Below, one piece after another: positions 1-64,000 of a stretch of 64,000 bases of DNA (position 1 is its first letter; each line of letters begins with the position of its first letter). The notes beneath the pieces are model-generated. The model was given only the letters and a program-made list of their open reading frames with translations. It was not told the DNA's origin and searched no databases. This stretch comes from Ureibacillus acetophenoni (GTDB lineage Bacteria > Bacillota > Bacilli > Bacillales_A > Planococcaceae). The stretch spans positions 62,001 through 126,000 of the forward strand of contig NZ_OBQC01000010.1 of NCBI RefSeq assembly GCF_900220965.1, given 5' to 3'. The translations under genes and the position numbers were made by a program.

Positions 1-383
1 TTTCCACCAGCCATGGAAATTAGACCTTTTACATTCTCTGCTACAAAAAATTTTGGTTGTTTATCATTAATAATTCTAAGCATTTCGAGATATAAAAAAT
101 TTCTCTCGTCTTTCATGCTTCTATTATTATTTGCAACACTGAATCCTTGGCAGGGGAATCCGCCAATAATAACGTCCACTTCTTTTGGAGTCCCAGGAAT
201 ATCTTTTGAATCTACAGTTTTTATATCAACTAGATCTATATGATCTCCAATATTCTTTCTATATGTGTTTACAGCATCTTTATTAAAATCACAGGCCCAT
301 AAGATATCAAATCCGGCTTTCTTAAATCCTAAATCCATACCTCCGGCTCCAGAAAATAGTGTGATAAGTGTTTTTTGTGGCAT
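1..383 (-). CDS. DNA (cytosine-5-)-methyltransferase, N-terminal part (cut by window edge)
   Basis: The reading frame begins at an ATG on the minus strand preceded by AAAGGGTGA and runs off the left edge, giving about 127 residues. It shows the ordered signature of the C5-cytosine methyltransferase family: motif I (LFSGAGGMDLGF, residues 9-20, SAM binding), motif IV with the catalytic Pro-Cys (GGFPCQGFSVAN, Cys78) and motif VI (ENVKGL, from residue 116). The enzyme methylates cytosine C5 in a specific DNA site. The target-recognition domain lies outside the window. It is followed upstream on the same strand by a PD-(D/E)XK protein, so the two probably form a type II restriction-modification pair (inference). 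Confidence 0.93.
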   Translation of the reverse strand, partial: MPQKTLITLFSGAGGMDLGFKKAGFDILWACDFNKDAVNTYRKNIGDHIDLVDIKTVDSKDIPGTPKEVDVIIGGFPCQGFSVANNNRSMKDERNFLYLEMLRIINDKQPKFFVAENVKGLISMAGG

Positions 384-558
384 ATTTATTCACCCTTTTC
401 TATTTACTTTTCTATAATACATTAATTTGACCGCAAATGCAACATAGGCAAACTGAGATTATGATAAGTAAAATGTTAACTGAAAAACACTAGGCGGGAA
501 CGTTTGTTCTTATTTTACAACTAAATCAGTAAATTTTCAACTTATTTAAATAGATAAT

Positions 559-606
559 AAAACCCGTTATGGATACAACTGAATTGTATCTTAATCGGGT
601 TTTTTA
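559..606 (-). terminator. Rho-independent terminator after the nuclease gene
   Basis: Two-part hairpin with AACCCG/CGGGTT at the base and GATACAA/TTGTATC near the tip. It is bounded by an A-run on the left and a T-run on the right, so it could work in both directions. It lies just past the stop of the minus-strand nuclease gene, so the downstream methyltransferase probably has its own promoter in 384-558. Confidence 0.75.
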
Positions 607-618
607 ACAAATACAAAA

Positions 619-1380
619 TTATATTTTCTTTGTATAAAGAATGTTATCCGGACCGACTAATTCTTTAATATGTTTAATCTTATTATTAATATCCTCAGGC
701 ATGTTTTCATTCCAAAGAATTATCTTTAAGCGACTTTGATTATTCAGAAGCTTAAACTGATGACATTTTGTATAATTAAAACGAATTTTACCAGGATTTT
801 TACCTGCCACTAAAGGTTCGTCATTATATACATCTTTTAGAATTCCATTTGGCATACAAGTTAAATGAATCATATGAATATCGCCAGATTTATCGTATAA
901 AATACATATAAAATAAGTAAAACAAGGTTTTAAAGTACCATCTGTTTTTCTGTATATAGGTGGTAGGTTACCTTTATAGGGACGATCCTCTTTCCCTCTT
1001 ACTTTAATAAAACCTTCATAACTGTTTTGATTATCACCAACGAAAATATTTTTAGTAATATCTCCAATATTATCTGTTGTTACTGTTTTAATATCTATGT
1101 GTACATAAGCATTATAAGTTTCAAAGAACATATCAGATCCAATAGGGGATGAGTTTGGCTGTCCGAATTGGTTGAATAACCAATAAAATATTCGTTCAGA
1201 TCCTACAGCGAAATCGGAAGTCTCTTGTCCTAAATATTGTTCCCACTGATTGCGTATTTCCTCTTTAGTGCTAAACCCATCTAACATTTTTTCCAGGTCA
1301 ATACTCAAGACGTGGTATATTTGTTTTAAATACTCATTTTCCCAGAATTCAATGTATTCTGGTGAATTAATTTCAAACAT
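619..1380 (-). CDS. Probable type II restriction endonuclease, PD-(D/E)XK fold
   Basis: A 253-residue protein with a good start (TGGAGGTAG 7 nt before the ATG). I do not recognise a named enzyme. Residues 81-100 contain GSDMFFET followed by HIDIKTV, which fits the PD-(D/E)XK nuclease pattern with Asp83, then Asp96-Ile-Lys98 on the next strand. Glu62 in an upstream helix would complete a typical metal site. Size and position beside a same-strand cytosine-5 methyltransferase suggest the cleaving partner of a type II system. The identification rests on this motif and on context; a generic PD-(D/E)XK protein of the neighbouring McrBC-like system is the alternative. Confidence 0.6.
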   Translation of the reverse strand: MFEINSPEYIEFWENEYLKQIYHVLSIDLEKMLDGFSTKEEIRNQWEQYLGQETSDFAVGSERIFYWLFNQFGQPNSSPIGSDMFFETYNAYVHIDIKTVTTDNIGDITKNIFVGDNQNSYEGFIKVRGKEDRPYKGNLPPIYRKTDGTLKPCFTYFICILYDKSGDIHMIHLTCMPNGILKDVYNDEPLVAGKNPGKIRFNYTKCHQFKLLNNQSRLKIILWNENMPEDINNKIKHIKELVGPDNILYTKKI

Positions 1381-1465
1381 ATATCTACCTCCAAATTAAC
1401 ACTATATTAAATAATAGTATCATAAAAGAGTTCTATTGAGGGTTGTTGGCAATATTTTAAATAGT

Positions 1466-1487
1466 GGGGAAGTATCCTTTTTTCCCC
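1466..1487. promoter_or_regulatory. Inverted repeat in the nuclease/mcrB divergent intergenic region
   Basis: GGGGAA and TTCCCC arms separated by a 10-bp centre lie about 40 bp upstream of the mcrB-like ATG. Between two divergent restriction genes this could be an operator for a controller protein. No controller gene is visible nearby, so the role is speculative. Confidence 0.25.
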
Positions 1488-1527
1488 TAATAAAATAGAA
1501 ATGAAATGCAAAAGGGGATGAATTTTA

Positions 1528-3087
1528 ATGGCATATAGCTCTGAGGTAGGTAATGTAAATGTTGATGTACTTAAGGAGAAATTAAAGGTAGATAGAAAAG
1601 GTGCAGAAGTTGTTTTTCAAAATGAAGAGTTATTTATAATTTCCCCTTCAATACAAAATGGATCTAACTGGTTTGATTTAAGGAAAATTAATATAGAGAG
1701 ATTCTATAACAGCAAAAAAAAGGGCCTTTTATTGCTTCGTCATAATACCTACTTTCTAATTGCAGACCTAAATGACTTTACTACTCAAATGATGAGAAAA
1801 GAAGATATGAAATCTACATCAACAGGAGGAGATCATTGGAAATTTAATATAATTTCAATTGGTGATTTTTTTACAGTTTTTAATCTTAGTAATAAAAACG
1901 TTTTATATAGCATGAAATATTCAAATGTAGAAAATTTGAAAAAAGATGTTGATAAGTTTATAAAATCTATTAGTGCATATTCTGGTGAAGTTGATAGTGA
2001 TTTTAGTTATGAAAAAGAATTGATTTTAGATGATTTAGATAACAGTGAAATAATTAGGCATATAAATAACTTCTTAATTGCTAAAGGTTTTAATTATTCA
2101 GAAGAGGATATTAAAAATTTCTATCTGTCATTACGTTCAAAACCATTTGCTATAATCTCCGGGATTTCAGGCACTGGTAAAACAAAAATCGTTCAATTAT
2201 TTGCCGAAGCGATTGGAGCAACAGAGAAAAACGGTCAATTTAAGTTAATTTCAATCCGTCCTGATTGGAGCGACAGTTCAGATTTACTTGGCTACAGAGA
2301 TATTAAAGGGGATTTTATAAAAGGTCCATTGACTGAAATGGTTGAAAACGCATTAGCTAATCCTCAATTACCGCATTTTGTTTTATTAGATGAAATGAAC
2401 TTGGCTCGTGTTGAGTATTACTTTAGTGATGTCCTCAGTGTAATGGAGAGTCGTAAAAAAGATGAGGAAGGGAATTTTACATCCTCACCGTTGCTTCCAC
2501 AGTATAACGAAGATCTAACGTTACCTGGTAACTTGTATATCATTGGTACCGTGAATATGGATGAAACAACACATCCATTCAGTAAGAAGGTCTTGGATCG
2601 TGCTAATACCATTGAATTTAATGAAATTGACTTATTAAATTTTGATTCCATGATGGTTAATGAGTCAGGTGAATCAGATAAGCCACTTACAGTTTCAAAC
2701 GATGTACTTGAATCTACCTACATTCATTTGAAAGATGCATTCCAAACTCATGAAGCGCTGATTCGAAAAGTTTCAGAGATCATAAATACAATTAATAAAC
2801 AATTGGAACCTATCTATGCACAGGTTGGTTACCGTGTTCGAGACGAGGTTTCATTCTACATGGCGCATAACACGGAAGCAGGAATGCTGTTAACAGAAAC
2901 TGAAGCGATGGATTTCTGTATTATGCAAAAGATTCTTCCACGAATAGGTGGTACACAAAATATAGTGCAGCCGGTATTAGAAGAATTACAAAGTGAATTA
3001 AAAGAGTATCCAAAGAGTAAAGCGAAAGTGGAACAAATGTTAGAAAGGGTAAAAATTGATGGTTTCGTATCCTTCTGGAATGCTTAA
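1528..3087 (+). CDS. McrB-type AAA+ GTPase subunit
   Basis: A 519-residue protein with AAAAGGGGATG before the ATG. Residues 1-190 are a non-conserved region that probably recognises DNA or a modification. The C-terminal half is a McrB-family AAA+ motor: Walker A GISGTGKT (212-219), Walker B FVLLDEMN (284-291), then TVNMDETTH (341-349), matching the family's nucleotide-specificity loop, and an arginine near DRAN (357-360). McrB subunits form hexamers that translocate DNA with GTP and activate a nuclease partner. The next gene overlaps it by 29 nt and encodes that partner, so the two are translationally coupled. Together they form a type IV-like or LlaJI-like McrBC restriction module. Confidence 0.88.
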   Translation: MAYSSEVGNVNVDVLKEKLKVDRKGAEVVFQNEELFIISPSIQNGSNWFDLRKINIERFYNSKKKGLLLLRHNTYFLIADLNDFTTQMMRKEDMKSTSTGGDHWKFNIISIGDFFTVFNLSNKNVLYSMKYSNVENLKKDVDKFIKSISAYSGEVDSDFSYEKELILDDLDNSEIIRHINNFLIAKGFNYSEEDIKNFYLSLRSKPFAIISGISGTGKTKIVQLFAEAIGATEKNGQFKLISIRPDWSDSSDLLGYRDIKGDFIKGPLTEMVENALANPQLPHFVLLDEMNLARVEYYFSDVLSVMESRKKDEEGNFTSSPLLPQYNEDLTLPGNLYIIGTVNMDETTHPFSKKVLDRANTIEFNEIDLLNFDSMMVNESGESDKPLTVSNDVLESTYIHLKDAFQTHEALIRKVSEIINTINKQLEPIYAQVGYRVRDEVSFYMAHNTEAGMLLTETEAMDFCIMQKILPRIGGTQNIVQPVLEELQSELKEYPKSKAKVEQMLERVKIDGFVSFWNA

Positions 3088-5467
3088 AAATGAACAACTG
3101 CTAACGATCAAAACCGATGATCTTTACTTAGTGATTTCTGGGGACCTTGATTTAAACCGTTACAGGCAAGAAAGTTATAAATCCTTTATCGAAAATAATG
3201 ATTCCATGTATTCAAGTACTTCTAAAAATGCACAAGTAGAAATTTTCGATATCCAGAGTATGAAATTGGTTGAACGAACTGGCCAAGCTTTCTTACCTAT
3301 TTTCTTTGAAAATGGAAGATATGAAGTGCAAGTGATGCCACTAAAAGATAAGAAGATTCAATTTCATCATGAATACGAGGGTTTTAAAAAATCCGTTCGT
3401 CCTGTTTTGAAAACAAACATATTAAGTGGTACTCTTCATTTCCAGAATGAAGTTGGCTTTAGTAATTTCGAAATTCGAGATGAACACGGAAACACGTTAC
3501 TTTCCGTTGTCATTGAGGTCTATCCTACTAAGTTAGATTATAAAAAAGATTATCAAGCGTTATTAGATGAAGTAAGTGATATCGTTTATAATCTTGCTTA
3601 TGACTTTTTGAGAAGAACATATTTAACCGGCTCAGAAAAAGTATATAAAGAGCCAACTGGTGTGGAATTCTATCGACTGCTAGAAAAAAATTTCGATGAT
3701 TATATGAAGGCAGTGAATTTTGTTGAGCAAAAGCCACATAGAAGATTAGAAACAACTTATGAAGAAGTACGTGGGGATCGTTTGCGGAAGCAGGACTCTG
3801 TTGGACGAGCTTACTTAAGAAAAAATGCGAGTTTGTTTGTCGAAGTGGAGAAGGGTATTCATCTAAATGGTAGACAGATGATGCCACAAAAAGGGCTGCT
3901 TATTAAAAAGGTACATACGTATGATACACACGAAAATCGTTATGTAAAAATGACCTTAGAACGGCTTTCTATTCGAATCGAAACGTTATCCCAAAGTATT
4001 CAAAAGGCAAAATACAAGTTTAATTCAAAACCTGATGAAGAGGTTATCAATATCCTAAATAGAATGACGGATACAATCTCAAAGAAATTAAAGAAGCCAT
4101 TTTGGAAAAATATTGGTAGGTTAGACCGGTCTGTCATGAGTGTTGTTTTACAGATGGCTACAGGATATCGTGATGTTTACCAAATCTATGCAACCCTTTC
4201 AAAGGGGATTGTCTTAACTGGTGAAATCTACAAGATGTCCATTAAAGATATTGCATTACTCTATGAATATTGGACTTTCTTAAAACTAGGTAAGATACTG
4301 AAAGATAAGTGTGAGGATGTATCACATAATTTGATTGAGGTAAAAAGTGATGGTTTAACTTTGAATTTGGATGGCGGAGCTAAGAGAACTTTCCGTAATA
4401 AAACAACTGGGGAGACTATTAGACTTCATTATCAGTATTCAACTCGCAAAGAGGAAACTGCCACAGTAACGCAAATTCCTGACACAATGCTTATCATTGA
4501 AAAACTTGGTAGAGACTATGATTATATGTACATTTTCGATGCAAAATATCGTATCAACTTTGGAAATGACGAAAGTCGAACAGGGCCGGGACCAATGGAA
4601 GACGATATCAATACCATGCACCGTTATCGCGATGCGATTATTGCAGAAAGTGATGGCCGATACGAACGAACTGCCTTTGGTGCCTATGTTTTATTCCCTT
4701 GGAATGACTTAGATAGGTACGAAGAACACCACCTCTACAAAAGTATTGAGAAGGTGAATATTGGTGGTCTGCCATTCTTACCGAAAGCAACGAAATTGGT
4801 TGAGGGGATTATTGATAATTTATTAAATAAAACAGCGGATGAATTACAAGAAGAGGGGATCTTGCCAAAGGGTACGAAGGAATTCTTGTATGATGACAAC
4901 AAAGATTATGTGTTGATTGTTCCTGTTAGTGGTTCATTTGAAAATATCATTATTGAACGAAAAGTGAAAGTAGCAAAAATTAATCTACCCGGGAAATGGG
5001 CAAAAGCTAAGAAAATTGCTTTAGCCAATGCAAACGGAATAGTAGAGGAAGGCGTCATCCAAAGCGAGGAAATTCAAGCTAACAATATTGTATTCCATGT
5101 GGAAGCCTGGGTTAGTCGATTCAATCCAGTAATTGCAAATGACCAATCAATTAGTGAACCGGTTCTAATCGAAGAACATGTCTATAATGATGCTGTGACT
5201 CTACCGGAAATGTTAATTACTTCGAATGAACAACGTCAGCTTTGGATTATGCTAAAAGAAAAATCAACGGATGTTGAAATTAAATTGAACACGAAAACAA
5301 TATCAGGAAATTCTAGAATTGTATCCTTCAAACTGCGCGGTCATATATTTACTTGGACAAGTAATTCCTTACTCCATGAGTATGGTGAGACTATAGAAGA
5401 AATTCCTTTAACAGAAATCAGAGAAAATACATTTAAAGTTTTAAGTGAGCTAGCGGCTAAGATTTAG
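3059..5467 (+). CDS. McrC-like nuclease partner (DUF2357 plus PD-(D/E)XK domain)
   Basis: An 802-residue protein. I place the start at the ATG 8 nt after AAAGGG inside the end of the mcrB-like gene; a second ATG at 3080 is possible. The N-terminal half resembles the DUF2357 region found in McrBC-associated proteins. Near residue 495 the segment MYIFDAKYRI gives the D-x-K core of a PD-(D/E)XK nuclease, with acidic residues of the preceding strand in DYDY. It would cleave DNA when driven by the overlapping McrB-type GTPase. It is much longer than classical E. coli McrC (about 350 residues). The C-terminal 200 residues, after the nuclease core, have no motif I recognise. Confidence 0.8.
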   Translation: MVSYPSGMLKNEQLLTIKTDDLYLVISGDLDLNRYRQESYKSFIENNDSMYSSTSKNAQVEIFDIQSMKLVERTGQAFLPIFFENGRYEVQVMPLKDKKIQFHHEYEGFKKSVRPVLKTNILSGTLHFQNEVGFSNFEIRDEHGNTLLSVVIEVYPTKLDYKKDYQALLDEVSDIVYNLAYDFLRRTYLTGSEKVYKEPTGVEFYRLLEKNFDDYMKAVNFVEQKPHRRLETTYEEVRGDRLRKQDSVGRAYLRKNASLFVEVEKGIHLNGRQMMPQKGLLIKKVHTYDTHENRYVKMTLERLSIRIETLSQSIQKAKYKFNSKPDEEVINILNRMTDTISKKLKKPFWKNIGRLDRSVMSVVLQMATGYRDVYQIYATLSKGIVLTGEIYKMSIKDIALLYEYWTFLKLGKILKDKCEDVSHNLIEVKSDGLTLNLDGGAKRTFRNKTTGETIRLHYQYSTRKEETATVTQIPDTMLIIEKLGRDYDYMYIFDAKYRINFGNDESRTGPGPMEDDINTMHRYRDAIIAESDGRYERTAFGAYVLFPWNDLDRYEEHHLYKSIEKVNIGGLPFLPKATKLVEGIIDNLLNKTADELQEEGILPKGTKEFLYDDNKDYVLIVPVSGSFENIIIERKVKVAKINLPGKWAKAKKIALANANGIVEEGVIQSEEIQANNIVFHVEAWVSRFNPVIANDQSISEPVLIEEHVYNDAVTLPEMLITSNEQRQLWIMLKEKSTDVEIKLNTKTISGNSRIVSFKLRGHIFTWTSNSLLHEYGETIEEIPLTEIRENTFKVLSELAAKI

Positions 5468-5607
5468 TTGCTGGCTCTTTATATATGTAGATTCTATTAT
5501 TTTGTTAACCTTCCAATAGCTAATTAACCGTTGATAGCACTGAATTTGCTAAGATACAGTCAACACTTTTTATGATATTCTTATATCGAAAAGGGGGATG
5601 TATAATT

Positions 5608-5892
5608 ATGGATGAAGTTTCATTTAAAGAGTTTTTAGAAAATAGTTCAAATATTTCTAGTAAGGAAAAAGCCGTAAGGTCTAGAATATCAAAGGCATTA
5701 AAAGTTGAGAGAGATTTAAATGTAAACTTGGATAGTATTGTTTGTGATGATAACAAAACATATGAATTATTAACCCTAATCCCAAAGAGGATGAACGAGC
5801 AAAATGGTGTTTATCAAAATGCTGTTAGAAAGTATTATGAATTTAGGAATCATAAGAAGTTTCCGAAGTTAAATGATTTTAAACGATATTAG
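5608..5892 (+). CDS. Small conserved-looking protein in the restriction island
   Basis: 94 residues. The ATG at 5608 has AAGGGGGATG in front, so I prefer it to the upstream ATG at 5572. No domain is recognised. The protein is charged and helix-rich, with a KEFLENSSNISSKEKAVRSR segment that looks like the helical N-terminal caps seen beside some nucleases. It lies 140 bp after the McrC-like gene and 20 bp before the next small gene, in the same direction, so it probably belongs to the restriction transcription unit. Confidence 0.55.
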   Translation: MDEVSFKEFLENSSNISSKEKAVRSRISKALKVERDLNVNLDSIVCDDNKTYELLTLIPKRMNEQNGVYQNAVRKYYEFRNHKKFPKLNDFKRY

Positions 5893-5911
5893 ATGATGGG
5901 GGGCTAAATAA

Positions 5912-6151
5912 GTGGGGTGTAGAGAAGAAATACTGGATGCAGCTTACAATATAACTAGGATTCGAAATAATAAAGAATTTACAATATCTGAAATAATAGA
6001 TTACATGAAACTAAAAGGAACTACTTATAAAGAGTCGACCATAAGAACACAAATTACCTCTAGGTGTTGTAAGAATGCACCAAGAAATCATCAGGTTGTA
6101 TATAATGATTTTGAACGTGTTGGGAAGGGAAAGTATATAGTAATAAAATAA
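5912..6151 (+). CDS. Small winged-helix-like protein (DUF7669-type)
   Basis: 79 residues starting at GTG with a run of G (ATGGGGGGC) 8 nt before it. The pattern EILDAA, then FTISEIIDYM, then YKESTIRTQITSRCCKNAP and FERVGKGKY matches a small winged-helix module that I remember as DUF7669, often found next to or fused to restriction enzymes; the name is from memory. The STIRTQI segment would be the recognition helix. It may be a transcriptional controller or a DNA-reading accessory of the McrBC-like system. Confidence 0.55.
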   Translation: MGCREEILDAAYNITRIRNNKEFTISEIIDYMKLKGTTYKESTIRTQITSRCCKNAPRNHQVVYNDFERVGKGKYIVIK

Positions 6152-6194
6152 AAGTGCATAAGTTTTATCCTTAAGAGGAACTTGGAGGTCCACC

Positions 6195-7277
6195 ATGAAC
6201 AAAGATCTTGAAAAATTTAAACGCGCGTATGAACGGCTATGCAAACAGTTTAATATTGAGCCTAATGAAGACCATCGATTCCATGAAGTTTTGAGTGAAC
6301 TTGAAATAGCTTCACAAGAAAGAGATGAGAAGAAAGCTAAAGAGAGAATGCAACGGCTTCAGAGTTCGAAACAGGAATATTTCAGAAAAGTGGATCCCCA
6401 AAGTCGCCCTTTACGTGAACGAATTTTTGGCCATAACTCAAGAAGTTCTGAAAGACCCATCATTGAGAAAAAGCGTAAAGAACTTGAACATCAGTTTCGC
6501 CAGATTATGAGGGATGAACCGAATAATGCAGTCGTTCGTTATCGATATGGTTATTTTCATATGGAGGAGATGAACTTTTCTCGGGCAATCCGTTTTCTTG
6601 AAGAGGCGTTACGAATACATAACAAATCCAATTGTACGAACCCCTTAGAAGAAGCACAAAAGGTTAAAGCTCATATGTATATTGGCTTTTGTGGTGGCCA
6701 GTTGTTAAAGAATAGTTTAGAGCAGCTGGGGCAGATTGATCCAGACTTTGAGTCATTTGAAACTGAAGGACGGTCTATGACAAAGGCGTTACTTATGGTT
6801 ATGAATGAACGTGAACAATATTATGCCATTGTGAATGGTGAAAAACGGGCCATCTCCTTAACCGAATATTTGCGGTATAAAGAAGTGTTAGAAGAGGATT
6901 GTTTGTTCATTAGCGAAGTGGAAGGTCCGACCTTTATTAAATTAGGTGAGTGGAAAACGAAAGATTTTCGACCTGCGTTATCAAGGTTAATGCATGTTAT
7001 TATGCAAGAAATTACAGAGGATGGCAATGTTACGGTTGAAAGACTACAAGAATTGTTAGAAGGACGAAATACTGCTGATACAATTAGACGAAAAATTGAT
7101 CAAATTCATGAAGAATGCAAGCCATTAAGTGATGAAGATGACTTTGAATTATTTAAATTAGACCGTTCCAATCGAGAAGCCGCAAAAGTAAAGCTTCTGA
7201 CTGATAACTACATTTATGTCTATCGAGAAACCGAACAGTTTAATTTTATTTCATTAAATATTGATGAAGAAGAATAA
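6195..7277 (+). CDS. TPR-repeat protein of unknown function
   Basis: 360 residues with a strong ribosome binding site (CTTGGAGGTC). Residues 20-110 are highly charged and probably coiled (RDEKKAKERMQRLQSS). Residues 110-150 contain a tetratricopeptide-type unit (NNAVVRYRYGYFHMEE then FSRAIRFLEEALRIH), with more helical repeats after it. The C-terminal third resembles a small winged-helix region (LQELLEGRNTADTIRRKIDQI). TPR domains bind proteins, so this could be a scaffold or sensor. It begins 43 bp after the winged-helix gene in the same direction, and a terminator follows, so it closes the island transcript. I do not know its function. Confidence 0.65.
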   Translation: MNKDLEKFKRAYERLCKQFNIEPNEDHRFHEVLSELEIASQERDEKKAKERMQRLQSSKQEYFRKVDPQSRPLRERIFGHNSRSSERPIIEKKRKELEHQFRQIMRDEPNNAVVRYRYGYFHMEEMNFSRAIRFLEEALRIHNKSNCTNPLEEAQKVKAHMYIGFCGGQLLKNSLEQLGQIDPDFESFETEGRSMTKALLMVMNEREQYYAIVNGEKRAISLTEYLRYKEVLEEDCLFISEVEGPTFIKLGEWKTKDFRPALSRLMHVIMQEITEDGNVTVERLQELLEGRNTADTIRRKIDQIHEECKPLSDEDDFELFKLDRSNREAAKVKLLTDNYIYVYRETEQFNFISLNIDEEE

Positions 7278-7283
7278 TACTTG

Positions 7284-7315
7284 AGCAGCAGACGAGCAAA
7301 GTTTGCTGCTTTTTT
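7284..7315 (+). terminator. Rho-independent terminator after the TPR gene
   Basis: AGCAGCA and TGCTGCT arms with a 13-nt loop, followed by TTTTTT, 6 nt after the TPR stop codon. It ends the 1.5-7.3 kb transcript and makes the following peptidase a separate unit. Confidence 0.75.
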
Positions 7316-7356
7316 ACGTTCAAAAATCCGGTTGTTTCTAGAAAGTGTTGATATAC

Positions 7357-7386
7357 CGGTGTTGGACAATGTTGTCCGGGACACCG
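7357..7386. promoter_or_regulatory. 30-bp inverted repeat upstream of the peptidase gene
   Basis: Outer arms CGGTGT/ACACCG and inner arms GGACAA/TTGTCC around a central TG form a nearly continuous dyad, 62 bp before the peptidase start. No T-run follows, so an operator is more likely than a terminator. The repressor is unknown. Confidence 0.4.
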
Positions 7387-7448
7387 TGCTATAACTTATC
7401 TATACCGTTTATTAAGGCGGATCACATAATCTAAGGAGCGGATTTTCA

Positions 7449-8810
7449 ATGAACAAATTATCAATTATCGAGTTAATGGTGCGTTTCGGATTTTTAGTTG
7501 AGGCAAGAGTTGATGGGATTCTGTGTATTGATTCCAATTTAGACAATCAGCAACACTTTATGGATGTGGTAGCCGTGTTAAAACAACGTGGGATTACCCT
7601 TCATGGTGAAATGGTGGAAGAAGATTTTATTACTATTTTAGAAGATTTCTTTGAATCAACAGGGGAGAGTTTATTTCACACAAATGAGCTAGCAATTCAC
7701 ACCGTAGACATTTATGTGCGCGGTTTGGTAATGCAGTTGAATTGTTTAGGTTGTTCCACAACTTATAGCTGTGATGGACACGGCCGCCGCAGAGCAGAAG
7801 TTTACTTTGAAACAGTAGGTGTGGCGCGGAAAGCGAAACTTCTTTTAGAACATGTTGGTTTAACATGTCGACTGGAAAATAGAAGTGTGAAAATTAGAAA
7901 TGAACGTTATGAACTGCCAAAGTTTGTGAGTGGCTTAGCTGAATTGTCAAAAGGAGAGGCGGATGACATTATGGATAAGAACAGTACATTGCTGAAAGAG
8001 CAAGAGTATTATCGTTTATTAGAAGAATTGCTTTCTATCTATGGTGTCAGTGGAGAAGAGGGACAGATTCGCGAGTTCGTGACCCAAAATCTGACGCAAG
8101 AAGTCGATCACCTTGAAGTCGACCATTACGGAAATGTGCTAGCTCAAATAAGTAAAGGCAATGGCCCAACAGTTTTAATTAATGCCCACTTAGATACAGT
8201 TTATGATTTTGTAGAGGACCGTGAGATATTAAAAAACGGTAGCATTTGGTCTTCCAGTGAAGGGGTGTTAGGTGCAGATGACCGAGCGGGAGTCTGTGTT
8301 GCTTTAGCAATTGCCAAAACGATTCGAAATTCGGACTTTAATGGAACAGTGAAATTTGTTTTCACAGTGGAAGAAGAGATCGGGTTGCGCGGAGCAAGTA
8401 AAGTAGCTAAATCATTCCTTTGGGACGTGGATATGGCATTCGTGGTCGATCGCCGTGGCACTGGTGATATTGTGACATCTTGTGGAGGCTACCTTCCTTT
8501 CTGTTCAGCCGAATTCGCTAGACAAGTTGAAAGAATCGGCAGAATTGTACATCCAGGGCGTTGGCAAACAGTACCTGGTGGGAGTAGTGATACACGCATC
8601 TGGGCAGAGCAAGGCATCAACAGTGTGAATCTATCTACTGGTTACAATAATGAGCATACAAGTGAAGAAACACTTGATATTCAAGCAAACTACGGGACAT
8701 ATGAATTTGTAATGTTACTAATGGAGAAGAGTCAGAGTTTAATGAGAAGAAACCTAGAACGTAGAACTCTGAATGCAAACTTTAGACCGAGACAGAGAAA
8801 ATTAGGTTAA
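7449..8810 (+). CDS. M20/M28-type zinc peptidase with an extra N-terminal domain
   Basis: 453 residues starting after CTAAGGAGCGG. Residues about 190-440 are a co-catalytic zinc aminopeptidase/deacylase: NAHLDTV (His and catalytic Asp), GADDRAGV (bridging Asp), EEEIGL (general base and zinc Glu), VDRRG and NEHTSEE (last zinc His). All expected ligands are present. Residues 1-180 are not part of the peptidase fold. They contain a Cys/His patch (LGCSTTYSCDGHGRRR) resembling small CDGHG-containing proteins, and probably sense or bind a ligand. The gene stands alone between two terminators next to the restriction island. Substrate unknown. Confidence 0.75.
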   Translation: MNKLSIIELMVRFGFLVEARVDGILCIDSNLDNQQHFMDVVAVLKQRGITLHGEMVEEDFITILEDFFESTGESLFHTNELAIHTVDIYVRGLVMQLNCLGCSTTYSCDGHGRRRAEVYFETVGVARKAKLLLEHVGLTCRLENRSVKIRNERYELPKFVSGLAELSKGEADDIMDKNSTLLKEQEYYRLLEELLSIYGVSGEEGQIREFVTQNLTQEVDHLEVDHYGNVLAQISKGNGPTVLINAHLDTVYDFVEDREILKNGSIWSSSEGVLGADDRAGVCVALAIAKTIRNSDFNGTVKFVFTVEEEIGLRGASKVAKSFLWDVDMAFVVDRRGTGDIVTSCGGYLPFCSAEFARQVERIGRIVHPGRWQTVPGGSSDTRIWAEQGINSVNLSTGYNNEHTSEETLDIQANYGTYEFVMLLMEKSQSLMRRNLERRTLNANFRPRQRKLG

Positions 8811-8827
8811 TTTCTTTGAAATAACTA

Positions 8828-8864
8828 AAAAAGTTAGCAACTAAAATATAGTTGCTAGCTTTTA
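8828..8864. terminator. Bidirectional terminator between peptidase and NUDIX genes
   Basis: TTAGCAACTA/TAGTTGCTAG stem with A-run before and T-run after. It sits between convergent genes, so it serves both. Confidence 0.85.
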
Positions 8865-8868
8865 TTCT

Positions 8869-9267
8869 CTACGAGTTACCAAATTCTATTTTCTTAACCG
8901 CCGGCACATCCGCCGGCGCAAAATTCAATCCTGTTATTTCTTTGCGCGACACCCATCTCGTATCAGCATGCTCCACCGCAACAGGTTGTCCCTCAATTAA
9001 TTTCGCTTTATACGTCTCTAGTCTCACAATCACATTTTCATATTCATAAATTGTATCTTCTACTTTATCTCCAACTTCAATGGAGCAGTTGAATTCTTCA
9101 CGGATCTCACGAGCTAGTGCTTGTTCCGGTGTTTCACCAGCCTCAATCTTTCCACCAGGAAACTCCCAATATCCTGCCAATGACATTTCCAGCCCCCTTA
9201 ATGCGCAGAAAATTTCATTGTTTTCATTTTCAATAATTGCTCCGACTACGTGGACTGTTTTTTTCAT
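8869..9267 (-). CDS. NUDIX hydrolase, MutT/8-oxo-dGTP diphosphatase-like
   Basis: 132 residues, the usual length of MutT-like enzymes. The NUDIX box is complete: GKIEAGETPEQALAREIREEF, with the essential Arg-Glu-x-x-Glu-Glu. WEFPGG precedes it, as in MutT proteins that clean oxidised dGTP or dCTP from the nucleotide pool. It ends at a shared terminator with the convergent peptidase gene and appears monocistronic. The exact nucleotide substrate cannot be read from the sequence. Confidence 0.88.
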   Translation of the reverse strand: MKKTVHVVGAIIENENNEIFCALRGLEMSLAGYWEFPGGKIEAGETPEQALAREIREEFNCSIEVGDKVEDTIYEYENVIVRLETYKAKLIEGQPVAVEHADTRWVSRKEITGLNFAPADVPAVKKIEFGNS

Positions 9268-9507
9268 TCTTTATTTCACCTTTACTTTCAATTGATGAGT
9301 ATATTTTAACCTAGTTTAACATTGAACTCATCTTTCATATTGAGCGTGTTTTTTTGAAGATACTAAACATTGTTCAATTAGGATTAGTGCATTCTTTCCA
9401 ATTCGATGTACGAACGAGCAATGTTCTACTTAACTTAGGGTGAACTTTATCTAGGAAATATGTCACAATTGAGTAGTACTATTGTTTTAGTGAAAGGAAG
9501 AAAGAAA

Positions 9508-10287
9508 ATGAAAAAACGAACATTGATGCTTTTATTTGCAGGGCTATTGATTTTATCAGCCTGTTCAGATAAAGAAGTCAGCGAAAGCACAATCACTAAT
9601 GAGACAACTCAAGAAGAAACTGAACAATCGGCACCTGAAGAGCTCTATAGAATATGGGCGAATGATCAATATACTGAGAAATATGTGTTCGAGTATGATG
9701 GAACGGTGTTTCACACGAGATTTGATGATGAGAAACGTGGCACATTTGAAATAAAAGGTGATAAGTTGGTTATGAATTTCCTAAATACGGGTGAACATGT
9801 AACGCCATTTAAAATTGAGGATGATGGATACACGTTAAAAATCAATGACATGGATGGTTCCCAGAGTGAATTTACATATATTGGGGATGTAGATAAACCG
9901 ATAACTGCCGCTGATGTTGATGTAGAAGCATTAAAGGAATTCCTCGATGAATTAGCTTCAGCCAACGAAGCAGAAAAGATGTACGAAATGATCTATTTTG
10001 AAAATGACTCGTCTGTTAAAAAAGAGGATTTTATTGATGATTGGGAAAGCAGTGTAGGAAGAACGAAGATAATAAAAAGTGAACTTGAGTTCATTGAAAT
10101 ACCAGTAGAAGAGCCTAAAAAGCGAAATGGCTTAGAATTCTTCCCGGTATTAGTTCATCTTATTGAAGAGTACGAGATGGATGGTGAAATCCATAAAAAT
10201 GACGGGAAAGCGAAGTTATATATTACCGAATATGACAATGAATATGGATTTAAATTAGATGAGCGTTCGTTTGGTGGGAAACTTTAA
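9508..10287 (+). CDS. Lipoprotein of unknown function
   Basis: 259 residues. The start at 9508 follows GAAAGGAAG and gives a classic lipoprotein signal: MKKR, a hydrophobic core (TLMLLFAGLLIL) and the lipobox LSAC, with Cys19 as the likely acylated residue. An acidic linker follows. The middle part (YRIWANDQYTEKYVFEYDG onward) is beta-rich and looks like the small lipocalin-like domains of Bacillus lipoproteins. It is anchored outside the membrane. Monocistronic; function unknown. Confidence 0.75.
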   Translation: MKKRTLMLLFAGLLILSACSDKEVSESTITNETTQEETEQSAPEELYRIWANDQYTEKYVFEYDGTVFHTRFDDEKRGTFEIKGDKLVMNFLNTGEHVTPFKIEDDGYTLKINDMDGSQSEFTYIGDVDKPITAADVDVEALKEFLDELASANEAEKMYEMIYFENDSSVKKEDFIDDWESSVGRTKIIKSELEFIEIPVEEPKKRNGLEFFPVLVHLIEEYEMDGEIHKNDGKAKLYITEYDNEYGFKLDERSFGGKL

Positions 10288-10311
10288 TATTTAAAATGAA
10301 TTACTGAAATT

Positions 10312-10352
10312 ACGAAAGCATTGATCCCAAAAGGAATCAATGCTTTCTTGTT
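10312..10352 (+). terminator. Terminator after the lipoprotein gene
   Basis: GAAAGCATTGAT and ATCAATGCTTTC form a perfect 12-bp stem with a 10-nt loop, followed by TTGTTT. Confidence 0.8.
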
Positions 10353-10382
10353 TATTCGCCGGCATAGCGCGGATTCACTCCA

Positions 10383-10667
10383 CTAATCTTCCTCATCATC
10401 CCTAAAATCATCCGTGTCAACCGTAATCAGCACTAAGCTAGCGCCTTCAGGTATATGGATTTCCTTAGCGGGACTCGGTGGGTTAAAAGGAATATTGTCA
10501 TCTTCGTTTGACTTCAACATTACGCCAAGAGTATCCTCAGCCATTGTGATGGCTTCATGTAATGTGTCGCCATCTGTAATTACATTTTCTAAGTCCGGAA
10601 AGTCTACATTAAAGGTTTGATCTTCCTCGCACCAATCAATAATGGAATAATATTTGTATATTGCCAT
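10383..10667 (-). CDS. HicB-family antitoxin-like protein (orphan)
   Basis: 94 residues. The N-terminal part (YYSIIDWCEEDQTFNVDFPDLEN, then ITDGDTLHEAITMAEDTLG) is the partial RNase H-like fold of HicB antitoxins, which normally neutralise the HicA mRNA interferase. No HicA-like ORF of about 60 codons is found on either side, and the C-terminal DNA-binding helix is replaced by an acidic tail (DTDDFRDDEED). It is therefore an orphan HicB-like protein whose role is unknown. Confidence 0.75.
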   Translation of the reverse strand: MAIYKYYSIIDWCEEDQTFNVDFPDLENVITDGDTLHEAITMAEDTLGVMLKSNEDDNIPFNPPSPAKEIHIPEGASLVLITVDTDDFRDDEED

Positions 10668-10787
10668 AGTTCATCGTCTCCTTGTACGTAAACATTATAA
10701 CCAATGTTTTTGGATTCAATAATTGGAGCGACGACTTGGGCTGTATTTTTATAAAAAGAGCTTAATATGCGACTGTTATTTTCGCAT

Positions 10788-10823
10788 TAAAAAGAAAACC
10801 CCACCCCAAAAATAGGGGAGGTT
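10788..10823 (-). terminator. Terminator after the VOC/ArsR unit
   Basis: AACC-CC and CCCC segments pair with GGGG and GGTT (10797-10823). Read on the minus strand the stem is followed by TTTTCTTTTT, 20 nt past the VOC stop codon. Confidence 0.65.
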
Positions 10824-10843
10824 GACTAAATTTTATCGAATTA

Positions 10844-11227
10844 TTACTGCTGAATTAATTGAATAAGGTTGCCGCACGTATCGTCGAAGATGGCGATAGT
10901 AACTGGCCCCATCTTAGTTGGTTTCATCGTAAACGTTACACCGCGATCTGTTAGTTGCTCGTATTCTTTTTGAATATCTTCAACCCCAAACATCGTTACT
11001 GGGATTCCATCGGCAAATAACTTCTTTTGGTATTCTTTTGCAGCTGGATGTTCGTCTGGTTCCAGTAAAAGTTCGGTACCTTCCGGATTGTTTGGTGAAA
11101 CAAGAGTAATCCATCTGTATTTCCCTGAAGGAACGTCATGCTTTTTTACAAAGCCTAATGTGTTTGTATAAAAATCTAATGCTTTATCTTGATCTTGAAC
11201 AAATATACTTGTAACAATAATATTCAT
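10844..11227 (-). CDS. VOC-family (glyoxalase/bleomycin-resistance fold) protein
   Basis: 127 residues made of two babbb modules: SIFVQDQDKALDFYTNTLGF opens the first and GVEDIQKEYEQLTDRGVTF the second, ending in FDDTCGNLIQLIQ. This is the vicinal-oxygen-chelate fold of glyoxalase I-like and metal-dependent dioxygenase-like proteins. Metal ligands would be His/Glu residues of the strands, but the substrate cannot be told. It lies 79 bp downstream of an ArsR-type regulator on the same strand and is probably its target. Confidence 0.85.
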   Translation of the reverse strand: MNIIVTSIFVQDQDKALDFYTNTLGFVKKHDVPSGKYRWITLVSPNNPEGTELLLEPDEHPAAKEYQKKLFADGIPVTMFGVEDIQKEYEQLTDRGVTFTMKPTKMGPVTIAIFDDTCGNLIQLIQQ

Positions 11228-11306
11228 ATTGTTTTGCCTCCTTTAATTGTTGCTACGGATGATTTTCTCCAAGAAGTAGAAATCATAATTTCTATTACTG
11301 TAAAAA

Positions 11307-11585
11307 CTAATCTACCCATCCTTTCAATAAATCTTTAAGTGGTTCGTTATTGAATAGTAGTACTCGATATTTTCCTTTTCGTTCCGAATTGATAAGGCCT
11401 GCTTCTTCCAATAGGGAAATATGTTTAGCAATCCCTTGCCGAGAAATGGAAATGTTGTGCTTCATTATCAGACGGGCCGAAAGTTCATATAAACTCTGTT
11501 CATTCGTTTCTGATAATTCGTCTAATATAAGACGTCTAGTCGAGTCAGCTAGAGCCTTAAATATAATGTCTTTGTCCCAATTCAT
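11307..11585 (-). CDS. ArsR/SmtB-type transcriptional repressor
   Basis: 92 residues. I choose the ATG at 11585 (MNWDKDIIFKALADSTRR), the usual family start; the frame also permits a start at 11603. The winged helix-turn-helix covers LADSTRRLILDEL through SISRQGIAKHISLLEEAGL and the wing ERKGKYRVLLF. No metal-binding Cys motif is present, as in the SdpR/YczG subgroup. There is no ribosome binding site: the -10 box lies 7 nt upstream of the ATG, predicting a leaderless mRNA. It probably represses itself and the VOC gene. Confidence 0.85.
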   Translation of the reverse strand: MNWDKDIIFKALADSTRRLILDELSETNEQSLYELSARLIMKHNISISRQGIAKHISLLEEAGLINSERKGKYRVLLFNNEPLKDLLKGWVD

Positions 11586-11592
11586 AGTTATG

Positions 11593-11651
11593 ATTATACG
11601 CAACTACTTGGTTGCTCGTCAATTATATGCAACTTTTTAGTTGCTCGTCAA
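11593..11651 (-). promoter_or_regulatory. Two tandem promoters with embedded ArsR-type operators
   Basis: On the minus strand the sequence TTGACG-N18-TATAAT occurs twice, exactly 29 bp apart (-35 boxes 11646-11651 and 11617-11622; -10 boxes 11622-11627 and 11593-11598), overlapping by one base. Each 18-bp spacer is itself an inverted repeat (GCAACT...AGTTGC), the expected place for ArsR-type repressor binding. The proximal promoter would start transcription at about the A of the ATG. Confidence 0.75.
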
Positions 11652-11723
11652 GGGTAAATAATCAAACGTTCTGCCCCAGGTTACCCAGGTAGAGAACGTT
11701 GAATTCAAATCCGAATTAAAAAT

Positions 11724-11750
11724 AACCCGTCCTAAGTTCCGGACGAGGTT
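11724..11750. terminator. Hairpin upstream of the ArsR gene
   Basis: AACC-GTCC pairs with GGAC-GGTT around an 8-nt loop. It could end transcription coming from the 12-13 kb minus-strand operon before the ArsR promoter. The T-run is poor, so this is a weak call. Confidence 0.35.
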
Positions 11751-11780
11751 TCATTCGATGTTGTATGCGGGGGAGGGGAC

Positions 11781-11970
11781 AATAAGGGTAGAAATTACGC
11801 TTATTTAATAAAAAGTCCCAAAAATGACCGATATAAGGGTAGAAATTCCCCTTATTAACTAGAAAAACGAGAAAAAGAGCAGAATTTTTTAGCATAAGGG
11901 TAAAATTTCCCCTTATTTACCCCGAAACGAGCACTCATTGATACCTTAAGGGTAAAAATTCCGCTTATTT
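11781..11970. repeat. Four-copy palindromic repeat (AATAAG...CTTATT)
   Basis: Four copies of a roughly 25-bp imperfect palindrome, AATAAGGGTAGAAATT followed by (A/C)C(G/C)CTTATT, begin near 11781, 11831, 11893 and 11945. The 25-35 bp between copies is not conserved. The block fills the gap between the ArsR promoter and a minus-strand operon. It resembles a small version of the larger arrays elsewhere in the window, with less regular spacing (50, 62 and 52 bp). Confidence 0.75.
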
Positions 11971-12003
11971 TCCATCCATGAACTTTCATCAGGCGCATAA
12001 ATT

Positions 12004-12034
12004 TAAACCCCGACCGAATTTCCGGGCGGGGACC
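12004..12034 (-). terminator. Terminator after the DUF2089 operon
   Basis: CCCCG and CCG segments pair with CGG and CGGGG. On the minus strand the stem is followed by TTTAAATTT. It lies 12 nt beyond the stop of the last gene of the operon. Confidence 0.6.
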
Positions 12035-12045
12035 TCATACATACA

Positions 12046-12333
12046 TTATAATTTAATCTTTACTTCCGACCCGTCCTTCGCTCGAACATCCACTAGCACT
12101 AGCCCCTTATGCTTCTTCAATTCCTTCGCGAAAGGCTTTAATGCTTTTTTGTCTATTTGTGGGAAGGTAAAGGGAACGTCTTGTTTTTTTCTTTCGGCAT
12201 TTTCATGAATCAATTTATTAATTCTCCGCTGAAATCGCTTTGAAGACAGAATGGAAATCGCAATGTTAAAAAACGCGTATGGAATTGGGATGGATAGCCG
12301 AACTTTATTTGACCTAACTTTTACTCGCATCAT
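12046..12333 (-). CDS. Small basic protein, third gene of the DUF2089 operon
   Basis: 95 residues, strongly basic, with one amphipathic or hydrophobic stretch (IPIPYAFFNIAISIL, about residues 15-30) and a lysine-rich middle (KKALKPFAKELKKHKG). The end (LVLVDVRAKDGSEVKIKL) resembles the C-terminus of the preceding gene product (QIVDVKSANGDTVAVFIE), suggesting a related fold. It starts 12 nt after the previous stop, so it is translationally coupled. Function unknown. Confidence 0.65.
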   Translation of the reverse strand: MMRVKVRSNKVRLSIPIPYAFFNIAISILSSKRFQRRINKLIHENAERKKQDVPFTFPQIDKKALKPFAKELKKHKGLVLVDVRAKDGSEVKIKL

Positions 12334-12345
12334 AGGCCGTACCCG

Positions 12346-12732
12346 CTATTCAATGAAGACTGCAACGGTATCTCCGTTTGCCGATTTCACATCAACAATT
12401 TGTCCATCTAATTCGTTTTCAATTGCTTCGATAATGATCCCGATGTCTAGGTCTTTTACGTATTTTTCTGATTGAGGAATTGTCGATGCGATGCTGTAGC
12501 CAGCCATTAAAGCGACTTTTACAAGCTTGATAGGTAAATTCACTGTGACGTTATCATTTTGGGCAGATACTACACGAACTTTTAATGTCTTATCTAAATA
12601 TTTAGCAGGTTTAACAATTGTATTACTAGTAGCTTCTTTCTCTTGTAACACTTGAATCAATTCCGCTCCCTGGTTGGCATCAATTTTGCCTTCTTGAACC
12701 ATCGATAACACTTTTGTAATCTCATCTTTCAT
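12346..12732 (-). CDS. SHOCT-like domain protein, second gene of the DUF2089 operon
   Basis: 128 residues. Residues 1-30 (ITKVLSMVQEGKIDANQGAELIQVLQ) form the short helical SHOCT-like domain typical of proteins encoded beside DUF2089 regulators. After a linker comes a beta-rich part (TLKVRVVSAQNDNVTVNLPIKLVKVAL and GQIVDVKSANGDTVAVFIE). The helical motif recurs at the C-terminus of the first gene product (KIVTMLENGEITAEEAIKLL), so the two proteins may contact each other. Such operons are linked to envelope-stress functions in bacilli, but the role here is inferred. Confidence 0.7.
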   Translation of the reverse strand: MKDEITKVLSMVQEGKIDANQGAELIQVLQEKEATSNTIVKPAKYLDKTLKVRVVSAQNDNVTVNLPIKLVKVALMAGYSIASTIPQSEKYVKDLDIGIIIEAIENELDGQIVDVKSANGDTVAVFIE

Positions 12733-12743
12733 GAACTTTCCTC

Positions 12744-13109
12744 CTATTCATCTTTTAAAAGTTTAATGGCTTCCTCTGCTGTGATTTCGCCATTTTCCAA
12801 CATCGTGACAATCTTTTTCTCATCAACTTCATTTTTCTTTTTTTGCTCATAACCAAGTGCTGAAATGATGTTATTGAGCTTTCCTCGAACTGTTGGGTAA
12901 GAAATCCCCAGTTCCTTTTCAACTTCTTTAATACTACCTCTACTAGCTAAAAACACTTCCACAAAATGTAGTTGATCTTTTGATAGAGAAGCAAGCTTTG
13001 ATAGCTCAAACTCATTTTCAATCGTCGTATGACAATGGGTACACTGCAATTTTGTAATTTTTAACGTTTCGCTACAGACAGGACAGGTTGTGATTACTTG
13101 ATAGGCCAT
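12744..13109 (-). CDS. DUF2089-family zinc-ribbon/HTH regulator
   Basis: 121 residues. The ATG at 13109 has AAAGGAA 9 nt upstream, so I prefer it to the TTG two codons earlier. The N-terminus is a zinc ribbon (CPVC...CTHC), the middle a helix-turn-helix (SRGSIKEVEKELGISYPTVRGKLNNIISALG), and the C-terminus a SHOCT-like helix pair. This order defines DUF2089. It is the first gene of a three-gene operon, and the AT-rich palindrome upstream (TAAAAATTAA...TTAATTTTA, around 13171-13194) is a candidate autoregulatory site. Confidence 0.85.
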   Translation of the reverse strand: MAYQVITTCPVCSETLKITKLQCTHCHTTIENEFELSKLASLSKDQLHFVEVFLASRGSIKEVEKELGISYPTVRGKLNNIISALGYEQKKKNEVDEKKIVTMLENGEITAEEAIKLLKDE

Positions 13110-13460
13110 AATCAAATTCCTTTCTTTAAGTTAATTTGATTATACAACAGAATATTCAGAAAATAAAGTCTAAAAATTAATTATTTTAATTTTAGGTTTA
13201 ATAAAATTAATTCCTGAATTAAGATTATTAATTAATGAATAATTGATTGTGCAAAAGAAAGGAGCAGTACATTGAATTCTTCATAATTGTCGTAATTTGC
13301 ATTATGTGAGGAGTTAGGAATAACCTTCTTCGTAAAAACTGTCTTTTCAGCCCAACTCTCACAGTACTTTTTTATTTAACCTGTATTTTCATGCTCACTA
13401 AGTTAAATTGCACCTCATCCTCAATTTTCAAAAACTCACCGTATACCGCACTCGCTGCTT
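13110..13460. other. Intergenic region upstream of the DUF2089 operon
   Basis: About 110 bp of very AT-rich DNA (13135-13245) holds the DUF2089 promoter and a 24-bp palindrome at 13171-13194. The rest has no convincing start. From 13460 down to about 13369 the minus strand reads LKAASAVYGEFLKIEDEV in another frame, which may be decayed 3' sequence of the adjacent hydrolase pseudogene. Confidence 0.4.
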
Positions 13461-14004
13461 TCAACATGCCTTGTTACCTAAACGTATTAATGATTCGTAC
13501 ATACTATTCCTTGCTTCTTCGGTTACAGTAATCGCTTTTGCGCACGTTTTGCAGTAATAACTATACGGGTAAAACTTTGCAATTGTGGCGAAGTGTTTAA
13601 TCCAGAAAAGTTCCGATTTTTTATTTCCGAAGGGGGTAGTGCCAATTCCTATAAAACCAATGACCGTATCTGCATGGTCAGAAATAAAGGATTGGGCAAT
13701 GTAACCACCTGCGGATTGTCCCACTAAAACGATTTTCAATGTGTTCCTGTTCGAGAATGGCTAGCAGTTCTTTATTTACATTGGCGAAGGAGAAATCTTG
13801 AAAAGATCTGTATTTTCTATGAAGGGGATAGTCCCAAGTGATTAACTTAAAGTGAGCAGATAGGTACTCCACTTGTTTATCAAAAAGGGTATGGTCTGCG
13901 GTGAGTCCGTGGCAAAATACAATGGCCATTTTTTGAGGGGAAGTCAGCGTGTTTGTCCAGTAATAAACCGTGCCTCTAGGAGATTTTATTTGCTTTTCGA
14001 TCAT
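13461..14004 (-). pseudogene. Frameshifted alpha/beta hydrolase
   Basis: Two overlapping frames together encode an alpha/beta hydrolase. The first (13678-14004) gives the N-terminus with the oxyanion-hole motif FCHGLTADHTLFD and runs to EQEHIEN. The second (from 13739) continues with KIVLVGQSAGGYIAQSF, which holds the nucleophile-elbow GQSAGG. The frame changes in the A-run of ATTGAAAATC, equal to +1 or -2. The product also stops after about 200 residues, before the usual catalytic Asp and His, so the gene is broken in two ways. A sequencing error could explain the frameshift but not the early end. Confidence 0.8.
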
Positions 14005-14073
14005 TTAATTTCCTCCAATAATCAAATTGCGCAAACCTAGGATGACAAAGGTTTGCGCGTATTGAGGTATTTA

Positions 14074-15024
14074 TTAAACGACACCATCTACTATCTTCTT
14101 CAACAACCCAAATTCCTTTTCCTGCTTAATAATCAATTCTTGCGCTTCTTCCAGTGTAATCAGTTCAAATCGAACTTTCGCAAAAGGCTGAAGTTGAGCT
14201 AGTTTTGGTAAATCAACTGAAATAACTTGCGCGATTTTTGGATATCCACCGGTCGTTTGACGGTCGGCCATTAGAATAATCGGGTGACCACCTGAAGGAA
14301 CTTGCATGGTTCCGAATGTCACGGCTTCAGATAATAGCTCGAATTTTTCTTCCAAAGTAAGAGGTTGTTCTCCCTCCAAACGATATCCCATGCGGTCGGC
14401 GTCCTTGGTCACGGTAAATGTTGTATTTTCAAGGGCCGCCTTACTTTCATCTGTAAATCGTTCGTACTCGGTTCCTTTCAACACACGAATGATAGCATCT
14501 TGGGAAGTCGAGATCCAATCTTTTGGATGAATCGCCCAATTATTATTTTGAGGTGGGGCTGACACCAAAATTGGAAGAACATCTCCTTTCTGAAGAGGGC
14601 GCCCTTTATAGCCACCAATCCCTGCACGTATATAAGTGCTGTAACTGCCTAACGTCTTTTCAACCTGAATACCGCCTTTAATGTGTAAGTATCCACGCGC
14701 TCCGCTCACACAAGATTGTAATTTCAATATACTTCCAGCTTCAGCGAATACTGGTTTCCACATAGCGCACGCTTCACCGTTTAGTAGGGGATGAAAGTCA
14801 GCTCCAGTTAAGCAAAAAACAGTATCACAATTAAACCGCACAGTAGGCCCAACTAAAGTAAATTCAATCGCTGCAGAAGGATGTTGTTGCAACAGAATTT
14901 CTCCAAGACGGTAGGACGTGGCATCCATTGCACCACTTACAATGACGCCATATTGTTGAGAACCTTTTCTTCCTATATCTTGAATGGTTGTTAATAAGCC
15001 GGGCTTCAAAATAGTCATTGTCAT
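14074..15024 (-). CDS. pxpC: 5-oxoprolinase subunit C (KipA-type carboxyltransferase-like)
   Basis: 316 residues, the normal length. The start region (LKPGLLTTIQDIGRKGSQQYGVIVSGAMD) and the end (LMADRQTTGGYPKIAQV) are signatures of the allophanate-hydrolase-2/KipA family. With PxpA and PxpB it hydrolyses 5-oxoproline (pyroglutamate) to glutamate using ATP. It overlaps pxpB by 4 bp (ATGA) on the same strand. In B. subtilis the equivalent KipI/KipA pair was also linked to sporulation kinase control. Here pxpA is encoded divergently just upstream. Confidence 0.92.
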   Translation of the reverse strand: MTMTILKPGLLTTIQDIGRKGSQQYGVIVSGAMDATSYRLGEILLQQHPSAAIEFTLVGPTVRFNCDTVFCLTGADFHPLLNGEACAMWKPVFAEAGSILKLQSCVSGARGYLHIKGGIQVEKTLGSYSTYIRAGIGGYKGRPLQKGDVLPILVSAPPQNNNWAIHPKDWISTSQDAIIRVLKGTEYERFTDESKAALENTTFTVTKDADRMGYRLEGEQPLTLEEKFELLSEAVTFGTMQVPSGGHPIILMADRQTTGGYPKIAQVISVDLPKLAQLQPFAKVRFELITLEEAQELIIKQEKEFGLLKKIVDGVV

Positions 15025-15734
15025 TTTGTTTCACCTGCCAAATTCTTATATTCCTCTTCAGAGATCGCAACAAAACGGATACGATCACCTGCTCGAAACA
15101 GTGTTGGGGGATTTTGGTCTGGTAGGAATAACTTTAACGGAGTTCGTCCAATAATTTGCCAGCCGCCAGGTGTTTCAAACGGATAAATCCCCGTTTGCTT
15201 TCCAGCAATGCCAACAGAACCAGCCGGTATTTTTAATCGAGGTGTTTCCTTCCGCGGAGTAGCAATCTTTTCATCCATGCCTCCCATAAAAGCAAATCCC
15301 GGTGCAAACCCAAGCATGTAAATAAGGCATTCATTTTTTGTATGTATATCAATAACTTCCTGCTCTGATAAGTTATTATATGTAGCAACTTCAGTTAAAT
15401 CAGGTCCATAAATACCGCCGTAACATACAGGTATTTCAATGATTCTATTAGTTTCATTTACTTCTATTTCTTCTTTTTGCAATAAAATTTTAATATAATT
15501 TACAACCTTCTCATAAGGTGAAGAACCCTCAAACTTCCATTGATTCACCTGATAAACATCGTAGTAAATACATATATTCGTATAACTTGGAACTGCTTCT
15601 ATATAACCCGTAAAGCCGTGATCCTCAAGTATTTTCAAAAACTTCTTTATAGATAAATGAATTTCTTCCGATATGCCTTCGCCGAAAGTTACTAAAATAG
15701 CACTATCTCCAAGAGGTTTAAAGTGTATTGACAT
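15021..15734 (-). CDS. pxpB: 5-oxoprolinase subunit B (KipI-type)
   Basis: 237 residues. Family motifs are GDSAILVTFGEGIS at the N-terminus, CYGGIYGPDL, the loop GFAPGFAFMGG, and PRKETPRLKIPAGSVGIAG followed by GGWQIIGRTPL. It is the second subunit of the ATP-dependent 5-oxoprolinase and shares a 4-bp overlap with pxpC. The gene is transcribed away from pxpA, and the 120-bp AT-rich gap between them must carry both promoters. Confidence 0.92.
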   Translation of the reverse strand: MSIHFKPLGDSAILVTFGEGISEEIHLSIKKFLKILEDHGFTGYIEAVPSYTNICIYYDVYQVNQWKFEGSSPYEKVVNYIKILLQKEEIEVNETNRIIEIPVCYGGIYGPDLTEVATYNNLSEQEVIDIHTKNECLIYMLGFAPGFAFMGGMDEKIATPRKETPRLKIPAGSVGIAGKQTGIYPFETPGGWQIIGRTPLKLFLPDQNPPTLFRAGDRIRFVAISEEEYKNLAGETK

Positions 15735-15853
15735 GGATAGCCCTCCGAGTTGTTTTAATATTCTAAATATATCCTATCATATTATTTTTTTGTGTTAATA
15801 TACATTTAATTAAATAGATTTTGGGCGTTATTTACTTTTAGGAGGTTAATAAA

Positions 15854-16612
15854 ATGGTTCGTGTAGATTTAAATTGTGATATCGGTGAAAGCTTTGGAAG
15901 ATATACGCTTGCCAATCAAGAAGAGATTTTAGGTCATGTGACTTCAGCAAATATTGCATGTGGTTTTCATGCAGGGGATCCATCTGTGATGCGTGAAACG
16001 GTGAAGATTGCGATAAAAAATAATGTGAAAATTGGTGCACATCCAGGGCTTCCAGATTTAGTAGGGTTTGGACGTAGAGAAATGGCAATCACACCTCAAG
16101 AAGCTTATGACATGGTTGTTTATCAAATTGGTGCTCTTCAGGCTTTTCTAACAATCGAAGGAGTAAAGATGCAACACGTAAAGCCCCATGGTGCTCTTTA
16201 TAATATGGCTGCAAAAGATGCAAAAATCGCAGAAGCCATTGCTCAAGCGGTATATGATGTTTCGCAAGACCTTATTTTATTTGGCCTAGCATCTAGCGAG
16301 TTAACAAAGGCTGGAGAAAAAATCGGCCTTCAAACTGCCCATGAAGTATTTGCGGATCGAACATATCAAGAGGATGGTTCATTAACATCTCGTAAACAAT
16401 CAAATGCTCTTATTACGAGCCAGGAGGAAGCTGCCAATCAAGTGATTCGTATGGTGACTGATGGGAAAGTGAGAACGGTACAAGGAACAGATGTCACGTT
16501 ACGTGCAGATTCTATTTGCATTCATGGAGACGGTGAACATGCTGTAGACTTTGCAAAATATATAAAAAGGGAGTTACAAAGTAAGGGGATAGAAGTACAA
16601 GCATTTAAATAG
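15854..16612 (+). CDS. pxpA: 5-oxoprolinase subunit A (LamB/YcsF family)
   Basis: 252 residues, preceded by TTTAGGAGG. Hallmarks of the LamB/YcsF TIM-barrel family are [12 protein letters not shown] at the N-terminus, [11 protein letters not shown] and [16 protein letters not shown], containing likely metal-binding or catalytic Asp and His residues. It pairs with the divergent pxpB and pxpC. The transporter gene ycsG follows after 13 bp in one operon, suggesting uptake and use of pyroglutamate or a related compound. Confidence 0.93.
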
Positions 16613-16625
16613 AAAGGGGAAATGA

Positions 16626-17882
16626 ATGGGGAATGTTGATGTAGAGAACAAAGTGGAGGAGACGGGCAACAATAATAAGCCCAATCCAAAAGGAAGAAAA
16701 GTAGTATCCAAACGTAGTGCCTTGTTAGGTGCAGCCTTTTTAATGGCTACCTCTTCCATAGGTCCGGGATTCTTAACCCAAACCACTGTATTTACAAATC
16801 AGTTGCTAGCAAGTATGGGATTCGTCATTGCAGTTTCATTAATTTTAGACGTCATTGCGCAACTTAACGTTTGGCGTGTCATTGGTGTTTCTGGATTACG
16901 TGGACAGGACGTAGCAAATAAGGTATTGCCTGGCCTTGGGGTTGTTTTAGCAGTTTTAATAGTAATTGGTGGTCTAGCATTTAATATTGGTAACGTCGGT
17001 GGTGCTGGATTAGGACTTAATGCAATGTTAGGTGTGGATCCTATCTATGGTGCAATTGTGAGTGCGGGTTTTGCTATAATCATATTCTTATTTAAAGAAG
17101 CTGGGAAAGTAATGGACCGTGTTGTACTAGTTGCCGGATTCGTTATGATTTTCCTAATGCTTTATGTTGCCATTACGACAGCACCTCCAGTAGGTGAAGC
17201 AATCGTTCGAACTGTTTGGCCAGAAGATTTAGGGTTATTAGCCATTGTTACTTTAGTAGGGGGAACTGTTGGTGGCTATATCACATTCGCTGGAGGTCAC
17301 CGATTAATTGATGCAGGAATTACAGGTCAGGAAAATCTAAAACAAATTTCTAATGGCGCAGTTTCAGGGATTCTAATCACTGGTATTATGAGAATTGCAT
17401 TGTTCTTAGCGGTATTAGGTGTCGTTTCTAAAGGATTACAGTTAGATATGTCAAATCCGGCTGCATCGGTTTTCCAACTTGCTATTGGTGAAGCAGGATT
17501 CCGTATATTCGGTGTGATTATGTGGGCTGCTGCAATTACTTCTGTTGTAGGGGCAGCTTATACTTCAGTTTCATTTATTCGTTCATTCCATCCAGTAATT
17601 GAAAAATATCATAACTGGTTTATTATCGGATTTATTGTTGTATCTACAACTGTTTTTGCGACGATTGGTCAACCAGTTAAGATATTAGTAGTTGTTGGAG
17701 CGTTGAATGCGTTAATATTACCGTTATCTTTAGGGATTATGTTAGTTGCAGCACATAAACAATCAATTATTGGAACATATAAACATCCAAAAGTTTTAAC
17801 AATCACAGGGGCCTTTGTTGTAGTAATAATGGCTATTTTGAGTGTTTATACATTAATTAATAATTTTTCTACACTTTTTTAA
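16626..17882 (+). CDS. ycsG: NRAMP-related transporter, YcsG-like
   Basis: 418 residues with about 11 hydrophobic segments after a hydrophilic 35-residue N-terminus. It belongs to the NRAMP/APC structural superfamily. The first helix reads ATSSIGPGFLTQTTVF and lacks the DPGN metal-binding motif of true manganese/iron NRAMP transporters, so the substrate is probably not a divalent metal. The ribosome binding site AAAGGGGAAATG overlaps the space after pxpA, showing one operon. A role in importing 5-oxoproline or an amino acid is inferred from context. Confidence 0.82.
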   Translation: MGNVDVENKVEETGNNNKPNPKGRKVVSKRSALLGAAFLMATSSIGPGFLTQTTVFTNQLLASMGFVIAVSLILDVIAQLNVWRVIGVSGLRGQDVANKVLPGLGVVLAVLIVIGGLAFNIGNVGGAGLGLNAMLGVDPIYGAIVSAGFAIIIFLFKEAGKVMDRVVLVAGFVMIFLMLYVAITTAPPVGEAIVRTVWPEDLGLLAIVTLVGGTVGGYITFAGGHRLIDAGITGQENLKQISNGAVSGILITGIMRIALFLAVLGVVSKGLQLDMSNPAASVFQLAIGEAGFRIFGVIMWAAAITSVVGAAYTSVSFIRSFHPVIEKYHNWFIIGFIVVSTTVFATIGQPVKILVVVGALNALILPLSLGIMLVAAHKQSIIGTYKHPKVLTITGAFVVVIMAILSVYTLINNFSTLF

Positions 17883-17952
17883 ACGGGAAGGGTGTTTGAG
17901 ATATTCATTAGTGACTTAATAGATTCAGAGTTAAGTGTAATTTAATAAATGA

Positions 17953-17992
17953 AAGGAGCCATCTGAAAGGACTTTTGGATGGCTCCTTTTTG
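17953..17992 (+). terminator. Terminator after pxpA-ycsG
   Basis: GGAGCCATC/GATGGCTCC perfect 9-bp stem with a 14-nt loop, followed by TTTTTG. Confidence 0.9.
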
Positions 17993-18057
17993 TTTCATAA
18001 TAGGATCATAAGGATATGTTATAATCTTTTAAGTTTATTTTATTGGAGTGATTTTCT

Positions 18058-18246
18058 TTGTTTATTGAATTACTAGTTTTTATGATTGCGATCGTTTTAG
18101 CGGAATCGATTTATAGATATGGCCTATCTAAATTACGGTTTTTATCAACAAAATCGGAGAAGTATCAAAAACGATTTAAGTCCATAACAATCGGGGTTAT
18201 GTTTGTTTCCTTCATGTTCGTAGCGATCGTTTTGGAAATTATATAG
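18058..18246 (+). CDS. Small two-helix membrane protein
   Basis: 62 residues from a TTG start with TTGGAGTG before it. Two transmembrane segments (LLVFMIAIVLAESIYRYG and SITIGVMFVSFMFVAIVLEII) flank a basic loop (KSEKYQKRFK). No family is recognised. It has its own promoter region and ends in a shared terminator. Confidence 0.6.
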   Translation: MFIELLVFMIAIVLAESIYRYGLSKLRFLSTKSEKYQKRFKSITIGVMFVSFMFVAIVLEII

Positions 18247-18248
18247 TA

Positions 18249-18275
18249 GAAATTCGGCTTTAACCCGAATTCCTT
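18249..18275. terminator. Bidirectional terminator
   Basis: AATTCGG/CCGAATT stem between the convergent small membrane protein and serine hydrolase genes, with T-rich flanks. Confidence 0.65.
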
Positions 18276-19297
18276 TATTTCACCTGCTTAATCACCTTCA
18301 ACATTATCTGAGCCGCAACCCGTTGCCCCCAAAACTGATTCATCGTTCCAGTAAAGTAGAGGTCAGTTTTCGGATGATAAAAGGCAAAAGCACCGGTTTG
18401 TCCCCAATGGCCGATTAATCCATTTTTTAAGTCTTTAAATGAAATGGGTTGGTTGGCGATCCCCACACCATAAAAGAATGTCCCAGGAAGAAAGAGGAAT
18501 TTCCACTCTTTTAACTCATCGATATATTCCACTGGAAAGAAGTGTCCATTCATAAATGCTTTTAAGAAAATCATCGATTCCTTCGCTGTAGAGATAATGC
18601 CACCTTCTGGCCCGATCGATGACATATATTTTGGTAGGTGGATTTTCTTCTCTTTGTAATAGAAAGGGGATGGTCGCGAATCGTTCGCATCTTCATATAA
18701 GTACGTATTCTCCAACTTTATTTCATCGAAAATGAATTCCTTAAACACGGAATGGATGTCTTTATTCGTGATGGTTTCGATAATCTTGCCTAGCAGTTGA
18801 AAGTTTGTATCCGAATATTGAACTTTTTGGCCGGGCACGAATTTTGGTTTCATTTGCTTCACGCTGACTAATTCTCTTTCGAAACCCCAGCGCTGATCCA
18901 TTCCTGCAAGTAATTCCTTCATTGCATCCGAGGAAAAGTAATCTGGGATTCCTGATGTGTTGGACAGTAAATGTTTGATGGTGATTTCTTTGGAGTAATC
19001 TCTTCCTTTATAGACGTGGAGTCCTTGGAGTATATCATCAGAAAAGTATTGGGAGATTTTATCTTGTAAGTTGAGACGATTTTCTGATTGTAATTTCAGT
19101 ATGACCGCCGTGACGTAAAGTTTTGTCACGCTTGCGATGAAGTAGGGTTGGTCAGGTGTTAGATTTCCAGCTGCTGATATGTAGGAAAATGAATTATCTC
19201 CGCTTTCCACACAAAATACAGCACCAAATATGTTTTTCTTTGATACTGCATGTTCCACTAACTTATCAATAAATAATGGCTCAATTGCCGTTAACAA
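18275..19297 (-). CDS. Serine hydrolase, class C beta-lactamase/penicillin-binding-protein family
   Basis: 340 residues from a TTG start with GGAGG upstream. The catalytic SxxK is SVTK (residues 56-59), the second motif is Tyr-Ser-Asp (QYSDTN) in place of Tyr-x-Asn, and the third is HWGQTG (equivalent of KTG). No signal peptide is apparent, so it is probably a cytoplasmic esterase or peptidase rather than a secreted beta-lactamase. A small membrane-protein gene precedes it on the same strand, 29 bp away, so the two are likely cotranscribed. Confidence 0.85.
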   Translation of the reverse strand: MLTAIEPLFIDKLVEHAVSKKNIFGAVFCVESGDNSFSYISAAGNLTPDQPYFIASVTKLYVTAVILKLQSENRLNLQDKISQYFSDDILQGLHVYKGRDYSKEITIKHLLSNTSGIPDYFSSDAMKELLAGMDQRWGFERELVSVKQMKPKFVPGQKVQYSDTNFQLLGKIIETITNKDIHSVFKEFIFDEIKLENTYLYEDANDSRPSPFYYKEKKIHLPKYMSSIGPEGGIISTAKESMIFLKAFMNGHFFPVEYIDELKEWKFLFLPGTFFYGVGIANQPISFKDLKNGLIGHWGQTGAFAFYHPKTDLYFTGTMNQFWGQRVAAQIMLKVIKQVK

Positions 19298-19326
19298 TTG
19301 GATAAGCCTCCTTTTATAGTAAGGGT

Positions 19327-19641
19327 CTAGACCTCATCTTCCGAAGCAAAAATTTTTAATGCCCCCATGATCATGATAAAAAGAATGACAATTGGCGAAA
19401 GCCGAATTAGTAGGGGAATGCCAGGTAATAAACTAATTAGAAGGATAGGGATTCCAATCATGCCCCACTTCGACGTAAACTTCGTATAACGAATCAATTT
19501 TTCGGATGGTTCCGGATCTTCTTTATATTTCCAACGGTTTCCGAAGAGGAGAGCTTCTCTAGGATCAAAGTAGGACCATATTAAAAGACCATAGAGTGGA
19601 ATAAATAATATAGTTATAACGATGAATTGTACTATATCCAT
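19327..19641 (-). CDS. Small membrane protein, three predicted helices
   Basis: 104 residues. Hydrophobic segments are VQFIVITILFIPLYGLLIWS, WGMIGIPILLISLLPGIPLL and LSPIVILFIMIMGALKIF. A soluble loop contains DPREALLFGNRWKY. AAAGGAGG precedes the ATG. It lies just upstream of the serine hydrolase in the same direction. I do not recognise a family. Confidence 0.65.
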   Translation of the reverse strand: MDIVQFIVITILFIPLYGLLIWSYFDPREALLFGNRWKYKEDPEPSEKLIRYTKFTSKWGMIGIPILLISLLPGIPLLIRLSPIVILFIMIMGALKIFASEDEV

Positions 19642-19922
19642 TGGCTTTCCTCCTTTGATTGAAAGATTTTATTTTAATTAATATACGATTTGGTTATCGC
19701 TAAGTTTCAATTTTTTCCAATATGCCAATATTTTGTACGTAAATAGGTCAAGAGTCCTTTCTTATGTTCAGTACTATGAGAATTATCAATTTAATGATAA
19801 AATGTACAAATTAATAATTTAGAATATTTAGTCTATCAAATTGTTACGATGAATTTGTAAATATTCATTACATTATTCATGACATAAACGAGGCTTAAAT
19901 GTAGCAGAAAGGAGAGAAATGT

Positions 19923-20981
19923 GTGGGAAATATTTTACGAATCGGAAGTGCCTTTATAGGGGTGATAGTAGGTGCTGGATTTGCCTCTGGGCAAGAGATT
20001 TTGCAGTACTTTACTAGTTTTGGCATACCCGGAATTTTTGCAGCTATTGTAGCAACGATTCTTTTTTCTTATCTAGGAATGATCCTTGTGTGGCTTGGAA
20101 GTCATACGCAAACAACCTCACATAAAGATGTCATATTTAGAATTAGCGGACGATATCTAGGAACAGTGATTGATTACATACTACTATTTACGTTATTTGG
20201 AGTAGGGGTAGTAATGATTGCGGGTGCAGGTTCTAACCTTAATCAGCAATTTGGTCTGCCGTTCTTTGTTGGGACAACCTTGATGACGCTTCTTGTTGTT
20301 TTAACAGGATTCTTAAAAGTAAATCGAGTTGTTTCCATTATTGGTAGTATTACGCCGGTTCTTATTGCTTTTGTAATTTTAATTGCGATATATAGTTTGG
20401 TTACGATGGATGGATCATTTGCTTCCCTTAACCAGGTTGCACAGTCGATTCCAACGACGCTGCCGAACTGGTTTATTTCCAGTGTGAATTATGTTTCATT
20501 TAATGTGGCTGTTGGAGCTTCGATGGCGATTGTCATGGGTGGAGCAGAGAAGAATCCAAAAACTGCAGCATGGGGCGGATTAGTTGGTGGTCTTGTTTTA
20601 GGGATTATGATCATATTAATCCATCTAGCGATTTTCTCTAAAATCGAAGAAGTGGGCACGTTAGATATGCCGATGCTTGGGATTGTAAGTAATGTTTCAC
20701 CGATTTTAGGGATTGTGATGGCGTTGGTTATCTTTGGAATGATCTACAACACGGCAATTGGTATGTTCTTCGCATTTACATCCCGTTTTGCAGAGTCAGG
20801 AACGAAAAAATTTAAAACGATTATTGTTATCACAATGGCTGTTGGGTATCTAGCAAGCTATGTCGGATTCACTGACCTTATCAGCTATTTCTATCCATTG
20901 ATAGGTTACCTAGGCCTGTTTTTAATGTTTGCACTTGTTGTGGCACCGATTATTATTAAAAAGCAAGATGCGAGAAAATAA
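19923..20981 (+). CDS. YkvI-family membrane transporter-like protein
   Basis: 352 residues from a GTG with AAAGGAGAG before it. Ten or so transmembrane segments are seen. The first helix reads GSAFIGVIVGAGFASGQEILQYF, the glycine-rich broken helix characteristic of YkvI and related LeuT-fold proteins, which are distant relatives of branched-chain and aromatic amino-acid transporters. No substrate is established. It is monocistronic and ends in a strong hairpin. Confidence 0.82.
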   Translation: MGNILRIGSAFIGVIVGAGFASGQEILQYFTSFGIPGIFAAIVATILFSYLGMILVWLGSHTQTTSHKDVIFRISGRYLGTVIDYILLFTLFGVGVVMIAGAGSNLNQQFGLPFFVGTTLMTLLVVLTGFLKVNRVVSIIGSITPVLIAFVILIAIYSLVTMDGSFASLNQVAQSIPTTLPNWFISSVNYVSFNVAVGASMAIVMGGAEKNPKTAAWGGLVGGLVLGIMIILIHLAIFSKIEEVGTLDMPMLGIVSNVSPILGIVMALVIFGMIYNTAIGMFFAFTSRFAESGTKKFKTIIVITMAVGYLASYVGFTDLISYFYPLIGYLGLFLMFALVVAPIIIKKQDARK

Positions 20982-20985
20982 ATGA

Positions 20986-21030
20986 AGAGTTAACCTTGCC
21001 GGAGTTAAGGCGGGGTTAGCTCTTATTTTT
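20986..21030 (+). terminator. Terminator after the ykvI-like gene
   Basis: GAGTTAACC...GCC pairs with GGC.GGGTTAGCTC around an 8-nt loop and is followed by TTATTTTTATTT. Confidence 0.8.
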
Positions 21031-21140
21031 ATTTGATTTTCTAAATCTATCATCACTGCCTGTACTATAAATAAAATCCCCCACGTATTATATAAAAACG
21101 ATATATTAGGGATTTTATTATCCGAAATGGAGGGGTTGTT

Positions 21141-22307
21141 ATAAGCACGCATTTTGATGTGATTGTGGTCGGCGCTGGGTCAATGGGGATGGCGGCAGGA
21201 TACTTTTTGTCCAAGCAAGGAATCAAAACTTTATTAGTGGACGCATTTGATCCACCCCATACGAAAGGAAGTCACCATGGGGAAACGCGGATTATTCGTC
21301 ATGCGTATGGTGAGGGGAGAGAGTATGTACCCTTTGCATTGAGGGGTCAGGAATTATGGTACGAGCTAGAGAAGAAGACACATCATAAAATTTTTACACA
21401 AACGGGTGTGCTCGTTTATGGTCCTAAAGGTGAATCTGATTTTGTAGCGGAAACGATGGAAGCAGCAAAAGTTCATTCATTAACTGTCGATTTACTGGAA
21501 GGTGAGGGGTTAAATGAGCGCTGGCCTGGGATCACGGTTCCGGACAATTTTAATGCAATTTACGAGCCGAACTCCGGGGTTTTATTCAGCGAAAATTGTA
21601 TCCGTGCTTACCGCGAGCTCGCTGAAGCGAATGGCGCGCAAGTTTTAACGAATACGGCAGTTGAGGATTTCGAAGTGACTGAGGATCTGGTGACTATTCA
21701 TACGGCGAAGGGGTCCTATACTGCAGAGAAGTTGATTGTTAGCATGGGCGCTTGGAACAGTAAACTGCTTTCGAAGTTGGGTGTGACGATTCCTTTGCAG
21801 CCTTATCGACAAGCGGTTGGTTTCTTTGAAGCAGATGAATCGCTGTACAGCAGCAACGTGGATTTTCCGGCATTCATGGTGGACACGACTAACGGAATTT
21901 ATTATGGATTCCCAAGCTTTGGGGGCTGCGGTCTGAAAGTTGGCTACCATACGTTTGGTCAGGCGGGGGATCCCGATACGATTAATCGTGAATTTGGTGC
22001 TTTTTCCGAAGATGAAGCGAATCTTCGGAAGTTCTTGGCGGAGTACATGCCTGGTGCCAATGGCAAACTGATCAAAGGCTCCGTCTGCATCTATACAAAA
22101 ACACCGGACGAGCATTTCGTGATTGACCTGCATCCTGAGTACTCCAATGTCGCGATTGCAGCAGGCTTCTCCGGCCACGGTTTCAAATTCTCCAGCGTCG
22201 TTGGCGAAACCTTAAGCCAACTCGTCACTACAGGCAAAACGGAACATGACATCTCCATCTTCTCAATTAATCGTCCTGCATTAAGAGAGGCAGCATCGAG
22301 AGGATAA
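21141..22307 (+). CDS. Sarcosine oxidase/N-methyl-tryptophan-oxidase-like flavoenzyme with probable ATA start
   Basis: 388 residues if translation starts at ATA 21141. The family normally begins M-STHFDVIVVGAGSMG, and here the codon at the M position is ATA, with GGAGGGG 5 nt upstream. The first regular start in frame is GTG 21159, which would be 24 nt from the ribosome binding site and would cut the first FAD-binding strand. The FAD dinucleotide motif GAGSMGMAAG and the loop FGGCGLKVGYH, with the Cys that covalently holds FAD in monomeric sarcosine oxidase, are intact. It would oxidise N-methyl amino acids, releasing formaldehyde and H2O2. Confidence 0.85.
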   Translation: MSTHFDVIVVGAGSMGMAAGYFLSKQGIKTLLVDAFDPPHTKGSHHGETRIIRHAYGEGREYVPFALRGQELWYELEKKTHHKIFTQTGVLVYGPKGESDFVAETMEAAKVHSLTVDLLEGEGLNERWPGITVPDNFNAIYEPNSGVLFSENCIRAYRELAEANGAQVLTNTAVEDFEVTEDLVTIHTAKGSYTAEKLIVSMGAWNSKLLSKLGVTIPLQPYRQAVGFFEADESLYSSNVDFPAFMVDTTNGIYYGFPSFGGCGLKVGYHTFGQAGDPDTINREFGAFSEDEANLRKFLAEYMPGANGKLIKGSVCIYTKTPDEHFVIDLHPEYSNVAIAAGFSGHGFKFSSVVGETLSQLVTTGKTEHDISIFSINRPALREAASRG

Positions 22308-22316
22308 TAAATGAAA

Positions 22317-22356
22317 TGAAAGCATTGGATTCAGGGGATTCAATGCTTTTTTATTA
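22317..22356 (+). terminator. Terminator after the sarcosine-oxidase-like gene
   Basis: AAAGCATTG and CAATGCTTTT arms with an inner GGATTC/GATT pairing, followed by TTTTTTA. It abuts the start of the 51-bp repeat array. Confidence 0.8.
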
Positions 22357-22836
22357 GTTATAAGGATTTATGTGACAAGAAATCGTGAAACTCTGGGAAA
22401 GTGTCACGCAAAATCGAATTGCATGACAAAAAAATGGGGAATTCCGGGAAAGTGTCACGCAAAGTTGAATTGCATGACAAAAAAATGGGGAATTCCGGGA
22501 AAGTGTCACGCAAAATCGAATTGCATGACAAAAAAATGGGGAATTCCGGGAAAGTGTCACGCAAAATCGAATTGCATGACAAAAAAATGGGGAATTCCGG
22601 GAAAGTGTCACGCAAAGTTGAATTGCATGACAAAAAAATGGGGAATTCCGGGAAAGTGTCACGCAAAGTTGAATTGCATGACAAAAAAATGGGGAATTCC
22701 GGGAAAGTGTCACGCAAAGTTGAATTGCATGACAAGAAATGAAGAATCTCCGTAAAAGTGTCACGCAAAATCAAATTGCGTGACAAGAAACAGAAAATCC
22801 CCAAAAAGTTGTCACGCAAAAAGAAGAAACTCCGGT
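22351..22836. repeat. 51-bp tandem array of a 27-bp dyad (TGTCA-N17-TGACA)
   Basis: Nine copies of TGTCACGCAAA begin at 22402 and then exactly every 51 bp to 22810. The first eight complete a 27-bp imperfect dyad ending TTGC(A/G)TGACA, and a right half-dyad precedes them at 22373. The 24-bp spacer contains the palindrome GGAATTCC in most copies. Because 51 is divisible by three, long ORFs appear on both strands (CHAKLNCMTKKWGIP-type repeats). None has a ribosome binding site, so I treat them as artefacts. Confidence 0.95.
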
Positions 22837-22840
22837 AAAG

Positions 22841-23165
22841 TGTCCAGAGAAGAATGGTGAAACCCCTTATCGAGGACAGATTTTTCGATTTTCAAGAATT
22901 AATGTCCACGAGAACGTTTGTCGAGGACAAAATTTTCGATTTTTAGGATTTAGTGTCCGCAGGAACGTTTGTCGAGGACAAAATTTTCGATTTTTAAGAA
23001 TTTAATGTCCACGAAAACGTTTGTCGAGGACAAAATTTTCGATTTTCAAGATTTACTGTCCACGAGACGACTTGTCGAGGACAGATTTTACGATTTTCCT
23101 GAATTAGTGTCCACGAGACAGCTCGTCGAGGACACTATTTTTATTTTTCTAGTTTTATGTCCTTG
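22841..23165. repeat. 51-52 bp tandem array of a 27-bp dyad (TGTCC-N17-GGACA)
   Basis: TGTCCACGAGA...TCGAGGACA dyads of 27 bp begin at 22903, 22954, 23006, 23057 and 23108, with degenerate members at 22841 and 23158. The 24-25 bp spacer is AAATTTTCGATTTT plus a variable tail. The array follows directly on the previous one but has unrelated sequence. It ends about 55 bp before the DUF2441 gene. Confidence 0.93.
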
Positions 23166-23220
23166 AGAATCCTTTATTTGGTAAAATCATAGAAACAAAT
23201 AAAAGGGGTGACCGCCATAT

Positions 23221-23808
23221 ATGAACGAGCACATTTTCTATCACGTTGTTACTAGAAAAAAAATGAACGTCGGCCAGATCATTCACTTCGATCAGGATCA
23301 AAAGAATACACTATATCGCTTCTTTTTCGAAAATGAACAACGCAATTCCAAGGGTGAAGATTTTATTCAGATTCTATACGGGAATCACACAGAGGACGGC
23401 TTGCACCTGAACAAAGAAGATTCCGACGTAGCCCAAAAATACATAAGTCAAACCATTCGAGCCGCGCGAGAAACGATTGTGGAAATGGTTAGGCTGCAAG
23501 AGTTTCCGCAGTATCCTTCACGGTTGTCTTGTTTATACGCAGCCAAAACCTATGAAGATGCATTAAAATGGAAACAAATCTTTGAATCTTACAATCGTAA
23601 AGTATTACAGATTGTAAAACTTCGAGTGGAAGGGCAAACATTTCTTGGAGATGGCAACCTTCTCCCGAAAGAAGATGGAGTACCATTCTCTCAGAAAATT
23701 GAGCAGGCGCGGGAGTATTGGAAGGGCAACATAAAAAACGAACTTCCCGAAGTGTTAATCAATGGAACGATTGAAGTTATTGAGATTATCGATGATTTTT
23801 CACTATAA
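23221..23808 (+). CDS. DUF2441-type protein
   Basis: 195 residues with AAAAGGGGTG before the ATG. The pattern [20 protein letters not shown] at the N-terminus, the central [21 protein letters not shown] and the following beta-strands ([18 protein letters not shown]) fit the DUF2441 family, which is of unknown function. It begins a run of four same-strand genes with short gaps (20, 95 and 41 bp), probably one transcript. Confidence 0.7.
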
Positions 23809-23828
23809 CTAAGCGAGGAGGATTTCCA

Positions 23829-24017
23829 ATGTCCGATCAAGAACTTGAGCGCGAAAGGCTAAAACAAAAAGAACTAAGCAAAAACCCTGGAGGTGCTTTA
23901 AACGATGCAATTGGTCAAGCACATATAGGTTCACCCAGTAGCAGTTGTTTAACAAATATTGGTTCCATCGTGATGATTATCGTATTTATTCTCATAGTAA
24001 AATCTTGCACAGGTTAA
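23829..24017 (+). CDS. Small single-helix membrane protein
   Basis: 62 residues after GCGAGGAGG. A charged N-terminus (ELERERLKQKELSKNPGGALND) precedes one C-terminal transmembrane helix (IGSIVMIIVFILIVK). The RLKQKELSKNPGG pattern recalls the small DUF6366 proteins of bacilli, a tentative assignment from memory. It is in the middle of the DUF2441 gene run. Confidence 0.6.
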   Translation: MSDQELERERLKQKELSKNPGGALNDAIGQAHIGSPSSSCLTNIGSIVMIIVFILIVKSCTG

Positions 24018-24112
24018 TAGACTCCTATGCTAATTTTGTGAAAAAGTGGAACCTATCCCCGAGTTTATCCGTATATTCATTAACTGAAGGTAAATAAAAG
24101 GGGGACTGTCCT

Positions 24113-24676
24113 TTGGAAAAGAAAAAGTTTGTTACGGAACAACATGAAAAAACACGTACGACCTTTCGTACGCTAGGTCCTATAATTCTAGCCGCAGGGG
24201 CTATTTGTATGATTATCGCATTTATTGACTTTTTCACTTACGACCCATTCGACACGGGATTTGGAGCATTCGGGGAAATGGATGGGTTTGGAGGACCGAA
24301 GCTCTTTTGGTTATTTTTTGTAGGGATCCCTCTTCTTTTCATTGGGTTTGTACTAACGAATGCAGGATATGCTGGAGCAATTGCACGATATGGAAGTCGA
24401 GAATATGCGCCAGTTGCAAAGGACACATTTAATTATTTAGCATCTGAAACGACTACCGGGGTAAAAGAAATCACTAAGGCTATTAAAGAAGGAACAGCCC
24501 CAGCCCAAGCACCAGCGAATTCCATCACGTGTCAAAACTGTAACGAGAAAAATCCAAGCGACTCTAAGTTTTGTAAACAGTGCGGCGATCAATTAGCGAA
24601 AACTTGCGCACATTGCGAAAAGGCGAACTCAGCCGACGCCCTATATTGTAATTACTGTGGAAAATCACTAGGGTGA
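24113..24676 (+). CDS. Membrane protein with C-terminal double zinc ribbon
   Basis: 187 residues from a TTG with AAAGGGGGA in front. Two transmembrane helices (LGPIILAAGAICMIIAFIDFF and LFWLFFVGIPLLFIGFVL) are followed by a linker and two zinc ribbons (CQNCNEKNPSDSKFCKQCG and CAHCEKANSADALYCNYCG). Such proteins usually mediate protein contacts at the inner membrane face. Function unknown. Confidence 0.75.
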   Translation: MEKKKFVTEQHEKTRTTFRTLGPIILAAGAICMIIAFIDFFTYDPFDTGFGAFGEMDGFGGPKLFWLFFVGIPLLFIGFVLTNAGYAGAIARYGSREYAPVAKDTFNYLASETTTGVKEITKAIKEGTAPAQAPANSITCQNCNEKNPSDSKFCKQCGDQLAKTCAHCEKANSADALYCNYCGKSLG

Positions 24677-24717
24677 ATAAAGCGAATTGAAATGCCCTAA
24701 AAATTAGGAGGACCCCT

Positions 24718-25137
24718 GTGGGAAAGCCAAAGCACAAAAATAAAACAAAAAACCCTCTCTTCTGGAGAATTTTCCCCTTCATCCTATTTATATTCATCAT
24801 CGGTTTTCTTCTCTTAATCAGTGGCGGATATGATTACTTTGAAGAATGGGGTTGGAATCCCGATATTGTGATTGTAATCCGTTACATTGCTACAATTATT
24901 TGGGCGACCATAACTTTTATTCTCGCGGTATTACTCCTAAAATACTTTATCGGAATTTGTAAGGGCTGGAGAAGTGGGGAAAGATATTCTTCATTACACG
25001 TAGTCATTGAAGTCGCGATGGTCACATTATTTATGCTAGGTCCGAGTATCGCATTATTTTTATTTAGCTTCGTACAAGTCGGCATCATGTTTTTCCCAGA
25101 CGATCCCTACTGGCGAGGTTATTGGGAATTAAAATAA
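24718..25137 (+). CDS. Membrane protein, three predicted helices
   Basis: 139 residues from a GTG 7 nt after TTAGGAGGA. A basic N-terminus (GKPKHKNKTK) is followed by helices at FPFILFIFIIGFLLLISGG, IVIVIRYIATIIWATITFILAVLLL and VVIEVAMVTLFMLGPSIALFLF. No family is recognised. It is the last gene of the DUF2441 run and is followed by a terminator. Confidence 0.65.
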   Translation: MGKPKHKNKTKNPLFWRIFPFILFIFIIGFLLLISGGYDYFEEWGWNPDIVIVIRYIATIIWATITFILAVLLLKYFIGICKGWRSGERYSSLHVVIEVAMVTLFMLGPSIALFLFSFVQVGIMFFPDDPYWRGYWELK

Positions 25138-25146
25138 AATCACGCT

Positions 25147-25195
25147 TAACCTTCTAAGTTGATTGTTGACGAACGGTCCGCTTAGAAGGTTTTTT
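25147..25195 (+). terminator. Terminator after the DUF2441 gene run
   Basis: AACCTTCTAAG/CTTAGAAGGTT perfect 11-bp stem with a 22-nt loop and TTTTTTT after it. Confidence 0.85.
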
Positions 25196-25329
25196 TATTC
25201 GCAGGACGCAATGGTGTGATAAAATTTGCCAATTAACAATAACCTAATTTTAACAAAATGCATTCTGGGGCATGTTGGGGATTACCGAATGAAAGTTAAG
25301 AAAAGCTATCCGAAAGAAAATAAAATGAG

Positions 25330-25368
25330 AAAGCTAGCAACTAATGAATAGCTGCTAGCTTGTTTATT
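25330..25368. terminator. Terminator near the end of the ATP-grasp gene
   Basis: AAGCTAGCAACTA/TAGCTGCTAGCTT stem, 10 nt beyond the stop of the minus-strand ATP-grasp gene. It is nearly the same sequence as the stem at 8834-8858. Confidence 0.75.
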
Positions 25369-25370
25369 TA

Positions 25371-26213
25371 TTATCCTAAATCAATTAACTTTCTAAGCGC
25401 AGTTACATACACATTGACCGATTGATGATAGAGTTCCGGCGAATAGCGGGCAACTCGTTTTTGAGCAACAGACGCGTTCACTTCTAAGACCATTAAGCCT
25501 TTATTCGTTTCGACAATATCGATATTGCCAAAGCGTAAACCAACTGCTTTTCCTGCTTTGATAGCAATTGCGTGCAATTCTTCTTTAAGATGTTCTGGCA
25601 CCTCTACAACTCGTGCACCTTTGGACAAGTTATTTTGTAGATTCTCACCTTTTGTCTTTCCGTAAGACATTAACACTTCGCCATCTAAATAAGTACATCT
25701 GTACTCAATCGGGAAATCGTAGTAAGGGCTTATTGAGATCTCTAAGTTTTCCGATGAAAATTCAGCAATCGCAAACGTTAGGTCGGAATCATCTGCGACA
25801 AAACATATATTTTTCCCGCCACCGCCGTTGTTTTGCTTCACCACAAAAGGAAAGTGATAATGACTTTTCACTTTCGCTAATGTCACTTTTGCATCTTCGT
25901 TGGAGTACTTATAATCCTTAGGTTTCAACAGAAAATGCTCAATGGCAGGCACACCAGCTTCCAATAGATAGTGAAAACACATGGCCTTGTCTTTTGCGAT
26001 AAACGAAGATTGACTACTATTGAGTCCGATGTCATATCCTAATAACTCGTAGCGTTTAGATGGATCGTACGGATTCGTAAATCGCACTATCCAACCATCG
26101 TATAAGAATTCCATAGTTAGCCCTAATTCCGTGGCAGTATCTTGCATGACATTTTTAAACAATTCCTCATCTGATAAAAGATTAAAATCCGGCAACATTA
26201 GCTGATGTGGCAT
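25371..26213 (-). CDS. ATP-grasp (RimK-like) ligase
   Basis: 280 residues with GAGGG 8 nt before the ATG. The central ATP-grasp motifs are present: FPFVVKQNNGGGGKNI (nucleotide-binding Lys and glycine loop), EISISPYYDFPIEYRCTYLDG, and the metal-binding end NIDIVETNKGLMVLEVNASV (Asp, Glu, Asn). The family couples ATP to peptide-like bond formation between a carboxylate and an amine. No acceptor protein or peptide gene lies nearby, so the substrate is unknown. Monocistronic, with a large repeat array upstream. Confidence 0.8.
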   Translation of the reverse strand: MPHQLMLPDFNLLSDEELFKNVMQDTATELGLTMEFLYDGWIVRFTNPYDPSKRYELLGYDIGLNSSQSSFIAKDKAMCFHYLLEAGVPAIEHFLLKPKDYKYSNEDAKVTLAKVKSHYHFPFVVKQNNGGGGKNICFVADDSDLTFAIAEFSSENLEISISPYYDFPIEYRCTYLDGEVLMSYGKTKGENLQNNLSKGARVVEVPEHLKEELHAIAIKAGKAVGLRFGNIDIVETNKGLMVLEVNASVAQKRVARYSPELYHQSVNVYVTALRKLIDLG

Positions 26214-26391
26214 TCAACGGTCCCTCTACCCTCATGTAGATTTTTTTATTTTCAAAAAACTGCTTTTTCTTTGATTCTATCACGTCTTTTTGCAAATACA
26301 ATACACCTTCAGACCCCTTGGGAAAATAATTTTTTGCGGAGATTTCAATTGGACTTTTAAGGGATAGAACAGAGGGGGAAGCTGGTCGGGA

Positions 26392-27303
26392 TGTCGTTGA
26401 TAGGGCCTTCTAAAGGACAAAACAGTGGGGGATTCTGGTTCGGATGTCTTTTATAGGCCATCTAAAGGACAAAATAGAGGGCGATTTTGGTTCGGATGTC
26501 TTTTATAGAGCTTCTAAAGGACAAAACTACGAGGAATCCAGGTTCGAATGTCTTTAATCGGCCATCTAAAGGACAAAATAGAGTGGGATTTTGGTTCAGA
26601 TGTCTTTTATAGAGCTTCTAAAGGACAAAACTGAGAGTAATCCAGGTTCGAATGTCTTTAATCGGCCTTCTAAAGGACAAAATAGAGGAGGATTTTGTTT
26701 CGGATGTCTTTTATAGAGCTTCTAAAGGACAAAACTGTGAGGAATGCAGGTTCATATGTCTTTAATCGGCCATCTAAAGGACAAAATAGAGGGGGATTTT
26801 GGCTCGGATGTCTTTTATAGAGCTTCTAAAGGACAAAACTGTGAGGAATGCAGGTTCATATGTCTTTAATCGGCCATCTAAAGGACAAAATAGAGGGGGA
26901 TTTTGGCTCGGATGTCTTTTATAGAGCTTCTAAAGGACAAAACTGTGAGGAATGCAGGTTCATATGTCTTTAATCGGCCTTCTAAAGGACAAAATAGAGG
27001 GGGATTTTGGCTCGGATGTCTTTTATAGAGCTTCTAAAGGACAAAACTACGAGGAATCCAGGTTCGAATGTCTTTAATCGGCCTTCTAAAGGACAAAATA
27101 GAGGGGGATTTTGTTTCGGATGTCTTTTGTAGAGCTTCTAAAGGACAAAACTGAGAGTAATCCAGGTTCGAATGTCTTTAATCGGCCTTCTAAAGGACAG
27201 AACAAAGGAGATTTCCGGTTCGAATGTCTTTTATCTGCCTTGTAAAGGACAAAACTTAGAATAATCCAAGTCCAAATGTCTTTTATAATCTTAATGAAGC
27301 CCA
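26392..27303. repeat. 52-bp tandem array of a 27-bp dyad, first sequence type
   Basis: About 18 copies of TGTCTTTTATAGAGCTTCTA and close variants ending AAAGGACA, each dyad 27 bp, with a 25-bp spacer. Start points 26445, 26497 and 26549 illustrate the exact 52-bp step, and 26392 to 27277 equals 17 steps. Two dyad types (ATAGAGCTTC and AATCGGCC(A/T)TC) and two spacer types alternate, giving a higher-order 104-bp repeat. The array lies between the divergent ATP-grasp and LysR genes. Confidence 0.95.
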
Positions 27304-27720
27304 TTTATATGAAAAAATCCAACTGAAATGTCTTTCATAAGGGTAATGAAGGACATTTGGAAGAGAAAATCCAATTGAAATGTCTTTCATAGAGGTGATG
27401 AAGGACATTTGGAAGAGAAAATCCATACGAAATGTCTTTCATAAGGATGATGAAGGACATTTGAAAGAGAAAATCCATACGAAATGTCTTTCATAAGGGT
27501 AATGAAGGACATTTGGAAGAGAAAATCCAACTGAAATGTCTTTCATAAGGGTGATGAAGGACATTTGAAAGTGAAAATCAGTCCGAAATGTCTTTCATAA
27601 AGGTAATGAAGGACATTTGGAAGAGAAAATCCATACGAAATGTCCTTCATAAGGATGATGAAAGACATTTGAAAGTGAAAATCCATACGAAATGTCTATC
27701 ACAGGGGTTACGAAGTAAAT
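27304..27720. repeat. 52-bp tandem array of a 27-bp dyad, second sequence type
   Basis: About eight copies of TGTCTTTCATAAGGGTAATG plus AAGGACA, with spacer TTTGGAAGAGAAAATCCA and a variable end, begin at 27329, exactly 52 bp after the last unit of the preceding array, so register is kept although the sequence changes. The final recognisable half-unit is at 27693. From 27720 to 28000 there is no repeat, only AT-rich DNA leading to the LysR promoter. Confidence 0.93.
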
Positions 27721-28039
27721 TTGGAAGTGAAATTCAATCCCAAATAAATGTCCTTCCCAATGCGGATCACATAAAATCCCCGAATAAAATAACTAACAAA
27801 CGCTCATATCTATCTCCCGCACCCAATATATATACTCTGAACTTCATTAACGAACGCCGAAAACATTCCAACCAAATTCATTGAATCCATTCCCAAACAA
27901 CCTTAAAATAAATTCCAATCCAACTCCTTTGCTTTTACCGACATAATTGTGTGATAATTCTATTAAATGAAATAATTGTTAAACATAGATTAATAACGTG
28001 TAAGAGATGAGTGTTTTCACTAAAAGGGGTGGATGTAGT

Positions 28040-28963
28040 ATGGAATTACGACATTTAGAGTACTTTTTAATGGTTAGTAAAGAACTACATTTTACAAAAG
28101 CAGCTGAAAAATTAGGAATCTCACAACCGACTTTAAGTCAACAAATTAAAATGCTAGAAAAAGAAATTGGCTATTCGCTCTTTAACCGAGTTGGCAAGAA
28201 AATCGAGCTGACGAAGGTGGGGGAAATTGTTCAACAAGAAGCACTGAAAATCCAAGGCTCCATCGAAAATATTTCATCCCAGATTTCCGCCTTTTCAAAA
28301 GGGGATCTCGGTGAATTAAAAATCGCTGTGTTACCGGGAGAAATCACGGACCTCGTAGCGACTTTATGTATTGAATTTAACCAGCTTTATCCAAACATCA
28401 AAGTGTCCATCGAAACGACAGATCAAGTAGAAAAGGCAGTGCTCGACAACCGAACGGACTTCGGCATTAGTTTCCAACTAAATCAAAACGACCAACTGCA
28501 AGTAACGAAGTTGTATGAGGAAGAATTTTATCTCATTAGTAATCAAAAAAATGAAGAATCAAAAGTAGCCTTCGCCGAAGTGGTCAAGGAGCCACTAATA
28601 TTATTCCCAAATCAACATCAATGTAGAAAAATCATTAACAAAACGAGCAATGAAATCGGCAAAAAACTAGAGCCGATTGTTGAAACTTCTAGTATAAAAT
28701 CAATCTTAAATCTTGTAAGAAGTGGTGTTGGACGAAGTGTTGTTTCCCGAACATTATTCGAATTTTATGATACGGCAGATCTATATTTTCAACAGATTGA
28801 AAAGCCTACTTTAACTAGGGGAGTTTATCTTGTGAGGAAAAAAGATTGTATTGTAAATTATGCGGCCCGGGAATTTATTAAATTATTAGTCAGTGAGATA
28901 GAGAAGCTACAGTTTCACACAGAGAAAGATGCGATTCATTCATTATATCGTTCTGTATTATAG
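28040..28963 (+). CDS. LysR-family transcriptional regulator
   Basis: 307 residues from the ATG at 28040, which follows AAAAGGGGTGG and gives the standard MELRHLEYFLMV start. The helix-turn-helix is FTKAAEKLGISQPTLSQQIKMLEKEIG. The rest is the two-lobed periplasmic-binding-like effector domain. It is upstream of and in the same direction as a CoA-transferase gene. LysR regulators often act on neighbours, so it may sense a carboxylic acid or its CoA ester (inference). Confidence 0.92.
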   Translation: MELRHLEYFLMVSKELHFTKAAEKLGISQPTLSQQIKMLEKEIGYSLFNRVGKKIELTKVGEIVQQEALKIQGSIENISSQISAFSKGDLGELKIAVLPGEITDLVATLCIEFNQLYPNIKVSIETTDQVEKAVLDNRTDFGISFQLNQNDQLQVTKLYEEEFYLISNQKNEESKVAFAEVVKEPLILFPNQHQCRKIINKTSNEIGKKLEPIVETSSIKSILNLVRSGVGRSVVSRTLFEFYDTADLYFQQIEKPTLTRGVYLVRKKDCIVNYAAREFIKLLVSEIEKLQFHTEKDAIHSLYRSVL

Positions 28964-29068
28964 GTTTTATCTATCATTATCATAGAAATGACCTAATAGA
29001 CATTCCAAGAACTACTCTATACAATAAATATAGGACAACTGAGAATCGGCACGCATTGGGGATTGCTC

Positions 29069-29096
29069 TTTGGCAATAATATTTAGGATTGCCAAA
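29069..29096. promoter_or_regulatory. Inverted repeat upstream of the CoA-transferase gene
   Basis: TTTGGCAAT and ATTGCCAAA, a perfect 9-bp dyad with a 10-bp centre, lie 48 bp before the CoA-transferase start. The right arm contributes TTGCCA, a possible -35 box. The position and symmetry fit a regulator operator, possibly for the adjacent LysR protein. Confidence 0.45.
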
Positions 29097-29143
29097 AGCT
29101 ATATTGTAGATACTAAAAACAAAATAATTCGGGGTGATTGTTA

Positions 29144-30664
29144 ATGGGAAAAGATTTAAGTCAATTCATCAGAAACAAAGCGTTTTTAGACAAGGTTGTT
29201 TCTGCTGAAGAAGCAGCTTCTTGGATTGAAGACGGAATGAACCTTGGAATGAGTGGATTCACACTTTTCGGTGAGCCAAAAGAGTTTCCACTAGCACTTT
29301 CAAAACGTGGGGAGAAAGAAAACTTTAAAGTAAACCTTTACACTGGTGCTTCATTAGGACCAACTGCTGACCAATCAATGGCAGAAGCAGGAATTATTAA
29401 CTTACGTGTTCCTTACCAAGGTAACGCTGTTATGCGTAACAAAATTAATGCTGGCGAACTTTATTATATTGACCAACATTTATCACATACAGCTGAAGAG
29501 GTAAGAAAAGGCACTTTAGGCAAAATCGATTATGCAATTATTGAAGCAGCTGCAATCACGGAAGACGGTTTAATTATCCCAACAGGTTCTGTAGGGAATT
29601 CGCCGATTTTTGTTGAAAAAGCTGAAAACGTTATCATTGAAATTAACACTACAGCACCTAGCGCGTACGAAGGTCTTCATGATATCTACGTACAAAAAGA
29701 GCAAGGTGAGCGTAAAGAAATTCCGATTTACAGCGTAGGCGATCGTATCGGTGAAATCGGTATTAAAGTAGATCCGGCGAAAGTAAAAGGTATCGTATTA
29801 TCAGAACAACCTGATATTCCATCACCATTATTTGAGCCAAATGAGGAAACTCAACAAATCGCAGATAACCTATTAGAGTTCTTTGCGAACGAAGTTAAAG
29901 AAGGACGTTTAACAGATTCACTAGCTCCACTACAATCTGGAGTAGGGTCTGTTGCGAACGCTGTTCTTAACGGAATGAAAACTTCTCAATTTAAAGATAT
30001 CGAGGTATTCTCTGAAGTATTACAAGATGGTGTGTTTGACTTAATTGATGCTGGTGTTGTTAAATTTGCAGCTGGTACGGCATTCTCACTTTCTAAGAAA
30101 CGTGTAGATTCTCTAGCTGAAGATTTAGAGAAATACAAAGGCAAAATTATGTTCAGACCTCAAGAAATTTCAAATAACCCTGAAGTGATTCGCCGTTTAG
30201 GTGTTATTTCATTCAACACTGCGATTGAAGTAGATATTTACGGAAACGTAAATTCAACTCACATTAGCGGAACAAAAGTGATGAACGGAATTGGTGGATC
30301 GGGAGACTTTGCTCGTAACGCAAAAATTACAATCTTTGTAACACCTTCTTTAGCGAAAAACGGAGCAATCTCAGCAATCGTTCCTTTCGTCTCACATGCT
30401 GACCATACAGAGCACGATGTAGACGTTATCGTAACTGAGCAAGGATATGCGGATCTTCGCGGACTTCCTCCAGTGAAGCGTGCAGAAAAATTAATCGAAA
30501 TCGCACACCCAACATACAGACCACAATTACGTGCGTACTTCGAAGAAGCAAAAGAAAAAGTGGGCGGTCACACACCACACATTCTTGAAAAAGCATTCAA
30601 ATTCCATACGAACCTAAAAGAAAAAGGTACGATGTTATTCGAAGAGGAAAAAGTTAATAACTAA
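29144..30664 (+). CDS. Acetyl-CoA hydrolase/succinyl-CoA:acetate CoA-transferase family enzyme
   Basis: 506 residues from the ATG 8 nt after GGGGTG. The length and motifs match the Cat1/AarC group: SGFTLFGEPKEFP, then FNTAIEVDIYGNVNSTHISG, containing the probable catalytic Glu, and GIGGSGDFARNAK, the CoA-binding glycine loop. It would transfer CoA between short carboxylates such as succinate and acetate, helping acetate use or overflow. Regulation by the upstream LysR protein is likely. Confidence 0.88.
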   Translation: MGKDLSQFIRNKAFLDKVVSAEEAASWIEDGMNLGMSGFTLFGEPKEFPLALSKRGEKENFKVNLYTGASLGPTADQSMAEAGIINLRVPYQGNAVMRNKINAGELYYIDQHLSHTAEEVRKGTLGKIDYAIIEAAAITEDGLIIPTGSVGNSPIFVEKAENVIIEINTTAPSAYEGLHDIYVQKEQGERKEIPIYSVGDRIGEIGIKVDPAKVKGIVLSEQPDIPSPLFEPNEETQQIADNLLEFFANEVKEGRLTDSLAPLQSGVGSVANAVLNGMKTSQFKDIEVFSEVLQDGVFDLIDAGVVKFAAGTAFSLSKKRVDSLAEDLEKYKGKIMFRPQEISNNPEVIRRLGVISFNTAIEVDIYGNVNSTHISGTKVMNGIGGSGDFARNAKITIFVTPSLAKNGAISAIVPFVSHADHTEHDVDVIVTEQGYADLRGLPPVKRAEKLIEIAHPTYRPQLRAYFEEAKEKVGGHTPHILEKAFKFHTNLKEKGTMLFEEEKVNN

Positions 30665-30680
30665 TTGATTCGACGAGAAG

Positions 30681-30706
30681 GGGCTACACTAATGTAGCCC
30701 TTTTTA
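30681..30706 (+). terminator. Terminator after the CoA-transferase gene
   Basis: GGGCTACA/TGTAGCCC stem with a CTAA loop followed by TTTTTA. Confidence 0.92.
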
Positions 30707-30711
30707 TTATG

Positions 30712-30755
30712 AAATAAAAAGGATTGAGTCAGGTTCAATACCGGTTTCAATCCTC
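30712..30755 (-). terminator. Terminator after the small lipoprotein gene
   Basis: GGATTGA/TCAATCC stem. The A-run at its left side reads as a T-run on the minus strand. It lies 20 nt past the lipoprotein stop. Confidence 0.6.
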
Positions 30756-30771
30756 TCGTTGCTTAAATAAT

Positions 30772-30909
30772 TTATTGGTTTTGATCCTCATGTTGCTCAG
30801 AAGGTTCTTCTGTTGGATCTGGCTCCTGCTCATCATTCGGTGTACCACACCCGAACAATAAAGCTGTAGACAGGATTGTTGTGAACGCACCAAATATTAA
30901 TTTTTTCAC
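30772..30909 (-). CDS. Small lipoprotein (45 residues)
   Basis: A GTG-initiated frame with GAGGTG 7 nt upstream encodes a 45-residue peptide: basic MKK, a hydrophobic core (LIFGAFTTILSTALLF), the lipobox LFGC with Cys21, and a short acidic tail rich in Glu, Pro and Gln. Small lipoproteins of this form are common in bacilli, with unknown roles. It lies between two terminators and is monocistronic. Confidence 0.75.
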   Translation of the reverse strand: MKKLIFGAFTTILSTALLFGCGTPNDEQEPDPTEEPSEQHEDQNQ

Positions 30910-31102
30910 AATTTTCACCTCGTTTAATGAAATATCACTCTCACGTATTAATGTCCAATATAATTTTAGATTATACGTTTACGTTTTATTCACTTTAAAC
31001 CTTATGATGGAAAGTACAGACTTTAATAAGAGAGACAAAAAAATCCAGTACGATGGAAATCATGTACCATCGCACTGGAATATGCTCAAGCCGAGCCCAA
31101 CT

Positions 31103-32599
31103 TTATTTCAAAACTTCTAATTTTCGATTCTCCACAATCTTATAAGTATCATGCCACGGTTTTAATTTTTCAAAAGCGGCACTAGCCTTAATAACATCCA
31201 AATCCGCAAATCGATTTCCAATGATTTGCATGCCCACAGGTAAGTTTGTTGAAGATAATCCTGCTGGAATCGATGCACTTGGGTGACCAGAATAGTTTGT
31301 AAAGTACGTCATACACCAACCGATTAATGGATCCACCTCTTCGCCATTAATACTTCGAGGTCCAACAGTATTACGGTCATCGCTGTTATCTACAGGAAGA
31401 CTTGCCACTGTTGGTGTTACAAGTAAATCGTAATTATTAAAGACATTTTGGATGGCATCGTAAACTTCTGTACGCATTTGTTGGTCTTTGATTAAATCAT
31501 AAACACCAAGTCGTTTCACATCTTCTGCCCAATGAACTACCTCAGGCGGTAAAGCATCTGGATGGTCTTTCAAAATATCCAATCCATCTTCTTTTAATCC
31601 TTCTATAAATCCAACACTTGAAATACTCACTAAACGACACCATAAGTCACTTAATTCTTTATGTGTTCGTTTTAACCCTAGGGATACGACCTCAACCGTT
31701 GCACCTGCTTGTTCAAACAATCGCACAGCCGAATCAACAACTGAAGCTACCTCTGGATCCACAGGATAAACATCTAAATTAGGGCTATACGCGATTTTCA
31801 TTCCTTTTAAAGGTTGTCCAAGTGCAGATAGATAATCTAATTTATCACTTACACTAAATGGATCGCGATGATCAATTCCAGTAATTAAATTTAGAGCAAT
31901 TGCCGCATCCTCAACAGTTCTTGTAATTGTTCCTTCATGAATGAAGATATTGCCTGTCGTGAACGCGTTCGGTCTAGTGACAAAAGGAGCTCGTCCAAAG
32001 GAAGCCTTAAATCCATAAACGCCACACCATGCAGCAGGAATTCGGATCGAACCGCCTGCATCCGTACCTTCAGCCAATGCTAATAAACCGTCCGCAACAG
32101 CAGCACCACTACCACCCGAAGAACCACCGCTATTTTTTCTTAGATCGAATGGATTTCGTGTCGGTCCGAATAATGGATTATCCGTCACACCTCGGAACCC
32201 TAAAACAGGACTGTTTGTCTTACCAACAAGGTTTGCACCAGCATTTTCCACACGTTCCGCAAACATACAATAATGATCGGCAATATTATCTTTGAATAAT
32301 TCGATACCACCAAAAGTTGTCGGCCAGCCTGGTTTAAAGTCAAATAAATCCTTGATAGCTACCGGAATTCCGTGCAGCGGTCCTTGATAGTTTCCATCTA
32401 AAATATCCTTTTCCATCTGCTTTGCATTTTTACGTGCACCTTCAAAATCTGTAAAAACAAAAGCATTAATACTTGGATTTCGTTCTTCAATCCGCTTAAT
32501 CTGGTTTTCTAGTAACTCCACTGGTGATAACTTTTTCTCTCGAATTAATTCCGATAATTCCTTTAGCGACTTATAAGCCAATTCAGTTGTCAAAATCAT
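31103..32599 (-). CDS. Amidase-signature-family amidase
   Basis: 498 residues. The catalytic triad Ser-cisSer-Lys is visible: Lys in PVAIKDLFD, the cis-Ser in KNSGGSSGGSGAAVADG and the nucleophile Ser in GTDAGGSIRIPAAWCG. AAAGGGGGAA precedes the ATG. The family hydrolyses C-N bonds in small amides. It has no GatB or GatC neighbours and differs from GatA in length and context, so it is not the tRNA amidotransferase. A 1.4-kb repeat array lies directly upstream. Confidence 0.9.
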   Translation of the reverse strand: MILTTELAYKSLKELSELIREKKLSPVELLENQIKRIEERNPSINAFVFTDFEGARKNAKQMEKDILDGNYQGPLHGIPVAIKDLFDFKPGWPTTFGGIELFKDNIADHYCMFAERVENAGANLVGKTNSPVLGFRGVTDNPLFGPTRNPFDLRKNSGGSSGGSGAAVADGLLALAEGTDAGGSIRIPAAWCGVYGFKASFGRAPFVTRPNAFTTGNIFIHEGTITRTVEDAAIALNLITGIDHRDPFSVSDKLDYLSALGQPLKGMKIAYSPNLDVYPVDPEVASVVDSAVRLFEQAGATVEVVSLGLKRTHKELSDLWCRLVSISSVGFIEGLKEDGLDILKDHPDALPPEVVHWAEDVKRLGVYDLIKDQQMRTEVYDAIQNVFNNYDLLVTPTVASLPVDNSDDRNTVGPRSINGEEVDPLIGWCMTYFTNYSGHPSASIPAGLSSTNLPVGMQIIGNRFADLDVIKASAAFEKLKPWHDTYKIVENRKLEVLK

Positions 32600-32734
32600 T
32601 TCCCCCTTTGAAATTCCCCATATAATTTAAATGCTAACTTTTAATTTTAGAAATTTCAAATAATTAAAACTATTATTCTGTCATGTTGTGAAGTAGAAGT
32701 GACTTAACTTCTGAATAGGGGGGAGGGGAAGGTC

Positions 32735-34150
32735 TATAAAGGACATTAGGGGCGTGATTTAACTGGAGTTTTGTCCATAAGAGGGCTGATAAAAGACATT
32801 AGAGCAGCGATTCACCGAAGTTTTGTCCATTAGAGGGGGGATAAAGGACATTAGAGCAGCGATACACCAAAGTTTTGTCCATTAGAAGGCCTATAAAGGA
32901 CATTAGTGCAGCGATTTCCCGGAGTTTTGTCTATTAGAGGGCTGAAAAAGGACATTAGAGCCTGAATTTATCATAGTTTTGTCCATTAGAAGGCGTATAA
33001 AGGACATTAGAGGAGCGATTCACCCAAGTTTTGTCCATAAGAAGGCGTATAAAGGACATTAGTGCAGCGATACACCAAAGTTTTGTCCATTAGAAGGCCT
33101 ATAAAGGACATTAGAGCAGCGATTTCCCGAAGTTTTGTCCATTAGAAGGCCTATAAAGGACATTAGAGCAGCGATACACCAAAGTTTTGTCCATTAGAAG
33201 GCCTATAAAAGACATTTGAGCAGCGATTTCCCGAAGTTTTGTCCATTAGAAGGCCTATAAAGGACATTAGAGCAGCGATACACCAAAGTTTTGTCCATTA
33301 GAGGGTGTATAAAGGACATTATAGCCAGGATACACCAAAGTTTTGTCCATTAGAAGGCCTATAAAGGACATTAGTGCAGCGATACACCAAAGTTTTGTCC
33401 ATAAGAAGGCGTATAAAGGACATTAGAGCAGCGATACACCAAAGTTTTGTCCATAAGAAGGCCTATAAAAGACATTTGAGCAGCGATACACCGGAGTATT
33501 GTCTATTAGAAGGTGTATAAAGGACATTATAGCCAGGATACACCGAAGTTTTGTCCATAAGAAGGCCTATAAAGGACATTAGAGCAGCGATTCACCGGAG
33601 TTTTGTCCATAAGCAGGCCAATAAAGGACATTAGAGCAGCGATACACCAAAGTTTTGTCCATTATAAGGTGTATAAAGGACATTAGAACAGCGATACACC
33701 AAAGTTTTGTCCATAAGAAGGCCTATAAAAGACATTTGAGCAGCGATTTCCCGGAGTTTTGTCTATTAGAAGGTGTATAAAGGACATTATAGCCAAGATA
33801 CACCAAAGTTTTGTCCATTAGAAGGCCTATAAAGGACATTAGTGCAGCGATACACCAAAGTTTTGTCCATTAGAAGGCGTATAAAGGACATTAGAGCAGC
33901 GATACACCAAAGTTTTGTCCATAAGAAGGCCTATAAAAGACATTTGAGCAGCGATTTCCCGAAGTTTTGTCCATAAGAAGGCCTATAAAGGACATTAGAG
34001 TAGCGATACACCAAAGTTTTGTCCATTATAAGGTGTATAAAGGACATTAGAGCATCGATACACCAAAGTTTTGTCCATAAGAAGGCGTATAAAGGACATT
34101 AGAGCAGCGATACACCGAAGTTTTGTCCATTAGAACCCAGACTTGCCTTC
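32735..34150. repeat. 52-bp tandem array of a 27-bp dyad, 27 copies
   Basis: TGTCCATTAGAAGGCCTATA plus AAGGACA and close variants recur every 52 bp. The first complete copy begins at 32772 and the last TGTCC at 34124, which is exactly 26 steps of 52 bp. The 25-bp spacer is TTAGAGCAGCGATACACCAA plus AGTTT, with a second version containing TTTCCCGAAG. A right half (GGACA) precedes the first copy at 32741. The array fills the divergent gap between the amidase and the spore-coat genes. Confidence 0.96.
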
Positions 34151-34253
34151 AAATACCTAAACCTTCCAAAGGTATAGGTGTGGCTAATTCATTATAAAGA
34201 AATGTATGTAACTATATAAAATGGAGAATTTATATAGTAAAGGAGGATGAGGT

Positions 34254-34442
34254 ATGAACTATCAGTTAACGGAACTTGAAGTGGAGCATTTAAGAAGTTT
34301 AATCGGTGGCCATGGGAATCTATCAAAAAAACTAGAAATGTATGCACAAAATTGTACAGATCCTGAGTTAAAAACCATCTTAGAAAGAGATGCACAAGCA
34401 GCTAAACAAGCCCAACGAGAATTAATGGCCTATTTAAATTAA
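34254..34442 (+). CDS. Small CotF-related spore coat-like protein
   Basis: 62 residues, all helical, after AAAGGAGGATG. The pattern LTELEVEHLRSLIGGHGNLSKKLEMYAQNCTDPELK resembles the N-terminal half of CotF-family coat proteins. It is cotranscribed with a second such gene 11 bp downstream. In sporulating bacilli these are late mother-cell products; no sporulation promoter was identified here. Confidence 0.7.
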   Translation: MNYQLTELEVEHLRSLIGGHGNLSKKLEMYAQNCTDPELKTILERDAQAAKQAQRELMAYLN

Positions 34443-34453
34443 GGAGGTTTCCC

Positions 34454-34717
34454 ATGTTTCAAGATAAAGAAATGGTAAATGATTATCTAGCTGGATTAAA
34501 TGCGAGCTTAACAGGTTATGCCAATATCATTGCCCAAACGAATAATTCAGATCTCAGACAGACATTAATACATTTGAGAAATCAGGATGAGTCACGTCAA
34601 CGAACATTATATATGTATGCTCTTCAAAAGGGACACTATAAACCTGCAGCGCCAGCTTCGGATGAGGTGGTTCAACAACTAAGGACCCAACTGATGTCCG
34701 AACAACAACAAAACTAA
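34454..34717 (+). CDS. CotF-family spore coat protein
   Basis: 87 residues after AAGGAGG. Family features are an N-terminal DKEMVNDYLAGLNASLTGYANIIAQTNN helix pair and the later RNQDESRQRTLYMYALQKGHYKPA. It belongs to the ferritin-like coat protein F family and forms an operon with the preceding small gene. Presence of this pair supports a spore-forming host. Confidence 0.82.
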   Translation: MFQDKEMVNDYLAGLNASLTGYANIIAQTNNSDLRQTLIHLRNQDESRQRTLYMYALQKGHYKPAAPASDEVVQQLRTQLMSEQQQN

Positions 34718-34730
34718 TCTCGCGAAAAGT

Positions 34731-34766
34731 AAAAACGACTCAGAACCATTTTCTGAGTCGCTTTTT
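34731..34766. terminator. Bidirectional terminator
   Basis: CGACTCAGAA/TTCTGAGTCG perfect stem with A-run before and T-run after, between the convergent coat and ABC transporter genes. Confidence 0.9.
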
Positions 34767-34801
34767 GGATAGGTTAGTATTATTTATTGATCTCGCATTA
34801 A

Positions 34802-35485
34802 TTATTTCTCTACCAATTTCAGCTTACCATCATTAATATGATAAACTCGGTCACAATAAGAAAACATTCGTTCATCGTGGGTTACCATGATGGCTGCTTT
34901 ATTTCTTGTCTTAACAAAATCAGCTATTAGCTCAACGACTTCAAAGGCTCGTTTACTATCTAAACTCGCAGTTGGTTCGTCGGCAAGGATAATGTCTGGA
35001 TTGTTCATAAATGCACGAGCAATGGCAGTACGTTGACGTTCGCCTCCAGATAGATGTTCAGGATACTTTTTCAATTTGCCCTCTAAGCCAACACCTTTGA
35101 GCAAATCCTTTGCGAACGCCTTGTCCGCCGCTGTTATTTTTCCCTTCATCTTCTTCACAACGAGTAATTGATCAAGAACATTTAAATAGGGTACAAGATT
35201 CGATGTTTGCACTATGAAACCAATCTCATCTAAACGTAATTTAGATACTTGCTTTGATGATAATTGAGTAAGATTTGTATTATTAATAATCACTTCACCA
35301 CTTGAAGCTTGTAAGAGTGCACCAGCAATCGATAGGAAAGTACTTTTTCCTGAACCAGAAGGGCCAATAACTGCTACAAGTTCGCCTGGCTGGACAGTTA
35401 ATGAAACATTATCTAAAACTGTTAACTTCGTACCTGCACCATCTTGATAATATTTTGTTACATTTTTAAACTGAATTCCACTCAT
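34802..35485 (-). CDS. ABC transporter ATP-binding protein (LolD/MacB type)
   Basis: 227 residues. It has Walker A GPSGSGKST, signature LSGGERQR, Walker B IILADEPTASLDSKRA and switch His in VTHDERM. This subclass works with FtsX-like permeases, often as an exporter or a mechanotransducing complex for antimicrobial peptides or lipoproteins. Its start overlaps the permease stop by one base (TAATG), so the pair is coupled. A two-component system lies just upstream. Confidence 0.92.
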   Translation of the reverse strand: MSGIQFKNVTKYYQDGAGTKLTVLDNVSLTVQPGELVAVIGPSGSGKSTFLSIAGALLQASSGEVIINNTNLTQLSSKQVSKLRLDEIGFIVQTSNLVPYLNVLDQLLVVKKMKGKITAADKAFAKDLLKGVGLEGKLKKYPEHLSGGERQRTAIARAFMNNPDIILADEPTASLDSKRAFEVVELIADFVKTRNKAAIMVTHDERMFSYCDRVYHINDGKLKLVEK

Positions 35486-36606
35486 TATTCTACCCTCCCA
35501 ATTGCTTGTAACGGATCAATCTTCGTAATTCTTCTTACAGAAACAAGTGAGCTTAGTACAGAAACTACTAATAGAATAATGGCATAGCTAAACACTAACG
35601 TAGAATCTAATGCAAACGGCATACCTGCAGGAAGAATTGCTGCAGTACCATATGTAAGGATGATTCCGATTCCAATACTAATGATTGCTAATAACGTAAT
35701 TTGTGAAATGATCGCTTTCGCTAAAAATCCATTACTTGCACCGATTGCTTTCATTACACCGAATTGATTTGCCTTTTGTAATGTAAGAACGTAGAAGAAT
35801 ACGCCAATCACGAAAGCTGAGATGACAAGTAAAAATCCTAGCATCATCATAATCGTTCCATTTTCTTCTTTATAACCTGGAATTCCATTGATTGCTTCTT
35901 TTTTCGTAGCAACTTCAATGCCATCTAATGCGTTGGCAAGCTTGTCCTGCTCAATCCCATCACCTTGTAACATAATCGCGTTAACAGGGGCTTCTACACC
36001 CATATCAGAACCAGGTGCAGCAAAATGAATCGCACGCCAATGTTCTAGGTCGATGAAAATGGAAGGTAAGTGGTTAAACGTTTCGCCTTCAACAAACCCG
36101 ATGATTTCAAGGGTTTCATTAAATCCTTCAATTTCTAACGTATCTCCAATTTCAATTCCTTTATCTTTCAACGAACTATTAACAGTCACTTGGTAATTAT
36201 CACCTTGTGTTAAAGGTTTACCCGCTACGACAGCAGGCTCTAAAAATGAACCCGGTTCAACGCCAAGGATTGAAACATCTATTTTTTCACTATCATCTTC
36301 AACGCCTTCTTTTAACACAACTGCTACATGGCTACCCATTGCTGCAGCATCATTTACATCTCCAGAAGCTTTCAAATCTTCTACTAGATTCTCAGAAATA
36401 ACTGAACGTGACATCGAATGGCGAGAGCCTTCCTCATAGGCTACATATTCAGCATCCATATTTTTAAAAGTGGCAGCACTTAACGTGGAAAGTCCATTAC
36501 CAAGTCCTGCTAAAATAAATACAAGCCATGAAATCAATACTAAAATCATGCCAATCATAGCAAAACGCCATTTCGAATGTTTTAATTCCCTTGTTGCAAG
36601 AAACAT
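35485..36606 (-). CDS. ABC transporter permease, FtsX/MacB-like
   Basis: 373 residues with GAGAGGAG before the ATG. Helix 1 is WRFAMIGMILVLISWLVFILAGLGNG, followed by a roughly 200-residue extracellular MacB_PCD-type domain (VNSSLKDKGIEIGDTLEIEGF) and three C-terminal helices with the FtsX pattern FGVMKAIGASNGFLAKAIISQ. Transport energy comes from the downstream ATPase. Substrate unknown; neighbouring signal-transduction genes suggest stress- or peptide-induced expression. Confidence 0.88.
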   Translation of the reverse strand: MFLATRELKHSKWRFAMIGMILVLISWLVFILAGLGNGLSTLSAATFKNMDAEYVAYEEGSRHSMSRSVISENLVEDLKASGDVNDAAAMGSHVAVVLKEGVEDDSEKIDVSILGVEPGSFLEPAVVAGKPLTQGDNYQVTVNSSLKDKGIEIGDTLEIEGFNETLEIIGFVEGETFNHLPSIFIDLEHWRAIHFAAPGSDMGVEAPVNAIMLQGDGIEQDKLANALDGIEVATKKEAINGIPGYKEENGTIMMMLGFLLVISAFVIGVFFYVLTLQKANQFGVMKAIGASNGFLAKAIISQITLLAIISIGIGIILTYGTAAILPAGMPFALDSTLVFSYAIILLVVSVLSSLVSVRRITKIDPLQAIGRVE

Positions 36607-36627
36607 TATTTTTCTCCTCTCTAATTC

Positions 36628-37086
36628 CTAAACAAGTCTTAAGCCAACTACAATCACAACGCCTATACCAAATAAAGTCGAGATTAATAGATAGTTCGCA
36701 TAGATTTTTGTTAGTTGGGCAAGGGATTTATCTTTCTTTAACTGAATTCCTTGTAGTTTTTTCGTGATTTTCACACTGTAAATGGATACAAAAATAATCG
36801 TTAATAGAATAATTAATGTTCCACCTTGTTCCATCAATTTTAGGTAAAGTGGCATCGAGTCTCGGTTAAATTCAAAAATCATAAATGACCCAGATACAAG
36901 AATGAGCACCAAACTTGGCACAACTCCAACCATTACCCATTTTTGAATTTTCTTTATGACAGGGGATAGGTCTATTAATCTTCTTTGTTCTTTTGCCAAT
37001 GTTTTTAATAGATACCCAAGTACTAGAAATGAACCAATCCATACCGCAATACCTACTATGTGAAGAATGTAATAAAGAGAATACAT
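36628..37086 (-). CDS. CopD-like four-helix membrane protein
   Basis: 152 residues. I use the second ATG (37086), because AAAGG is adjacent to the first ATG and 9 nt from the second. Four helices are seen, including YYILHIVGIAVWIGSFLVLGYLL with the His-x-x-Gly pattern of copper-resistance D/DUF2269-like proteins. It is the first gene of an operon with the ABC permease and ATPase (21-bp gap). Function is unknown; heme or copper binding is possible from the family. Confidence 0.65.
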   Translation of the reverse strand: MYSLYYILHIVGIAVWIGSFLVLGYLLKTLAKEQRRLIDLSPVIKKIQKWVMVGVVPSLVLILVSGSFMIFEFNRDSMPLYLKLMEQGGTLIILLTIIFVSIYSVKITKKLQGIQLKKDKSLAQLTKIYANYLLISTLFGIGVVIVVGLRLV

Positions 37087-37173
37087 AGTCGACATCCTTT
37101 CTTATTTATTTACCATGTTGAATCATAGCAATGAAATATGAACGGAACGTTAACAAAACTTTTTAATAGAAAA

Positions 37174-37206
37174 TAAAAAAGGACTACCGAAAAATTTCGA
37201 TAGTCC
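37174..37206 (-). terminator. Terminator after the two-component operon
   Basis: GGACTA.CGAAA/TTTCG.TAGTCC stem whose left-hand A-run becomes a T-run on the minus strand. It separates the regulator operon from the ABC operon. Confidence 0.85.
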
Positions 37207-37214
37207 ACTTGGTT

Positions 37215-38621
37215 TTATGAATTTTCAACAAGGGGAAGGGTAAACGAAAAGACCGTGCCTTCACCTAATTTGGATTGAACTTGAATGTCTGTTTCATGGA
37301 GATCCAATATCGATTTGACGATTGCTAATCCAAGACCCGCTCCAGATTTATTCGTCCGAGCTTCGTCCACTTTAAAGAATCTACTCCAAATCATGTCTAA
37401 ATGCTCTTCATTAATACCTTCACCATAATCTTGAATCTTCACTTTTACATTTTGACGATCCTTCGTAAGAGTAACATCAATACGATCGTTCTCTTTAGAA
37501 AATTGAACCGCATTTTGTAAGAGGTTCACGATAACTTGTTCGATTCGCGCTTTATCGGCATAGACAATGTACTCAGAATCCGAAGTTAAACGAACCTCTA
37601 GATTTTTCTTCGTAAAATGAGGTTCAAACTTATGAATAATCTGTTTTACTTGTTCTGTTAAATTGTAATCCGCTCTTAGTAATTTGCTATGCCCTTCTTC
37701 CAGCTGATTCATATCCAATGTGTCATTTACGAGTTTAATCATTCTCTCGGTTTCATCTTTCATTAAACTGTAGTAGTGAATCCGTTTTTCCACGGGGATT
37801 GTTCCATCCATTAAAGCAATGATAAACCCTTTAATAGAAGTTAAAGGGGAACGTAATTCATGAGATACATTCGAAATAAATTGCTTACGTCGGTTTTCCA
37901 ATTGATTCAATTCTTTCGCCATATACGTAAATGACTTCGCCAGCTTACCAATCTCATCATCGGAAGGGGCTTGTACAGACTTTGAAAAATCACCTTTAGC
38001 ATAAAGTCTTGCAATGTCATTCATTTCTCGTAATGGAGCCGTTATCTTTTTAGAAATAAACCATAAAATCACGCCCGCAAAGACAATGGCTATAACGAAT
38101 GTAAATAAAATCATATAAATGACTTGTTGATATTCATGGCTCAAATCATGAAAGATAATGACCATGATAGGCACGTTAACACCATTAATAGTAGAGTCAA
38201 GAGTGGAGGCGACAATATATCGAAGTTCGCCGTTATTAAAACCTCCTTCGGATACTTTTTCGCCCGCAAGAACTTGCTTCATAATTCTATCCGGTAAATC
38301 AATCATTTCTGAAGTTTGATTCGGATCTGGGCCAAAAATTTGTCTACTTTCTTCATTAATAATATAAATGTGATAACTTGGCTGGTTTAAAGAGTAACTA
38401 AGTCTCTCGGCGGTTTCAGGATTACGCCATTCCAAATTCTCGTGACTTTGCAACTGTTTTTCAATTTGTTTGTATTGATGCTGATACGTTTCCTCATATT
38501 CATCGTAAAGTGTAAGGTGGAATAAGTAGAAAAACACACCAATGAACAATAAAAGGGAAGTCACAATGATGAAGGAATAACTTAAAAACAATTTTGAAAA
38601 GATTGATTTTCTTTTAATCAT
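37215..38621 (-). CDS. Two-component sensor histidine kinase
   Basis: 468 residues from the ATG at 38621, which has GAGGAG 9 nt upstream and overlaps the response-regulator gene by 8 bp. Order: TM1 (LFLSYSFIIVTSLLLFIGVFF), an extracytoplasmic sensor of about 130 residues, TM2 (VIYMILFTFVIAIVFAGVIL), HAMP, HisKA with SNVSHELRSPLTSIKGF (phospho-His), then HATPase with N, G1 (DYGEGI) and G2 (GAGLGLAIVK) boxes. It is complete and of ordinary length. The ligand is unknown. Confidence 0.94.
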   Translation of the reverse strand: MIKRKSIFSKLFLSYSFIIVTSLLLFIGVFFYLFHLTLYDEYEETYQHQYKQIEKQLQSHENLEWRNPETAERLSYSLNQPSYHIYIINEESRQIFGPDPNQTSEMIDLPDRIMKQVLAGEKVSEGGFNNGELRYIVASTLDSTINGVNVPIMVIIFHDLSHEYQQVIYMILFTFVIAIVFAGVILWFISKKITAPLREMNDIARLYAKGDFSKSVQAPSDDEIGKLAKSFTYMAKELNQLENRRKQFISNVSHELRSPLTSIKGFIIALMDGTIPVEKRIHYYSLMKDETERMIKLVNDTLDMNQLEEGHSKLLRADYNLTEQVKQIIHKFEPHFTKKNLEVRLTSDSEYIVYADKARIEQVIVNLLQNAVQFSKENDRIDVTLTKDRQNVKVKIQDYGEGINEEHLDMIWSRFFKVDEARTNKSGAGLGLAIVKSILDLHETDIQVQSKLGEGTVFSFTLPLVENS

Positions 38622-39312
38622 GTGGATTCTCCTCAAATCGATAGCCGACCCCGCGAATGGTGATAACCGACCAATCGGCATGATGTAGGGCTAACTTATC
38701 TCGAATGCGTTTAATATGTACATCAATTGTGCGCGGGTCACCATTAAAATCATACCCCCAAATGCGGTCCAGTAATTGCTGTCTAGAAATGACTTGATTT
38801 GGATTCATGGCTAAGTAGTAAAATAACTCCATTTCTTTTGGTGCCATCAACACTTGCTTACCATCAATGAGCACTCGATATTCATTCATATTAATAACGA
38901 TATTGGAAAACTGAAGAATCCCTTCTTCGCTTTCAGATAAAACCGTTCTTCTTAACACAGATTTAACACGTGCAATTAACTCGTTAGGGTCAAACGGTTT
39001 AACAATATAATCATCTGCACCGATTTCTAAACCTTTCACGATATCATAAGTTTCGCCTTTTCCTGTCAGCATAAGGATTGGGATTTTTTTATCTTCTAAA
39101 CGAATCATTTTACAAATTTCCCATCCATTCATTTTAGGCAGCATTAAATCGAGAATGATGCAATCAGGGGACTCTTTGTAAAATTGCTTCAAACCTTCTT
39201 CACCATCTGTTGCGCAAACAGAAGTAAAACCGATTTTCTCTATATATAATTGGATCAATTCAACAATATTTGGATCATCTTCTATCGTTAAAACCTTAAT
39301 TGGTCGCTTCAT
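38614..39312 (-). CDS. Two-component response regulator, OmpR/PhoB family
   Basis: 232 residues from the ATG at 39312 preceded by TAGGAGTG. The receiver domain has acidic residues EDD (11-13), phospho-acceptor Asp55 in IILDLMLP and the Lys of MLTGKGE. The C-terminal winged helix includes VISRQQLLDRIWGYDFNGDPRTIDVHIKRIRDKL. It is first in the operon with the histidine kinase and probably controls the adjacent ABC/CopD-like operon (inference from position). Confidence 0.94.
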   Translation of the reverse strand: MKRPIKVLTIEDDPNIVELIQLYIEKIGFTSVCATDGEEGLKQFYKESPDCIILDLMLPKMNGWEICKMIRLEDKKIPILMLTGKGETYDIVKGLEIGADDYIVKPFDPNELIARVKSVLRRTVLSESEEGILQFSNIVINMNEYRVLIDGKQVLMAPKEMELFYYLAMNPNQVISRQQLLDRIWGYDFNGDPRTIDVHIKRIRDKLALHHADWSVITIRGVGYRFEENPHD

Positions 39313-39520
39313 GTATATCACTCCTAACAACATATCCTCTCATAGTAATATGAATAAAATGTTAACAGCTTACAAGCAAAAGGGAGGATATTTCATTCTT
39401 ATCAAATGCGTGGTCGAATTTTTAGGACTTTTCATGCAAATTGGAAAACATCTCTCAAATTCGTAAATATGGATGCTACACTTAAAGTTGATAAATGTAG
39501 ATTTACAAGGGGGAATAGTG

Positions 39521-39721
39521 ATGAACGAGAAAAAACAGAAATTGCCTTTGACAGGGGCAATCGTTATTTTAAGTATCAGTATACTATTTTCTGCATATTT
39601 GATAGCAGATGCCATAAGAGACACGAAAACCACGCATACAGGTAATTACGAGTACGAATACCAATTAAACAGATTTAATGAAAACTTTGAAGAATTGATT
39701 AAAACGTTAAAAGAAGACTAA
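39521..39721 (+). CDS. Small single-helix membrane protein
   Basis: 66 residues. The ATG at 39521 is preceded by AGGGGGAATAG, so I prefer it to the upstream ATG in frame. One transmembrane helix (GAIVILSISILFSAYLIADAI) is followed by an extracellular charged tail ending NENFEELIKTLKED. No family is recognised. It is the first of the chain of single small + strand genes that extends to about 51.6 kb. Confidence 0.65.
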   Translation: MNEKKQKLPLTGAIVILSISILFSAYLIADAIRDTKTTHTGNYEYEYQLNRFNENFEELIKTLKED

Positions 39722-39762
39722 TAGTTTATAGACATTCATCCAATAGGAATGGAGGATTACTG

Positions 39763-39790
39763 TATTGACGGGCAGTATGGTTGAACAAAA
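39763..39790 (+). repeat. Cassette-boundary motif before the HIT gene
   Basis: TTGACGGGCAGTATGGTTGA is a degenerate copy of the recurring (C/A)TAACGGGGCAGGTTAGTTGAA motif, which appears just upstream of many single genes between 39.7 and 51.6 kb. Confidence 0.5.
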
Positions 39791-39816
39791 GATAGAATAA
39801 GGGGGAGCTCATTGTG

Positions 39817-40143
39817 ATGAATGATTTTTATTGCGATGAAGTATTAAGTGGTAAAACAAAAGTAAATAAAGTGTTGGAGACAAAAAATGTTTTAGCCTAT
39901 TATCATACAAAACCTTTCTATCCAGTCCATATTGTTGCAATCCCAAAGAAACATATCCCTTCTTTAATTACATTAGAAGAAAGTGATCACGAACTTTTAC
40001 TAGAACTAATGGGAGTCATTAAAAAGGTTGCAGCGATGGTTACTGAAGAAAACGGTGCCTGCAGAGTGATTACCAACTTAGGAGATTACCAGGAATCCAA
40101 ACATCTCCATTGGCATATAGTCTTTGGAAAACCATTAAGATAG
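39817..40143 (+). CDS. HIT-family nucleotide hydrolase/transferase
   Basis: 108 residues from the ATG 9 nt after GGGGGAG; a GTG one codon earlier is possible. The histidine triad is SKHLHWHIVFG near the C-terminus, with the expected YPVHIVAIPKKHIPSL earlier. HIT proteins hydrolyse nucleoside phosphoramidates or adenylated compounds. It is shorter than Hit of B. subtilis (about 145 residues), being close to the minimal HINT-like core. Stand-alone gene in the cassette-like region. Confidence 0.87.
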   Translation: MNDFYCDEVLSGKTKVNKVLETKNVLAYYHTKPFYPVHIVAIPKKHIPSLITLEESDHELLLELMGVIKKVAAMVTEENGACRVITNLGDYQESKHLHWHIVFGKPLR

Positions 40144-40145
40144 CA

Positions 40146-40220
40146 TTCCCGGCATTGATCCAAGAAGGATTGATGCTTTTTTTGTTGTTAATGAATAACG
40201 GGGCAGGTTAGTGAAAGAGG
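40146..40220 (+). repeat. Terminator plus CTAACGGGGCAG boundary element
   Basis: Hairpin GGCATTGATCC-AAGAA-GGATTGATGC followed by TTTTTTT (40151-40183), then ATAACGGGGCAGGTTAGTGA at about 40195-40214. The terminator and the motif recur together at least four times in the next 11 kb. Confidence 0.8.
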
Positions 40221-40409
40221 AACAAGATGTACTAATAGGTTTATTAAGGTCGATGTTAAAAGATTAAATATATGGAAATCTATAAAAAGGATTCTGTTGG
40301 AGTTCTATTTTAATAGCTTTGCTCATTATCTTTGGTATAGGGAATTCTCTCTTCTAGATAATAGGTTAGATATTGAAGAAGGTAGATAAATTTAAAAGGA
40401 GATATTGCT

Positions 40410-40655
40410 ATTAAGACGAATAACAAAGGTATGGTATCACTGGTTTTTGGTGTTCTTTCAATTGCTACTTCATTTGTCGCGGTAGGCTTTATACTGGGAA
40501 TAATTGGGCTAATTTTTGGTGTTATTGGGCTAGAACAAATTAACCGTCTTAAACAAAGTGGAAAGTTAGAAGCTTTAGGCGGTATTATTTGTTGTCTGCT
40601 TGGAATATTTCTTACGATAAAGTCATCCATTTCAATAATATTATCATTAAGCTAA
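40410..40655 (+). CDS. Small DUF4190-like membrane protein, copy 1, probable ATT start
   Basis: 81 residues if started at ATT 40410, which lies 8 nt after AAAAGGAG. The first ATG in frame (40431) is 29 nt from that site. Two hydrophobic helices (VSLVFGVLSIATSFVAVGFILGIIGLIFGVIGL and GGIICCLLGIFLTIKSS) fit DUF4190-type small membrane proteins. A near-identical copy lies at 48121-48378, with the same 8-nt spacing to an ATT codon. Upstream and downstream flanks are shared too, so a whole cassette was duplicated. Confidence 0.72.
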   Translation: MKTNNKGMVSLVFGVLSIATSFVAVGFILGIIGLIFGVIGLEQINRLKQSGKLEALGGIICCLLGIFLTIKSSISIILSLS

Positions 40656-40656
40656 T

Positions 40657-40730
40657 GAGGCGTTGATCCAAGAAGGATTAAAGCCCTTTCTGTTGAACTT
40701 ATTGTACTAACGGGGCAGTTTACTTGAATA
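40657..40730 (+). repeat. Terminator plus CTAACGGGGCAG boundary element
   Basis: GGCGTTGATCC-AAGAA-GGATTAAAGCC hairpin (40659-40685), then TTGAACTTATTGTACTAACG and GGGCAGTTTACTTGAA. It is almost identical to the elements at 48380-48450 and 49785-49855. Confidence 0.85.
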
Positions 40731-40779
40731 AAAAGAAGATTTAGGGAACAAAAGTAAACAATTATTAGGGGGATTTATA

Positions 40780-41253
40780 TTGCTAAATTTTTTTGAGTAT
40801 AACTGGCAAGTAAGAGATGAATGGTTTGATTGGTGCAAACAACTGCCAAATGTAGAGTTGTTAAAAGATAGAACTGGAGGAGTAGGAAGTATTTTATATA
40901 CCCTATTTCACATTATTGATGTTGAATATAGTTGGGTTCGTGGTATTCAAGGTAAAGAAGATATAGTAGTTGAATTCGCTGATTATGATACGCCTGAGAA
41001 GGTTAAATCTCTTTCAGATAGATATCAAAATGAAGTAGCTGAATTTCTAAAAAATTCAGATGAACTAAAAGAGATAGTTGTTAGTGTCCCTTGGGACGAA
41101 GATAAATATACGGTTGAAGAAATATTACATCATATAATTGCTCATGAGATTCACCACATTGGTCAACTCTCTGTTTGGTCAAGGGAATTAGAACTCAACC
41201 CTGTACCTGCTAATTTCATTGGAAGAAAGCTAAAATCTATTCATACTTCTTGA
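40780..41253 (+). CDS. DinB/YfiT-like four-helix protein
   Basis: 157 residues from a TTG after TAGGGGGAT. The metal-binding histidines of the DinB fold are in TLFHIIDVEYSWVRG and HHIIAHEIHHIGQLS. DinB-like enzymes include thiol transferases such as bacillithiol S-transferases; the substrate is not known here. A second, dissimilar DinB-family gene lies at 49919. The gene is alone between two boundary elements. Confidence 0.85.
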   Translation: MLNFFEYNWQVRDEWFDWCKQLPNVELLKDRTGGVGSILYTLFHIIDVEYSWVRGIQGKEDIVVEFADYDTPEKVKSLSDRYQNEVAEFLKNSDELKEIVVSVPWDEDKYTVEEILHHIIAHEIHHIGQLSVWSRELELNPVPANFIGRKLKSIHTS

Positions 41254-41275
41254 ACTAACGGAGGCTAGTTCAAGA
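41249..41275 (+). repeat. Boundary-type inverted repeat after the DinB gene
   Basis: CTTGAACTA and TAGTTCAAG are perfect 9-bp arms around ACGGAGGC, overlapping the dinB stop codon. The sequence is a variant of the TTGAACTAACGGGGC element. Confidence 0.6.
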
Positions 41276-41315
41276 ACACAGGGTTGCTAATTAAGAAACT
41301 GAAGGAGGTAATACC

Positions 41316-41964
41316 TTGAACATTATAACTTTGATTCTAAGTTATTTAATTGGCTCAATCTCATTTGCTTTAGTAATAGGTAAAATGTTTTATAAGAAAA
41401 GATATTCGTGATTACGGTAGTGGTAATCTTGGTGCAACTAATGCTTATAGAGTTATAAAAGTAGGAGTAATTGTTGCAATTGCTGATATATTAAAAGGTA
41501 CCTTTGCTTGTTTACTTCCCCTGATTCTTGGTTCTACAATTAACCCTATTGTATGTGGTTTATTAGCCATATTAGGGCACATATTTTCTGTTTTTGCTAG
41601 CTTAAAAGGTGGTAAGGCAGTTGCGACATCAACTGGAGTTTTCTTGTTTTTGACTCCATTGGGGATTTTAGTTGGTTTTTTTGTGTTTGTGTTAACTTTG
41701 CTATTTACTAAAAATGTCTCATTAAGTTCAATGTTAGCTAGTATAGCATTATTCATTTACAGTCTTATATTTGAAGATAAAATTATCATAGCACTTTCTC
41801 TACTAATAAGCGTATCGATAATCATTCTACATCGACAAAATATAAAGAGAATTGTAAATGGAACAGAGAACAAAATAGTTGAAAATTTGTTTTTACTTGT
41901 TAAGCTAACGAGGGGCGTTGATCTAACAAGGATTTACACTTTATATACCTTTCAGAATCATTAA
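41316..41964 (+). pseudogene. Frameshifted PlsY-type glycerol-3-phosphate acyltransferase
   Basis: The TTG start follows GAAGGAGG and gives the family N-terminus (MNIITLILSYLIGSISFALVIGK). The frame stops at 41409. From GAT 41401 another frame continues with DIRDYGSGNLGATNAYRV, the PlsY acyl-phosphate motif, then GHIFSVFASLKGGKAVATSTG and three more helices, ending in NIKRIVNGTENKI. One extra A in AAGAAAAGAT explains the shift. The tail beyond about 41880 reads into the boundary repeat. Intact PlsY uses acyl-phosphate to acylate glycerol-3-phosphate at the membrane. It is likely an extra paralogue; a sequencing error is possible. Confidence 0.85.
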
Positions 41965-42125
41965 AGAATCTAGTGAATTGTAATGACGATGGTAAGGGCT
42001 ATAACCGAAAAGTTCATATTAATGAATTTAAGAAACTATGGAATATAAAACGAATCCATATGCTTTTTTATAGTAATACTTACATAGCAGTGAAACCACA
42101 ACTCCGTATAGGTGTGATTAATAAA

Positions 42126-42887
42126 ATGACCATATTTTTAGAATTACTACGTATTGTACTTATCTTAATAATCCTTTTTGCGTTGGGCTGGGGGATAATA
42201 GGGAATTTTTATGCACTAAATACAGTGAATGAATCTCATTATTGGCTTGGGACAATCGCCATTTTACTATTGATTTTTGTTTTATATAGAAATAAGTTGC
42301 AATTTTCAGGGTGGTATAAAGGAAAAGAAGTAGTGAAACTCCCAAAGAATGTAACAATCACACTCATAATAAGTTCTCTATTGTTTATCCTTTTACCATT
42401 GTTCACTCGAGGCGATGATCATGAACAAATAGCAAGAGTCATCCATAACAATTGGAACTCGGTATACATAGAGCATATAGAAGTCATTGAGGACAATAAA
42501 TCAGTTGCTTTCTTTCATACAGCTGATGGTGAGGAAAGGGAAGTCTATCTTGAAAAATCGTTGTTTTCTTGGAAGAACATAAGAGACCTTACTTTTATTA
42601 GAGAAGGCATCACTAAACCAATCCATCTTTCCTTTTCCAATTCGCCTTATACAAATGAAGAAGATATTCATTTGGTTTTGCTAAGAGTATTCGATAAAGA
42701 AATTGATCGCGTGGAAATCGTTAAAGAAGGGGAAACCATTCATAAATATCAACTTCGTTCGAAAGATTCAGAGGAGAAATTTGGATTATTTAGAACGGAA
42801 ATCGATGATATCTATGAAGCTGAATTTATTGCATACAATAGCGCGGGTGCAATTGTTTTTAATGATCAACCACTGCCAGTAAATTGA
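42126..42887 (+). CDS. Membrane protein with extracytoplasmic domain
   Basis: 253 residues from the ATG at 42126 (AGGTGTG upstream); the frame extends another 51 codons upstream without a convincing start. Three helices (LLRIVLILIILFALGWGIIG, YWLGTIAILLLIFVLY and VTITLIISSLLFILLPLF) are followed by a beta-rich domain of about 150 residues (VYIEHIEVIEDNKSVAFFHTADGEEREVYL). No family is recognised. Single gene in the cassette-like region. Confidence 0.65.
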   Translation: MTIFLELLRIVLILIILFALGWGIIGNFYALNTVNESHYWLGTIAILLLIFVLYRNKLQFSGWYKGKEVVKLPKNVTITLIISSLLFILLPLFTRGDDHEQIARVIHNNWNSVYIEHIEVIEDNKSVAFFHTADGEEREVYLEKSLFSWKNIRDLTFIREGITKPIHLSFSNSPYTNEEDIHLVLLRVFDKEIDRVEIVKEGETIHKYQLRSKDSEEKFGLFRTEIDDIYEAEFIAYNSAGAIVFNDQPLPVN

Positions 42888-42972
42888 ACCGGGATATAGC
42901 AGCTAGCCTCTTCTTCAAGGTACAGTGGAGTTTGAAAAAGTAGAATTTACGATTAACTAATTCGTTATATAT

Positions 42973-43010
42973 AAAGAACCTGTTCAATTTAAATCTGAAC
43001 AGGTTCTTTT
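42973..43010. terminator. Bidirectional terminator
   Basis: AAAGAACCTGTTCA and TGAACAGGTTCTTT form a perfect 14-bp stem between convergent genes. Confidence 0.93.
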
Positions 43011-43059
43011 ATATGCATAGAGGTAAATTCAGCAACGGTTTACCATAACTACCTTCGCG

Positions 43060-44073
43060 TTATGATTGATATGATAGCAATTCCTTCGTTAATTGTTCGA
43101 ATACGTCCTTCACAGTACCTTGTTTAATTTCTTTAAAACGTGTACTTGCCCAAAGTGACATATCTTGTGGGTTTTGATCTTTTAATGCTTTCGCACGAAT
43201 CGGCTTTGTTAATGAATTGACGGCAGGATAATTTGCTGGTGCGAAACTTTCATACTTAGCCATAAAGTCATTTTTTAATCCTCGCGCAAGGCGGCCTGAA
43301 AATGTTCTTGTAAGGGCTGTTTCAGAAAACTCACCAGACTGAAGAGCTTGTTTATAAGCGGCATTCGCTCCACTTTCCTCTGTACATAGAAATGCTGTTC
43401 CAAGTTGCACAGCATCCGCTCCTGCTTGTAAAGCAAGATAAATATCTTTTCCGTTTATGATGCCACCAGCAGCGATAATTGGGATTGAGATTTCCTTACG
43501 AATAGTGGAAATTAATTCATTTAATGAAACATTCGTTTCTTCATCCACATTCTCAAATGTTCCACGATGCCCTCCAGCTTCCACACCTTGTAAACAAATC
43601 GCATTCGCACCTAGATCTATTGCGATTTTCGCTTCTTTCAAATTCGTCACAGTAACAATGACATGACTTCCATTGTTTTTAACTTGTTCAATGATTTCCT
43701 TGGAAGGGCAAGAGAATGTGAATGAAACATAGGGAACTTTATATTTCATGACTAACTCTAGTTTTTCATTCCAATAATCATCATTCGGTTCTGGAATAGG
43801 CAACTGAATGTCATAGTCTTTTTCAAGACGTTCCTTATACGAATGCACGGATTCATCAATCGTATCATTTTGTGGAACAAACAGATTCACCCCAAATGGT
43901 AATCCTGATGCATTACATTGTACAATTTCTTGTTCGATTTCTTCTGGCGTTTTATAACCAGCTGCTAAAAAACCAAGTCCACCATTTTCCGAAACTGCCA
44001 GTGCTAGCTCAACAGTAGAAATCCCACCAGCCATCGGAGCTTGGATGATTGGGTATTTTAAATGACGAAACAT
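43060..44073 (-). CDS. Nitronate monooxygenase-like FMN enzyme
   Basis: 337 residues from the ATG at 44073 (GGAAGTGG upstream), matching the family start MFRHLKYPIIQAPMAGGIST. TIM-barrel FMN-binding motifs are present: QAPMAGG, CLQGVEAGGHRGTF, PIIAAGGIINGKDI and GADAVQLGTAFL. The enzyme oxidises alkyl nitronates such as propionate-3-nitronate. It is the only long minus-strand gene inside the cassette-like region and has its own terminator, so it is probably old chromosome that interrupts the run. Confidence 0.9.
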   Translation of the reverse strand: MFRHLKYPIIQAPMAGGISTVELALAVSENGGLGFLAAGYKTPEEIEQEIVQCNASGLPFGVNLFVPQNDTIDESVHSYKERLEKDYDIQLPIPEPNDDYWNEKLELVMKYKVPYVSFTFSCPSKEIIEQVKNNGSHVIVTVTNLKEAKIAIDLGANAICLQGVEAGGHRGTFENVDEETNVSLNELISTIRKEISIPIIAAGGIINGKDIYLALQAGADAVQLGTAFLCTEESGANAAYKQALQSGEFSETALTRTFSGRLARGLKNDFMAKYESFAPANYPAVNSLTKPIRAKALKDQNPQDMSLWASTRFKEIKQGTVKDVFEQLTKELLSYQS

Positions 44074-44223
44074 AAAATCCACTTCCTTTCTAAGAACAGT
44101 TAATAGACTCATTGCTCGAATTTTCTATTAGTTATATATTAGCAAATTTTGGTTACCGGGGAATACTGTAATAATGTTATTTATCTACATTATGGTAAAA
44201 TATTCTAGTAGGAGGCGAGAGGA

Positions 44224-45260
44224 TTGTTAGATGAAATAAAAGATGTGATTAACCAATTGGATGAAAAAGAATCAAAATCTTTATTACTTCAATTCTTTTT
44301 ACGTATGCAAACTGTTGAGGAACGAAAGGGCTATTCTGAAGAGCAATTCTTCTTAGATATAAAAAATACATACAATGAACTGCTAGAGTATAAGAAAAAT
44401 CAAGCAAGAGCCGAACTAGCACAATTTTACACTACACATATAGTTTTTGGAGATTCGTCTGCTGGTAGCTTGAAGCTAGCTTTAAAAGAGTTAGGTTTAA
44501 ATGAACAAGAAAGAATAATTAACCTTTCAGACTTATTTTCAATCGGTCCAATTGGGAATTTGCATGATTCACAAGGTGTTGCGAATCGTTTTGAATGGTT
44601 AAGAAAACATATAAATATAGATGAGGAAGTTCTTTTACATTATGAAAATCAGTTTAAACAAACGATAGAAACATCGAACAAACGCCAAGTCACCACCCGA
44701 TTATTATCTGGACTGGAGACAACGCGCATGAACAAACAGGGTTACGATTTGTTCTCTATCTATTAAAAGAGAAAACAAATGAAATGGTCATCATCAATAC
44801 AAATGAGGCATATAAAGCTCATTTTAATCGAGCTGAATTCGAATTTACTTCATTACATACGGGTGAACTTTCGGCTGAGCTACTTAAACAAATCTATGAA
44901 AAGAAGAAAAGTAGCCATGCATTCACTCAAACGGAACGTCATGCATTGGAGCAGCAGTGGGTGCAACTTTGCGAGGATCAGGATGTTTTAAGAATTTGGG
45001 AAACTGACAAAATAATAAGTGTTCCAGAGACTTTCTACGATGAGTACATTATTCAGACAGTGAAGAAGGTTCATGAGGAGAAAAAACACAATGATTTTAT
45101 AAAATCAGCTCGAATAATAGGAGAAGTGATTGGTCATTTAAATCAGTATGTTGGCGACCAATTTATCGAATATCGCATCAGACGGTTAATCGTTGACGGT
45201 ATCTTTGATATGGAAGGTGTTCCGAAGGGGATGCGATACTATAGTATTAAAATGCGATAA
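44224..45260 (+). pseudogene. Frameshifted DUF1835/DUF3658 protein
   Basis: The TTG start follows GGCGAGAGG. The first frame carries the DUF1835 start (THIVFGDSSAGSLKLAL, INLSDLFSIGPIGNL) and ends at 44766. Around 44665-44678 the homologous reading shifts by one base to IEQTPSHHPIIIWTGDNAHEQTGLRFVLYLLKEK and continues in that frame to 45260, including the DUF3658 end (FIKSARIIGEVIGHLNQYVGDQFIEYRIRRLI). The whole would be about 345 residues. Function unknown; only the frameshift breaks it. Confidence 0.85.
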
Positions 45261-45491
45261 TGCTAAAAGTTTCTAACGGGCAGTGTGCATCATGGATGGA
45301 TGGCAATCATTAAATATGTCTTGGAGAGTGATCATGTGGCTAGGTTGAAACCATATGTGAATATAGTAGTTGTTATAGCATTATGTGGCATCGTATGGTT
45401 GGTTCATCCAGCGAAGCTACAAGTAAAAGAATTAGAAAAAGGCATTGGTTATCATGAAGTGACCCCTAAAAGTTAGACACGGTTATTTCAC

Positions 45492-46337
45492 TTATGCAGC
45501 TTGGTTAAAATGAGTTCGGTACTGTACCGGACTCATTTTTAATTTTGCCTTCATGCGTTTCGTGTTGTAATACGTTATATAGTTTTCAAGTTCCTTTTTG
45601 AAATGCTCGACACTATCGAACTCTTTTAAGTACAGAAATTCAGACTTCATAATGCCAAAGAAATTCTCCATTACAGAGTTGTCGTAACAGTTTCCTTTAC
45701 GGGACATACTTTGAGTAATCCCTCTTGATTCAAGGGCATGACGATATGACTTCATTTGATAATGCCATCCTTGATCCGAATGCATTAATAATTGATGTTC
45801 CTCTGGCAGCTTTCCTAATGCTTTCTCTAACATATCTGAAACAAGTGAATAGGTTGGTCTATTACCAATTGTGTATGTAATTATTTCTCCATTAAATAAG
45901 TCTAAAACAGGCGATAAATAGAGCTTTTCACCAAATAATTTAAATTCCGTAATATCCGTTACCCACTTCTCGTTTGGTGCATCAGCTTTAAAATTACGAT
46001 CTAAAATATTCGGGGCAATTTTACCAACTGTTCCTTTATAAGATTTATACTTTTTCATTCGAACAATGCTTTTTAAGCCTAAGGCTTTCATAATGCGCTG
46101 CACTTTCTTATGATTAACTTTTTTCCCACGATTAGCTAGCTCATCTCGAATACGGCGGTACCCATAACGGCCTTCGTGTTCGTTATAAATGGCTTGAATT
46201 TCAACTTTTAGCTCGATATCTGGATCTGGTCGATTCAACTTCTTCACTAAATCATAATACGTGCTACGTGGAATGCCTGCGAATGCCACAAGCGCCTTCA
46301 CCGAGTATTTATGCCTTAATTCATAGATGACCTTCAC
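45492..46337 (-). CDS. IS150-type transposase OrfB (DDE integrase core)
   Basis: 281 residues beginning at a GTG that overlaps the end of orfA by 4 bp. An HTH_21-type region (NEHEGRYGYRRIRDELANRG) precedes the rve catalytic core: Asp in WVTDITEF, Asp in LLMHSDQGWHYQ and Glu in NCYDNSVMENFFGIMKSE. All three catalytic acids are present, so the enzyme is probably active, made by translational coupling or frameshifting with OrfA. Confidence 0.93.
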   Translation of the reverse strand: MKVIYELRHKYSVKALVAFAGIPRSTYYDLVKKLNRPDPDIELKVEIQAIYNEHEGRYGYRRIRDELANRGKKVNHKKVQRIMKALGLKSIVRMKKYKSYKGTVGKIAPNILDRNFKADAPNEKWVTDITEFKLFGEKLYLSPVLDLFNGEIITYTIGNRPTYSLVSDMLEKALGKLPEEHQLLMHSDQGWHYQMKSYRHALESRGITQSMSRKGNCYDNSVMENFFGIMKSEFLYLKEFDSVEHFKKELENYITYYNTKRMKAKLKMSPVQYRTHFNQAA

Positions 46338-46846
46338 TTTGTCTTCTTTGGTGATTTTTCCTTGGATTGAACTAAGGCGTTCAACTTTTTTAAATACTCG
46401 TTTTCCATACGTAGACGGTTGATTTCTGCTTGAAGTGCTTCTGGTGATCCCTCTATTGGAGTTTGTTTTGGTTGTTTAGATGTTTCTTTCTTCATGGATG
46501 GGCGCCCCTTATTCTTTGATTGAAGGGCACCAAATCCTTTTGTTTCGAATTGTTTTTTCCAACTATCAAGTGTAGAAGGACTTGGTATGTTGAAGATAGC
46601 TGCTGTTTCCCGCGAGGATGTACCGTGTTCAATCATGTAATTTAGTACATCTAGTTTAAACTGTGCTGAATAATTTGTATACCGTTTTACAAATGCTTCT
46701 ACACCGTGATACTCAATTTGTTTCGCCCATTTAAGAATTGCTGAATTATTAGTTCCAATTGATTTAGCAATTTCATATGAACTTTCTTTGCCTTCCAAGT
46801 AGCGAAGAGCTGCTTGTATTTTTTCCTCTGTTGTATATTTAGCCAT
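46334..46846 (-). CDS. IS150-type transposase OrfA (helix-turn-helix)
   Basis: 170 residues from the ATG at 46846 with GGAGGTG upstream. Two helix-turn-helix units (YEIAKSIGTNNSAILKWAKQ and SRETAAIFNIPSPSTLDSWKK) bind the terminal repeats, and a leucine-zipper-like coiled coil (LQAEINRLRMENEYLKKLNAL) ends the protein. It is intact and overlaps orfB. Confidence 0.92.
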   Translation of the reverse strand: MAKYTTEEKIQAALRYLEGKESSYEIAKSIGTNNSAILKWAKQIEYHGVEAFVKRYTNYSAQFKLDVLNYMIEHGTSSRETAAIFNIPSPSTLDSWKKQFETKGFGALQSKNKGRPSMKKETSKQPKQTPIEGSPEALQAEINRLRMENEYLKKLNALVQSKEKSPKKTK

Positions 46847-47307
46847 AAAAAAATGCACCTCCAATTGTTAGATGTGTGTCTAACAATTGGGGTGCAGTTC
46901 ATCAATATAAAGATACAAACAGATACTTATTTTTAATGGTAGATAAATTAATTAAATGGAATTATAATCAACCGCTAACCGATGCAGAAGTCGATTATTT
47001 TACACACCTTTCTGCAGATTTTTCACGCACAGCAAATTTGCTGCTTTCTAACGGTTATGAATTCAATGTCCATCGTGAATGGAAATATCGAATAGATGAT
47101 ATTGAAAGATATATAAATGATTATTTATATGGCTCTACGTTATCCGAAGTAGATATCGAGGATTTAAATCAAGCACTATACGCAACTAAATTTATAACCA
47201 TGGACCTAAAAGAAATAAGAAGTGACCGAGACTTCTACAAAGCAATGCATGATGAACACCATGAAATGGTCGAAAGAGTTAAAGAACGTTTAGCAATGAA
47301 ATATTAA

Positions 47308-47477
47308 TTATAAGAAGCTACTAACGAGGGAATATAGTTTAGTATGCAGGTATTCTATTTTATTAGTTAAATAGATGAAAAGGTTGTTAAATCTTATTCG
47401 CATTTTTTAGATGAAAGAGAATATCCAAATAATATATTTATAGAGATGACTAAATTCACTTTTTTGGGAGAGTTGAT
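47308..47477 (+). other. Boundary motif and possible gene remnant
   Basis: CTACTAACGAGGGAATATAG then TTTAG (47320-47345) is a degenerate boundary motif. From about 47388 an unstarted frame reads KSYSHFLDEREYPNNIFIEMTKFTFL, which looks like a coding fragment with no start or ribosome binding site. It may be the tail of a lost cassette gene. Confidence 0.4.
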
Positions 47478-47882
47478 TTGAAGAAATTAGTTGTTTTATT
47501 AGTAACAATGATACTTTTAACAGCTTGTTCAGAAACGACTAACGGTTATACGTTTAATGGAGAAAGTGAACATTGGGAAGCGGTATACTCCTATATTGGA
47601 AAAGTGAAATGGAGGGGAGAGGATACAGATAGTTATGAGTTCAAATTGCATTATAAAGGTTCTTTAGAAGAAATGTCATCATTACAAAAAATTGAATACA
47701 CATTTGAAACTTTTGATATGAGAGTTTATGAATCTCAAGAATTCACGGAACCTCCATCTACATTAACATTTTCAGGAAGTTCAAAAGGTGGGGGGGAAAT
47801 AGCTAAAGATGCAGTAATAAAAGTAAATGTGAAATGGAATGACTTTGAAGAATCATTCGAACTTCATAATTATAGTAAGTAG
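47478..47882 (+). CDS. Lipoprotein of unknown function
   Basis: 134 residues from a TTG with GGGAGAG upstream. Signal peptide MKKLVVLLVTMILLTAC with lipobox LTAC (Cys17). The mature part is beta-rich (HWEAVYSYIGKVKWRGEDTDSYEFKLHYKG and DAVIKVNVKWNDFEESFELHNYSK), resembling small immunoglobulin-like lipoprotein domains of bacilli. Single gene followed by a boundary motif. Confidence 0.75.
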   Translation: MKKLVVLLVTMILLTACSETTNGYTFNGESEHWEAVYSYIGKVKWRGEDTDSYEFKLHYKGSLEEMSSLQKIEYTFETFDMRVYESQEFTEPPSTLTFSGSSKGGGEIAKDAVIKVNVKWNDFEESFELHNYSK

Positions 47883-47886
47883 TTTT

Positions 47887-47915
47887 TATTGAACTAAAGG
47901 GGCAGGTTAGTTAAA
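47887..47915 (+). repeat. Boundary motif upstream of the second DUF4190 cassette
   Basis: TTGAACTAAAGGGGCAGGTT then AGTTAAACAAGAACAAGATG opens a stretch that is highly similar, base for base, to 40190-40300 upstream of the first DUF4190 gene. Confidence 0.75.
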
Positions 47916-48120
47916 CAAGAACAAGATGTAATAATAGGTTTATTAAAGTCGCTGTTTGAAGACTAAATATATGGAAACTTATAAAAGGATCCTTTTGGGA
48001 TTCTATTTTCATAGCTTTACTCATAATCTTTAGTATAGGTAATTATCTCTTCAAGATATATATTTTTAATTATAGGTTTGACAATGGAGAAGGAATGTTA
48101 ATTTAATAGGAGATATTGAT

Positions 48121-48378
48121 ATTAAGGCTAATATTAAGATGAATAACAAAGGTATCGTATCACTGGTTTTTGGTGTTCTTTCAATTGCAACTTCTTTTTT
48201 AGCAGTAGGCTTTATACTTGGGATTGTTGGGCTGATTTTTGGTGTTATTGGGTTAGGACAAATTAACCGTTATAGACAAAGTGGAAAGTTAGAAGCTTTA
48301 GGAGGTATTATTTGTTGTCTATTTGGCATATTCCTCACGATAAAGTCATCCATTTCAATAATGCTATTATTAAGCTAA
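48121..48378 (+). CDS. Small DUF4190-like membrane protein, copy 2, probable ATT start
   Basis: 85 residues from ATT 48121, which is 8 nt after AGGAG, or 79 from ATG 48139, which is 26 nt away. The ATT site is in the same place and frame as in copy 1 at 40410; relative to copy 1 there is a 12-bp insertion between the ATT and the conserved NNKG. The two helices are nearly identical to copy 1 (FVAVGFILGI becomes FLAVGFILGI). It is the second member of a duplicated cassette. Confidence 0.72.
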   Translation: MKANIKMNNKGIVSLVFGVLSIATSFLAVGFILGIVGLIFGVIGLGQINRYRQSGKLEALGGIICCLFGIFLTIKSSISIMLLLS

Positions 48379-48379
48379 A

Positions 48380-48452
48380 CTAAGGCGTTGATCCAAGAGG
48401 ATTCAGCGCCCTTTTTATTGAACTTATTGTACTAACGGGGCAGGTAATGCGA
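48380..48452 (+). repeat. Terminator plus CTAACGGGGCAG boundary element
   Basis: GGCGTTGATCC-AAGA-GGATTCAGCGCC hairpin followed by CTTTTTATTG, then AACTTATTGTACTAACGGGG and CAGGTAATG. It matches the 40657-40730 element closely. Confidence 0.85.
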
Positions 48453-48484
48453 GAAGAATCAAATGAAAAGGGGGAGATTCGGTT

Positions 48485-48733
48485 ATGGAAGAAAATTGGA
48501 ATGGCAAGGGAAAGGTTAACGAAAATAAAATAATGATGAGAGAAGCAGGCTTAATAGTATTAGCAATAATACTTTTTCTTCAATACTTTAAACTAGCTGC
48601 TTACCTGTCAGATAAGTACTTTTTTGACAATCATTTTATGAGTTATCTTGTCTTGATTTTAGGAATTCCATTATCTTACTTTGCTACGAAATATTTAGTG
48701 AAGGTAATTAAAAAAGTAATAAAAATAAAGTAG
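48485..48733 (+). CDS. Small two-helix membrane protein
   Basis: 82 residues after AAAAGGGGGAG. A hydrophilic N-terminus (EENWNGKGKVNENKIM) is followed by helices at EAGLIVLAIILFLQYFKLAAYL and FMSYLVLILGIPLSYFATKYLV and a basic tail. Unknown family. Single gene in the cassette-like region; no clear boundary element follows. Confidence 0.6.
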   Translation: MEENWNGKGKVNENKIMMREAGLIVLAIILFLQYFKLAAYLSDKYFFDNHFMSYLVLILGIPLSYFATKYLVKVIKKVIKIK

Positions 48734-48846
48734 TGAGTATATCAATACACAATAAATGGTTAATAAACGAACGAAGGTTTTAGTACAAGAATGAGGGTAG
48801 CTTAATAAGATTGATAACACCATAATTAATCAAGGGGGAAAGATTT

Positions 48847-49329
48847 TTGGAAAATGAAAAACTTATCCTTTGGGAACCCATTAAAAATAATCCATTCGAG
48901 CGATTTTATAACGTGATGGATTTAAGAACACTGCAATGGAATGGCAATTTCGAATTATCCTTTTTAGATCACCAGAATAATAGGATGTATCATTTCACTT
49001 ATAAGCAAGATGAAGCAAATTTCTATGCAATTCGCCATTTTCGTATGCTTGAAGAATTTTGCTGGACTAATTATGAAACGCTAATAGATTTATAACGAGA
49101 AGAAAGGGCTGCAGCTGGCTTACCGACGTTAACATATAATCCTACTTTTTATAAAGTACAAAATTCTAGATTTCTATCTTGGTATAGAAGGATGGATCCA
49201 TCTTTACCTTCGCCTCAAAACTGCTGTATTGAACATCATTTGTATATTTCTGCAAATTATTTTATTGATGTATTAACCGAACAACAGCCCTTGATTACCG
49301 TATCTTCATTGAAATCTGGTAATGAATAG
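48847..49329 (+). pseudogene. Unknown protein gene interrupted by an in-frame stop
   Basis: The TTG start follows AAGGGGGAA. The first 82 codons (ENEKLILWEPIKNNPFERF to NYETLIDL) end at TAA 49093. The same frame then stays open for 77 codons with typical coding composition (REERAAAGLPTLTYNPTFY to ITVSSLKSGNE) and stops at 49327. One nonsense change would explain this. The rebuilt protein is about 160 residues. A boundary motif follows the second stop. Family not recognised. Confidence 0.65.
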
Positions 49330-49355
49330 ATAACGGGGTAGGGTTAGTTTAACAA
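49330..49355 (+). repeat. CTAACGGGGCAG boundary motif
   Basis: GATAACGGGGTAGGGTTAGT then TTAACAA lies directly after the second stop of the interrupted gene and about 40 bp before the next start. Confidence 0.7.
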
Positions 49356-49395
49356 TGGGATAGGAATTAATGTTAATTTTAAGGGGTGTATACTA

Positions 49396-49746
49396 TTGGT
49401 ATCAACTTTAGATAAAGAATTTATCCGATTAAAAAGAACATCGCAATTTGCCAATCGAGCAAGGAAATTTAAGGTCTACCTGGATAATCAATATATAAAT
49501 GATATAGCAAATGGAGAAGAAATTTCCATACCTGTTAGAGCAGGAAGTCATCAATTACATATAACAATAGATTGGGTTAAGAGTGAAAAATATGAAATAG
49601 AATTAGCTAAAGGAGACAATATAAATTTGTTATGTGGCTCTCCTTTAAAGGGGATAATATTATGGATTCCTTTTGTTGCCTTAATATCGACATTCGTTCC
49701 AAAGTGGTATCTTTTTATCAAAAAAGTTGATTCGGAACCTTTCTAA
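49396..49746 (+). CDS. PEGA-like small protein with C-terminal membrane helix
   Basis: 116 residues from a TTG with TAAGGGGTG upstream. Residues 20-75 (FKVYLDNQYINDIANGEEISIPVRAGSHQLHITID) fit a PEGA-type beta domain, common in surface or envelope proteins. Residues 85-110 (PLKGIILWIPFVALISTFVPKWYLF) are hydrophobic and probably anchor it in the membrane. Function unknown. Confidence 0.65.
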   Translation: MVSTLDKEFIRLKRTSQFANRARKFKVYLDNQYINDIANGEEISIPVRAGSHQLHITIDWVKSEKYEIELAKGDNINLLCGSPLKGIILWIPFVALISTFVPKWYLFIKKVDSEPF

Positions 49747-49779
49747 CGAAATTCTTTTGAATAATAGCCTTCTTCCATT

Positions 49780-49860
49780 AACGAAGGCGTTGATCCAAGA
49801 AGGATTAATTTCCTTTTTTGTTGATCTTATTGTACTAACGGGGCAATTTTGTTGAACAAG
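49780..49860 (+). repeat. Terminator plus CTAACGGGGCAG boundary element
   Basis: GGCGTTGATCC-AAGAA-GGATTAATTTCC with T-run (49786-49820), then TTGATCTTATTGTACTAACG and GGGCAATTTTGTTGAACAAG. Third near-identical copy of the long form. Confidence 0.85.
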
Positions 49861-49918
49861 GAAATGTTCCTAATTTGTCGAATTAGATAAATAAGAGATA
49901 AAAAGGGGGAGCAACAAA

Positions 49919-50395
49919 GTGAATGTGAACGATTTAATAATTTTAAACTTTGAAGAAATTAGACGTAGAAGTATAAAGGTATGGAAAGCAATACCCAGCA
50001 ATATGTTAGATTGGAAACCTGATGAAGATGCAATGACTTGTGCGGAAATGATTAGACATATATTACAAGGTGAATTTCTTTACCATCAAGTTCTAATTGG
50101 AGGTGGAAGCAAGGCACTATCCGATATAACTAATCCATTTGATGGAAAAGAATTTACAACTGTGGATAATGAGATTATCTTTGCCAAACCCTATCGTGAC
50201 GATTTCATAGACTATATCAAAAAGTTAAGTGTAAGTGATTTGGAGAGTGTTGAAATAGACCGTTCCGATGTGGGTTATGTTAGAAAACTTGGGGATATGT
50301 TACTCCGAATTGCTTATCACGAATCTGTTCACACAGGTCAGCTATTAGACTATATGAGGACAATGGGGATTGAACGTCCAAAAATATGGGACTAA
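49919..50395 (+). CDS. DinB-family protein
   Basis: 158 residues from a GTG 10 nt after GGGGGAGC. DinB-fold histidines are in MIRHILQGEFLYHQVLIGG and IAYHESVHTGQLLDYMRTMG. The N-terminal helix (LNFEEIRRRSIKVWKAIPSNMLDWKPDEDAMT) is typical. It is a likely metal-dependent thiol S-transferase or related hydrolase. It shares only the fold with the DinB gene at 40780, so it is not part of a recent duplication. Confidence 0.85.
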   Translation: MNVNDLIILNFEEIRRRSIKVWKAIPSNMLDWKPDEDAMTCAEMIRHILQGEFLYHQVLIGGGSKALSDITNPFDGKEFTTVDNEIIFAKPYRDDFIDYIKKLSVSDLESVEIDRSDVGYVRKLGDMLLRIAYHESVHTGQLLDYMRTMGIERPKIWD

Positions 50396-50399
50396 TTTT

Positions 50400-50478
50400 T
50401 TATTGAACTAACGGGGGCGTTAATCCAAGAAGGATTAATGCTTTTTTTATTGAAGTTTAATAACGGTACGAATGAGTA
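50400..50478 (+). repeat. Boundary element (CTAACGGGGGCGTTAATCC form)
   Basis: TTGAACTAACGGGGGCGTTA then ATCC-AAGAA-GGATTAATGC and TTTTTTTATTG (50402-50450), followed by a second degenerate AATAACGG motif. Here the motif and the terminator stem are fused in the opposite order to the long form. Confidence 0.8.
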
Positions 50479-50516
50479 AGATATTTTACTACAAAGGGAT
50501 TACTAGGGGGGATTGA

Positions 50517-51047
50517 ATGTCCACTATAAACAGTAATACAAAAATTTATATTCGGACTGGAAGATTAGATGATGCGGAAGCTGTTTTAGCCGTACAGAAT
50601 TCAGTTATATCCGAAGGTGAATACTTAATAACTGTTACGGAAGAGTTTAATAAAACACCTGCTCAACAAAGGGAATGGATAAAAAAGCTAATAGAAAATG
50701 ATAGAGAAACGTTAATTGTAGCTGAAGCGAACGGTGAACTTGTTGGTTGGATCGTCTTTCTTTGCCAAAATAGACTTAGATTAGCCCACACCGGTTCCTT
50801 TGGAATGATGATATTAAAAAACTACAGAGGTATGGGGATTGGAAAAATGCTATTGAAGGCTTTATTAGAATGGGCAGAAAGAAATCCTTTAATTGAGAAA
50901 GTATCTCTTGGAGTTTTCTCAACAAATCATAGGGCGATTTCTTTATATAAAAGTATGGGGTTTGTAGAGGAAGGTCGTAAAATAAAAGAAATTAAGTTAA
51001 ATGAAAATGAATACGTAGACGACATTCTTATGTATAAATGGGTTTAA
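50517..51047 (+). CDS. GNAT-family N-acetyltransferase
   Basis: 176 residues after AGGGGGGATTGA. The acetyl-CoA loop is LKNYRGMGIGKMLLKALLEW (R-G-M-G-I-G), followed by VSLGVFSTNHRAISLYKSMGFVEEGRK, typical of the RimI/PhiN-like group. It transfers acetyl to an amine, with substrate unknown. Stand-alone cassette-type gene. Confidence 0.9.
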   Translation: MSTINSNTKIYIRTGRLDDAEAVLAVQNSVISEGEYLITVTEEFNKTPAQQREWIKKLIENDRETLIVAEANGELVGWIVFLCQNRLRLAHTGSFGMMILKNYRGMGIGKMLLKALLEWAERNPLIEKVSLGVFSTNHRAISLYKSMGFVEEGRKIKEIKLNENEYVDDILMYKWV

Positions 51048-51228
51048 CTTTGTAAGATCCGCAGAAACTATTAAAATGCTTGTCAAAAACATCATCCTGT
51101 AATTCCGGAGAACTAGTCTAAATACACTATCTTCAGAGATTAAGTAAATAATCCCATTGTTCATTCTTCTTTTTTATATCTATAATTATTTTATAATTTT
51201 GAACGGCTAGATATAAAGGAGTTTAGGG

Positions 51229-51516
51229 ATGGACTACACAATAGTTGGGCTATTGCTCATTGCTTTTCTAATTGGAGGCGTAATTTATACTGGAATAAAG
51301 AAGATGGTCCCCGAGTTTCATAAGGAATTATTCTTTCTTCTAGTTATGATTGTTGTAAATATATTTACTGGTTTACTTGCATTTTTTATGGGGGCAATCG
51401 CGACTCAGACAGGGGGCGCAGCAGGATTTTGGTTAATTTTCTTAGCCGTAGAAGGAATTCCGTTTTTACTTTTCCTTCTTAGTGTGTACTTACTTTATCG
51501 CAAGGTAAGTAGATAA
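51229..51516 (+). CDS. Small three-helix membrane protein
   Basis: 95 residues after ATAAAGGAG. Helices at YTIVGLLLIAFLIGGVIYTG, LFFLLVMIVVNIFTGLLAFFMG and AAGFWLIFLAVEGIPFLLFLLSVYLLY, with a basic C-terminus. No family recognised. It is the last + strand gene of the cassette-like region and is followed by a boundary hairpin. Confidence 0.65.
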   Translation: MDYTIVGLLLIAFLIGGVIYTGIKKMVPEFHKELFFLLVMIVVNIFTGLLAFFMGAIATQTGGAAGFWLIFLAVEGIPFLLFLLSVYLLYRKVSR

Positions 51517-51525
51517 TCGATAGAT

Positions 51526-51572
51526 CGACCGGGGCATTAATTCAAGAAGGATTAATGTCTCTTTTTATTGAA
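51526..51572 (+). repeat. Boundary terminator element
   Basis: ACCGGGGCATTAATTCAAGA then AGGATTAATGTC and TCTTTTTATTG: the same hairpin family (GGCATTAAT/ATTAATGTC), preceded by a degenerate GACCGGGGC. Confidence 0.7.
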
Positions 51573-51637
51573 GTATTAAATGACTTAGTTAAAAGAAGAA
51601 GGGTAGTCGATTTATTCGAATACTCTTCTTGATTAAC

Positions 51638-51871
51638 CTAAATCAACATAAAACTTTGAATAGATACATAGAGTGCAAATGCAAATACGACGATTAATAA
51701 CCAACCCATTATCTTTCTTCCTTTTTGCATTTCTTGGATTCCCGTCACCAACATAGTTAAACCTAAAAATAGCATCATATATGCTTGATATCTGAAGTTT
51801 TGAGTAATTAATCCATAACCGGCTAATGCCAATGTTAGAATCGAAAATATAACCCGTAAAGTCATTAACAT
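51638..51871 (-). CDS. DUF3953-type small membrane protein
   Basis: 77 residues from the ATG at 51871, 9 nt after AAGGTGG. Three helices (LRVIFSILTLALAGYGLI, YQAYMMLFLGLTMLVTGIQ and IMGWLLIVVFAFALYVSIQSFML) match the DUF3953 pattern seen in Bacillus. Function unknown. It is on the minus strand, so it marks the end of the same-direction gene run. Confidence 0.72.
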   Translation of the reverse strand: MLMTLRVIFSILTLALAGYGLITQNFRYQAYMMLFLGLTMLVTGIQEMQKGRKIMGWLLIVVFAFALYVSIQSFMLI

Positions 51872-51968
51872 GTTTTCTACCACCTTCAACTAGATTTCCA
51901 GCTCACTAGTGTAATTTATTTCATTTAATAGTATAGCATTCTAGATTAATAAGAAGAGAGGGTTTCCA

Positions 51969-52433
51969 ATGGAAAAAGAAATAAACTTTAGATTGGCTAC
52001 TAGAAATGATTTAGAACAGATTGTTGCCATGCTTGCAGATGATGTACTCGGAAGTAAACGTGAGCGTTACGGGTTGCCGCTTCCTACAAGTTACATAAAG
52101 GCATTTAAAGCAATCTCAGCTGATCCGAATAACGAGTTAGTTGTAGCAGATGATGGCAATGAAGTGATTGGCGTTCTACAAATTACCTTTACACCTTATC
52201 TAACACATCAAGGTGGATGGCGTGCGACAATCGAGGGAGTAAGAACATCTGCTTCTTCAAGAGGAAAGGGTGTCGGAACGAAACTAATAAACTACGCCAT
52301 TCAACGCGCCGAAGAACGTGGTTGTCACTTAGTACAACTAACAACAGACAAACAAAGACCTGATGCCATAAGATTTTATGAAAAGCTAGGCTTTCAAGCG
52401 ACACACGAGGGGATGAAGCTGAAGCTTAAGTAG
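51969..52433 (+). CDS. GNAT-family N-acetyltransferase
   Basis: 154 residues after AAGAGAGGG. The acetyl-CoA motif is SASSRGKGVGTKLINYAIQRAEERG, followed by LVQLTTDKQRPDAIRFYEKLGF, a common form among aminoglycoside/RimI-like acetyltransferases. The next gene, a lipoprotein, begins 9 bp after it, with its ribosome binding site (TAGGAGG) overlapping the stop, so the two form an operon. Confidence 0.9.
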   Translation: MEKEINFRLATRNDLEQIVAMLADDVLGSKRERYGLPLPTSYIKAFKAISADPNNELVVADDGNEVIGVLQITFTPYLTHQGGWRATIEGVRTSASSRGKGVGTKLINYAIQRAEERGCHLVQLTTDKQRPDAIRFYEKLGFQATHEGMKLKLK

Positions 52434-52442
52434 GAGGAAAAA

Positions 52443-52913
52443 ATGAAGAAGAGAAATGTTTGTTTAATTTTTTTTGTGATTTTACTCGGCACACTATTTG
52501 GCTGTTCGGCGAATAAAGAAAGCTTTGATGATAGAAATATTAGTTTCTATATTGTTGAAAAAGAAGCAACTGCAGAGTATGAATCTTACAGATTCGAAAT
52601 CGCAAACAATACTGGATATGAGCTAACTCACTTAATCTTTAATTTAAGTTATCCAATTAAAGAGTTAAATGGTTCAAAAAGTAATCCGTACGAGATAGAA
52701 GGAAAACCAGTTAACGCAGATCTACACGTCAATCTGAAATCTGGCGAGACAATGACCTTTTTAATTGATGCGCCTATAAAAGAGGTATTTGGGGATACGG
52801 ATTTACTAGATATTGAATATCCAAATATTAAGTTAAGAGGATATTATAAAGATGGAAAAGAGGAAATCCCCTTTGGAATATCTGGTGGATTGAGCGTATT
52901 AATTGCGGAATAA
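52443..52913 (+). CDS. Lipoprotein of unknown function
   Basis: 156 residues. Signal peptide MKKRNVCLIFFVILLGTLFGC with lipobox LFGC (Cys21). The mature part is a beta-sandwich-like domain (ISFYIVEKEATAEYESYRFEIANNTGYELTHLIFNL, and VNADLHVNLKSGETMTFLID), similar in type to FxLYD-like domains of surface proteins. Cotranscribed with the GNAT gene. Function unknown. Confidence 0.75.
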   Translation: MKKRNVCLIFFVILLGTLFGCSANKESFDDRNISFYIVEKEATAEYESYRFEIANNTGYELTHLIFNLSYPIKELNGSKSNPYEIEGKPVNADLHVNLKSGETMTFLIDAPIKEVFGDTDLLDIEYPNIKLRGYYKDGKEEIPFGISGGLSVLIAE

Positions 52914-52919
52914 AATGTG

Positions 52920-52955
52920 AAGACACTGATCTAATAGGGTCGGTGTTTTTTTATT
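52920..52955 (+). terminator. Terminator after the GNAT-lipoprotein operon
   Basis: CACTGATC/GGTCGGTG stem (with G-T pairs) followed by TTTTTTTA. Confidence 0.8.
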
Positions 52956-52974
52956 GTTCAAATTCCCATATACA

Positions 52975-53375
52975 TCCGCAAGTTGCTCATAAACCCCAGG
53001 AAGTCGCTCATAAGTAATAAAAAGTCGCTCGTAACCCCCAAGAAGTTGCTCATAAGTAATAAAAAGTCGCTCATAAACCCCAAGAAGACGCTCATAAATG
53101 AAAAGTTGCTCGTAATCCTCAGAAAGTCGCTCATAAGTGAAAAGTTGCTCATAAACCGCATGAAGTCGCTCATAAGTGAAGAAAAGTTGCTCGTAATCCT
53201 CAAGAAGTTGCTCATAAGCTATGAAAAGTTGCTCATAAACCACATGAAGTCGCTCATAAGTGAAGAAAAGTTGCTCGTAATCCTCAAGAAGTTGCTCGTA
53301 ATCCTCAGAAAGTTGCTCATAAGAGATTAAAAGTCGCCCGTAACCCCCAAAAAATCGTCCACAAGCCACAACAAA
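52975..53375. repeat. 21-bp tandem array of GT(T/C)GCTC(A/G)TAA
   Basis: The core GT(T/C)GCTC(A/G)TAA begins at 52982, 53003, 53024, 53045, 53066 and 53087, then 53105, 53126, 53144, 53165, 53186, 53207, 53228 and on to about 53370. The step is 21 bp, with occasional 18-bp steps. The 10-11 bp after each core varies. The array fills the gap between two + strand genes. Reading frames across it (on both strands) have no ribosome binding site and are artefacts of the 3n repeat length. Confidence 0.94.
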
Positions 53376-53455
53376 CTTCAAGCTTAATTTCACCTAGCTT
53401 ACGATTCTATTGTGCTACTATTGATAAGTAGTACCTTTATAGAGGAGACATCGGA

Positions 53456-54805
53456 ATGACTGTAAGGAAAAATGAAAAATTAATTATATTAGCTGTGGCA
53501 TTGGGTGTTATCCTAAATCCTTTAAATACGACGATGATTACAGTCGCGTTGCCAGCTATTCAAAAGGATTTCGAATTGAGCGCAACAAATATTTCATGGT
53601 TAATTGCTTCCTACTTTATTATCAGTGCAATCTTTACACCGTTAATAGGGAAATTAAGTGATATATATGGAAGGAAATTAATCTTTTTAATAGGTCTTGG
53701 ACTAGTCGTGGTGTCTTCGGTTTTAGCACCGCTATCACCGAATTTGCCTATGCTCCTTGCAATGCGCGGAATTCAAGCAATTGGGACATCAGCACTCTTC
53801 CCAGCTGGTGTGGGGATTGTCCGTAATACCATTCAACACAATCAAAATCGCGTCATCGGGACATTAGCTGTATTTGCAACAACCTCGGCTGCATTCGGAC
53901 CTACGATAGGTGGAGTGCTCGTCCAGTTCGGTGGATGGCCGATTATCTTTTACGTAAACTTGCCGATTCTTGCCATCGGAATAGTTTTAACGTTGATGTT
54001 TATTCCGAAAGATGAGAAAAACAAGGCTACATCTTATAAGTTAGATATCATTGGAATTTTATTATTTAGCTTATTTATTACTTGTTGGATGATCTTTTTA
54101 CTTGGACTCGAAAACGGCGTTCAATTTGTAACATTAATACTTGCCATTGGATTAACGGTTGTTTTCTACATGTATGAGAAAAGAAGAGAAGAACCGTTTA
54201 TTGATGTGAATTTCTTCAGAAAAAACTTAAACATTACTGTTATTTATGGGCAGTACATATTATCAACAGTCATCTTCTTTGCCGTGCTGCTAAGTTTCCC
54301 GACATTCATTCAAATCGTGTTAGGGGAAAGCTCTCAAATGGCGGGAATCGTGATGCTGTCACTTTCTATTTTCGCAATGATTATGACACCGGTCGCTACG
54401 AGATGGATGGAGCGGGCAGGATTTCGAATTCCGCTTTTGGCCAGTGTTCTAGTTGGATTAGTAGGAGTGATCTTATTATTCACCGTGAAGGATGATTCTT
54501 TATTAATCTGGGTGGGAGTCGTTCTTGCGGTTACAGGGATTAGTAACGGAATACAAAATATTGGTCTGCAAAACTTGTTGTACACTTACATCGCGCCAGA
54601 GGAAAGTGGAATTGCATCAGGTCTCTTGATGACATCGCGCTTTATTGGAAATATTTTAGCTTCAAGCATTTACGGTGTGGCCTTCGCTACAGGTATGAGC
54701 GTAGCAAATATGAGTACAATGGCGATAGGGTTACTGGTTGTTGCAGTTGTACTGGTGCCAGGGATGATTTTTGTTACAGTGAAAGAGAAGACGAGTGAAA
54801 GTTGA
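53456..54805 (+). CDS. MFS drug-export-type transporter (DHA2-like)
   Basis: 449 residues after AGAGGAGAC. The first helices contain ILNPLNTTMITVALPAIQKDF (the motif D1-like LNTTMITVALP of DHA2 exporters) and motif A GKLSDIYGRKLIF. Motif C-like glycine-rich GPTIGGVLVQFGGW follows. About 12-14 helices are predicted; the length is a little short for 14-helix QacA types. A proton-driven efflux pump is likely; substrate unknown. No regulator gene is adjacent. Confidence 0.88.
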   Translation: MTVRKNEKLIILAVALGVILNPLNTTMITVALPAIQKDFELSATNISWLIASYFIISAIFTPLIGKLSDIYGRKLIFLIGLGLVVVSSVLAPLSPNLPMLLAMRGIQAIGTSALFPAGVGIVRNTIQHNQNRVIGTLAVFATTSAAFGPTIGGVLVQFGGWPIIFYVNLPILAIGIVLTLMFIPKDEKNKATSYKLDIIGILLFSLFITCWMIFLLGLENGVQFVTLILAIGLTVVFYMYEKRREEPFIDVNFFRKNLNITVIYGQYILSTVIFFAVLLSFPTFIQIVLGESSQMAGIVMLSLSIFAMIMTPVATRWMERAGFRIPLLASVLVGLVGVILLFTVKDDSLLIWVGVVLAVTGISNGIQNIGLQNLLYTYIAPEESGIASGLLMTSRFIGNILASSIYGVAFATGMSVANMSTMAIGLLVVAVVLVPGMIFVTVKEKTSES

Positions 54806-54860
54806 GTAATTGGCCAATTACTGAGTTATTGGAAACAATACAAGGTCAAATAAAATAATT

Positions 54861-55624
54861 AAAGGGTTTTGTTCAGTAGCGGTTGCATAATGGACAAAAC
54901 CCTTTTAAATTCTCCGGATAATGTCCATTAACACAAGTCTATTGGACAATACGTCATCATTTTCGAAGTGAAATGTCCATAATCACTGCTCTAATGGACA
55001 AAACGGCATCAATTTCGGAGCGAAATGTCCATAATAACAGGTCTAATGGACAAAACAGCTTCAAATTCCAAGCGAACTGTCCATAATCACTGCTCTAATG
55101 GACAAAACAGCTTCAAATTCCAAGCGATCTGTCCATAATAACATGTCTAATGGACAAAACAGCATCGAATTCCAAGCGAACTGTCCATAATAACGGGTCT
55201 AATGGACAAAACAGCTTCAAATTTAGAGTGAACTGTCCATAATCACTGCTCTAATGGACACAACAGCTTCAAATTCCAAGTGAACTGTCCATAATCACTG
55301 CTCTAATGGACAAAACGGCATCAAATTCCGAGTGAACTGTCCATAATCACTGCTCTAATGGACACAACAGCTTCAAATTTCCAGCGAACTGTCCATAATA
55401 ACAGGTCTAATGGACACAACAGCTTCAAATTCCAAGCGAACTGTCCATAATCACTGCTCTAATGGACAAAACGGCATCAAATTCCGGGTGAACTGTCCAT
55501 AAACACTTCTCTAATGGACAAAACGGATTCAAATTCCGAGCGAACTGTCCATAAACACCGCTCTAATGGACAAAAGCCATTCATTTACCAAGCCTACTGT
55601 CCATAATCCCCAACTATAGGTTCG
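54861..55624. repeat. 52-bp tandem array of a 27-bp dyad (TGTCCATAATC...TAATGGACA)
   Basis: The first unit (54870-54896) is also the stem of the MFS gene terminator (AAAGGGTTTTGT/ACAAAACCCTTT). TGTCC then begins at 54922 and the last at 55598, exactly 13 steps of 52 bp, so there are 15 units. Dyads are 27 bp (TGTCCATAATCACTGCTCTA plus ATGGACA), and the spacer is AAACAGCTTCAAATTCCAAG plus CGAAC with variants. Several GGACA arms read GGACACAAC. Confidence 0.95.
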
Positions 55625-55737
55625 TGCTTATCAAAACCTCTCAACTATGAACCAGCCCATTCACAGATCGTACACTTTTTCCATAAAGGATTAACACCAC
55701 CATTTGTTGAACTATTCAACAAAAGGGGAGTGACCAC

Positions 55738-56181
55738 ATGTTAAAAGCAATCTCGGATTTACCAAAAGATAAAAAAATCGCCGGGGTGCACTGTGTTCCA
55801 ATAACGGAAAATGGCTGTATTGTAATGGCTTGGGATAAAGAGGAGCAAATTTTGACGACAATTGGTGGGCGACTAGAAGGGGAAGAAAGTATCGAAGAAG
55901 CGTTAGAACGTGAATCCTTTGAAGAAGTAGGGATGACCCTACATGCTGAAAAGATCCCCTTTGCCGCTTGGTACTGGGAATCGACGGATACATATACAAT
56001 CTGGTTTTTGGTGAAGGTAGATCAGTTTTTACCGTATTCCTTTGACTTTGAAAAAACGGGCTATGTCATCTTTAATTTCGAAACTGCGAAGCAAATGATT
56101 TCGAAATTGGAACCAAACAACCCAAAGAGAATCGAAATCCTTAATTTAGCTTACGAAAAAGCCCGGGAGCTTAATTGGTAA
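55738..56181 (+). CDS. NUDIX hydrolase
   Basis: 147 residues after AAAAGGGGAGTG. The NUDIX box is GRLEGEESIEEALERESFEEVG, with a Ser replacing the usual Ile/Leu in R-E-x-x-E-E but all acidic metal ligands intact. The C-terminus (FNFETAKQMISKLEPNNPKRIEI) is like ADP-ribose pyrophosphatase-type proteins. Substrate unknown. Monocistronic, directly after a repeat array. Confidence 0.85.
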   Translation: MLKAISDLPKDKKIAGVHCVPITENGCIVMAWDKEEQILTTIGGRLEGEESIEEALERESFEEVGMTLHAEKIPFAAWYWESTDTYTIWFLVKVDQFLPYSFDFEKTGYVIFNFETAKQMISKLEPNNPKRIEILNLAYEKARELNW

Positions 56182-56300
56182 TGGGACATTTCCCTAAAGA
56201 AAGACCGAATCTTCCATCAAGTAGTATCGTATAAATAATAATGCACAGAAGTTAATGAAAATAAAGAAGCAAAAATCCAAAAGAATTTATTGCTCCTTCA

Positions 56301-56492
56301 TCAATTATTCTTTTTCAATTTCTTCTCTACCTTATCTTGACCGAAAAAATTCTTAATAAGAAAGAACCCTGCAATTAGCGTAAGTAAGCTTAATACATCA
56401 CCAAAATTGATAGAAAAACTAAAGTGGTTATTAACCGTTACTTCTTGTCTTGCTTTATCGTTACCTTTTGAGGTTTTTTCTTTATTTTCCAA
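56301..56492 (-). CDS. Small single-helix membrane protein
   Basis: 63 residues. The N-terminus is highly charged (MENKEKTSKGNDKARQEVTVNNH). One hydrophobic helix (FGDVLSLLTLIAGFFLIKNFF) and a lysine-rich tail follow. TTAGGAGGG precedes the ATG. No family recognised. Confidence 0.6.
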   Translation of the reverse strand: MENKEKTSKGNDKARQEVTVNNHFSFSINFGDVLSLLTLIAGFFLIKNFFGQDKVEKKLKKNN

Positions 56493-56627
56493 TGCTAGCC
56501 CTCCTAATAGTTTCTATTTCTATCATAATTATACTTCCTATATTTAACAATATATGAAACAATAAAAACTTGTATGATACTAAATAATTAAGCCTTTCTG
56601 AAGAATAAAAAGAATCGAGGTTAACCT

Positions 56628-57905
56628 ATGTCTAGTAAAATTGTTCAATTGAATGAAAGTTATATAGATTCCGAAGAAAAACAACAATCATTATACAAAC
56701 GAACATTAATGGTTGTTAGTATTTCGCAAGTTTTTGGTGGTGCAGGATTAGCAGCTGGAATTACAGTTGGAGCTCTTCTTGCGCAACAAATGCTCGGGAC
56801 GAATGCATATGCTGGACTTCCCACAGCCTTATTTACTTTAGGGTCAGCAGGGGCTGCTCTACTTGTCGGAAGACTTTCTCAATCCTTTGGTCGGCGTACC
56901 GGTCTGACAACAGGATTTTTGCTTGGTGGGCTAGGTGCGATAGGGGTCATCATTGCAGCAATCATAAGTAATGTATTTCTATTGTTTCTTTCTTTACTTG
57001 TATATGGGGCAGGGACAGCAACCAATTTACAAGCTCGTTATGCAGGGACGGATTTAGCAAACGTTAAACAGAGGGCGACAGCAGTTAGTCTAACGATGGT
57101 TTTCACAACATTTGGTGCAGTTGCCGGCCCGAACTTAGTAAATGTAATGGGGAATGTAGCTGTTTCTATTGGTGTTCCTTCACTTGCAGGACCATTTATT
57201 TTATCGGCAGCCGCTTATATCCTTGCAGGTTTAGTGCTTTTCATCATGCTTCGTCCAGATCCATTACTCATCGCAAAGACAATTGAAGAGTCCAAAACAC
57301 AACAACCTGAAAAATTACATACAGCCACAATTGAACAAGTAGTTAATAAAAAAGGCATTTTTGCAGGCGCTACAATTATGGTACTTACGCAAATCGTCAT
57401 GGTAGCAGTGATGACAATGACTCCTGTACATATGAGACACCATGGACATGGTTTAGGTGAGATCGGTCTCGTAATAGGGTTTCACATAGGCTCCATGTAC
57501 CTTCCTTCTTTAGTAACAGGTTTCCTTGTTGATAAGTTAGGACGCATTAAAATGGCGGTATCCGCAGGAATTACTTTACTTCTAGCAGGTATCGTAGCTG
57601 CTCTTGCACCAGGGGATTCTATTGTTCTACTAGTAGTTGCCCTTTCTTTACTAGGATTAGGGTGGAACTTTGGGTTAATCAGTGGAACTGCACTTATTGT
57701 GGATTCAACGGAAACGTCAACACGAGCGAAAACCCAAGGAACAGTGGATGTTTTAGTTGCTCTATCCGGAGCTACTGGGGGAGTCTTATCAGGAATGGTT
57801 GTTGCTGGTTCAAGTTACGAAACGTTATCAGTTGCTGGAGGGATTTTAGCATTGTTACTGATCCCGGTTGTAATTTGGTCAATTGGCAGTAAAAATAAAC
57901 AATAA
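56628..57905 (+). CDS. MFS transporter
   Basis: 425 residues with CGAGG upstream. Twelve helices are predicted. VGRLSQSFGRRTGLTTGFLLG is MFS motif A, and VDKLGRIKMAVSAG is its repeat in the second half. The central loop (KTIEESKTQQPEKLHTATIEQVVNKKG) separates two halves. It resembles uncharacterised efflux/sugar-type MFS permeases of bacilli. Monocistronic with a strong terminator. Confidence 0.86.
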   Translation: MSSKIVQLNESYIDSEEKQQSLYKRTLMVVSISQVFGGAGLAAGITVGALLAQQMLGTNAYAGLPTALFTLGSAGAALLVGRLSQSFGRRTGLTTGFLLGGLGAIGVIIAAIISNVFLLFLSLLVYGAGTATNLQARYAGTDLANVKQRATAVSLTMVFTTFGAVAGPNLVNVMGNVAVSIGVPSLAGPFILSAAAYILAGLVLFIMLRPDPLLIAKTIEESKTQQPEKLHTATIEQVVNKKGIFAGATIMVLTQIVMVAVMTMTPVHMRHHGHGLGEIGLVIGFHIGSMYLPSLVTGFLVDKLGRIKMAVSAGITLLLAGIVAALAPGDSIVLLVVALSLLGLGWNFGLISGTALIVDSTETSTRAKTQGTVDVLVALSGATGGVLSGMVVAGSSYETLSVAGGILALLLIPVVIWSIGSKNKQ

Positions 57906-57908
57906 TGA

Positions 57909-57948
57909 AAACACTACTAATCTATTTTCAGGTTAGTAGTGTTTTTTT
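57909..57948. terminator. Terminator after the MFS gene
   Basis: AACACTACTAA/TTAGTAGTGTT stem followed by TTTTTTT; it also precedes the convergent lysE stop. Confidence 0.9.
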
Positions 57949-57998
57949 GACTTTATGCCGAACCGCTGGGCACAAGGGTCTCACCCATTATTCCACAG

Positions 57999-58628
57999 TT
58001 AAATTCCAGTTTTAACACCAAAACCTACTAAAATTAAACCAGTTGATTTTTGGAATACCTTTTGAAATTTGGGGCTATTAAGCCATTTCTTTGCGTAATC
58101 AATTATGCCAACAAGGGTTAGAAACCATAATACAGCTAGTGAAGTTAAGATTGCTGCTAACATGAACAATTGCTGATTTACGTTTTCGTTTAAATCGATA
58201 AATTGAGGCATAATTGTTATATAAACCAACACTGTCTTTGGGTTCAGAACATTACTAAGTAACGCTTGCATAAAGGATTCTCTATTGTGATGAGTTGAAG
58301 AATTGGTTAGTGTATTTGCTTGCGATTTAATTTCCTCTAAAGAAAATACACTTTTAGCGAAAATACTTTTGATCCCTAGATAAATTAAGTATGCTGCTCC
58401 CAAGTATTTAATTGTACTGAAAAGAAATACAGACTTTGCAATAACGACAGATAAACCAAGAATAGCGATCACTGTCCAAAATGTAAGTCCCGTTGCCATC
58501 CCAAGAACTGTATAGCGGCCAGCCTTTGGACCATAACTGAGCGTATTTTTCACTAATAACATCGTATCTGCTCCAGGAATAACAACCATCATTGTAGCAA
58601 TTGAAATGTAAGTTAGTAAGCCTTCCAT
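57999..58628 (-). CDS. LysE/RhtB-family amino-acid exporter
   Basis: 209 residues, the normal length. The N-terminus MEGLLTYISIATMMVVIPGADTMLLVKNTLSYG carries the family PGP-like signature (VVIPGAD), and six helices are predicted. LysE proteins export amino acids or related metabolites by proton exchange. It is divergent from a TrmB-type regulator, with a clear sigma-A promoter (TTGAAA-N18-TATACT) and a repeated operator in between, so it is probably controlled by that regulator. Confidence 0.9.
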   Translation of the reverse strand: MEGLLTYISIATMMVVIPGADTMLLVKNTLSYGPKAGRYTVLGMATGLTFWTVIAILGLSVVIAKSVFLFSTIKYLGAAYLIYLGIKSIFAKSVFSLEEIKSQANTLTNSSTHHNRESFMQALLSNVLNPKTVLVYITIMPQFIDLNENVNQQLFMLAAILTSLAVLWFLTLVGIIDYAKKWLNSPKFQKVFQKSTGLILVGFGVKTGI

Positions 58629-58651
58629 GTTTTTTCTCCCATCCCTTTTGT

Positions 58652-58753
58652 AGTGGCTACCAAAGTAACTACCTATAATGAGTATATCAAAGGGATTTTG
58701 GAATTTTCAATAAGTTTGTTAAAATAATAGTTACTAAAGTAGCGACTATTATT
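58652..58753. promoter_or_regulatory. lysE promoter and two operator copies for the TrmB-type regulator
   Basis: Minus-strand promoter for lysE: -35 TTGAAA (58705-58710), 18-bp spacer, -10 TATACT (58681-58686). Operator 1 (GGCTACCAAAGTAACTACC, 58655-58673) covers the start site of lysE. Operator 2 (58723-58753) is AATAATAGT, TACTAAAGTAGCG, ACTATTATT, a 31-bp dyad close to the TrmB-type gene. Both share TAC(C/T)AAAGTA(A/G)C. Confidence 0.7.
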
Positions 58754-58767
58754 TTGTTGGAGGATCT

Positions 58768-59595
58768 ATGAAAGAAACCATTTTCGAAACATTAAAGAAT
58801 CTTAGTTTTACCGAATATGAGGCGAAGGCGTATCTTGCTTTATTGGAAGAATCTCCGTTAACTGGATATGCAGTAGCGAAAAATTCTGGTGTACCACGGT
58901 CAAAAATATATGAAGTTCTAGATAGTCTTGCTGTACGAGGAGATATATTGGTTAGTCCAGGAAACACGCCACAATATACTCCTGTTCCTGCAAAGGAGCT
59001 AATTAAAAACCGCCGTAGAGTAGCAGAAGAGAACTTCGAATTAGCGGAAAAATCATTAGCAGAGTTCGAACGCTCTGCAAGCGACCGTGAAAATATTTGG
59101 AATATTACGGGAAGCAATGAAATACTCGCTAAAGTAAAACAGTGTATAGCATCTGCCAAGAAAAGAATTCTCATAGAAGTTTGGAAAGAGGAATTTGAAG
59201 AACTGGAGCCAGATCTTAGAAAGGCAGCAAATAGTGGAGTCAACGTAACGATTATTGCTTATGGAAAAATCGCCTCTGATTTCGCAAATGTTTATCTTCA
59301 TTACATGGGAGATAAAATTACGGATGAGTACGGTGGGCGATGGATTGTTGTAAGTGCAGATGATTCAGAAGTGGTTGCAGGCATTGTCTCTCTTGGGAAG
59401 GATAGCCGTGCTGCCTGGACAAGGCATGTCGGTTTAGTCATGCCCATAACAGAAGTCATCATTCATGATCTATATCTCATGGAAATTATGGAGAAACATC
59501 GAGAACTGATGGAAGAAAGTTTTGGAGAAAACCTAGTGAATTTACGTCGTAAGTTTTCTATTTATCCAGACTTTAAAAAACATTATTTTAAATAA
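58768..59595 (+). CDS. TrmB-family transcriptional regulator
   Basis: 275 residues starting with MKETIFETLKNLSFTEYEAKAYLALLEESPLTGYAVAKNSGVPRSKI-type winged helix (residues 1-75), a coiled linker (AEENFELAEKSLAEFERSA) and a phospholipase-D-like C-terminal sensor domain (LIEVWKEEFEELEPDL). TrmB regulators were first studied in archaeal sugar transport but are common in bacilli. GTTGGAGGATC precedes the ATG. It is divergent from lysE and likely autoregulated. Confidence 0.9.
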   Translation: MKETIFETLKNLSFTEYEAKAYLALLEESPLTGYAVAKNSGVPRSKIYEVLDSLAVRGDILVSPGNTPQYTPVPAKELIKNRRRVAEENFELAEKSLAEFERSASDRENIWNITGSNEILAKVKQCIASAKKRILIEVWKEEFEELEPDLRKAANSGVNVTIIAYGKIASDFANVYLHYMGDKITDEYGGRWIVVSADDSEVVAGIVSLGKDSRAAWTRHVGLVMPITEVIIHDLYLMEIMEKHRELMEESFGENLVNLRRKFSIYPDFKKHYFK

Positions 59596-59599
59596 ATTG

Positions 59600-59632
59600 T
59601 TAGGACAAGGAACTGCCCCTTGTCCTATGATT
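59600..59632. terminator. Hairpin between the TrmB-type and HAD genes
   Basis: AGGACAAGG and CCTTGTCCT form a 9-bp stem just after the TrmB-type stop. The T-run on the + side is weak, so confidence is moderate. Confidence 0.55.
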
Positions 59633-59641
59633 CTCTGTCTT

Positions 59642-60328
59642 TTACTTAATTATCTCTAACAAACTCTCTAACTGATTGATTTCATAAGTAGGTTTTATAG
59701 AAGTATGATTTTCTTTTTGTGTCGGATTGAACCAACAAGTATCAATCCTGAAGTTATTGCCACCTTGAATATCGGAAGTCAATGAATCACCAACCATTAG
59801 CACATTGGATTTATCTGTAATCTGTAACTGATCAAAGGCATAATCAAAAATCTCCGTCTGCGGTTTCTGGAATCCAGCCGATTCAGAGATAATGATCTGT
59901 TCAAAAGCATCTTTTAACGGAGAATTATTAATTCTTGCTGTTTGTACATTTGTGAATCCATTTGTAATAATTGCTAATCGTTTATGAGATAGCCCCTTAA
60001 CAACCTTTTCAGCACCTTGCACGAGGTGCGATTGCTCACCAAGGAACTTTAAATACTCTTGATTAAATAAACTAGCGTCCAAATCAAGTGCATGTTCCTC
60101 AAATAATCTTCGGAATCTTTCAGAACCTAGTTCCCCCAGGTTCATCTTTCCATTCTCTAACTCTCCCCATAATACTTTACTAATTTCTTTATAGCTTTTT
60201 TTGTACAGCGCCAAGCTACCGACTAAATTGTACTGATCAAAAACTTTATGAAAAGCTGCTTGCTCAGATTTCGCAAAATCAAAAAGCGTGTCATCTACAT
60301 CGAAAATGATAATCTCGTAATTTTTCAT
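59642..60328 (-). CDS. HAD-family phosphatase, YjjG-like nucleotidase
   Basis: 228 residues from the ATG at 60328 (GAAGGTAG upstream), giving the usual MKNYEIIIFDVDDTLFDF start. HAD motif I is FDVDDT (nucleophile Asp), motif II ITNGFTN, motif III Lys in GFQKPQTEIF and motif IV VGDSLTSDIQGG. The pattern matches YjjG/YfnB-type house-cleaning 5'-nucleotidases that remove non-canonical pyrimidine nucleotides. Monocistronic. Confidence 0.88.
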   Translation of the reverse strand: MKNYEIIIFDVDDTLFDFAKSEQAAFHKVFDQYNLVGSLALYKKSYKEISKVLWGELENGKMNLGELGSERFRRLFEEHALDLDASLFNQEYLKFLGEQSHLVQGAEKVVKGLSHKRLAIITNGFTNVQTARINNSPLKDAFEQIIISESAGFQKPQTEIFDYAFDQLQITDKSNVLMVGDSLTSDIQGGNNFRIDTCWFNPTQKENHTSIKPTYEINQLESLLEIIK

Positions 60329-60548
60329 TTTGTCATCTACCTTCAATTCTGTTTCAATAAATCCTCTCACACAAACTATTGATATTCAAGGAGGCGCGGC
60401 GACAGTGTTGAATCAAGGAGAAAGCGATTATGACAATTAGATAAAGTTTCTTCCCTTGGTAAGAAAAGGATTTATTTTTTCACCCGCGAAACTTTAGAAA
60501 TTAAGTACATAGATTAAATAAAGTAAACAAATAGAATCGGGGAAATGA

Positions 60549-60818
60549 ATGCGTTCAATTAAATACTTTTTTATACATTTTTTAAGTGAGCCATGGTGGT
60601 TTAAGCTATTAATTATCGCCACTTTGTTTAGCTCAATTTTCTTTAGTAGCTTCCTCTTCGAATCCCAACCTTACTTACAAAGTTTCGCTAAGTTAGCTGC
60701 AGCTGTTTTCTTTGGTGCCTACGGTTATAAGATGAGAAGAAGTCGAATGCACTTTAGAGTATTCTCTTCCTTGGCTCTACTCTGTATCGTTTTAGCAATA
60801 CTAGAGCTTTTATGGTAA
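60549..60818 (+). CDS. Small membrane protein, two to three helices
   Basis: 89 residues. Helices WWFKLLIIATLFSSIFFSSFLF, FAKLAAAVFFGAYGY and FRVFSSLALLCIVLAILELLW, with a basic loop (KMRRSRMHFR). TCGGGGAAA lies 6-10 nt before the ATG. Family not recognised. It precedes the quinone oxidoreductase gene by 95 bp. Confidence 0.6.
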   Translation: MRSIKYFFIHFLSEPWWFKLLIIATLFSSIFFSSFLFESQPYLQSFAKLAAAVFFGAYGYKMRRSRMHFRVFSSLALLCIVLAILELLW

Positions 60819-60912
60819 TGGAAAAGTATTTCAACTGTTTATCACAAGGCTTAATAGATTATTTCCCCAATAACCAAAAAGGATTTACTAAAAGATATAA
60901 GGAGGAAAACAG

Positions 60913-61872
60913 ATAAAAGCAGCCATTTATAAATCCTATGGCCCACCGGAAGTACTGGAGATAACAGATGTTGAACGGCCAACCATCAAAGATGAGGATA
61001 GGGTGTTGATTAGAGTGCATAATGCTTCGGTCAATCCATATGACAATCTGTATCGAAAGGGATATTTGCCAACCAGGTTAGGGAATGGTCTTTCAAAACC
61101 CAAATCTCTAATTTTGGGAATAGATGTTGCGGGAACCGTTGAAGCAGTCGGCAAAAATGTACAAAAATTTAAGGTTGGAGATCGTGTTTTCGGGAGTTGT
61201 GTTGGGTCTCATGCTGAATTTGTCTGTCCTCGCGAGGGAGTTCTAAGTATTATGCCGAAAAACGCAACTTTTGAAGAGGCGGCTGCTATACCATGTGCTG
61301 CTCAAACAGCGCTACAAGCTTTAAGAGATGTAGCACAGATAAAGCAGGGCCAAAAGGTTTTGATCTATGGTGCATCAGGTGGTGTTGGGCATTTTGCTGT
61401 TCAGCTTGCAACATACTTTGGAGCTGAAGTAACCGCAGTTTGTAGTACTTCGAATCTTCAGTGGGTTAAAAATCTTGGGGCAGAACACATGATTGATTAT
61501 ACGAAAGAAGATTTCTCTAATAACGGAAAAAAATACGATGTTATTTTGGATGCGGTTGGTAAGCGTACCTTTTTCAATAGTAGGCGTTCTTTAACTGAGA
61601 AAGGTGTATACATTACTGAAAATCCACTCACCCCCAAGTACCACCCATTTCAGTTAATGATAAGTCCTTTATTTGGTGGCAAAAAAGCGAAGAACCATCT
61701 CGCAAAACCTAATGACAAAGATTTAGATTTCCTGCGATTGCTTGTAGAGGAAGAGAAAATAAAACCTGTTATAGAGAAATGCTATCCATTAGATCAGATT
61801 ATACAGGCTCACAAACATATTGAAAGCGGCCGCACAAAGGGGAAAATTGTCCTTAAAATCAATATAGAGTGA
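60913..61872 (+). CDS. Zinc-independent quinone oxidoreductase/alcohol dehydrogenase-like, probable ATA start
   Basis: 319 residues if translation begins at ATA 60913, 7 nt after AAGGAGG. The family N-terminus MKAAIYKSYGPPEVLEI aligns from this codon. The first ATG in frame (61003) would remove 30 conserved residues and has no ribosome binding site. The Rossmann motif is YGASGGVGHFAVQLA. No catalytic zinc Cys/His set is seen. It would reduce quinones or enones with NADPH. A boundary-type terminator follows. Confidence 0.85.
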   Translation: MKAAIYKSYGPPEVLEITDVERPTIKDEDRVLIRVHNASVNPYDNLYRKGYLPTRLGNGLSKPKSLILGIDVAGTVEAVGKNVQKFKVGDRVFGSCVGSHAEFVCPREGVLSIMPKNATFEEAAAIPCAAQTALQALRDVAQIKQGQKVLIYGASGGVGHFAVQLATYFGAEVTAVCSTSNLQWVKNLGAEHMIDYTKEDFSNNGKKYDVILDAVGKRTFFNSRRSLTEKGVYITENPLTPKYHPFQLMISPLFGGKKAKNHLAKPNDKDLDFLRLLVEEEKIKPVIEKCYPLDQIIQAHKHIESGRTKGKIVLKINIE

Positions 61873-61879
61873 TTGCAGC

Positions 61880-61915
61880 GGGCATTAATCCAAAGAGGGA
61901 TTAATGTCCTTTTTG
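61880..61915 (+). terminator. Terminator of the boundary-element family
   Basis: GGCATTAATCC-AAAGA-GGGATTAATGTCC then TTTTTG, with AGCGGGC in front. The hairpin is the same type as those between 40 and 51.6 kb, found here 10 kb outside that region. Confidence 0.88.
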
Positions 61916-61937
61916 TTGTAGCATAATACTTAACTAA

Positions 61938-61977
61938 ATGGTTGAATATTAAAAGACTATCTGTTATATTCAACCAT
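61938..61977 (+). promoter_or_regulatory. ArsR-type promoter/operator with predicted leaderless start
   Basis: Perfect 12-bp arms ATGGTTGAATAT (61938-61949) and ATATTCAACCAT (61966-61977) surround 16 bp. The arms contain the -35 TTGAAT (61942-61947) and the -10 TATATT (61965-61970), spaced 17 bp. The -10 ends 7 nt before the ArsR ATG, so the transcript would start at or next to the A of ATG. Confidence 0.75.
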
Positions 61978-62319
61978 ATGGTTAACCAAAATAATGAACA
62001 ATTAAACGAAATTTTTCATGCTTTAGCTGATTCAACGAGAAGAGAAATGGTTCAGATGATGGCGGAAAGAGAAAGGACGGTTTCTGAATTAGCAGAACCA
62101 TTTGAGATGTCCCTTGCTGGAATATCAAAACATATTAAGGTTCTTGAACGAGCAAATTTAGTGGAAAGGAGTATTAATGGAAGAACTCACATCTGTCGAT
62201 TAAATACTGAAACATTATCTCAAGCTACTAAGTGGTTACAAACTTATGAGAAGTTTTGGAACAATCGTTTTGATCTACTGGAATACGAGTTAATGAAAGC
62301 GAAGAAGAAAGAAAACTAA
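61978..62319 (+). CDS. ArsR/SmtB-type transcriptional repressor
   Basis: 113 residues from the ATG that directly follows the operator arm. The start MVNQNNEQLNEIFHALADSTRREM and the helix-turn-helix VSELAEPFEMSLAGISKHIKVLERANL, with wing INGRTHICRL, are typical of SdpR-like ArsR proteins paired with SRPBCC genes. No ribosome binding site is present; the mRNA is predicted to be leaderless. A gene for an SRPBCC protein follows after 18 bp. Confidence 0.9.
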   Translation: MVNQNNEQLNEIFHALADSTRREMVQMMAERERTVSELAEPFEMSLAGISKHIKVLERANLVERSINGRTHICRLNTETLSQATKWLQTYEKFWNNRFDLLEYELMKAKKKEN

Positions 62320-62337
62320 ACATTGAAGGAGAACTTT

Positions 62338-62835
62338 ATGACGAACATTTCAACAACAACATTAACAATGAAACGAGAATTTAACGTACAACCTGAAAGA
62401 GTTTTTGATGCATGGTTGAATCCATTAATGATGAAAAAATGGTTTTTCACATTAGAAGGAACGAACAAAGTTGCTCAAAATGACGCTAGAGTTGGTGGTA
62501 CATGGGAAATCGTAGACCACCGAGGGGGAAAAGACTATCGAGCAGTAGGTGAGTACCTTGAAATCGACCCACCAAACAAAATAGTATTCACTTTTAAAAT
62601 GCCTCAATTTAGTGAATTACAAGATATTATTACGGTTGAATTAAAAGAAACTTCTGCAGGCTGTGAAATGACGTTTACCCAGCTAATCCACGTTGAAGAA
62701 GAAGAAAACTGGACAGCAGCAGATCTTGAAAAAGCTCTTGGTGAATACCATGATGGTTCTGAACACGGTTGGAACTTAATGTTCATGGGTCTGAAAGAAC
62801 TTGTTGAAACGGGATCAATCAGCTACAAAGGCTAA
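62338..62835 (+). CDS. SRPBCC (AHSA1/START-like) domain protein
   Basis: 165 residues from the ATG after GAAGGAG. The AHSA1 pattern runs through the protein: FNVQPERVFDAWLNPLMMKKWFF, GGTWEIVDHRGGKDYRAVGEYLEIDPPNKIVFTF and the C-terminal GWNLMFMGLKELVE. This helix-grip fold forms a hydrophobic pocket for small lipids or aromatics. It is cotranscribed with and probably controlled by the ArsR repressor. Confidence 0.9.
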   Translation: MTNISTTTLTMKREFNVQPERVFDAWLNPLMMKKWFFTLEGTNKVAQNDARVGGTWEIVDHRGGKDYRAVGEYLEIDPPNKIVFTFKMPQFSELQDIITVELKETSAGCEMTFTQLIHVEEEENWTAADLEKALGEYHDGSEHGWNLMFMGLKELVETGSISYKG

Positions 62836-62879
62836 TCTTCATAGACAATGGTGTTCGTGTTCATAACAAACCCTTTCCG

Positions 62880-63085
62880 CCGGAGTTGCTCATAAGTATC
62901 CTGAAATTGCTCGTATCTCATGAAAAGTTGCTCGTAAATAGGCTGAACTTGCTCGTAAACTTACAAAAGTTGCTCATAACCAAACCTATGCTTTCGGAGT
63001 TGCTCATAAGTATCCTGAAGTTGCTCGTATCTCATGAAAAGTTGCTCGTAAAAAGGCTAAACTTGCTCGTAAGCTTGCAAAAATT
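62880..63085. repeat. 21-bp tandem array of (G/A/C)TTGCTC(A/G)TA
   Basis: Cores begin at 62885, 62906, 62927, 62948 and 62969 (exact 21-bp steps), then, after a 30-bp step, at 62999, 63020, 63041 and 63062. The second block is a copy of the first, displaced by 114 bp. The core is shared with the array at 52975-53375. Located between + strand SRPBCC and VOC genes. Confidence 0.93.
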
Positions 63086-63140
63086 AAATGCCCTGAATAG
63101 AGGCATTACTAATATCATTTAATTGAAAGGTGGACAAACA

Positions 63141-63539
63141 ATGTCAAAAGTAACACCATTTTTAATGTTCCAAGAAGGAAATGCAGAAGAGGCAATGAAT
63201 TACTATACATCGCTAATAGAGGATTCAGAAATAAAAAGCATCGTTCGCTATGGAGCCAATCAAGGCGGTGAAGAAGGGACTGTAATGAATGCAGTCTTTT
63301 CATTAAAAGGTCAGGAATTTATGTGCATTGATAGCAATATAAAACATGAATTTACCTTCACACCTTCATTTTCAATCTTTATTAATTGCGATACTGAAGA
63401 AGAAATAGACATTCTTTATGAGAAGCTAAGTGATGGTGGCGGAGCTCTTATGCCTTTAGGCGATTATGGTTTTAGTAACAAGTTTGGCTGGCTCGTGGAT
63501 CGTTTCGGTGTATCTTGGCAACTGGATTTAGCAAAATAA
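63141..63539 (+). CDS. VOC-family PhnB-like protein
   Basis: 132 residues from the ATG after GAAAGGTGG. The PhnB/3-demethylubiquinone-like VOC pattern is VTPFLMFQEGNAEEAMNYYTSLIEDSEI, NAVFSLKGQEFMCIDSN and SIFINCDTEEEIDILYEKLSDGG, ending GWLVDRFGVSWQLDL. Function unknown; such proteins are thought to bind or modify small metabolites. Followed by a strong terminator. Confidence 0.87.
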   Translation: MSKVTPFLMFQEGNAEEAMNYYTSLIEDSEIKSIVRYGANQGGEEGTVMNAVFSLKGQEFMCIDSNIKHEFTFTPSFSIFINCDTEEEIDILYEKLSDGGGALMPLGDYGFSNKFGWLVDRFGVSWQLDLAK

Positions 63540-63553
63540 TAAACACAATGAAT

Positions 63554-63588
63554 TAGGCGTTTCTCTTAGAGGAGAAATGCCTTTTTAT
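63554..63588 (+). terminator. Terminator after the VOC gene
   Basis: AGGCGTTTCTC/GAGAAATGCCT stem followed by TTTTTATTG. Confidence 0.9.
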
Positions 63589-63699
63589 TGAGCAAAAGTT
63601 TGTTTTTAGATAAAATTACCAAAATTGGAACCTTAACTAATTCCATCCGTATAAGAACTAGGGGAGAAAAAAGTCGAACATAACCTAGGGGTGATAGAA

Positions 63700-64000
63700 A
63701 TGAAAGAAAAGCTACATAACGAAAAATCTCGAAAGAGAAAATACATATTTTATTCAGTAATTGGAATAGCGATTTTGGCGGTAGGTGTAACACTACTGTC
63801 AATGAATCTACTTAAAACAAATGAACATGTGGAATCCGGAGAAATCGACCAGGTGGCCGATACTCAAGACTCCCAACAAGTAGAAGAATCACAAAACTTT
63901 CGAATGTTTGATGATCGAACAGTAAAAATTACGAAATATGAAATGTTCCATAGAACTCCAGCATTTTATTCCCTTGAAGAAGTTGAGTATTTTAGCTTAA
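63700..64000 (+). CDS. Membrane-anchored protein, N-terminal part (cut by window edge)
   Basis: The ATG follows TAGGGGTGATAG and the frame stays open for 100 codons to the window end. A basic N-terminus (MKEKLHNEKSRKRKY) precedes one transmembrane helix (IFYSVIGIAILAVGVTLLSMNLL), then an acidic linker (DQVADTQDSQQVEESQNF) and the start of an outside domain (MFDDRTVKITKYEMFHRTPAF). No family can be named from this part. Confidence 0.65.
   Translation, partial: MKEKLHNEKSRKRKYIFYSVIGIAILAVGVTLLSMNLLKTNEHVESGEIDQVADTQDSQQVEESQNFRMFDDRTVKITKYEMFHRTPAFYSLEEVEYFSL

Follow-up and report, generated by a model that had tools for sequence, protein, structure and literature searches.

Fixed-step arrays of TGTC-footed palindromes in Ureibacillus acetophenoni, members of a constant-size intergenic satellite with paired arms and replication-linked polarity

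The stretch of Ureibacillus acetophenoni DNA analyzed here, referred to as the window, is 64,000 nucleotides long and has six intergenic arrays of short palindromes. A sequence-only reading had proposed that these arrays share a 27-bp dyad repeated at 51-52-bp steps, and the count bears this out: the six arrays hold 75 exact TGTC-N19-GACA dyads, 51-52 apart, and only one further dyad lies elsewhere in the window. When the spacer between the feet was varied from 8 to 39 bases in the window scan, each length other than 19 gave at most one dyad within the arrays. Tandem Repeats Finder (TRF) reports identical arrays and periods. The arrays and two companion features are as follows.

22395..22819, + strand: array A, 51-bp steps, arms TGTCACGCAA-N7-TTGCATGACA, 8 exact dyads (22402-22785, every step 51)
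22859..23169, - strand: array B, 51-52-bp steps, TGTCCACGAG-type arms, 5 exact dyads (22903-23134, steps 51/52/51/51)
26371..27283, + strand: array C, 52-bp steps, two unit types in alternation, 16 exact dyads (26445-27251, step 52)
27274..27745, + strand: array D, 52-bp steps, arms TGTCTTTCAT-N7-ATGAAGGACA, 7 exact dyads (27329-27667, step 52)
32767..34135, no strand assigned: array E, 52-bp steps, 26 exact dyads (32772-34098, step 52), a terminal half-unit
52980..53322, + strand: companion class of ~21-bp direct repeats, word TTGCTCATAA, no dyad
54866..55608, no strand assigned: array F, 52-bp steps, 13 exact dyads (54922-55572, step 52), initial units degenerate and the final one a half-unit
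62884..62979, + strand: short companion array of the 21-bp class, AGTTGCTCATAA, as reported by TRF

Arrays C and D had been listed separately, but they are in phase and form a single chain of 25 units. The description of the arrays as unrelated likewise holds in part. They do differ in sequence, although by eye the linkers are akin within the 51-step group and within the 52-step group, and array D has a similar array elsewhere in its own genome (L165:1270-1463). In the 21-bp companion class, steps of 18 and 39 occur as well, out of phase with 21; a link between this class and the dyad arrays is offered as a suggestion only.

The same geometry recurs outside the window. TGTCY-N17-RGACA occurs at 454 sites in the own genome, and the reversed control pattern at 6. 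In 776 kb of this genome, window included, there are 19 dyad arrays with many different arm words, and among 69 merged TRF arrays the period is 52 in 17 and 51 in 11. The dyad architecture, proposed for each array, holds for those of the window, but several 51-52-bp arrays of the same genome carry no TGTC dyad, as is the case for many published 52-nt families. In the 80 loci listed for other genomes, the steps between neighboring dyads (47-57 allowed) were 51 (62 times), 52 (211) and 53 (6), with 48, 50, 55 and 57 together accounting for 5. The dyad length of 27 was seen 404 times in these loci and no other length between 15 and 54 more than eight times; since the loci were fetched by the 27-bp TGTC pattern, only the steps, and not the dyad length or the feet, are independent evidence. 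These counts include two loci that do not belong, L065 (another kind of repeat, GC-rich, from a Bordetella record) and L080 (a chance match); both were excluded from later analyses and are retained also in the pairing at arm positions 6-9, the unoriented wobble count, the gap placement and the flanking-ORF clustering given below. In chains permitted steps of 50-54 only, 878 of 899 steps are 51-52, and linker identity between different named genomes is 0.324 vs 0.291 when shuffled. The step lengths, which the sequence-only reading had expected not to be random, thus cluster in the own genome and elsewhere, and a geometry common to arrays, genera and families is supported.

The arrays are intergenic, as placed with home-made gene calls, and patchy among related species: their presence varies within the genus and extends to scattered Bacillaceae. 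Turnover is visible in the mutS-mutL gap. Synteny of the CoA-transferase locus is not conserved among the 7 genomes compared, and was dropped as a lead. A plasmid search with the initial 734 bases of array E found no copies, and 12 matches in viral contigs have scattered, chance-like spacing. Gaps with arrays are convergent in 27 cases, same-strand in 41 and divergent in 9 (77 in all), compared with 57, 220 and 100 of 377 array-free gaps. The units as read have no T-run. Of 79 arrays, 24 have a terminator-like site within 200 bp on the upstream side and 15 on the downstream side, which would suit the earlier view that the arrays are not simply terminators.

In the TGTC-footed arrays sampled, each unit consists of two 10-bp arms with TGTC and GACA feet, a free 7-bp center and a linker of 24-25 bases. 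The arm words vary from array to array, yet the partners remain complementary. In a test on 89 of 96 array representatives, 86.9% of arm cells were paired, vs 68.2% after shuffling and 31-46% when the arms were slid. Cells altered on both sides numbered 182, vs 70 +/- 6 expected, and none of 500 shuffles was as high; two of the five measures of this test, however, were equaled or surpassed by some shuffles (75/500 and 4/500), which counts against the pairing reading. Bases at arm positions 6-9 are complementary to their own partner in 70-81% of cases and to partners from other arrays in 28-45%. Base pairing explains such matched but variable arms more simply than does a single protein specificity.

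Comparisons within arrays are less clear. In 98 arrays the arms differ less than the linkers (0.130 vs 0.209), and across the quartiles of divergence nearly all of the pairing persists (0.74 to 0.67). The slight drop with divergence (rho -0.23, p 0.02) nevertheless argues against the reading favored below, as does the weak covariation within arrays, where 725 of 1434 cells are paired vs 693 +/- 9; for distinct units only, the count is 490 of 1017 vs 467 +/- 9, with some shuffles as high. Wobble mismatches do not distinguish the strands when unoriented (G.T 340, A.C 321). When oriented by the linker, G.T exceeds A.C by 156:58 in the complete genome G002, 49:22 in the own genome and 148:100 in the named loci, but strand-biased C-to-T change could also produce this excess. 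Strand-specific wobble does not prove RNA or one acting strand.

The linkers are polar. Their purine skew on the leading strand is 0.51 in G002, 0.23 in the own genome and 0.30 in the named loci, compared with 0.037-0.046 in ordinary gaps; this is a 6-11-fold difference, and no ordinary gap exceeds 0.4. In G002, with replichore boundaries placed by us, 27 of 28 arrays have linkers whose purine-rich strand is the leading one, and direction goes with replication in all 7 arrays between head-on genes. Since it does so despite opposed flanking genes, read-through from neighbors cannot make it. Over all head-on gaps pooled, replication is followed in 8 of 10, which counts against the favored reading. 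In G327, from another family, leading-strand linkers are purine-rich in 12 of 13 classified arrays among the matches listed, which reach near 3.41 Mb of 4.70 Mb. Each of these 13 was classified from one listed linker, and two, including the exception, show one listed unit; of the 9 arrays left out, 8 match both strands or have symmetric ends (by eye) and one is near-neutral. The replication-direction counts omit arrays whose local GC skew does not exceed 0.03 (1 of 19 in the own genome, 12 of 86 named). Polarity within the window is weak or mixed: array A (skew 0.56 on +) and the C+D chain (0.30 on +) go with the local GC skew, array B is weakly purine-rich on - (-0.20) and opposes it, and arrays E (0.03) and F (0.11, weakly purine-rich on +) are near neutral. 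Orientation by an AAGCG center agrees with skew in 21 cases and disagrees in 3 in G002, with 6:6 in the own genome and 29:17 in the named loci; the linker purine skew is the stronger measure and was chosen later. In most arrays with clear linker polarity the purines are on the leading strand, which has the same sequence as the lagging-strand template.

The arrays belong to the 52-nt intergenic satellites of constant size found in Bacillaceae, a kind already published; the unit anatomy and the polarity seem to be new. We tentatively favor, as quite possible though short of probable, a fold-back satellite that functions, or is amplified, in single-stranded form, either on the lagging-strand template or within a transcript that runs with replication. 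The unit would act as a single-stranded hairpin on that template, or in RNA made that way, and some reader molecule of fixed reach may recognize the feet at their set spacing. Such a reading of the feet would keep the step and the complementarity of the arms while words and linkers drift. Arrays would grow and be erased by slippage or unequal exchange and copies would spread into further gaps, giving the fast turnover. A more specific version is doubtful, though conceivable: a replication-polar satellite system of fixed-pitch hairpins on the lagging-strand template, read by a putative cell factor, in which structure and direction are selected and sequence is free. If so, the constant 52-nt length would serve as a ruler that the reading factor imposes. 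The shared feet, the paired but sequence-free stem and the replication-following direction are testable properties that narrow the possible functions, and such arrays could be found by structure instead of by sequence.

Searches for a trans factor among RAYT, SbcD and flanking ORFs found none. A Y1/RAYT transposase was rejected as the agent: PF01797 occurs in 28 of 40 genomes searched and is absent from six array-rich ones (G002, G062, G010, which equals G087, G007, G013 and G004). Loss of the SbcD hairpin nuclease was discarded as the reason for array persistence in some species, SbcD being present in 39 of 39 genomes, array-rich and array-poor (G062 and G173 appear to be one genome). A gene family traveling with the arrays was rejected: when 465 ORFs beside arrays were clustered, the largest cluster covered 8 loci and included the window's ABC-transporter ATPase, and the others covered at most 5.

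The sequence-only reading had interpreted the arrays as sites for a bound dimer held in helical phase or as a chromosome-organizing element, and polymerization of a nucleoid protein on such arrays is one proposal of Subirana and Messeguer (2021; PMC8161180). Here the 10-bp arm would be a half-site, and the step of about five helical turns would let dimers polymerize on one face of the double strand. The fixed feet, the sharp arm boundary, the free center and the nearly fixed step all suit such a protein, as do the strand symmetry of unoriented mismatches and the weak covariation within arrays. A symmetric dimer site nevertheless fits polar units poorly, and one protein specificity would not give several arm words in a genome, free at positions 6-9 but matched between arms. 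With linker polarity that follows replication and companion steps that fall out of phase, we regard this explanation as unlikely, and the earlier interpretation as a whole as partly supported.

Small RNA is the other function proposed in PMC8161180, and the arrays might act through RNA alone, transcribed with replication into hairpins that serve as a sponge or small RNA. Hairpins linked by purine-rich stretches suit RNA, as does the oriented G.T excess, and RNA-seq reads are reported to fall on 52-nt repeats of B. coagulans (PMC8625621). Promoters ahead of the arrays were, however, rejected, with upstream scores no higher than the reverse control (8.25 vs 8.31, 79 arrays); two weak Rfam matches in the window lie on no array, and the direction in the head-on gaps of G002 follows replication. 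This renders a purely RNA device rather improbable. Improbable too are functionless minisatellites, expanded by slippage, made symmetric by template-switch correction of quasi-palindromes, and polar by strand-biased mutation and by survival only where harmless. Fast turnover, patchy presence, a placement largely clear of promoters, weak covariation and the slight loss of pairing are as they would predict, but the step and feet are unchanged though the linkers are nearly saturated, arms vary less than linkers, and the purine skew exceeds that of ordinary gaps 6-11-fold.

SRS, which orient SpoIIIE/FtsK, are single octamers, GAGAAGGG, purine-rich and leading-strand biased. One G002 array has GAGAAGGG in its linkers; here, unlike in SRS, polarity resides in the linkers of hairpin arrays. 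CRISPR loci resemble the arrays in their partly palindromic core of ~27 bp and similar spacer length, but the linkers here are repeated copies, not unique spacers, and arrays number in the tens per genome. The REP elements of REP/RAYT systems (PMC3733652) are also short, many-copy intergenic palindromes, tagged GTAG or CGTC. The present units differ in their strict fixed-step tandem arrays and array-specific arm words, with no single genome-wide sequence and with TGTC/GACA feet. The closest relatives are tandem repeats of 52 and 20-21 nt, constant in size and variable in sequence, which Subirana and Messeguer (2021; PMC8161180) described from Bacillus and other Firmicutes. Those have lengths of 51-53 or 20-21, occur as several families per genome, are intergenic or non-coding, are patchy among species and vary in array length; all these features are found here, in a genus outside that paper's Bacillus set. 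One of the B. coagulans consensus sequences listed there starts TGTCCTTCAT...ATGAAaGACA, which is the TGTC-footed unit of these arrays. That account states no sequence conservation, has neither 'palindrom' nor 'hairpin' in its text and left the fixed 52-nt size unexplained; the arrays described here, in contrast, have shared feet, paired arms, a free center and replication polarity.

The six dyad arrays of the window hold 75 exact TGTC-N19-GACA dyads, counted by exact pattern, and every other spacing from 8 to 39 gives at most one dyad inside them. Their positions and steps (distances between successive dyads) are:

22395..22819, array A, step 51
22859..23169, array B, steps 51-52
26371..27283, array C, step 52
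27274..27745, array D, step 52
32767..34135, array E, step 52
54866..55608, array F, step 52

TGTCY-N17-RGACA occurs at 454 sites in the 3.98-Mb genome, vs 6 for the pattern read backwards, and a period of 51 or 52 is found in 28 of 69 merged TRF arrays (776 kb of this genome, window included). Chance origin of this geometry in the window and genome is excluded. The geometry that the sequence-only reading had seen as shared by these arrays is thus real and conserved. Some contigs stop within dyad arrays (L209 of the compared genome G010; the start of L157 of the present genome); draft assemblies will therefore under-count arrays or break there.

Among 25 genomes of the genus, this one included, 11 show high site counts (494 in G002, a complete genome; 454 here; 309, 181, 101, 95, 79, 49, 46, 41 and 35), and counts in the remaining 14 run from 2 to 15, vs 3-10 in controls. 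For 36 genomes from outside the genus the range is 0-21 sites vs 1-23 in controls, the top ratios coming from small counts; in one (G027, 18 vs 6) the listed sites are scattered. A scan of public genomes gave at least 116 stretches, and the 80 loci listed from it are mostly from Bacillaceae, plus Trichococcus and a record named Sedimentibacter. A tandem pair occurs in 11 of 398 sampled genomes of the class, with one match in one genome for the reversed control; one of the 11 (G356, 1 match) looks like chance. Viral contigs gave 12 matches with scattered spacing, and plasmids searched with part of array E gave none.

Dyads and linkers are nearly identical in a record named Sedimentibacter sp. 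SX930 (L094:1470-1548) and in Trichococcus flocculiformis (L105:2741-2819), reflecting either recent transfer or mislabelling. Another record, under the name Chryseobacterium sp. ISL-80 (L028), has 495 sites; that name may be wrong, given that similar records of the ISL series belong to Bacillus. One labelled Bordetella petrii (GC 68.5%) carries a different, paired palindrome, TGTCTGACACCCTGCGGGAGTCAGACA (L065:2508-7747), its genome giving 483 pattern matches vs 4.

In the TGTC-footed arrays, each unit comprises 10-bp arms around a 7-bp centre, plus a linker. Among 91 array consensuses, whose feet are fixed by the search pattern, arm positions 6-9 are variable and pair with their own partners in 70-81%, vs 28-45% with those of other arrays; position 10 does so in 56% vs 30%. 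Pairing drops to chance, or close to it, at positions 11-13 and in the outer flanks (first outer position, 41% vs 32%). For 89 representatives (88 distinct), none of 500 shuffles reached the observed 86.9% of arm cells paired (68.2 shuffled), 182 two-sided cell changes (70) or covariation of 0.469 (0.146), and slid versions of them pair in 31-46%. Seven pairs with double change were reached in 75 of the 500 shuffles, and 31 further pair types in 4. Published consensus families, which are not TGTC-selected, provide a partial independent test of fold-back: when the centre is set to 7 bases, 12 of 27 form 8 or more of the 10 arm pairs, and even centres of 4 to 18 give 0-1 of 27; odd centres 5 and 9 score like 7 because the axis is shared. 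In several of these families the feet are different (TGGC/GCCA) or a clear dyad is missing. The fold-back core is widespread without being universal.

Within 98 arrays, units differ pairwise by a mean of 0.130 across their arms, 0.209 across their linkers and 0.230 at the centre; the 0.044 of the feet is biased by the search. Steps of 51-52 make up 878 of 899 in chains allowed 50-54. Arm pairing declines weakly from 0.74 in the least-diverged quartile to 0.67 in the most-diverged (rho -0.23, p 0.02). Linker identity is 0.324 between different named genomes vs 0.291 shuffled, and 0.456 within G002.

The arrays also tend to be polarized relative to replication. Mean leading-strand linker purine skew is 0.51 on the complete G002 chromosome (25 arrays), 0.23 in the present genome (19) and 0.30 in loci from public records (74), and ordinary gaps average 0.046 (318), 0.037 (229) and 0.046 (138), none exceeding 0.4. 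Ordinary gaps often share the sign of local skew (239/318, 159/229 and 97/138, respectively), so that the sign by itself carries less weight where the genome is not complete. Judged by their place on the chromosome, 27 of the 28 arrays of G002 run in the direction of replication, including 7 of 7 between head-on genes; by local skew, 14 of 18 in the present genome and 62 of 74 in the public loci do so. Pooled, 103 of 120 arrays point with replication (head-on subset, 8 of 10), although these are not independent events because they are partly related. On another complete chromosome, of another family (G327), 12 of the 13 arrays classified among those listed agree with the skew. Of the window's own arrays, A and C+D agree with the local skew, B does not, and E and F have almost no polarity.

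A plain symmetric double-strand site, in line with the bound dimeric protein of the sequence-only reading, accounts for the feet and the step, but leaves the free-but-matched arm positions and the polarity unexplained. A one-strand hairpin, in DNA or RNA, would account for both. Arms covary weakly within arrays (725 of 1434 cells vs 693 ± 9; when only distinct units are counted, 490 of 1017 vs 467 ± 9, inside the shuffle range), so hairpin pairing would be at most loosely kept. As to the strand involved, the wobble test for DNA vs RNA is ambiguous, promoters show no excess upstream of arrays, and published RNA-seq reads cover the B. coagulans repeats, showing their transcription (PMC8625621). 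Y1 transposase and SbcD loss are excluded as general causes of the arrays.

Using home-made gene calls, 77 gaps with arrays are 27 convergent, 41 same-direction and 9 divergent, vs 57, 220 and 100 of 377 array-free gaps. The mutS-mutL gap, compared by eye across 20 genomes, contains 51-step dyads in the present genome, a different 52-step array in G010 (where the contig ends) and short direct repeats of several words, mostly ~20-21 bp, in G014, G012, G005, G023, G004, G007, G020, G024 and G006. These differences indicate repeated colonisation. The gap is only 58-132 bp in G001, G016, G003, G017, G011, G013, G019 and G002, the G002 array lying after mutL; in G018 the contig stops inside mutS. 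MutS of G002 (L220:6213-8939) has, relative to the present genome's protein, an in-frame extra ~140 bp near its C-terminus; this stretch is not a dyad array.

A second array class consists of direct repeats of ~21 bp:

window 52980-53322, direct repeats
window 62884-62979, direct repeats
locus L166:101-1189, direct repeats
locus L175:12976-14754, direct repeats

Steps of 18, 20 and 39-42 also occur, and the short words of these repeats include TTGCTCATAA, TTACTTGCGA and TGGCGAATA. Two words, TGTCCGATAA and TGTCTAGATT, resemble one arm of a dyad-class unit. Polarity agrees in 19 of 23 arrays of this class, with small skews. Elsewhere in the window, a 519-aa ORF (1528-3087) weakly matches an McrB model (E 1.9e-07, well short of the cut-off) and is perhaps part of a restriction-like operon.

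Constant-size, variable-sequence tandem repeats of 51-53 nt and 20-21 nt have been described in Bacillus (Subirana and Messeguer, 2021; PMC8161180), following a previous survey from these authors (PMC6749651). A protein polymerising along the DNA, or small RNAs, are discussed for them; the words 'palindrom' and 'hairpin' are missing from the main text of PMC8161180. A search of the open-licence literature found no paper that treats fold-back arms in these repeats or their polarity relative to replication. The geometry described here belongs to this published but unexplained kind, to which it adds paired arms and replication polarity, both open to bench testing.
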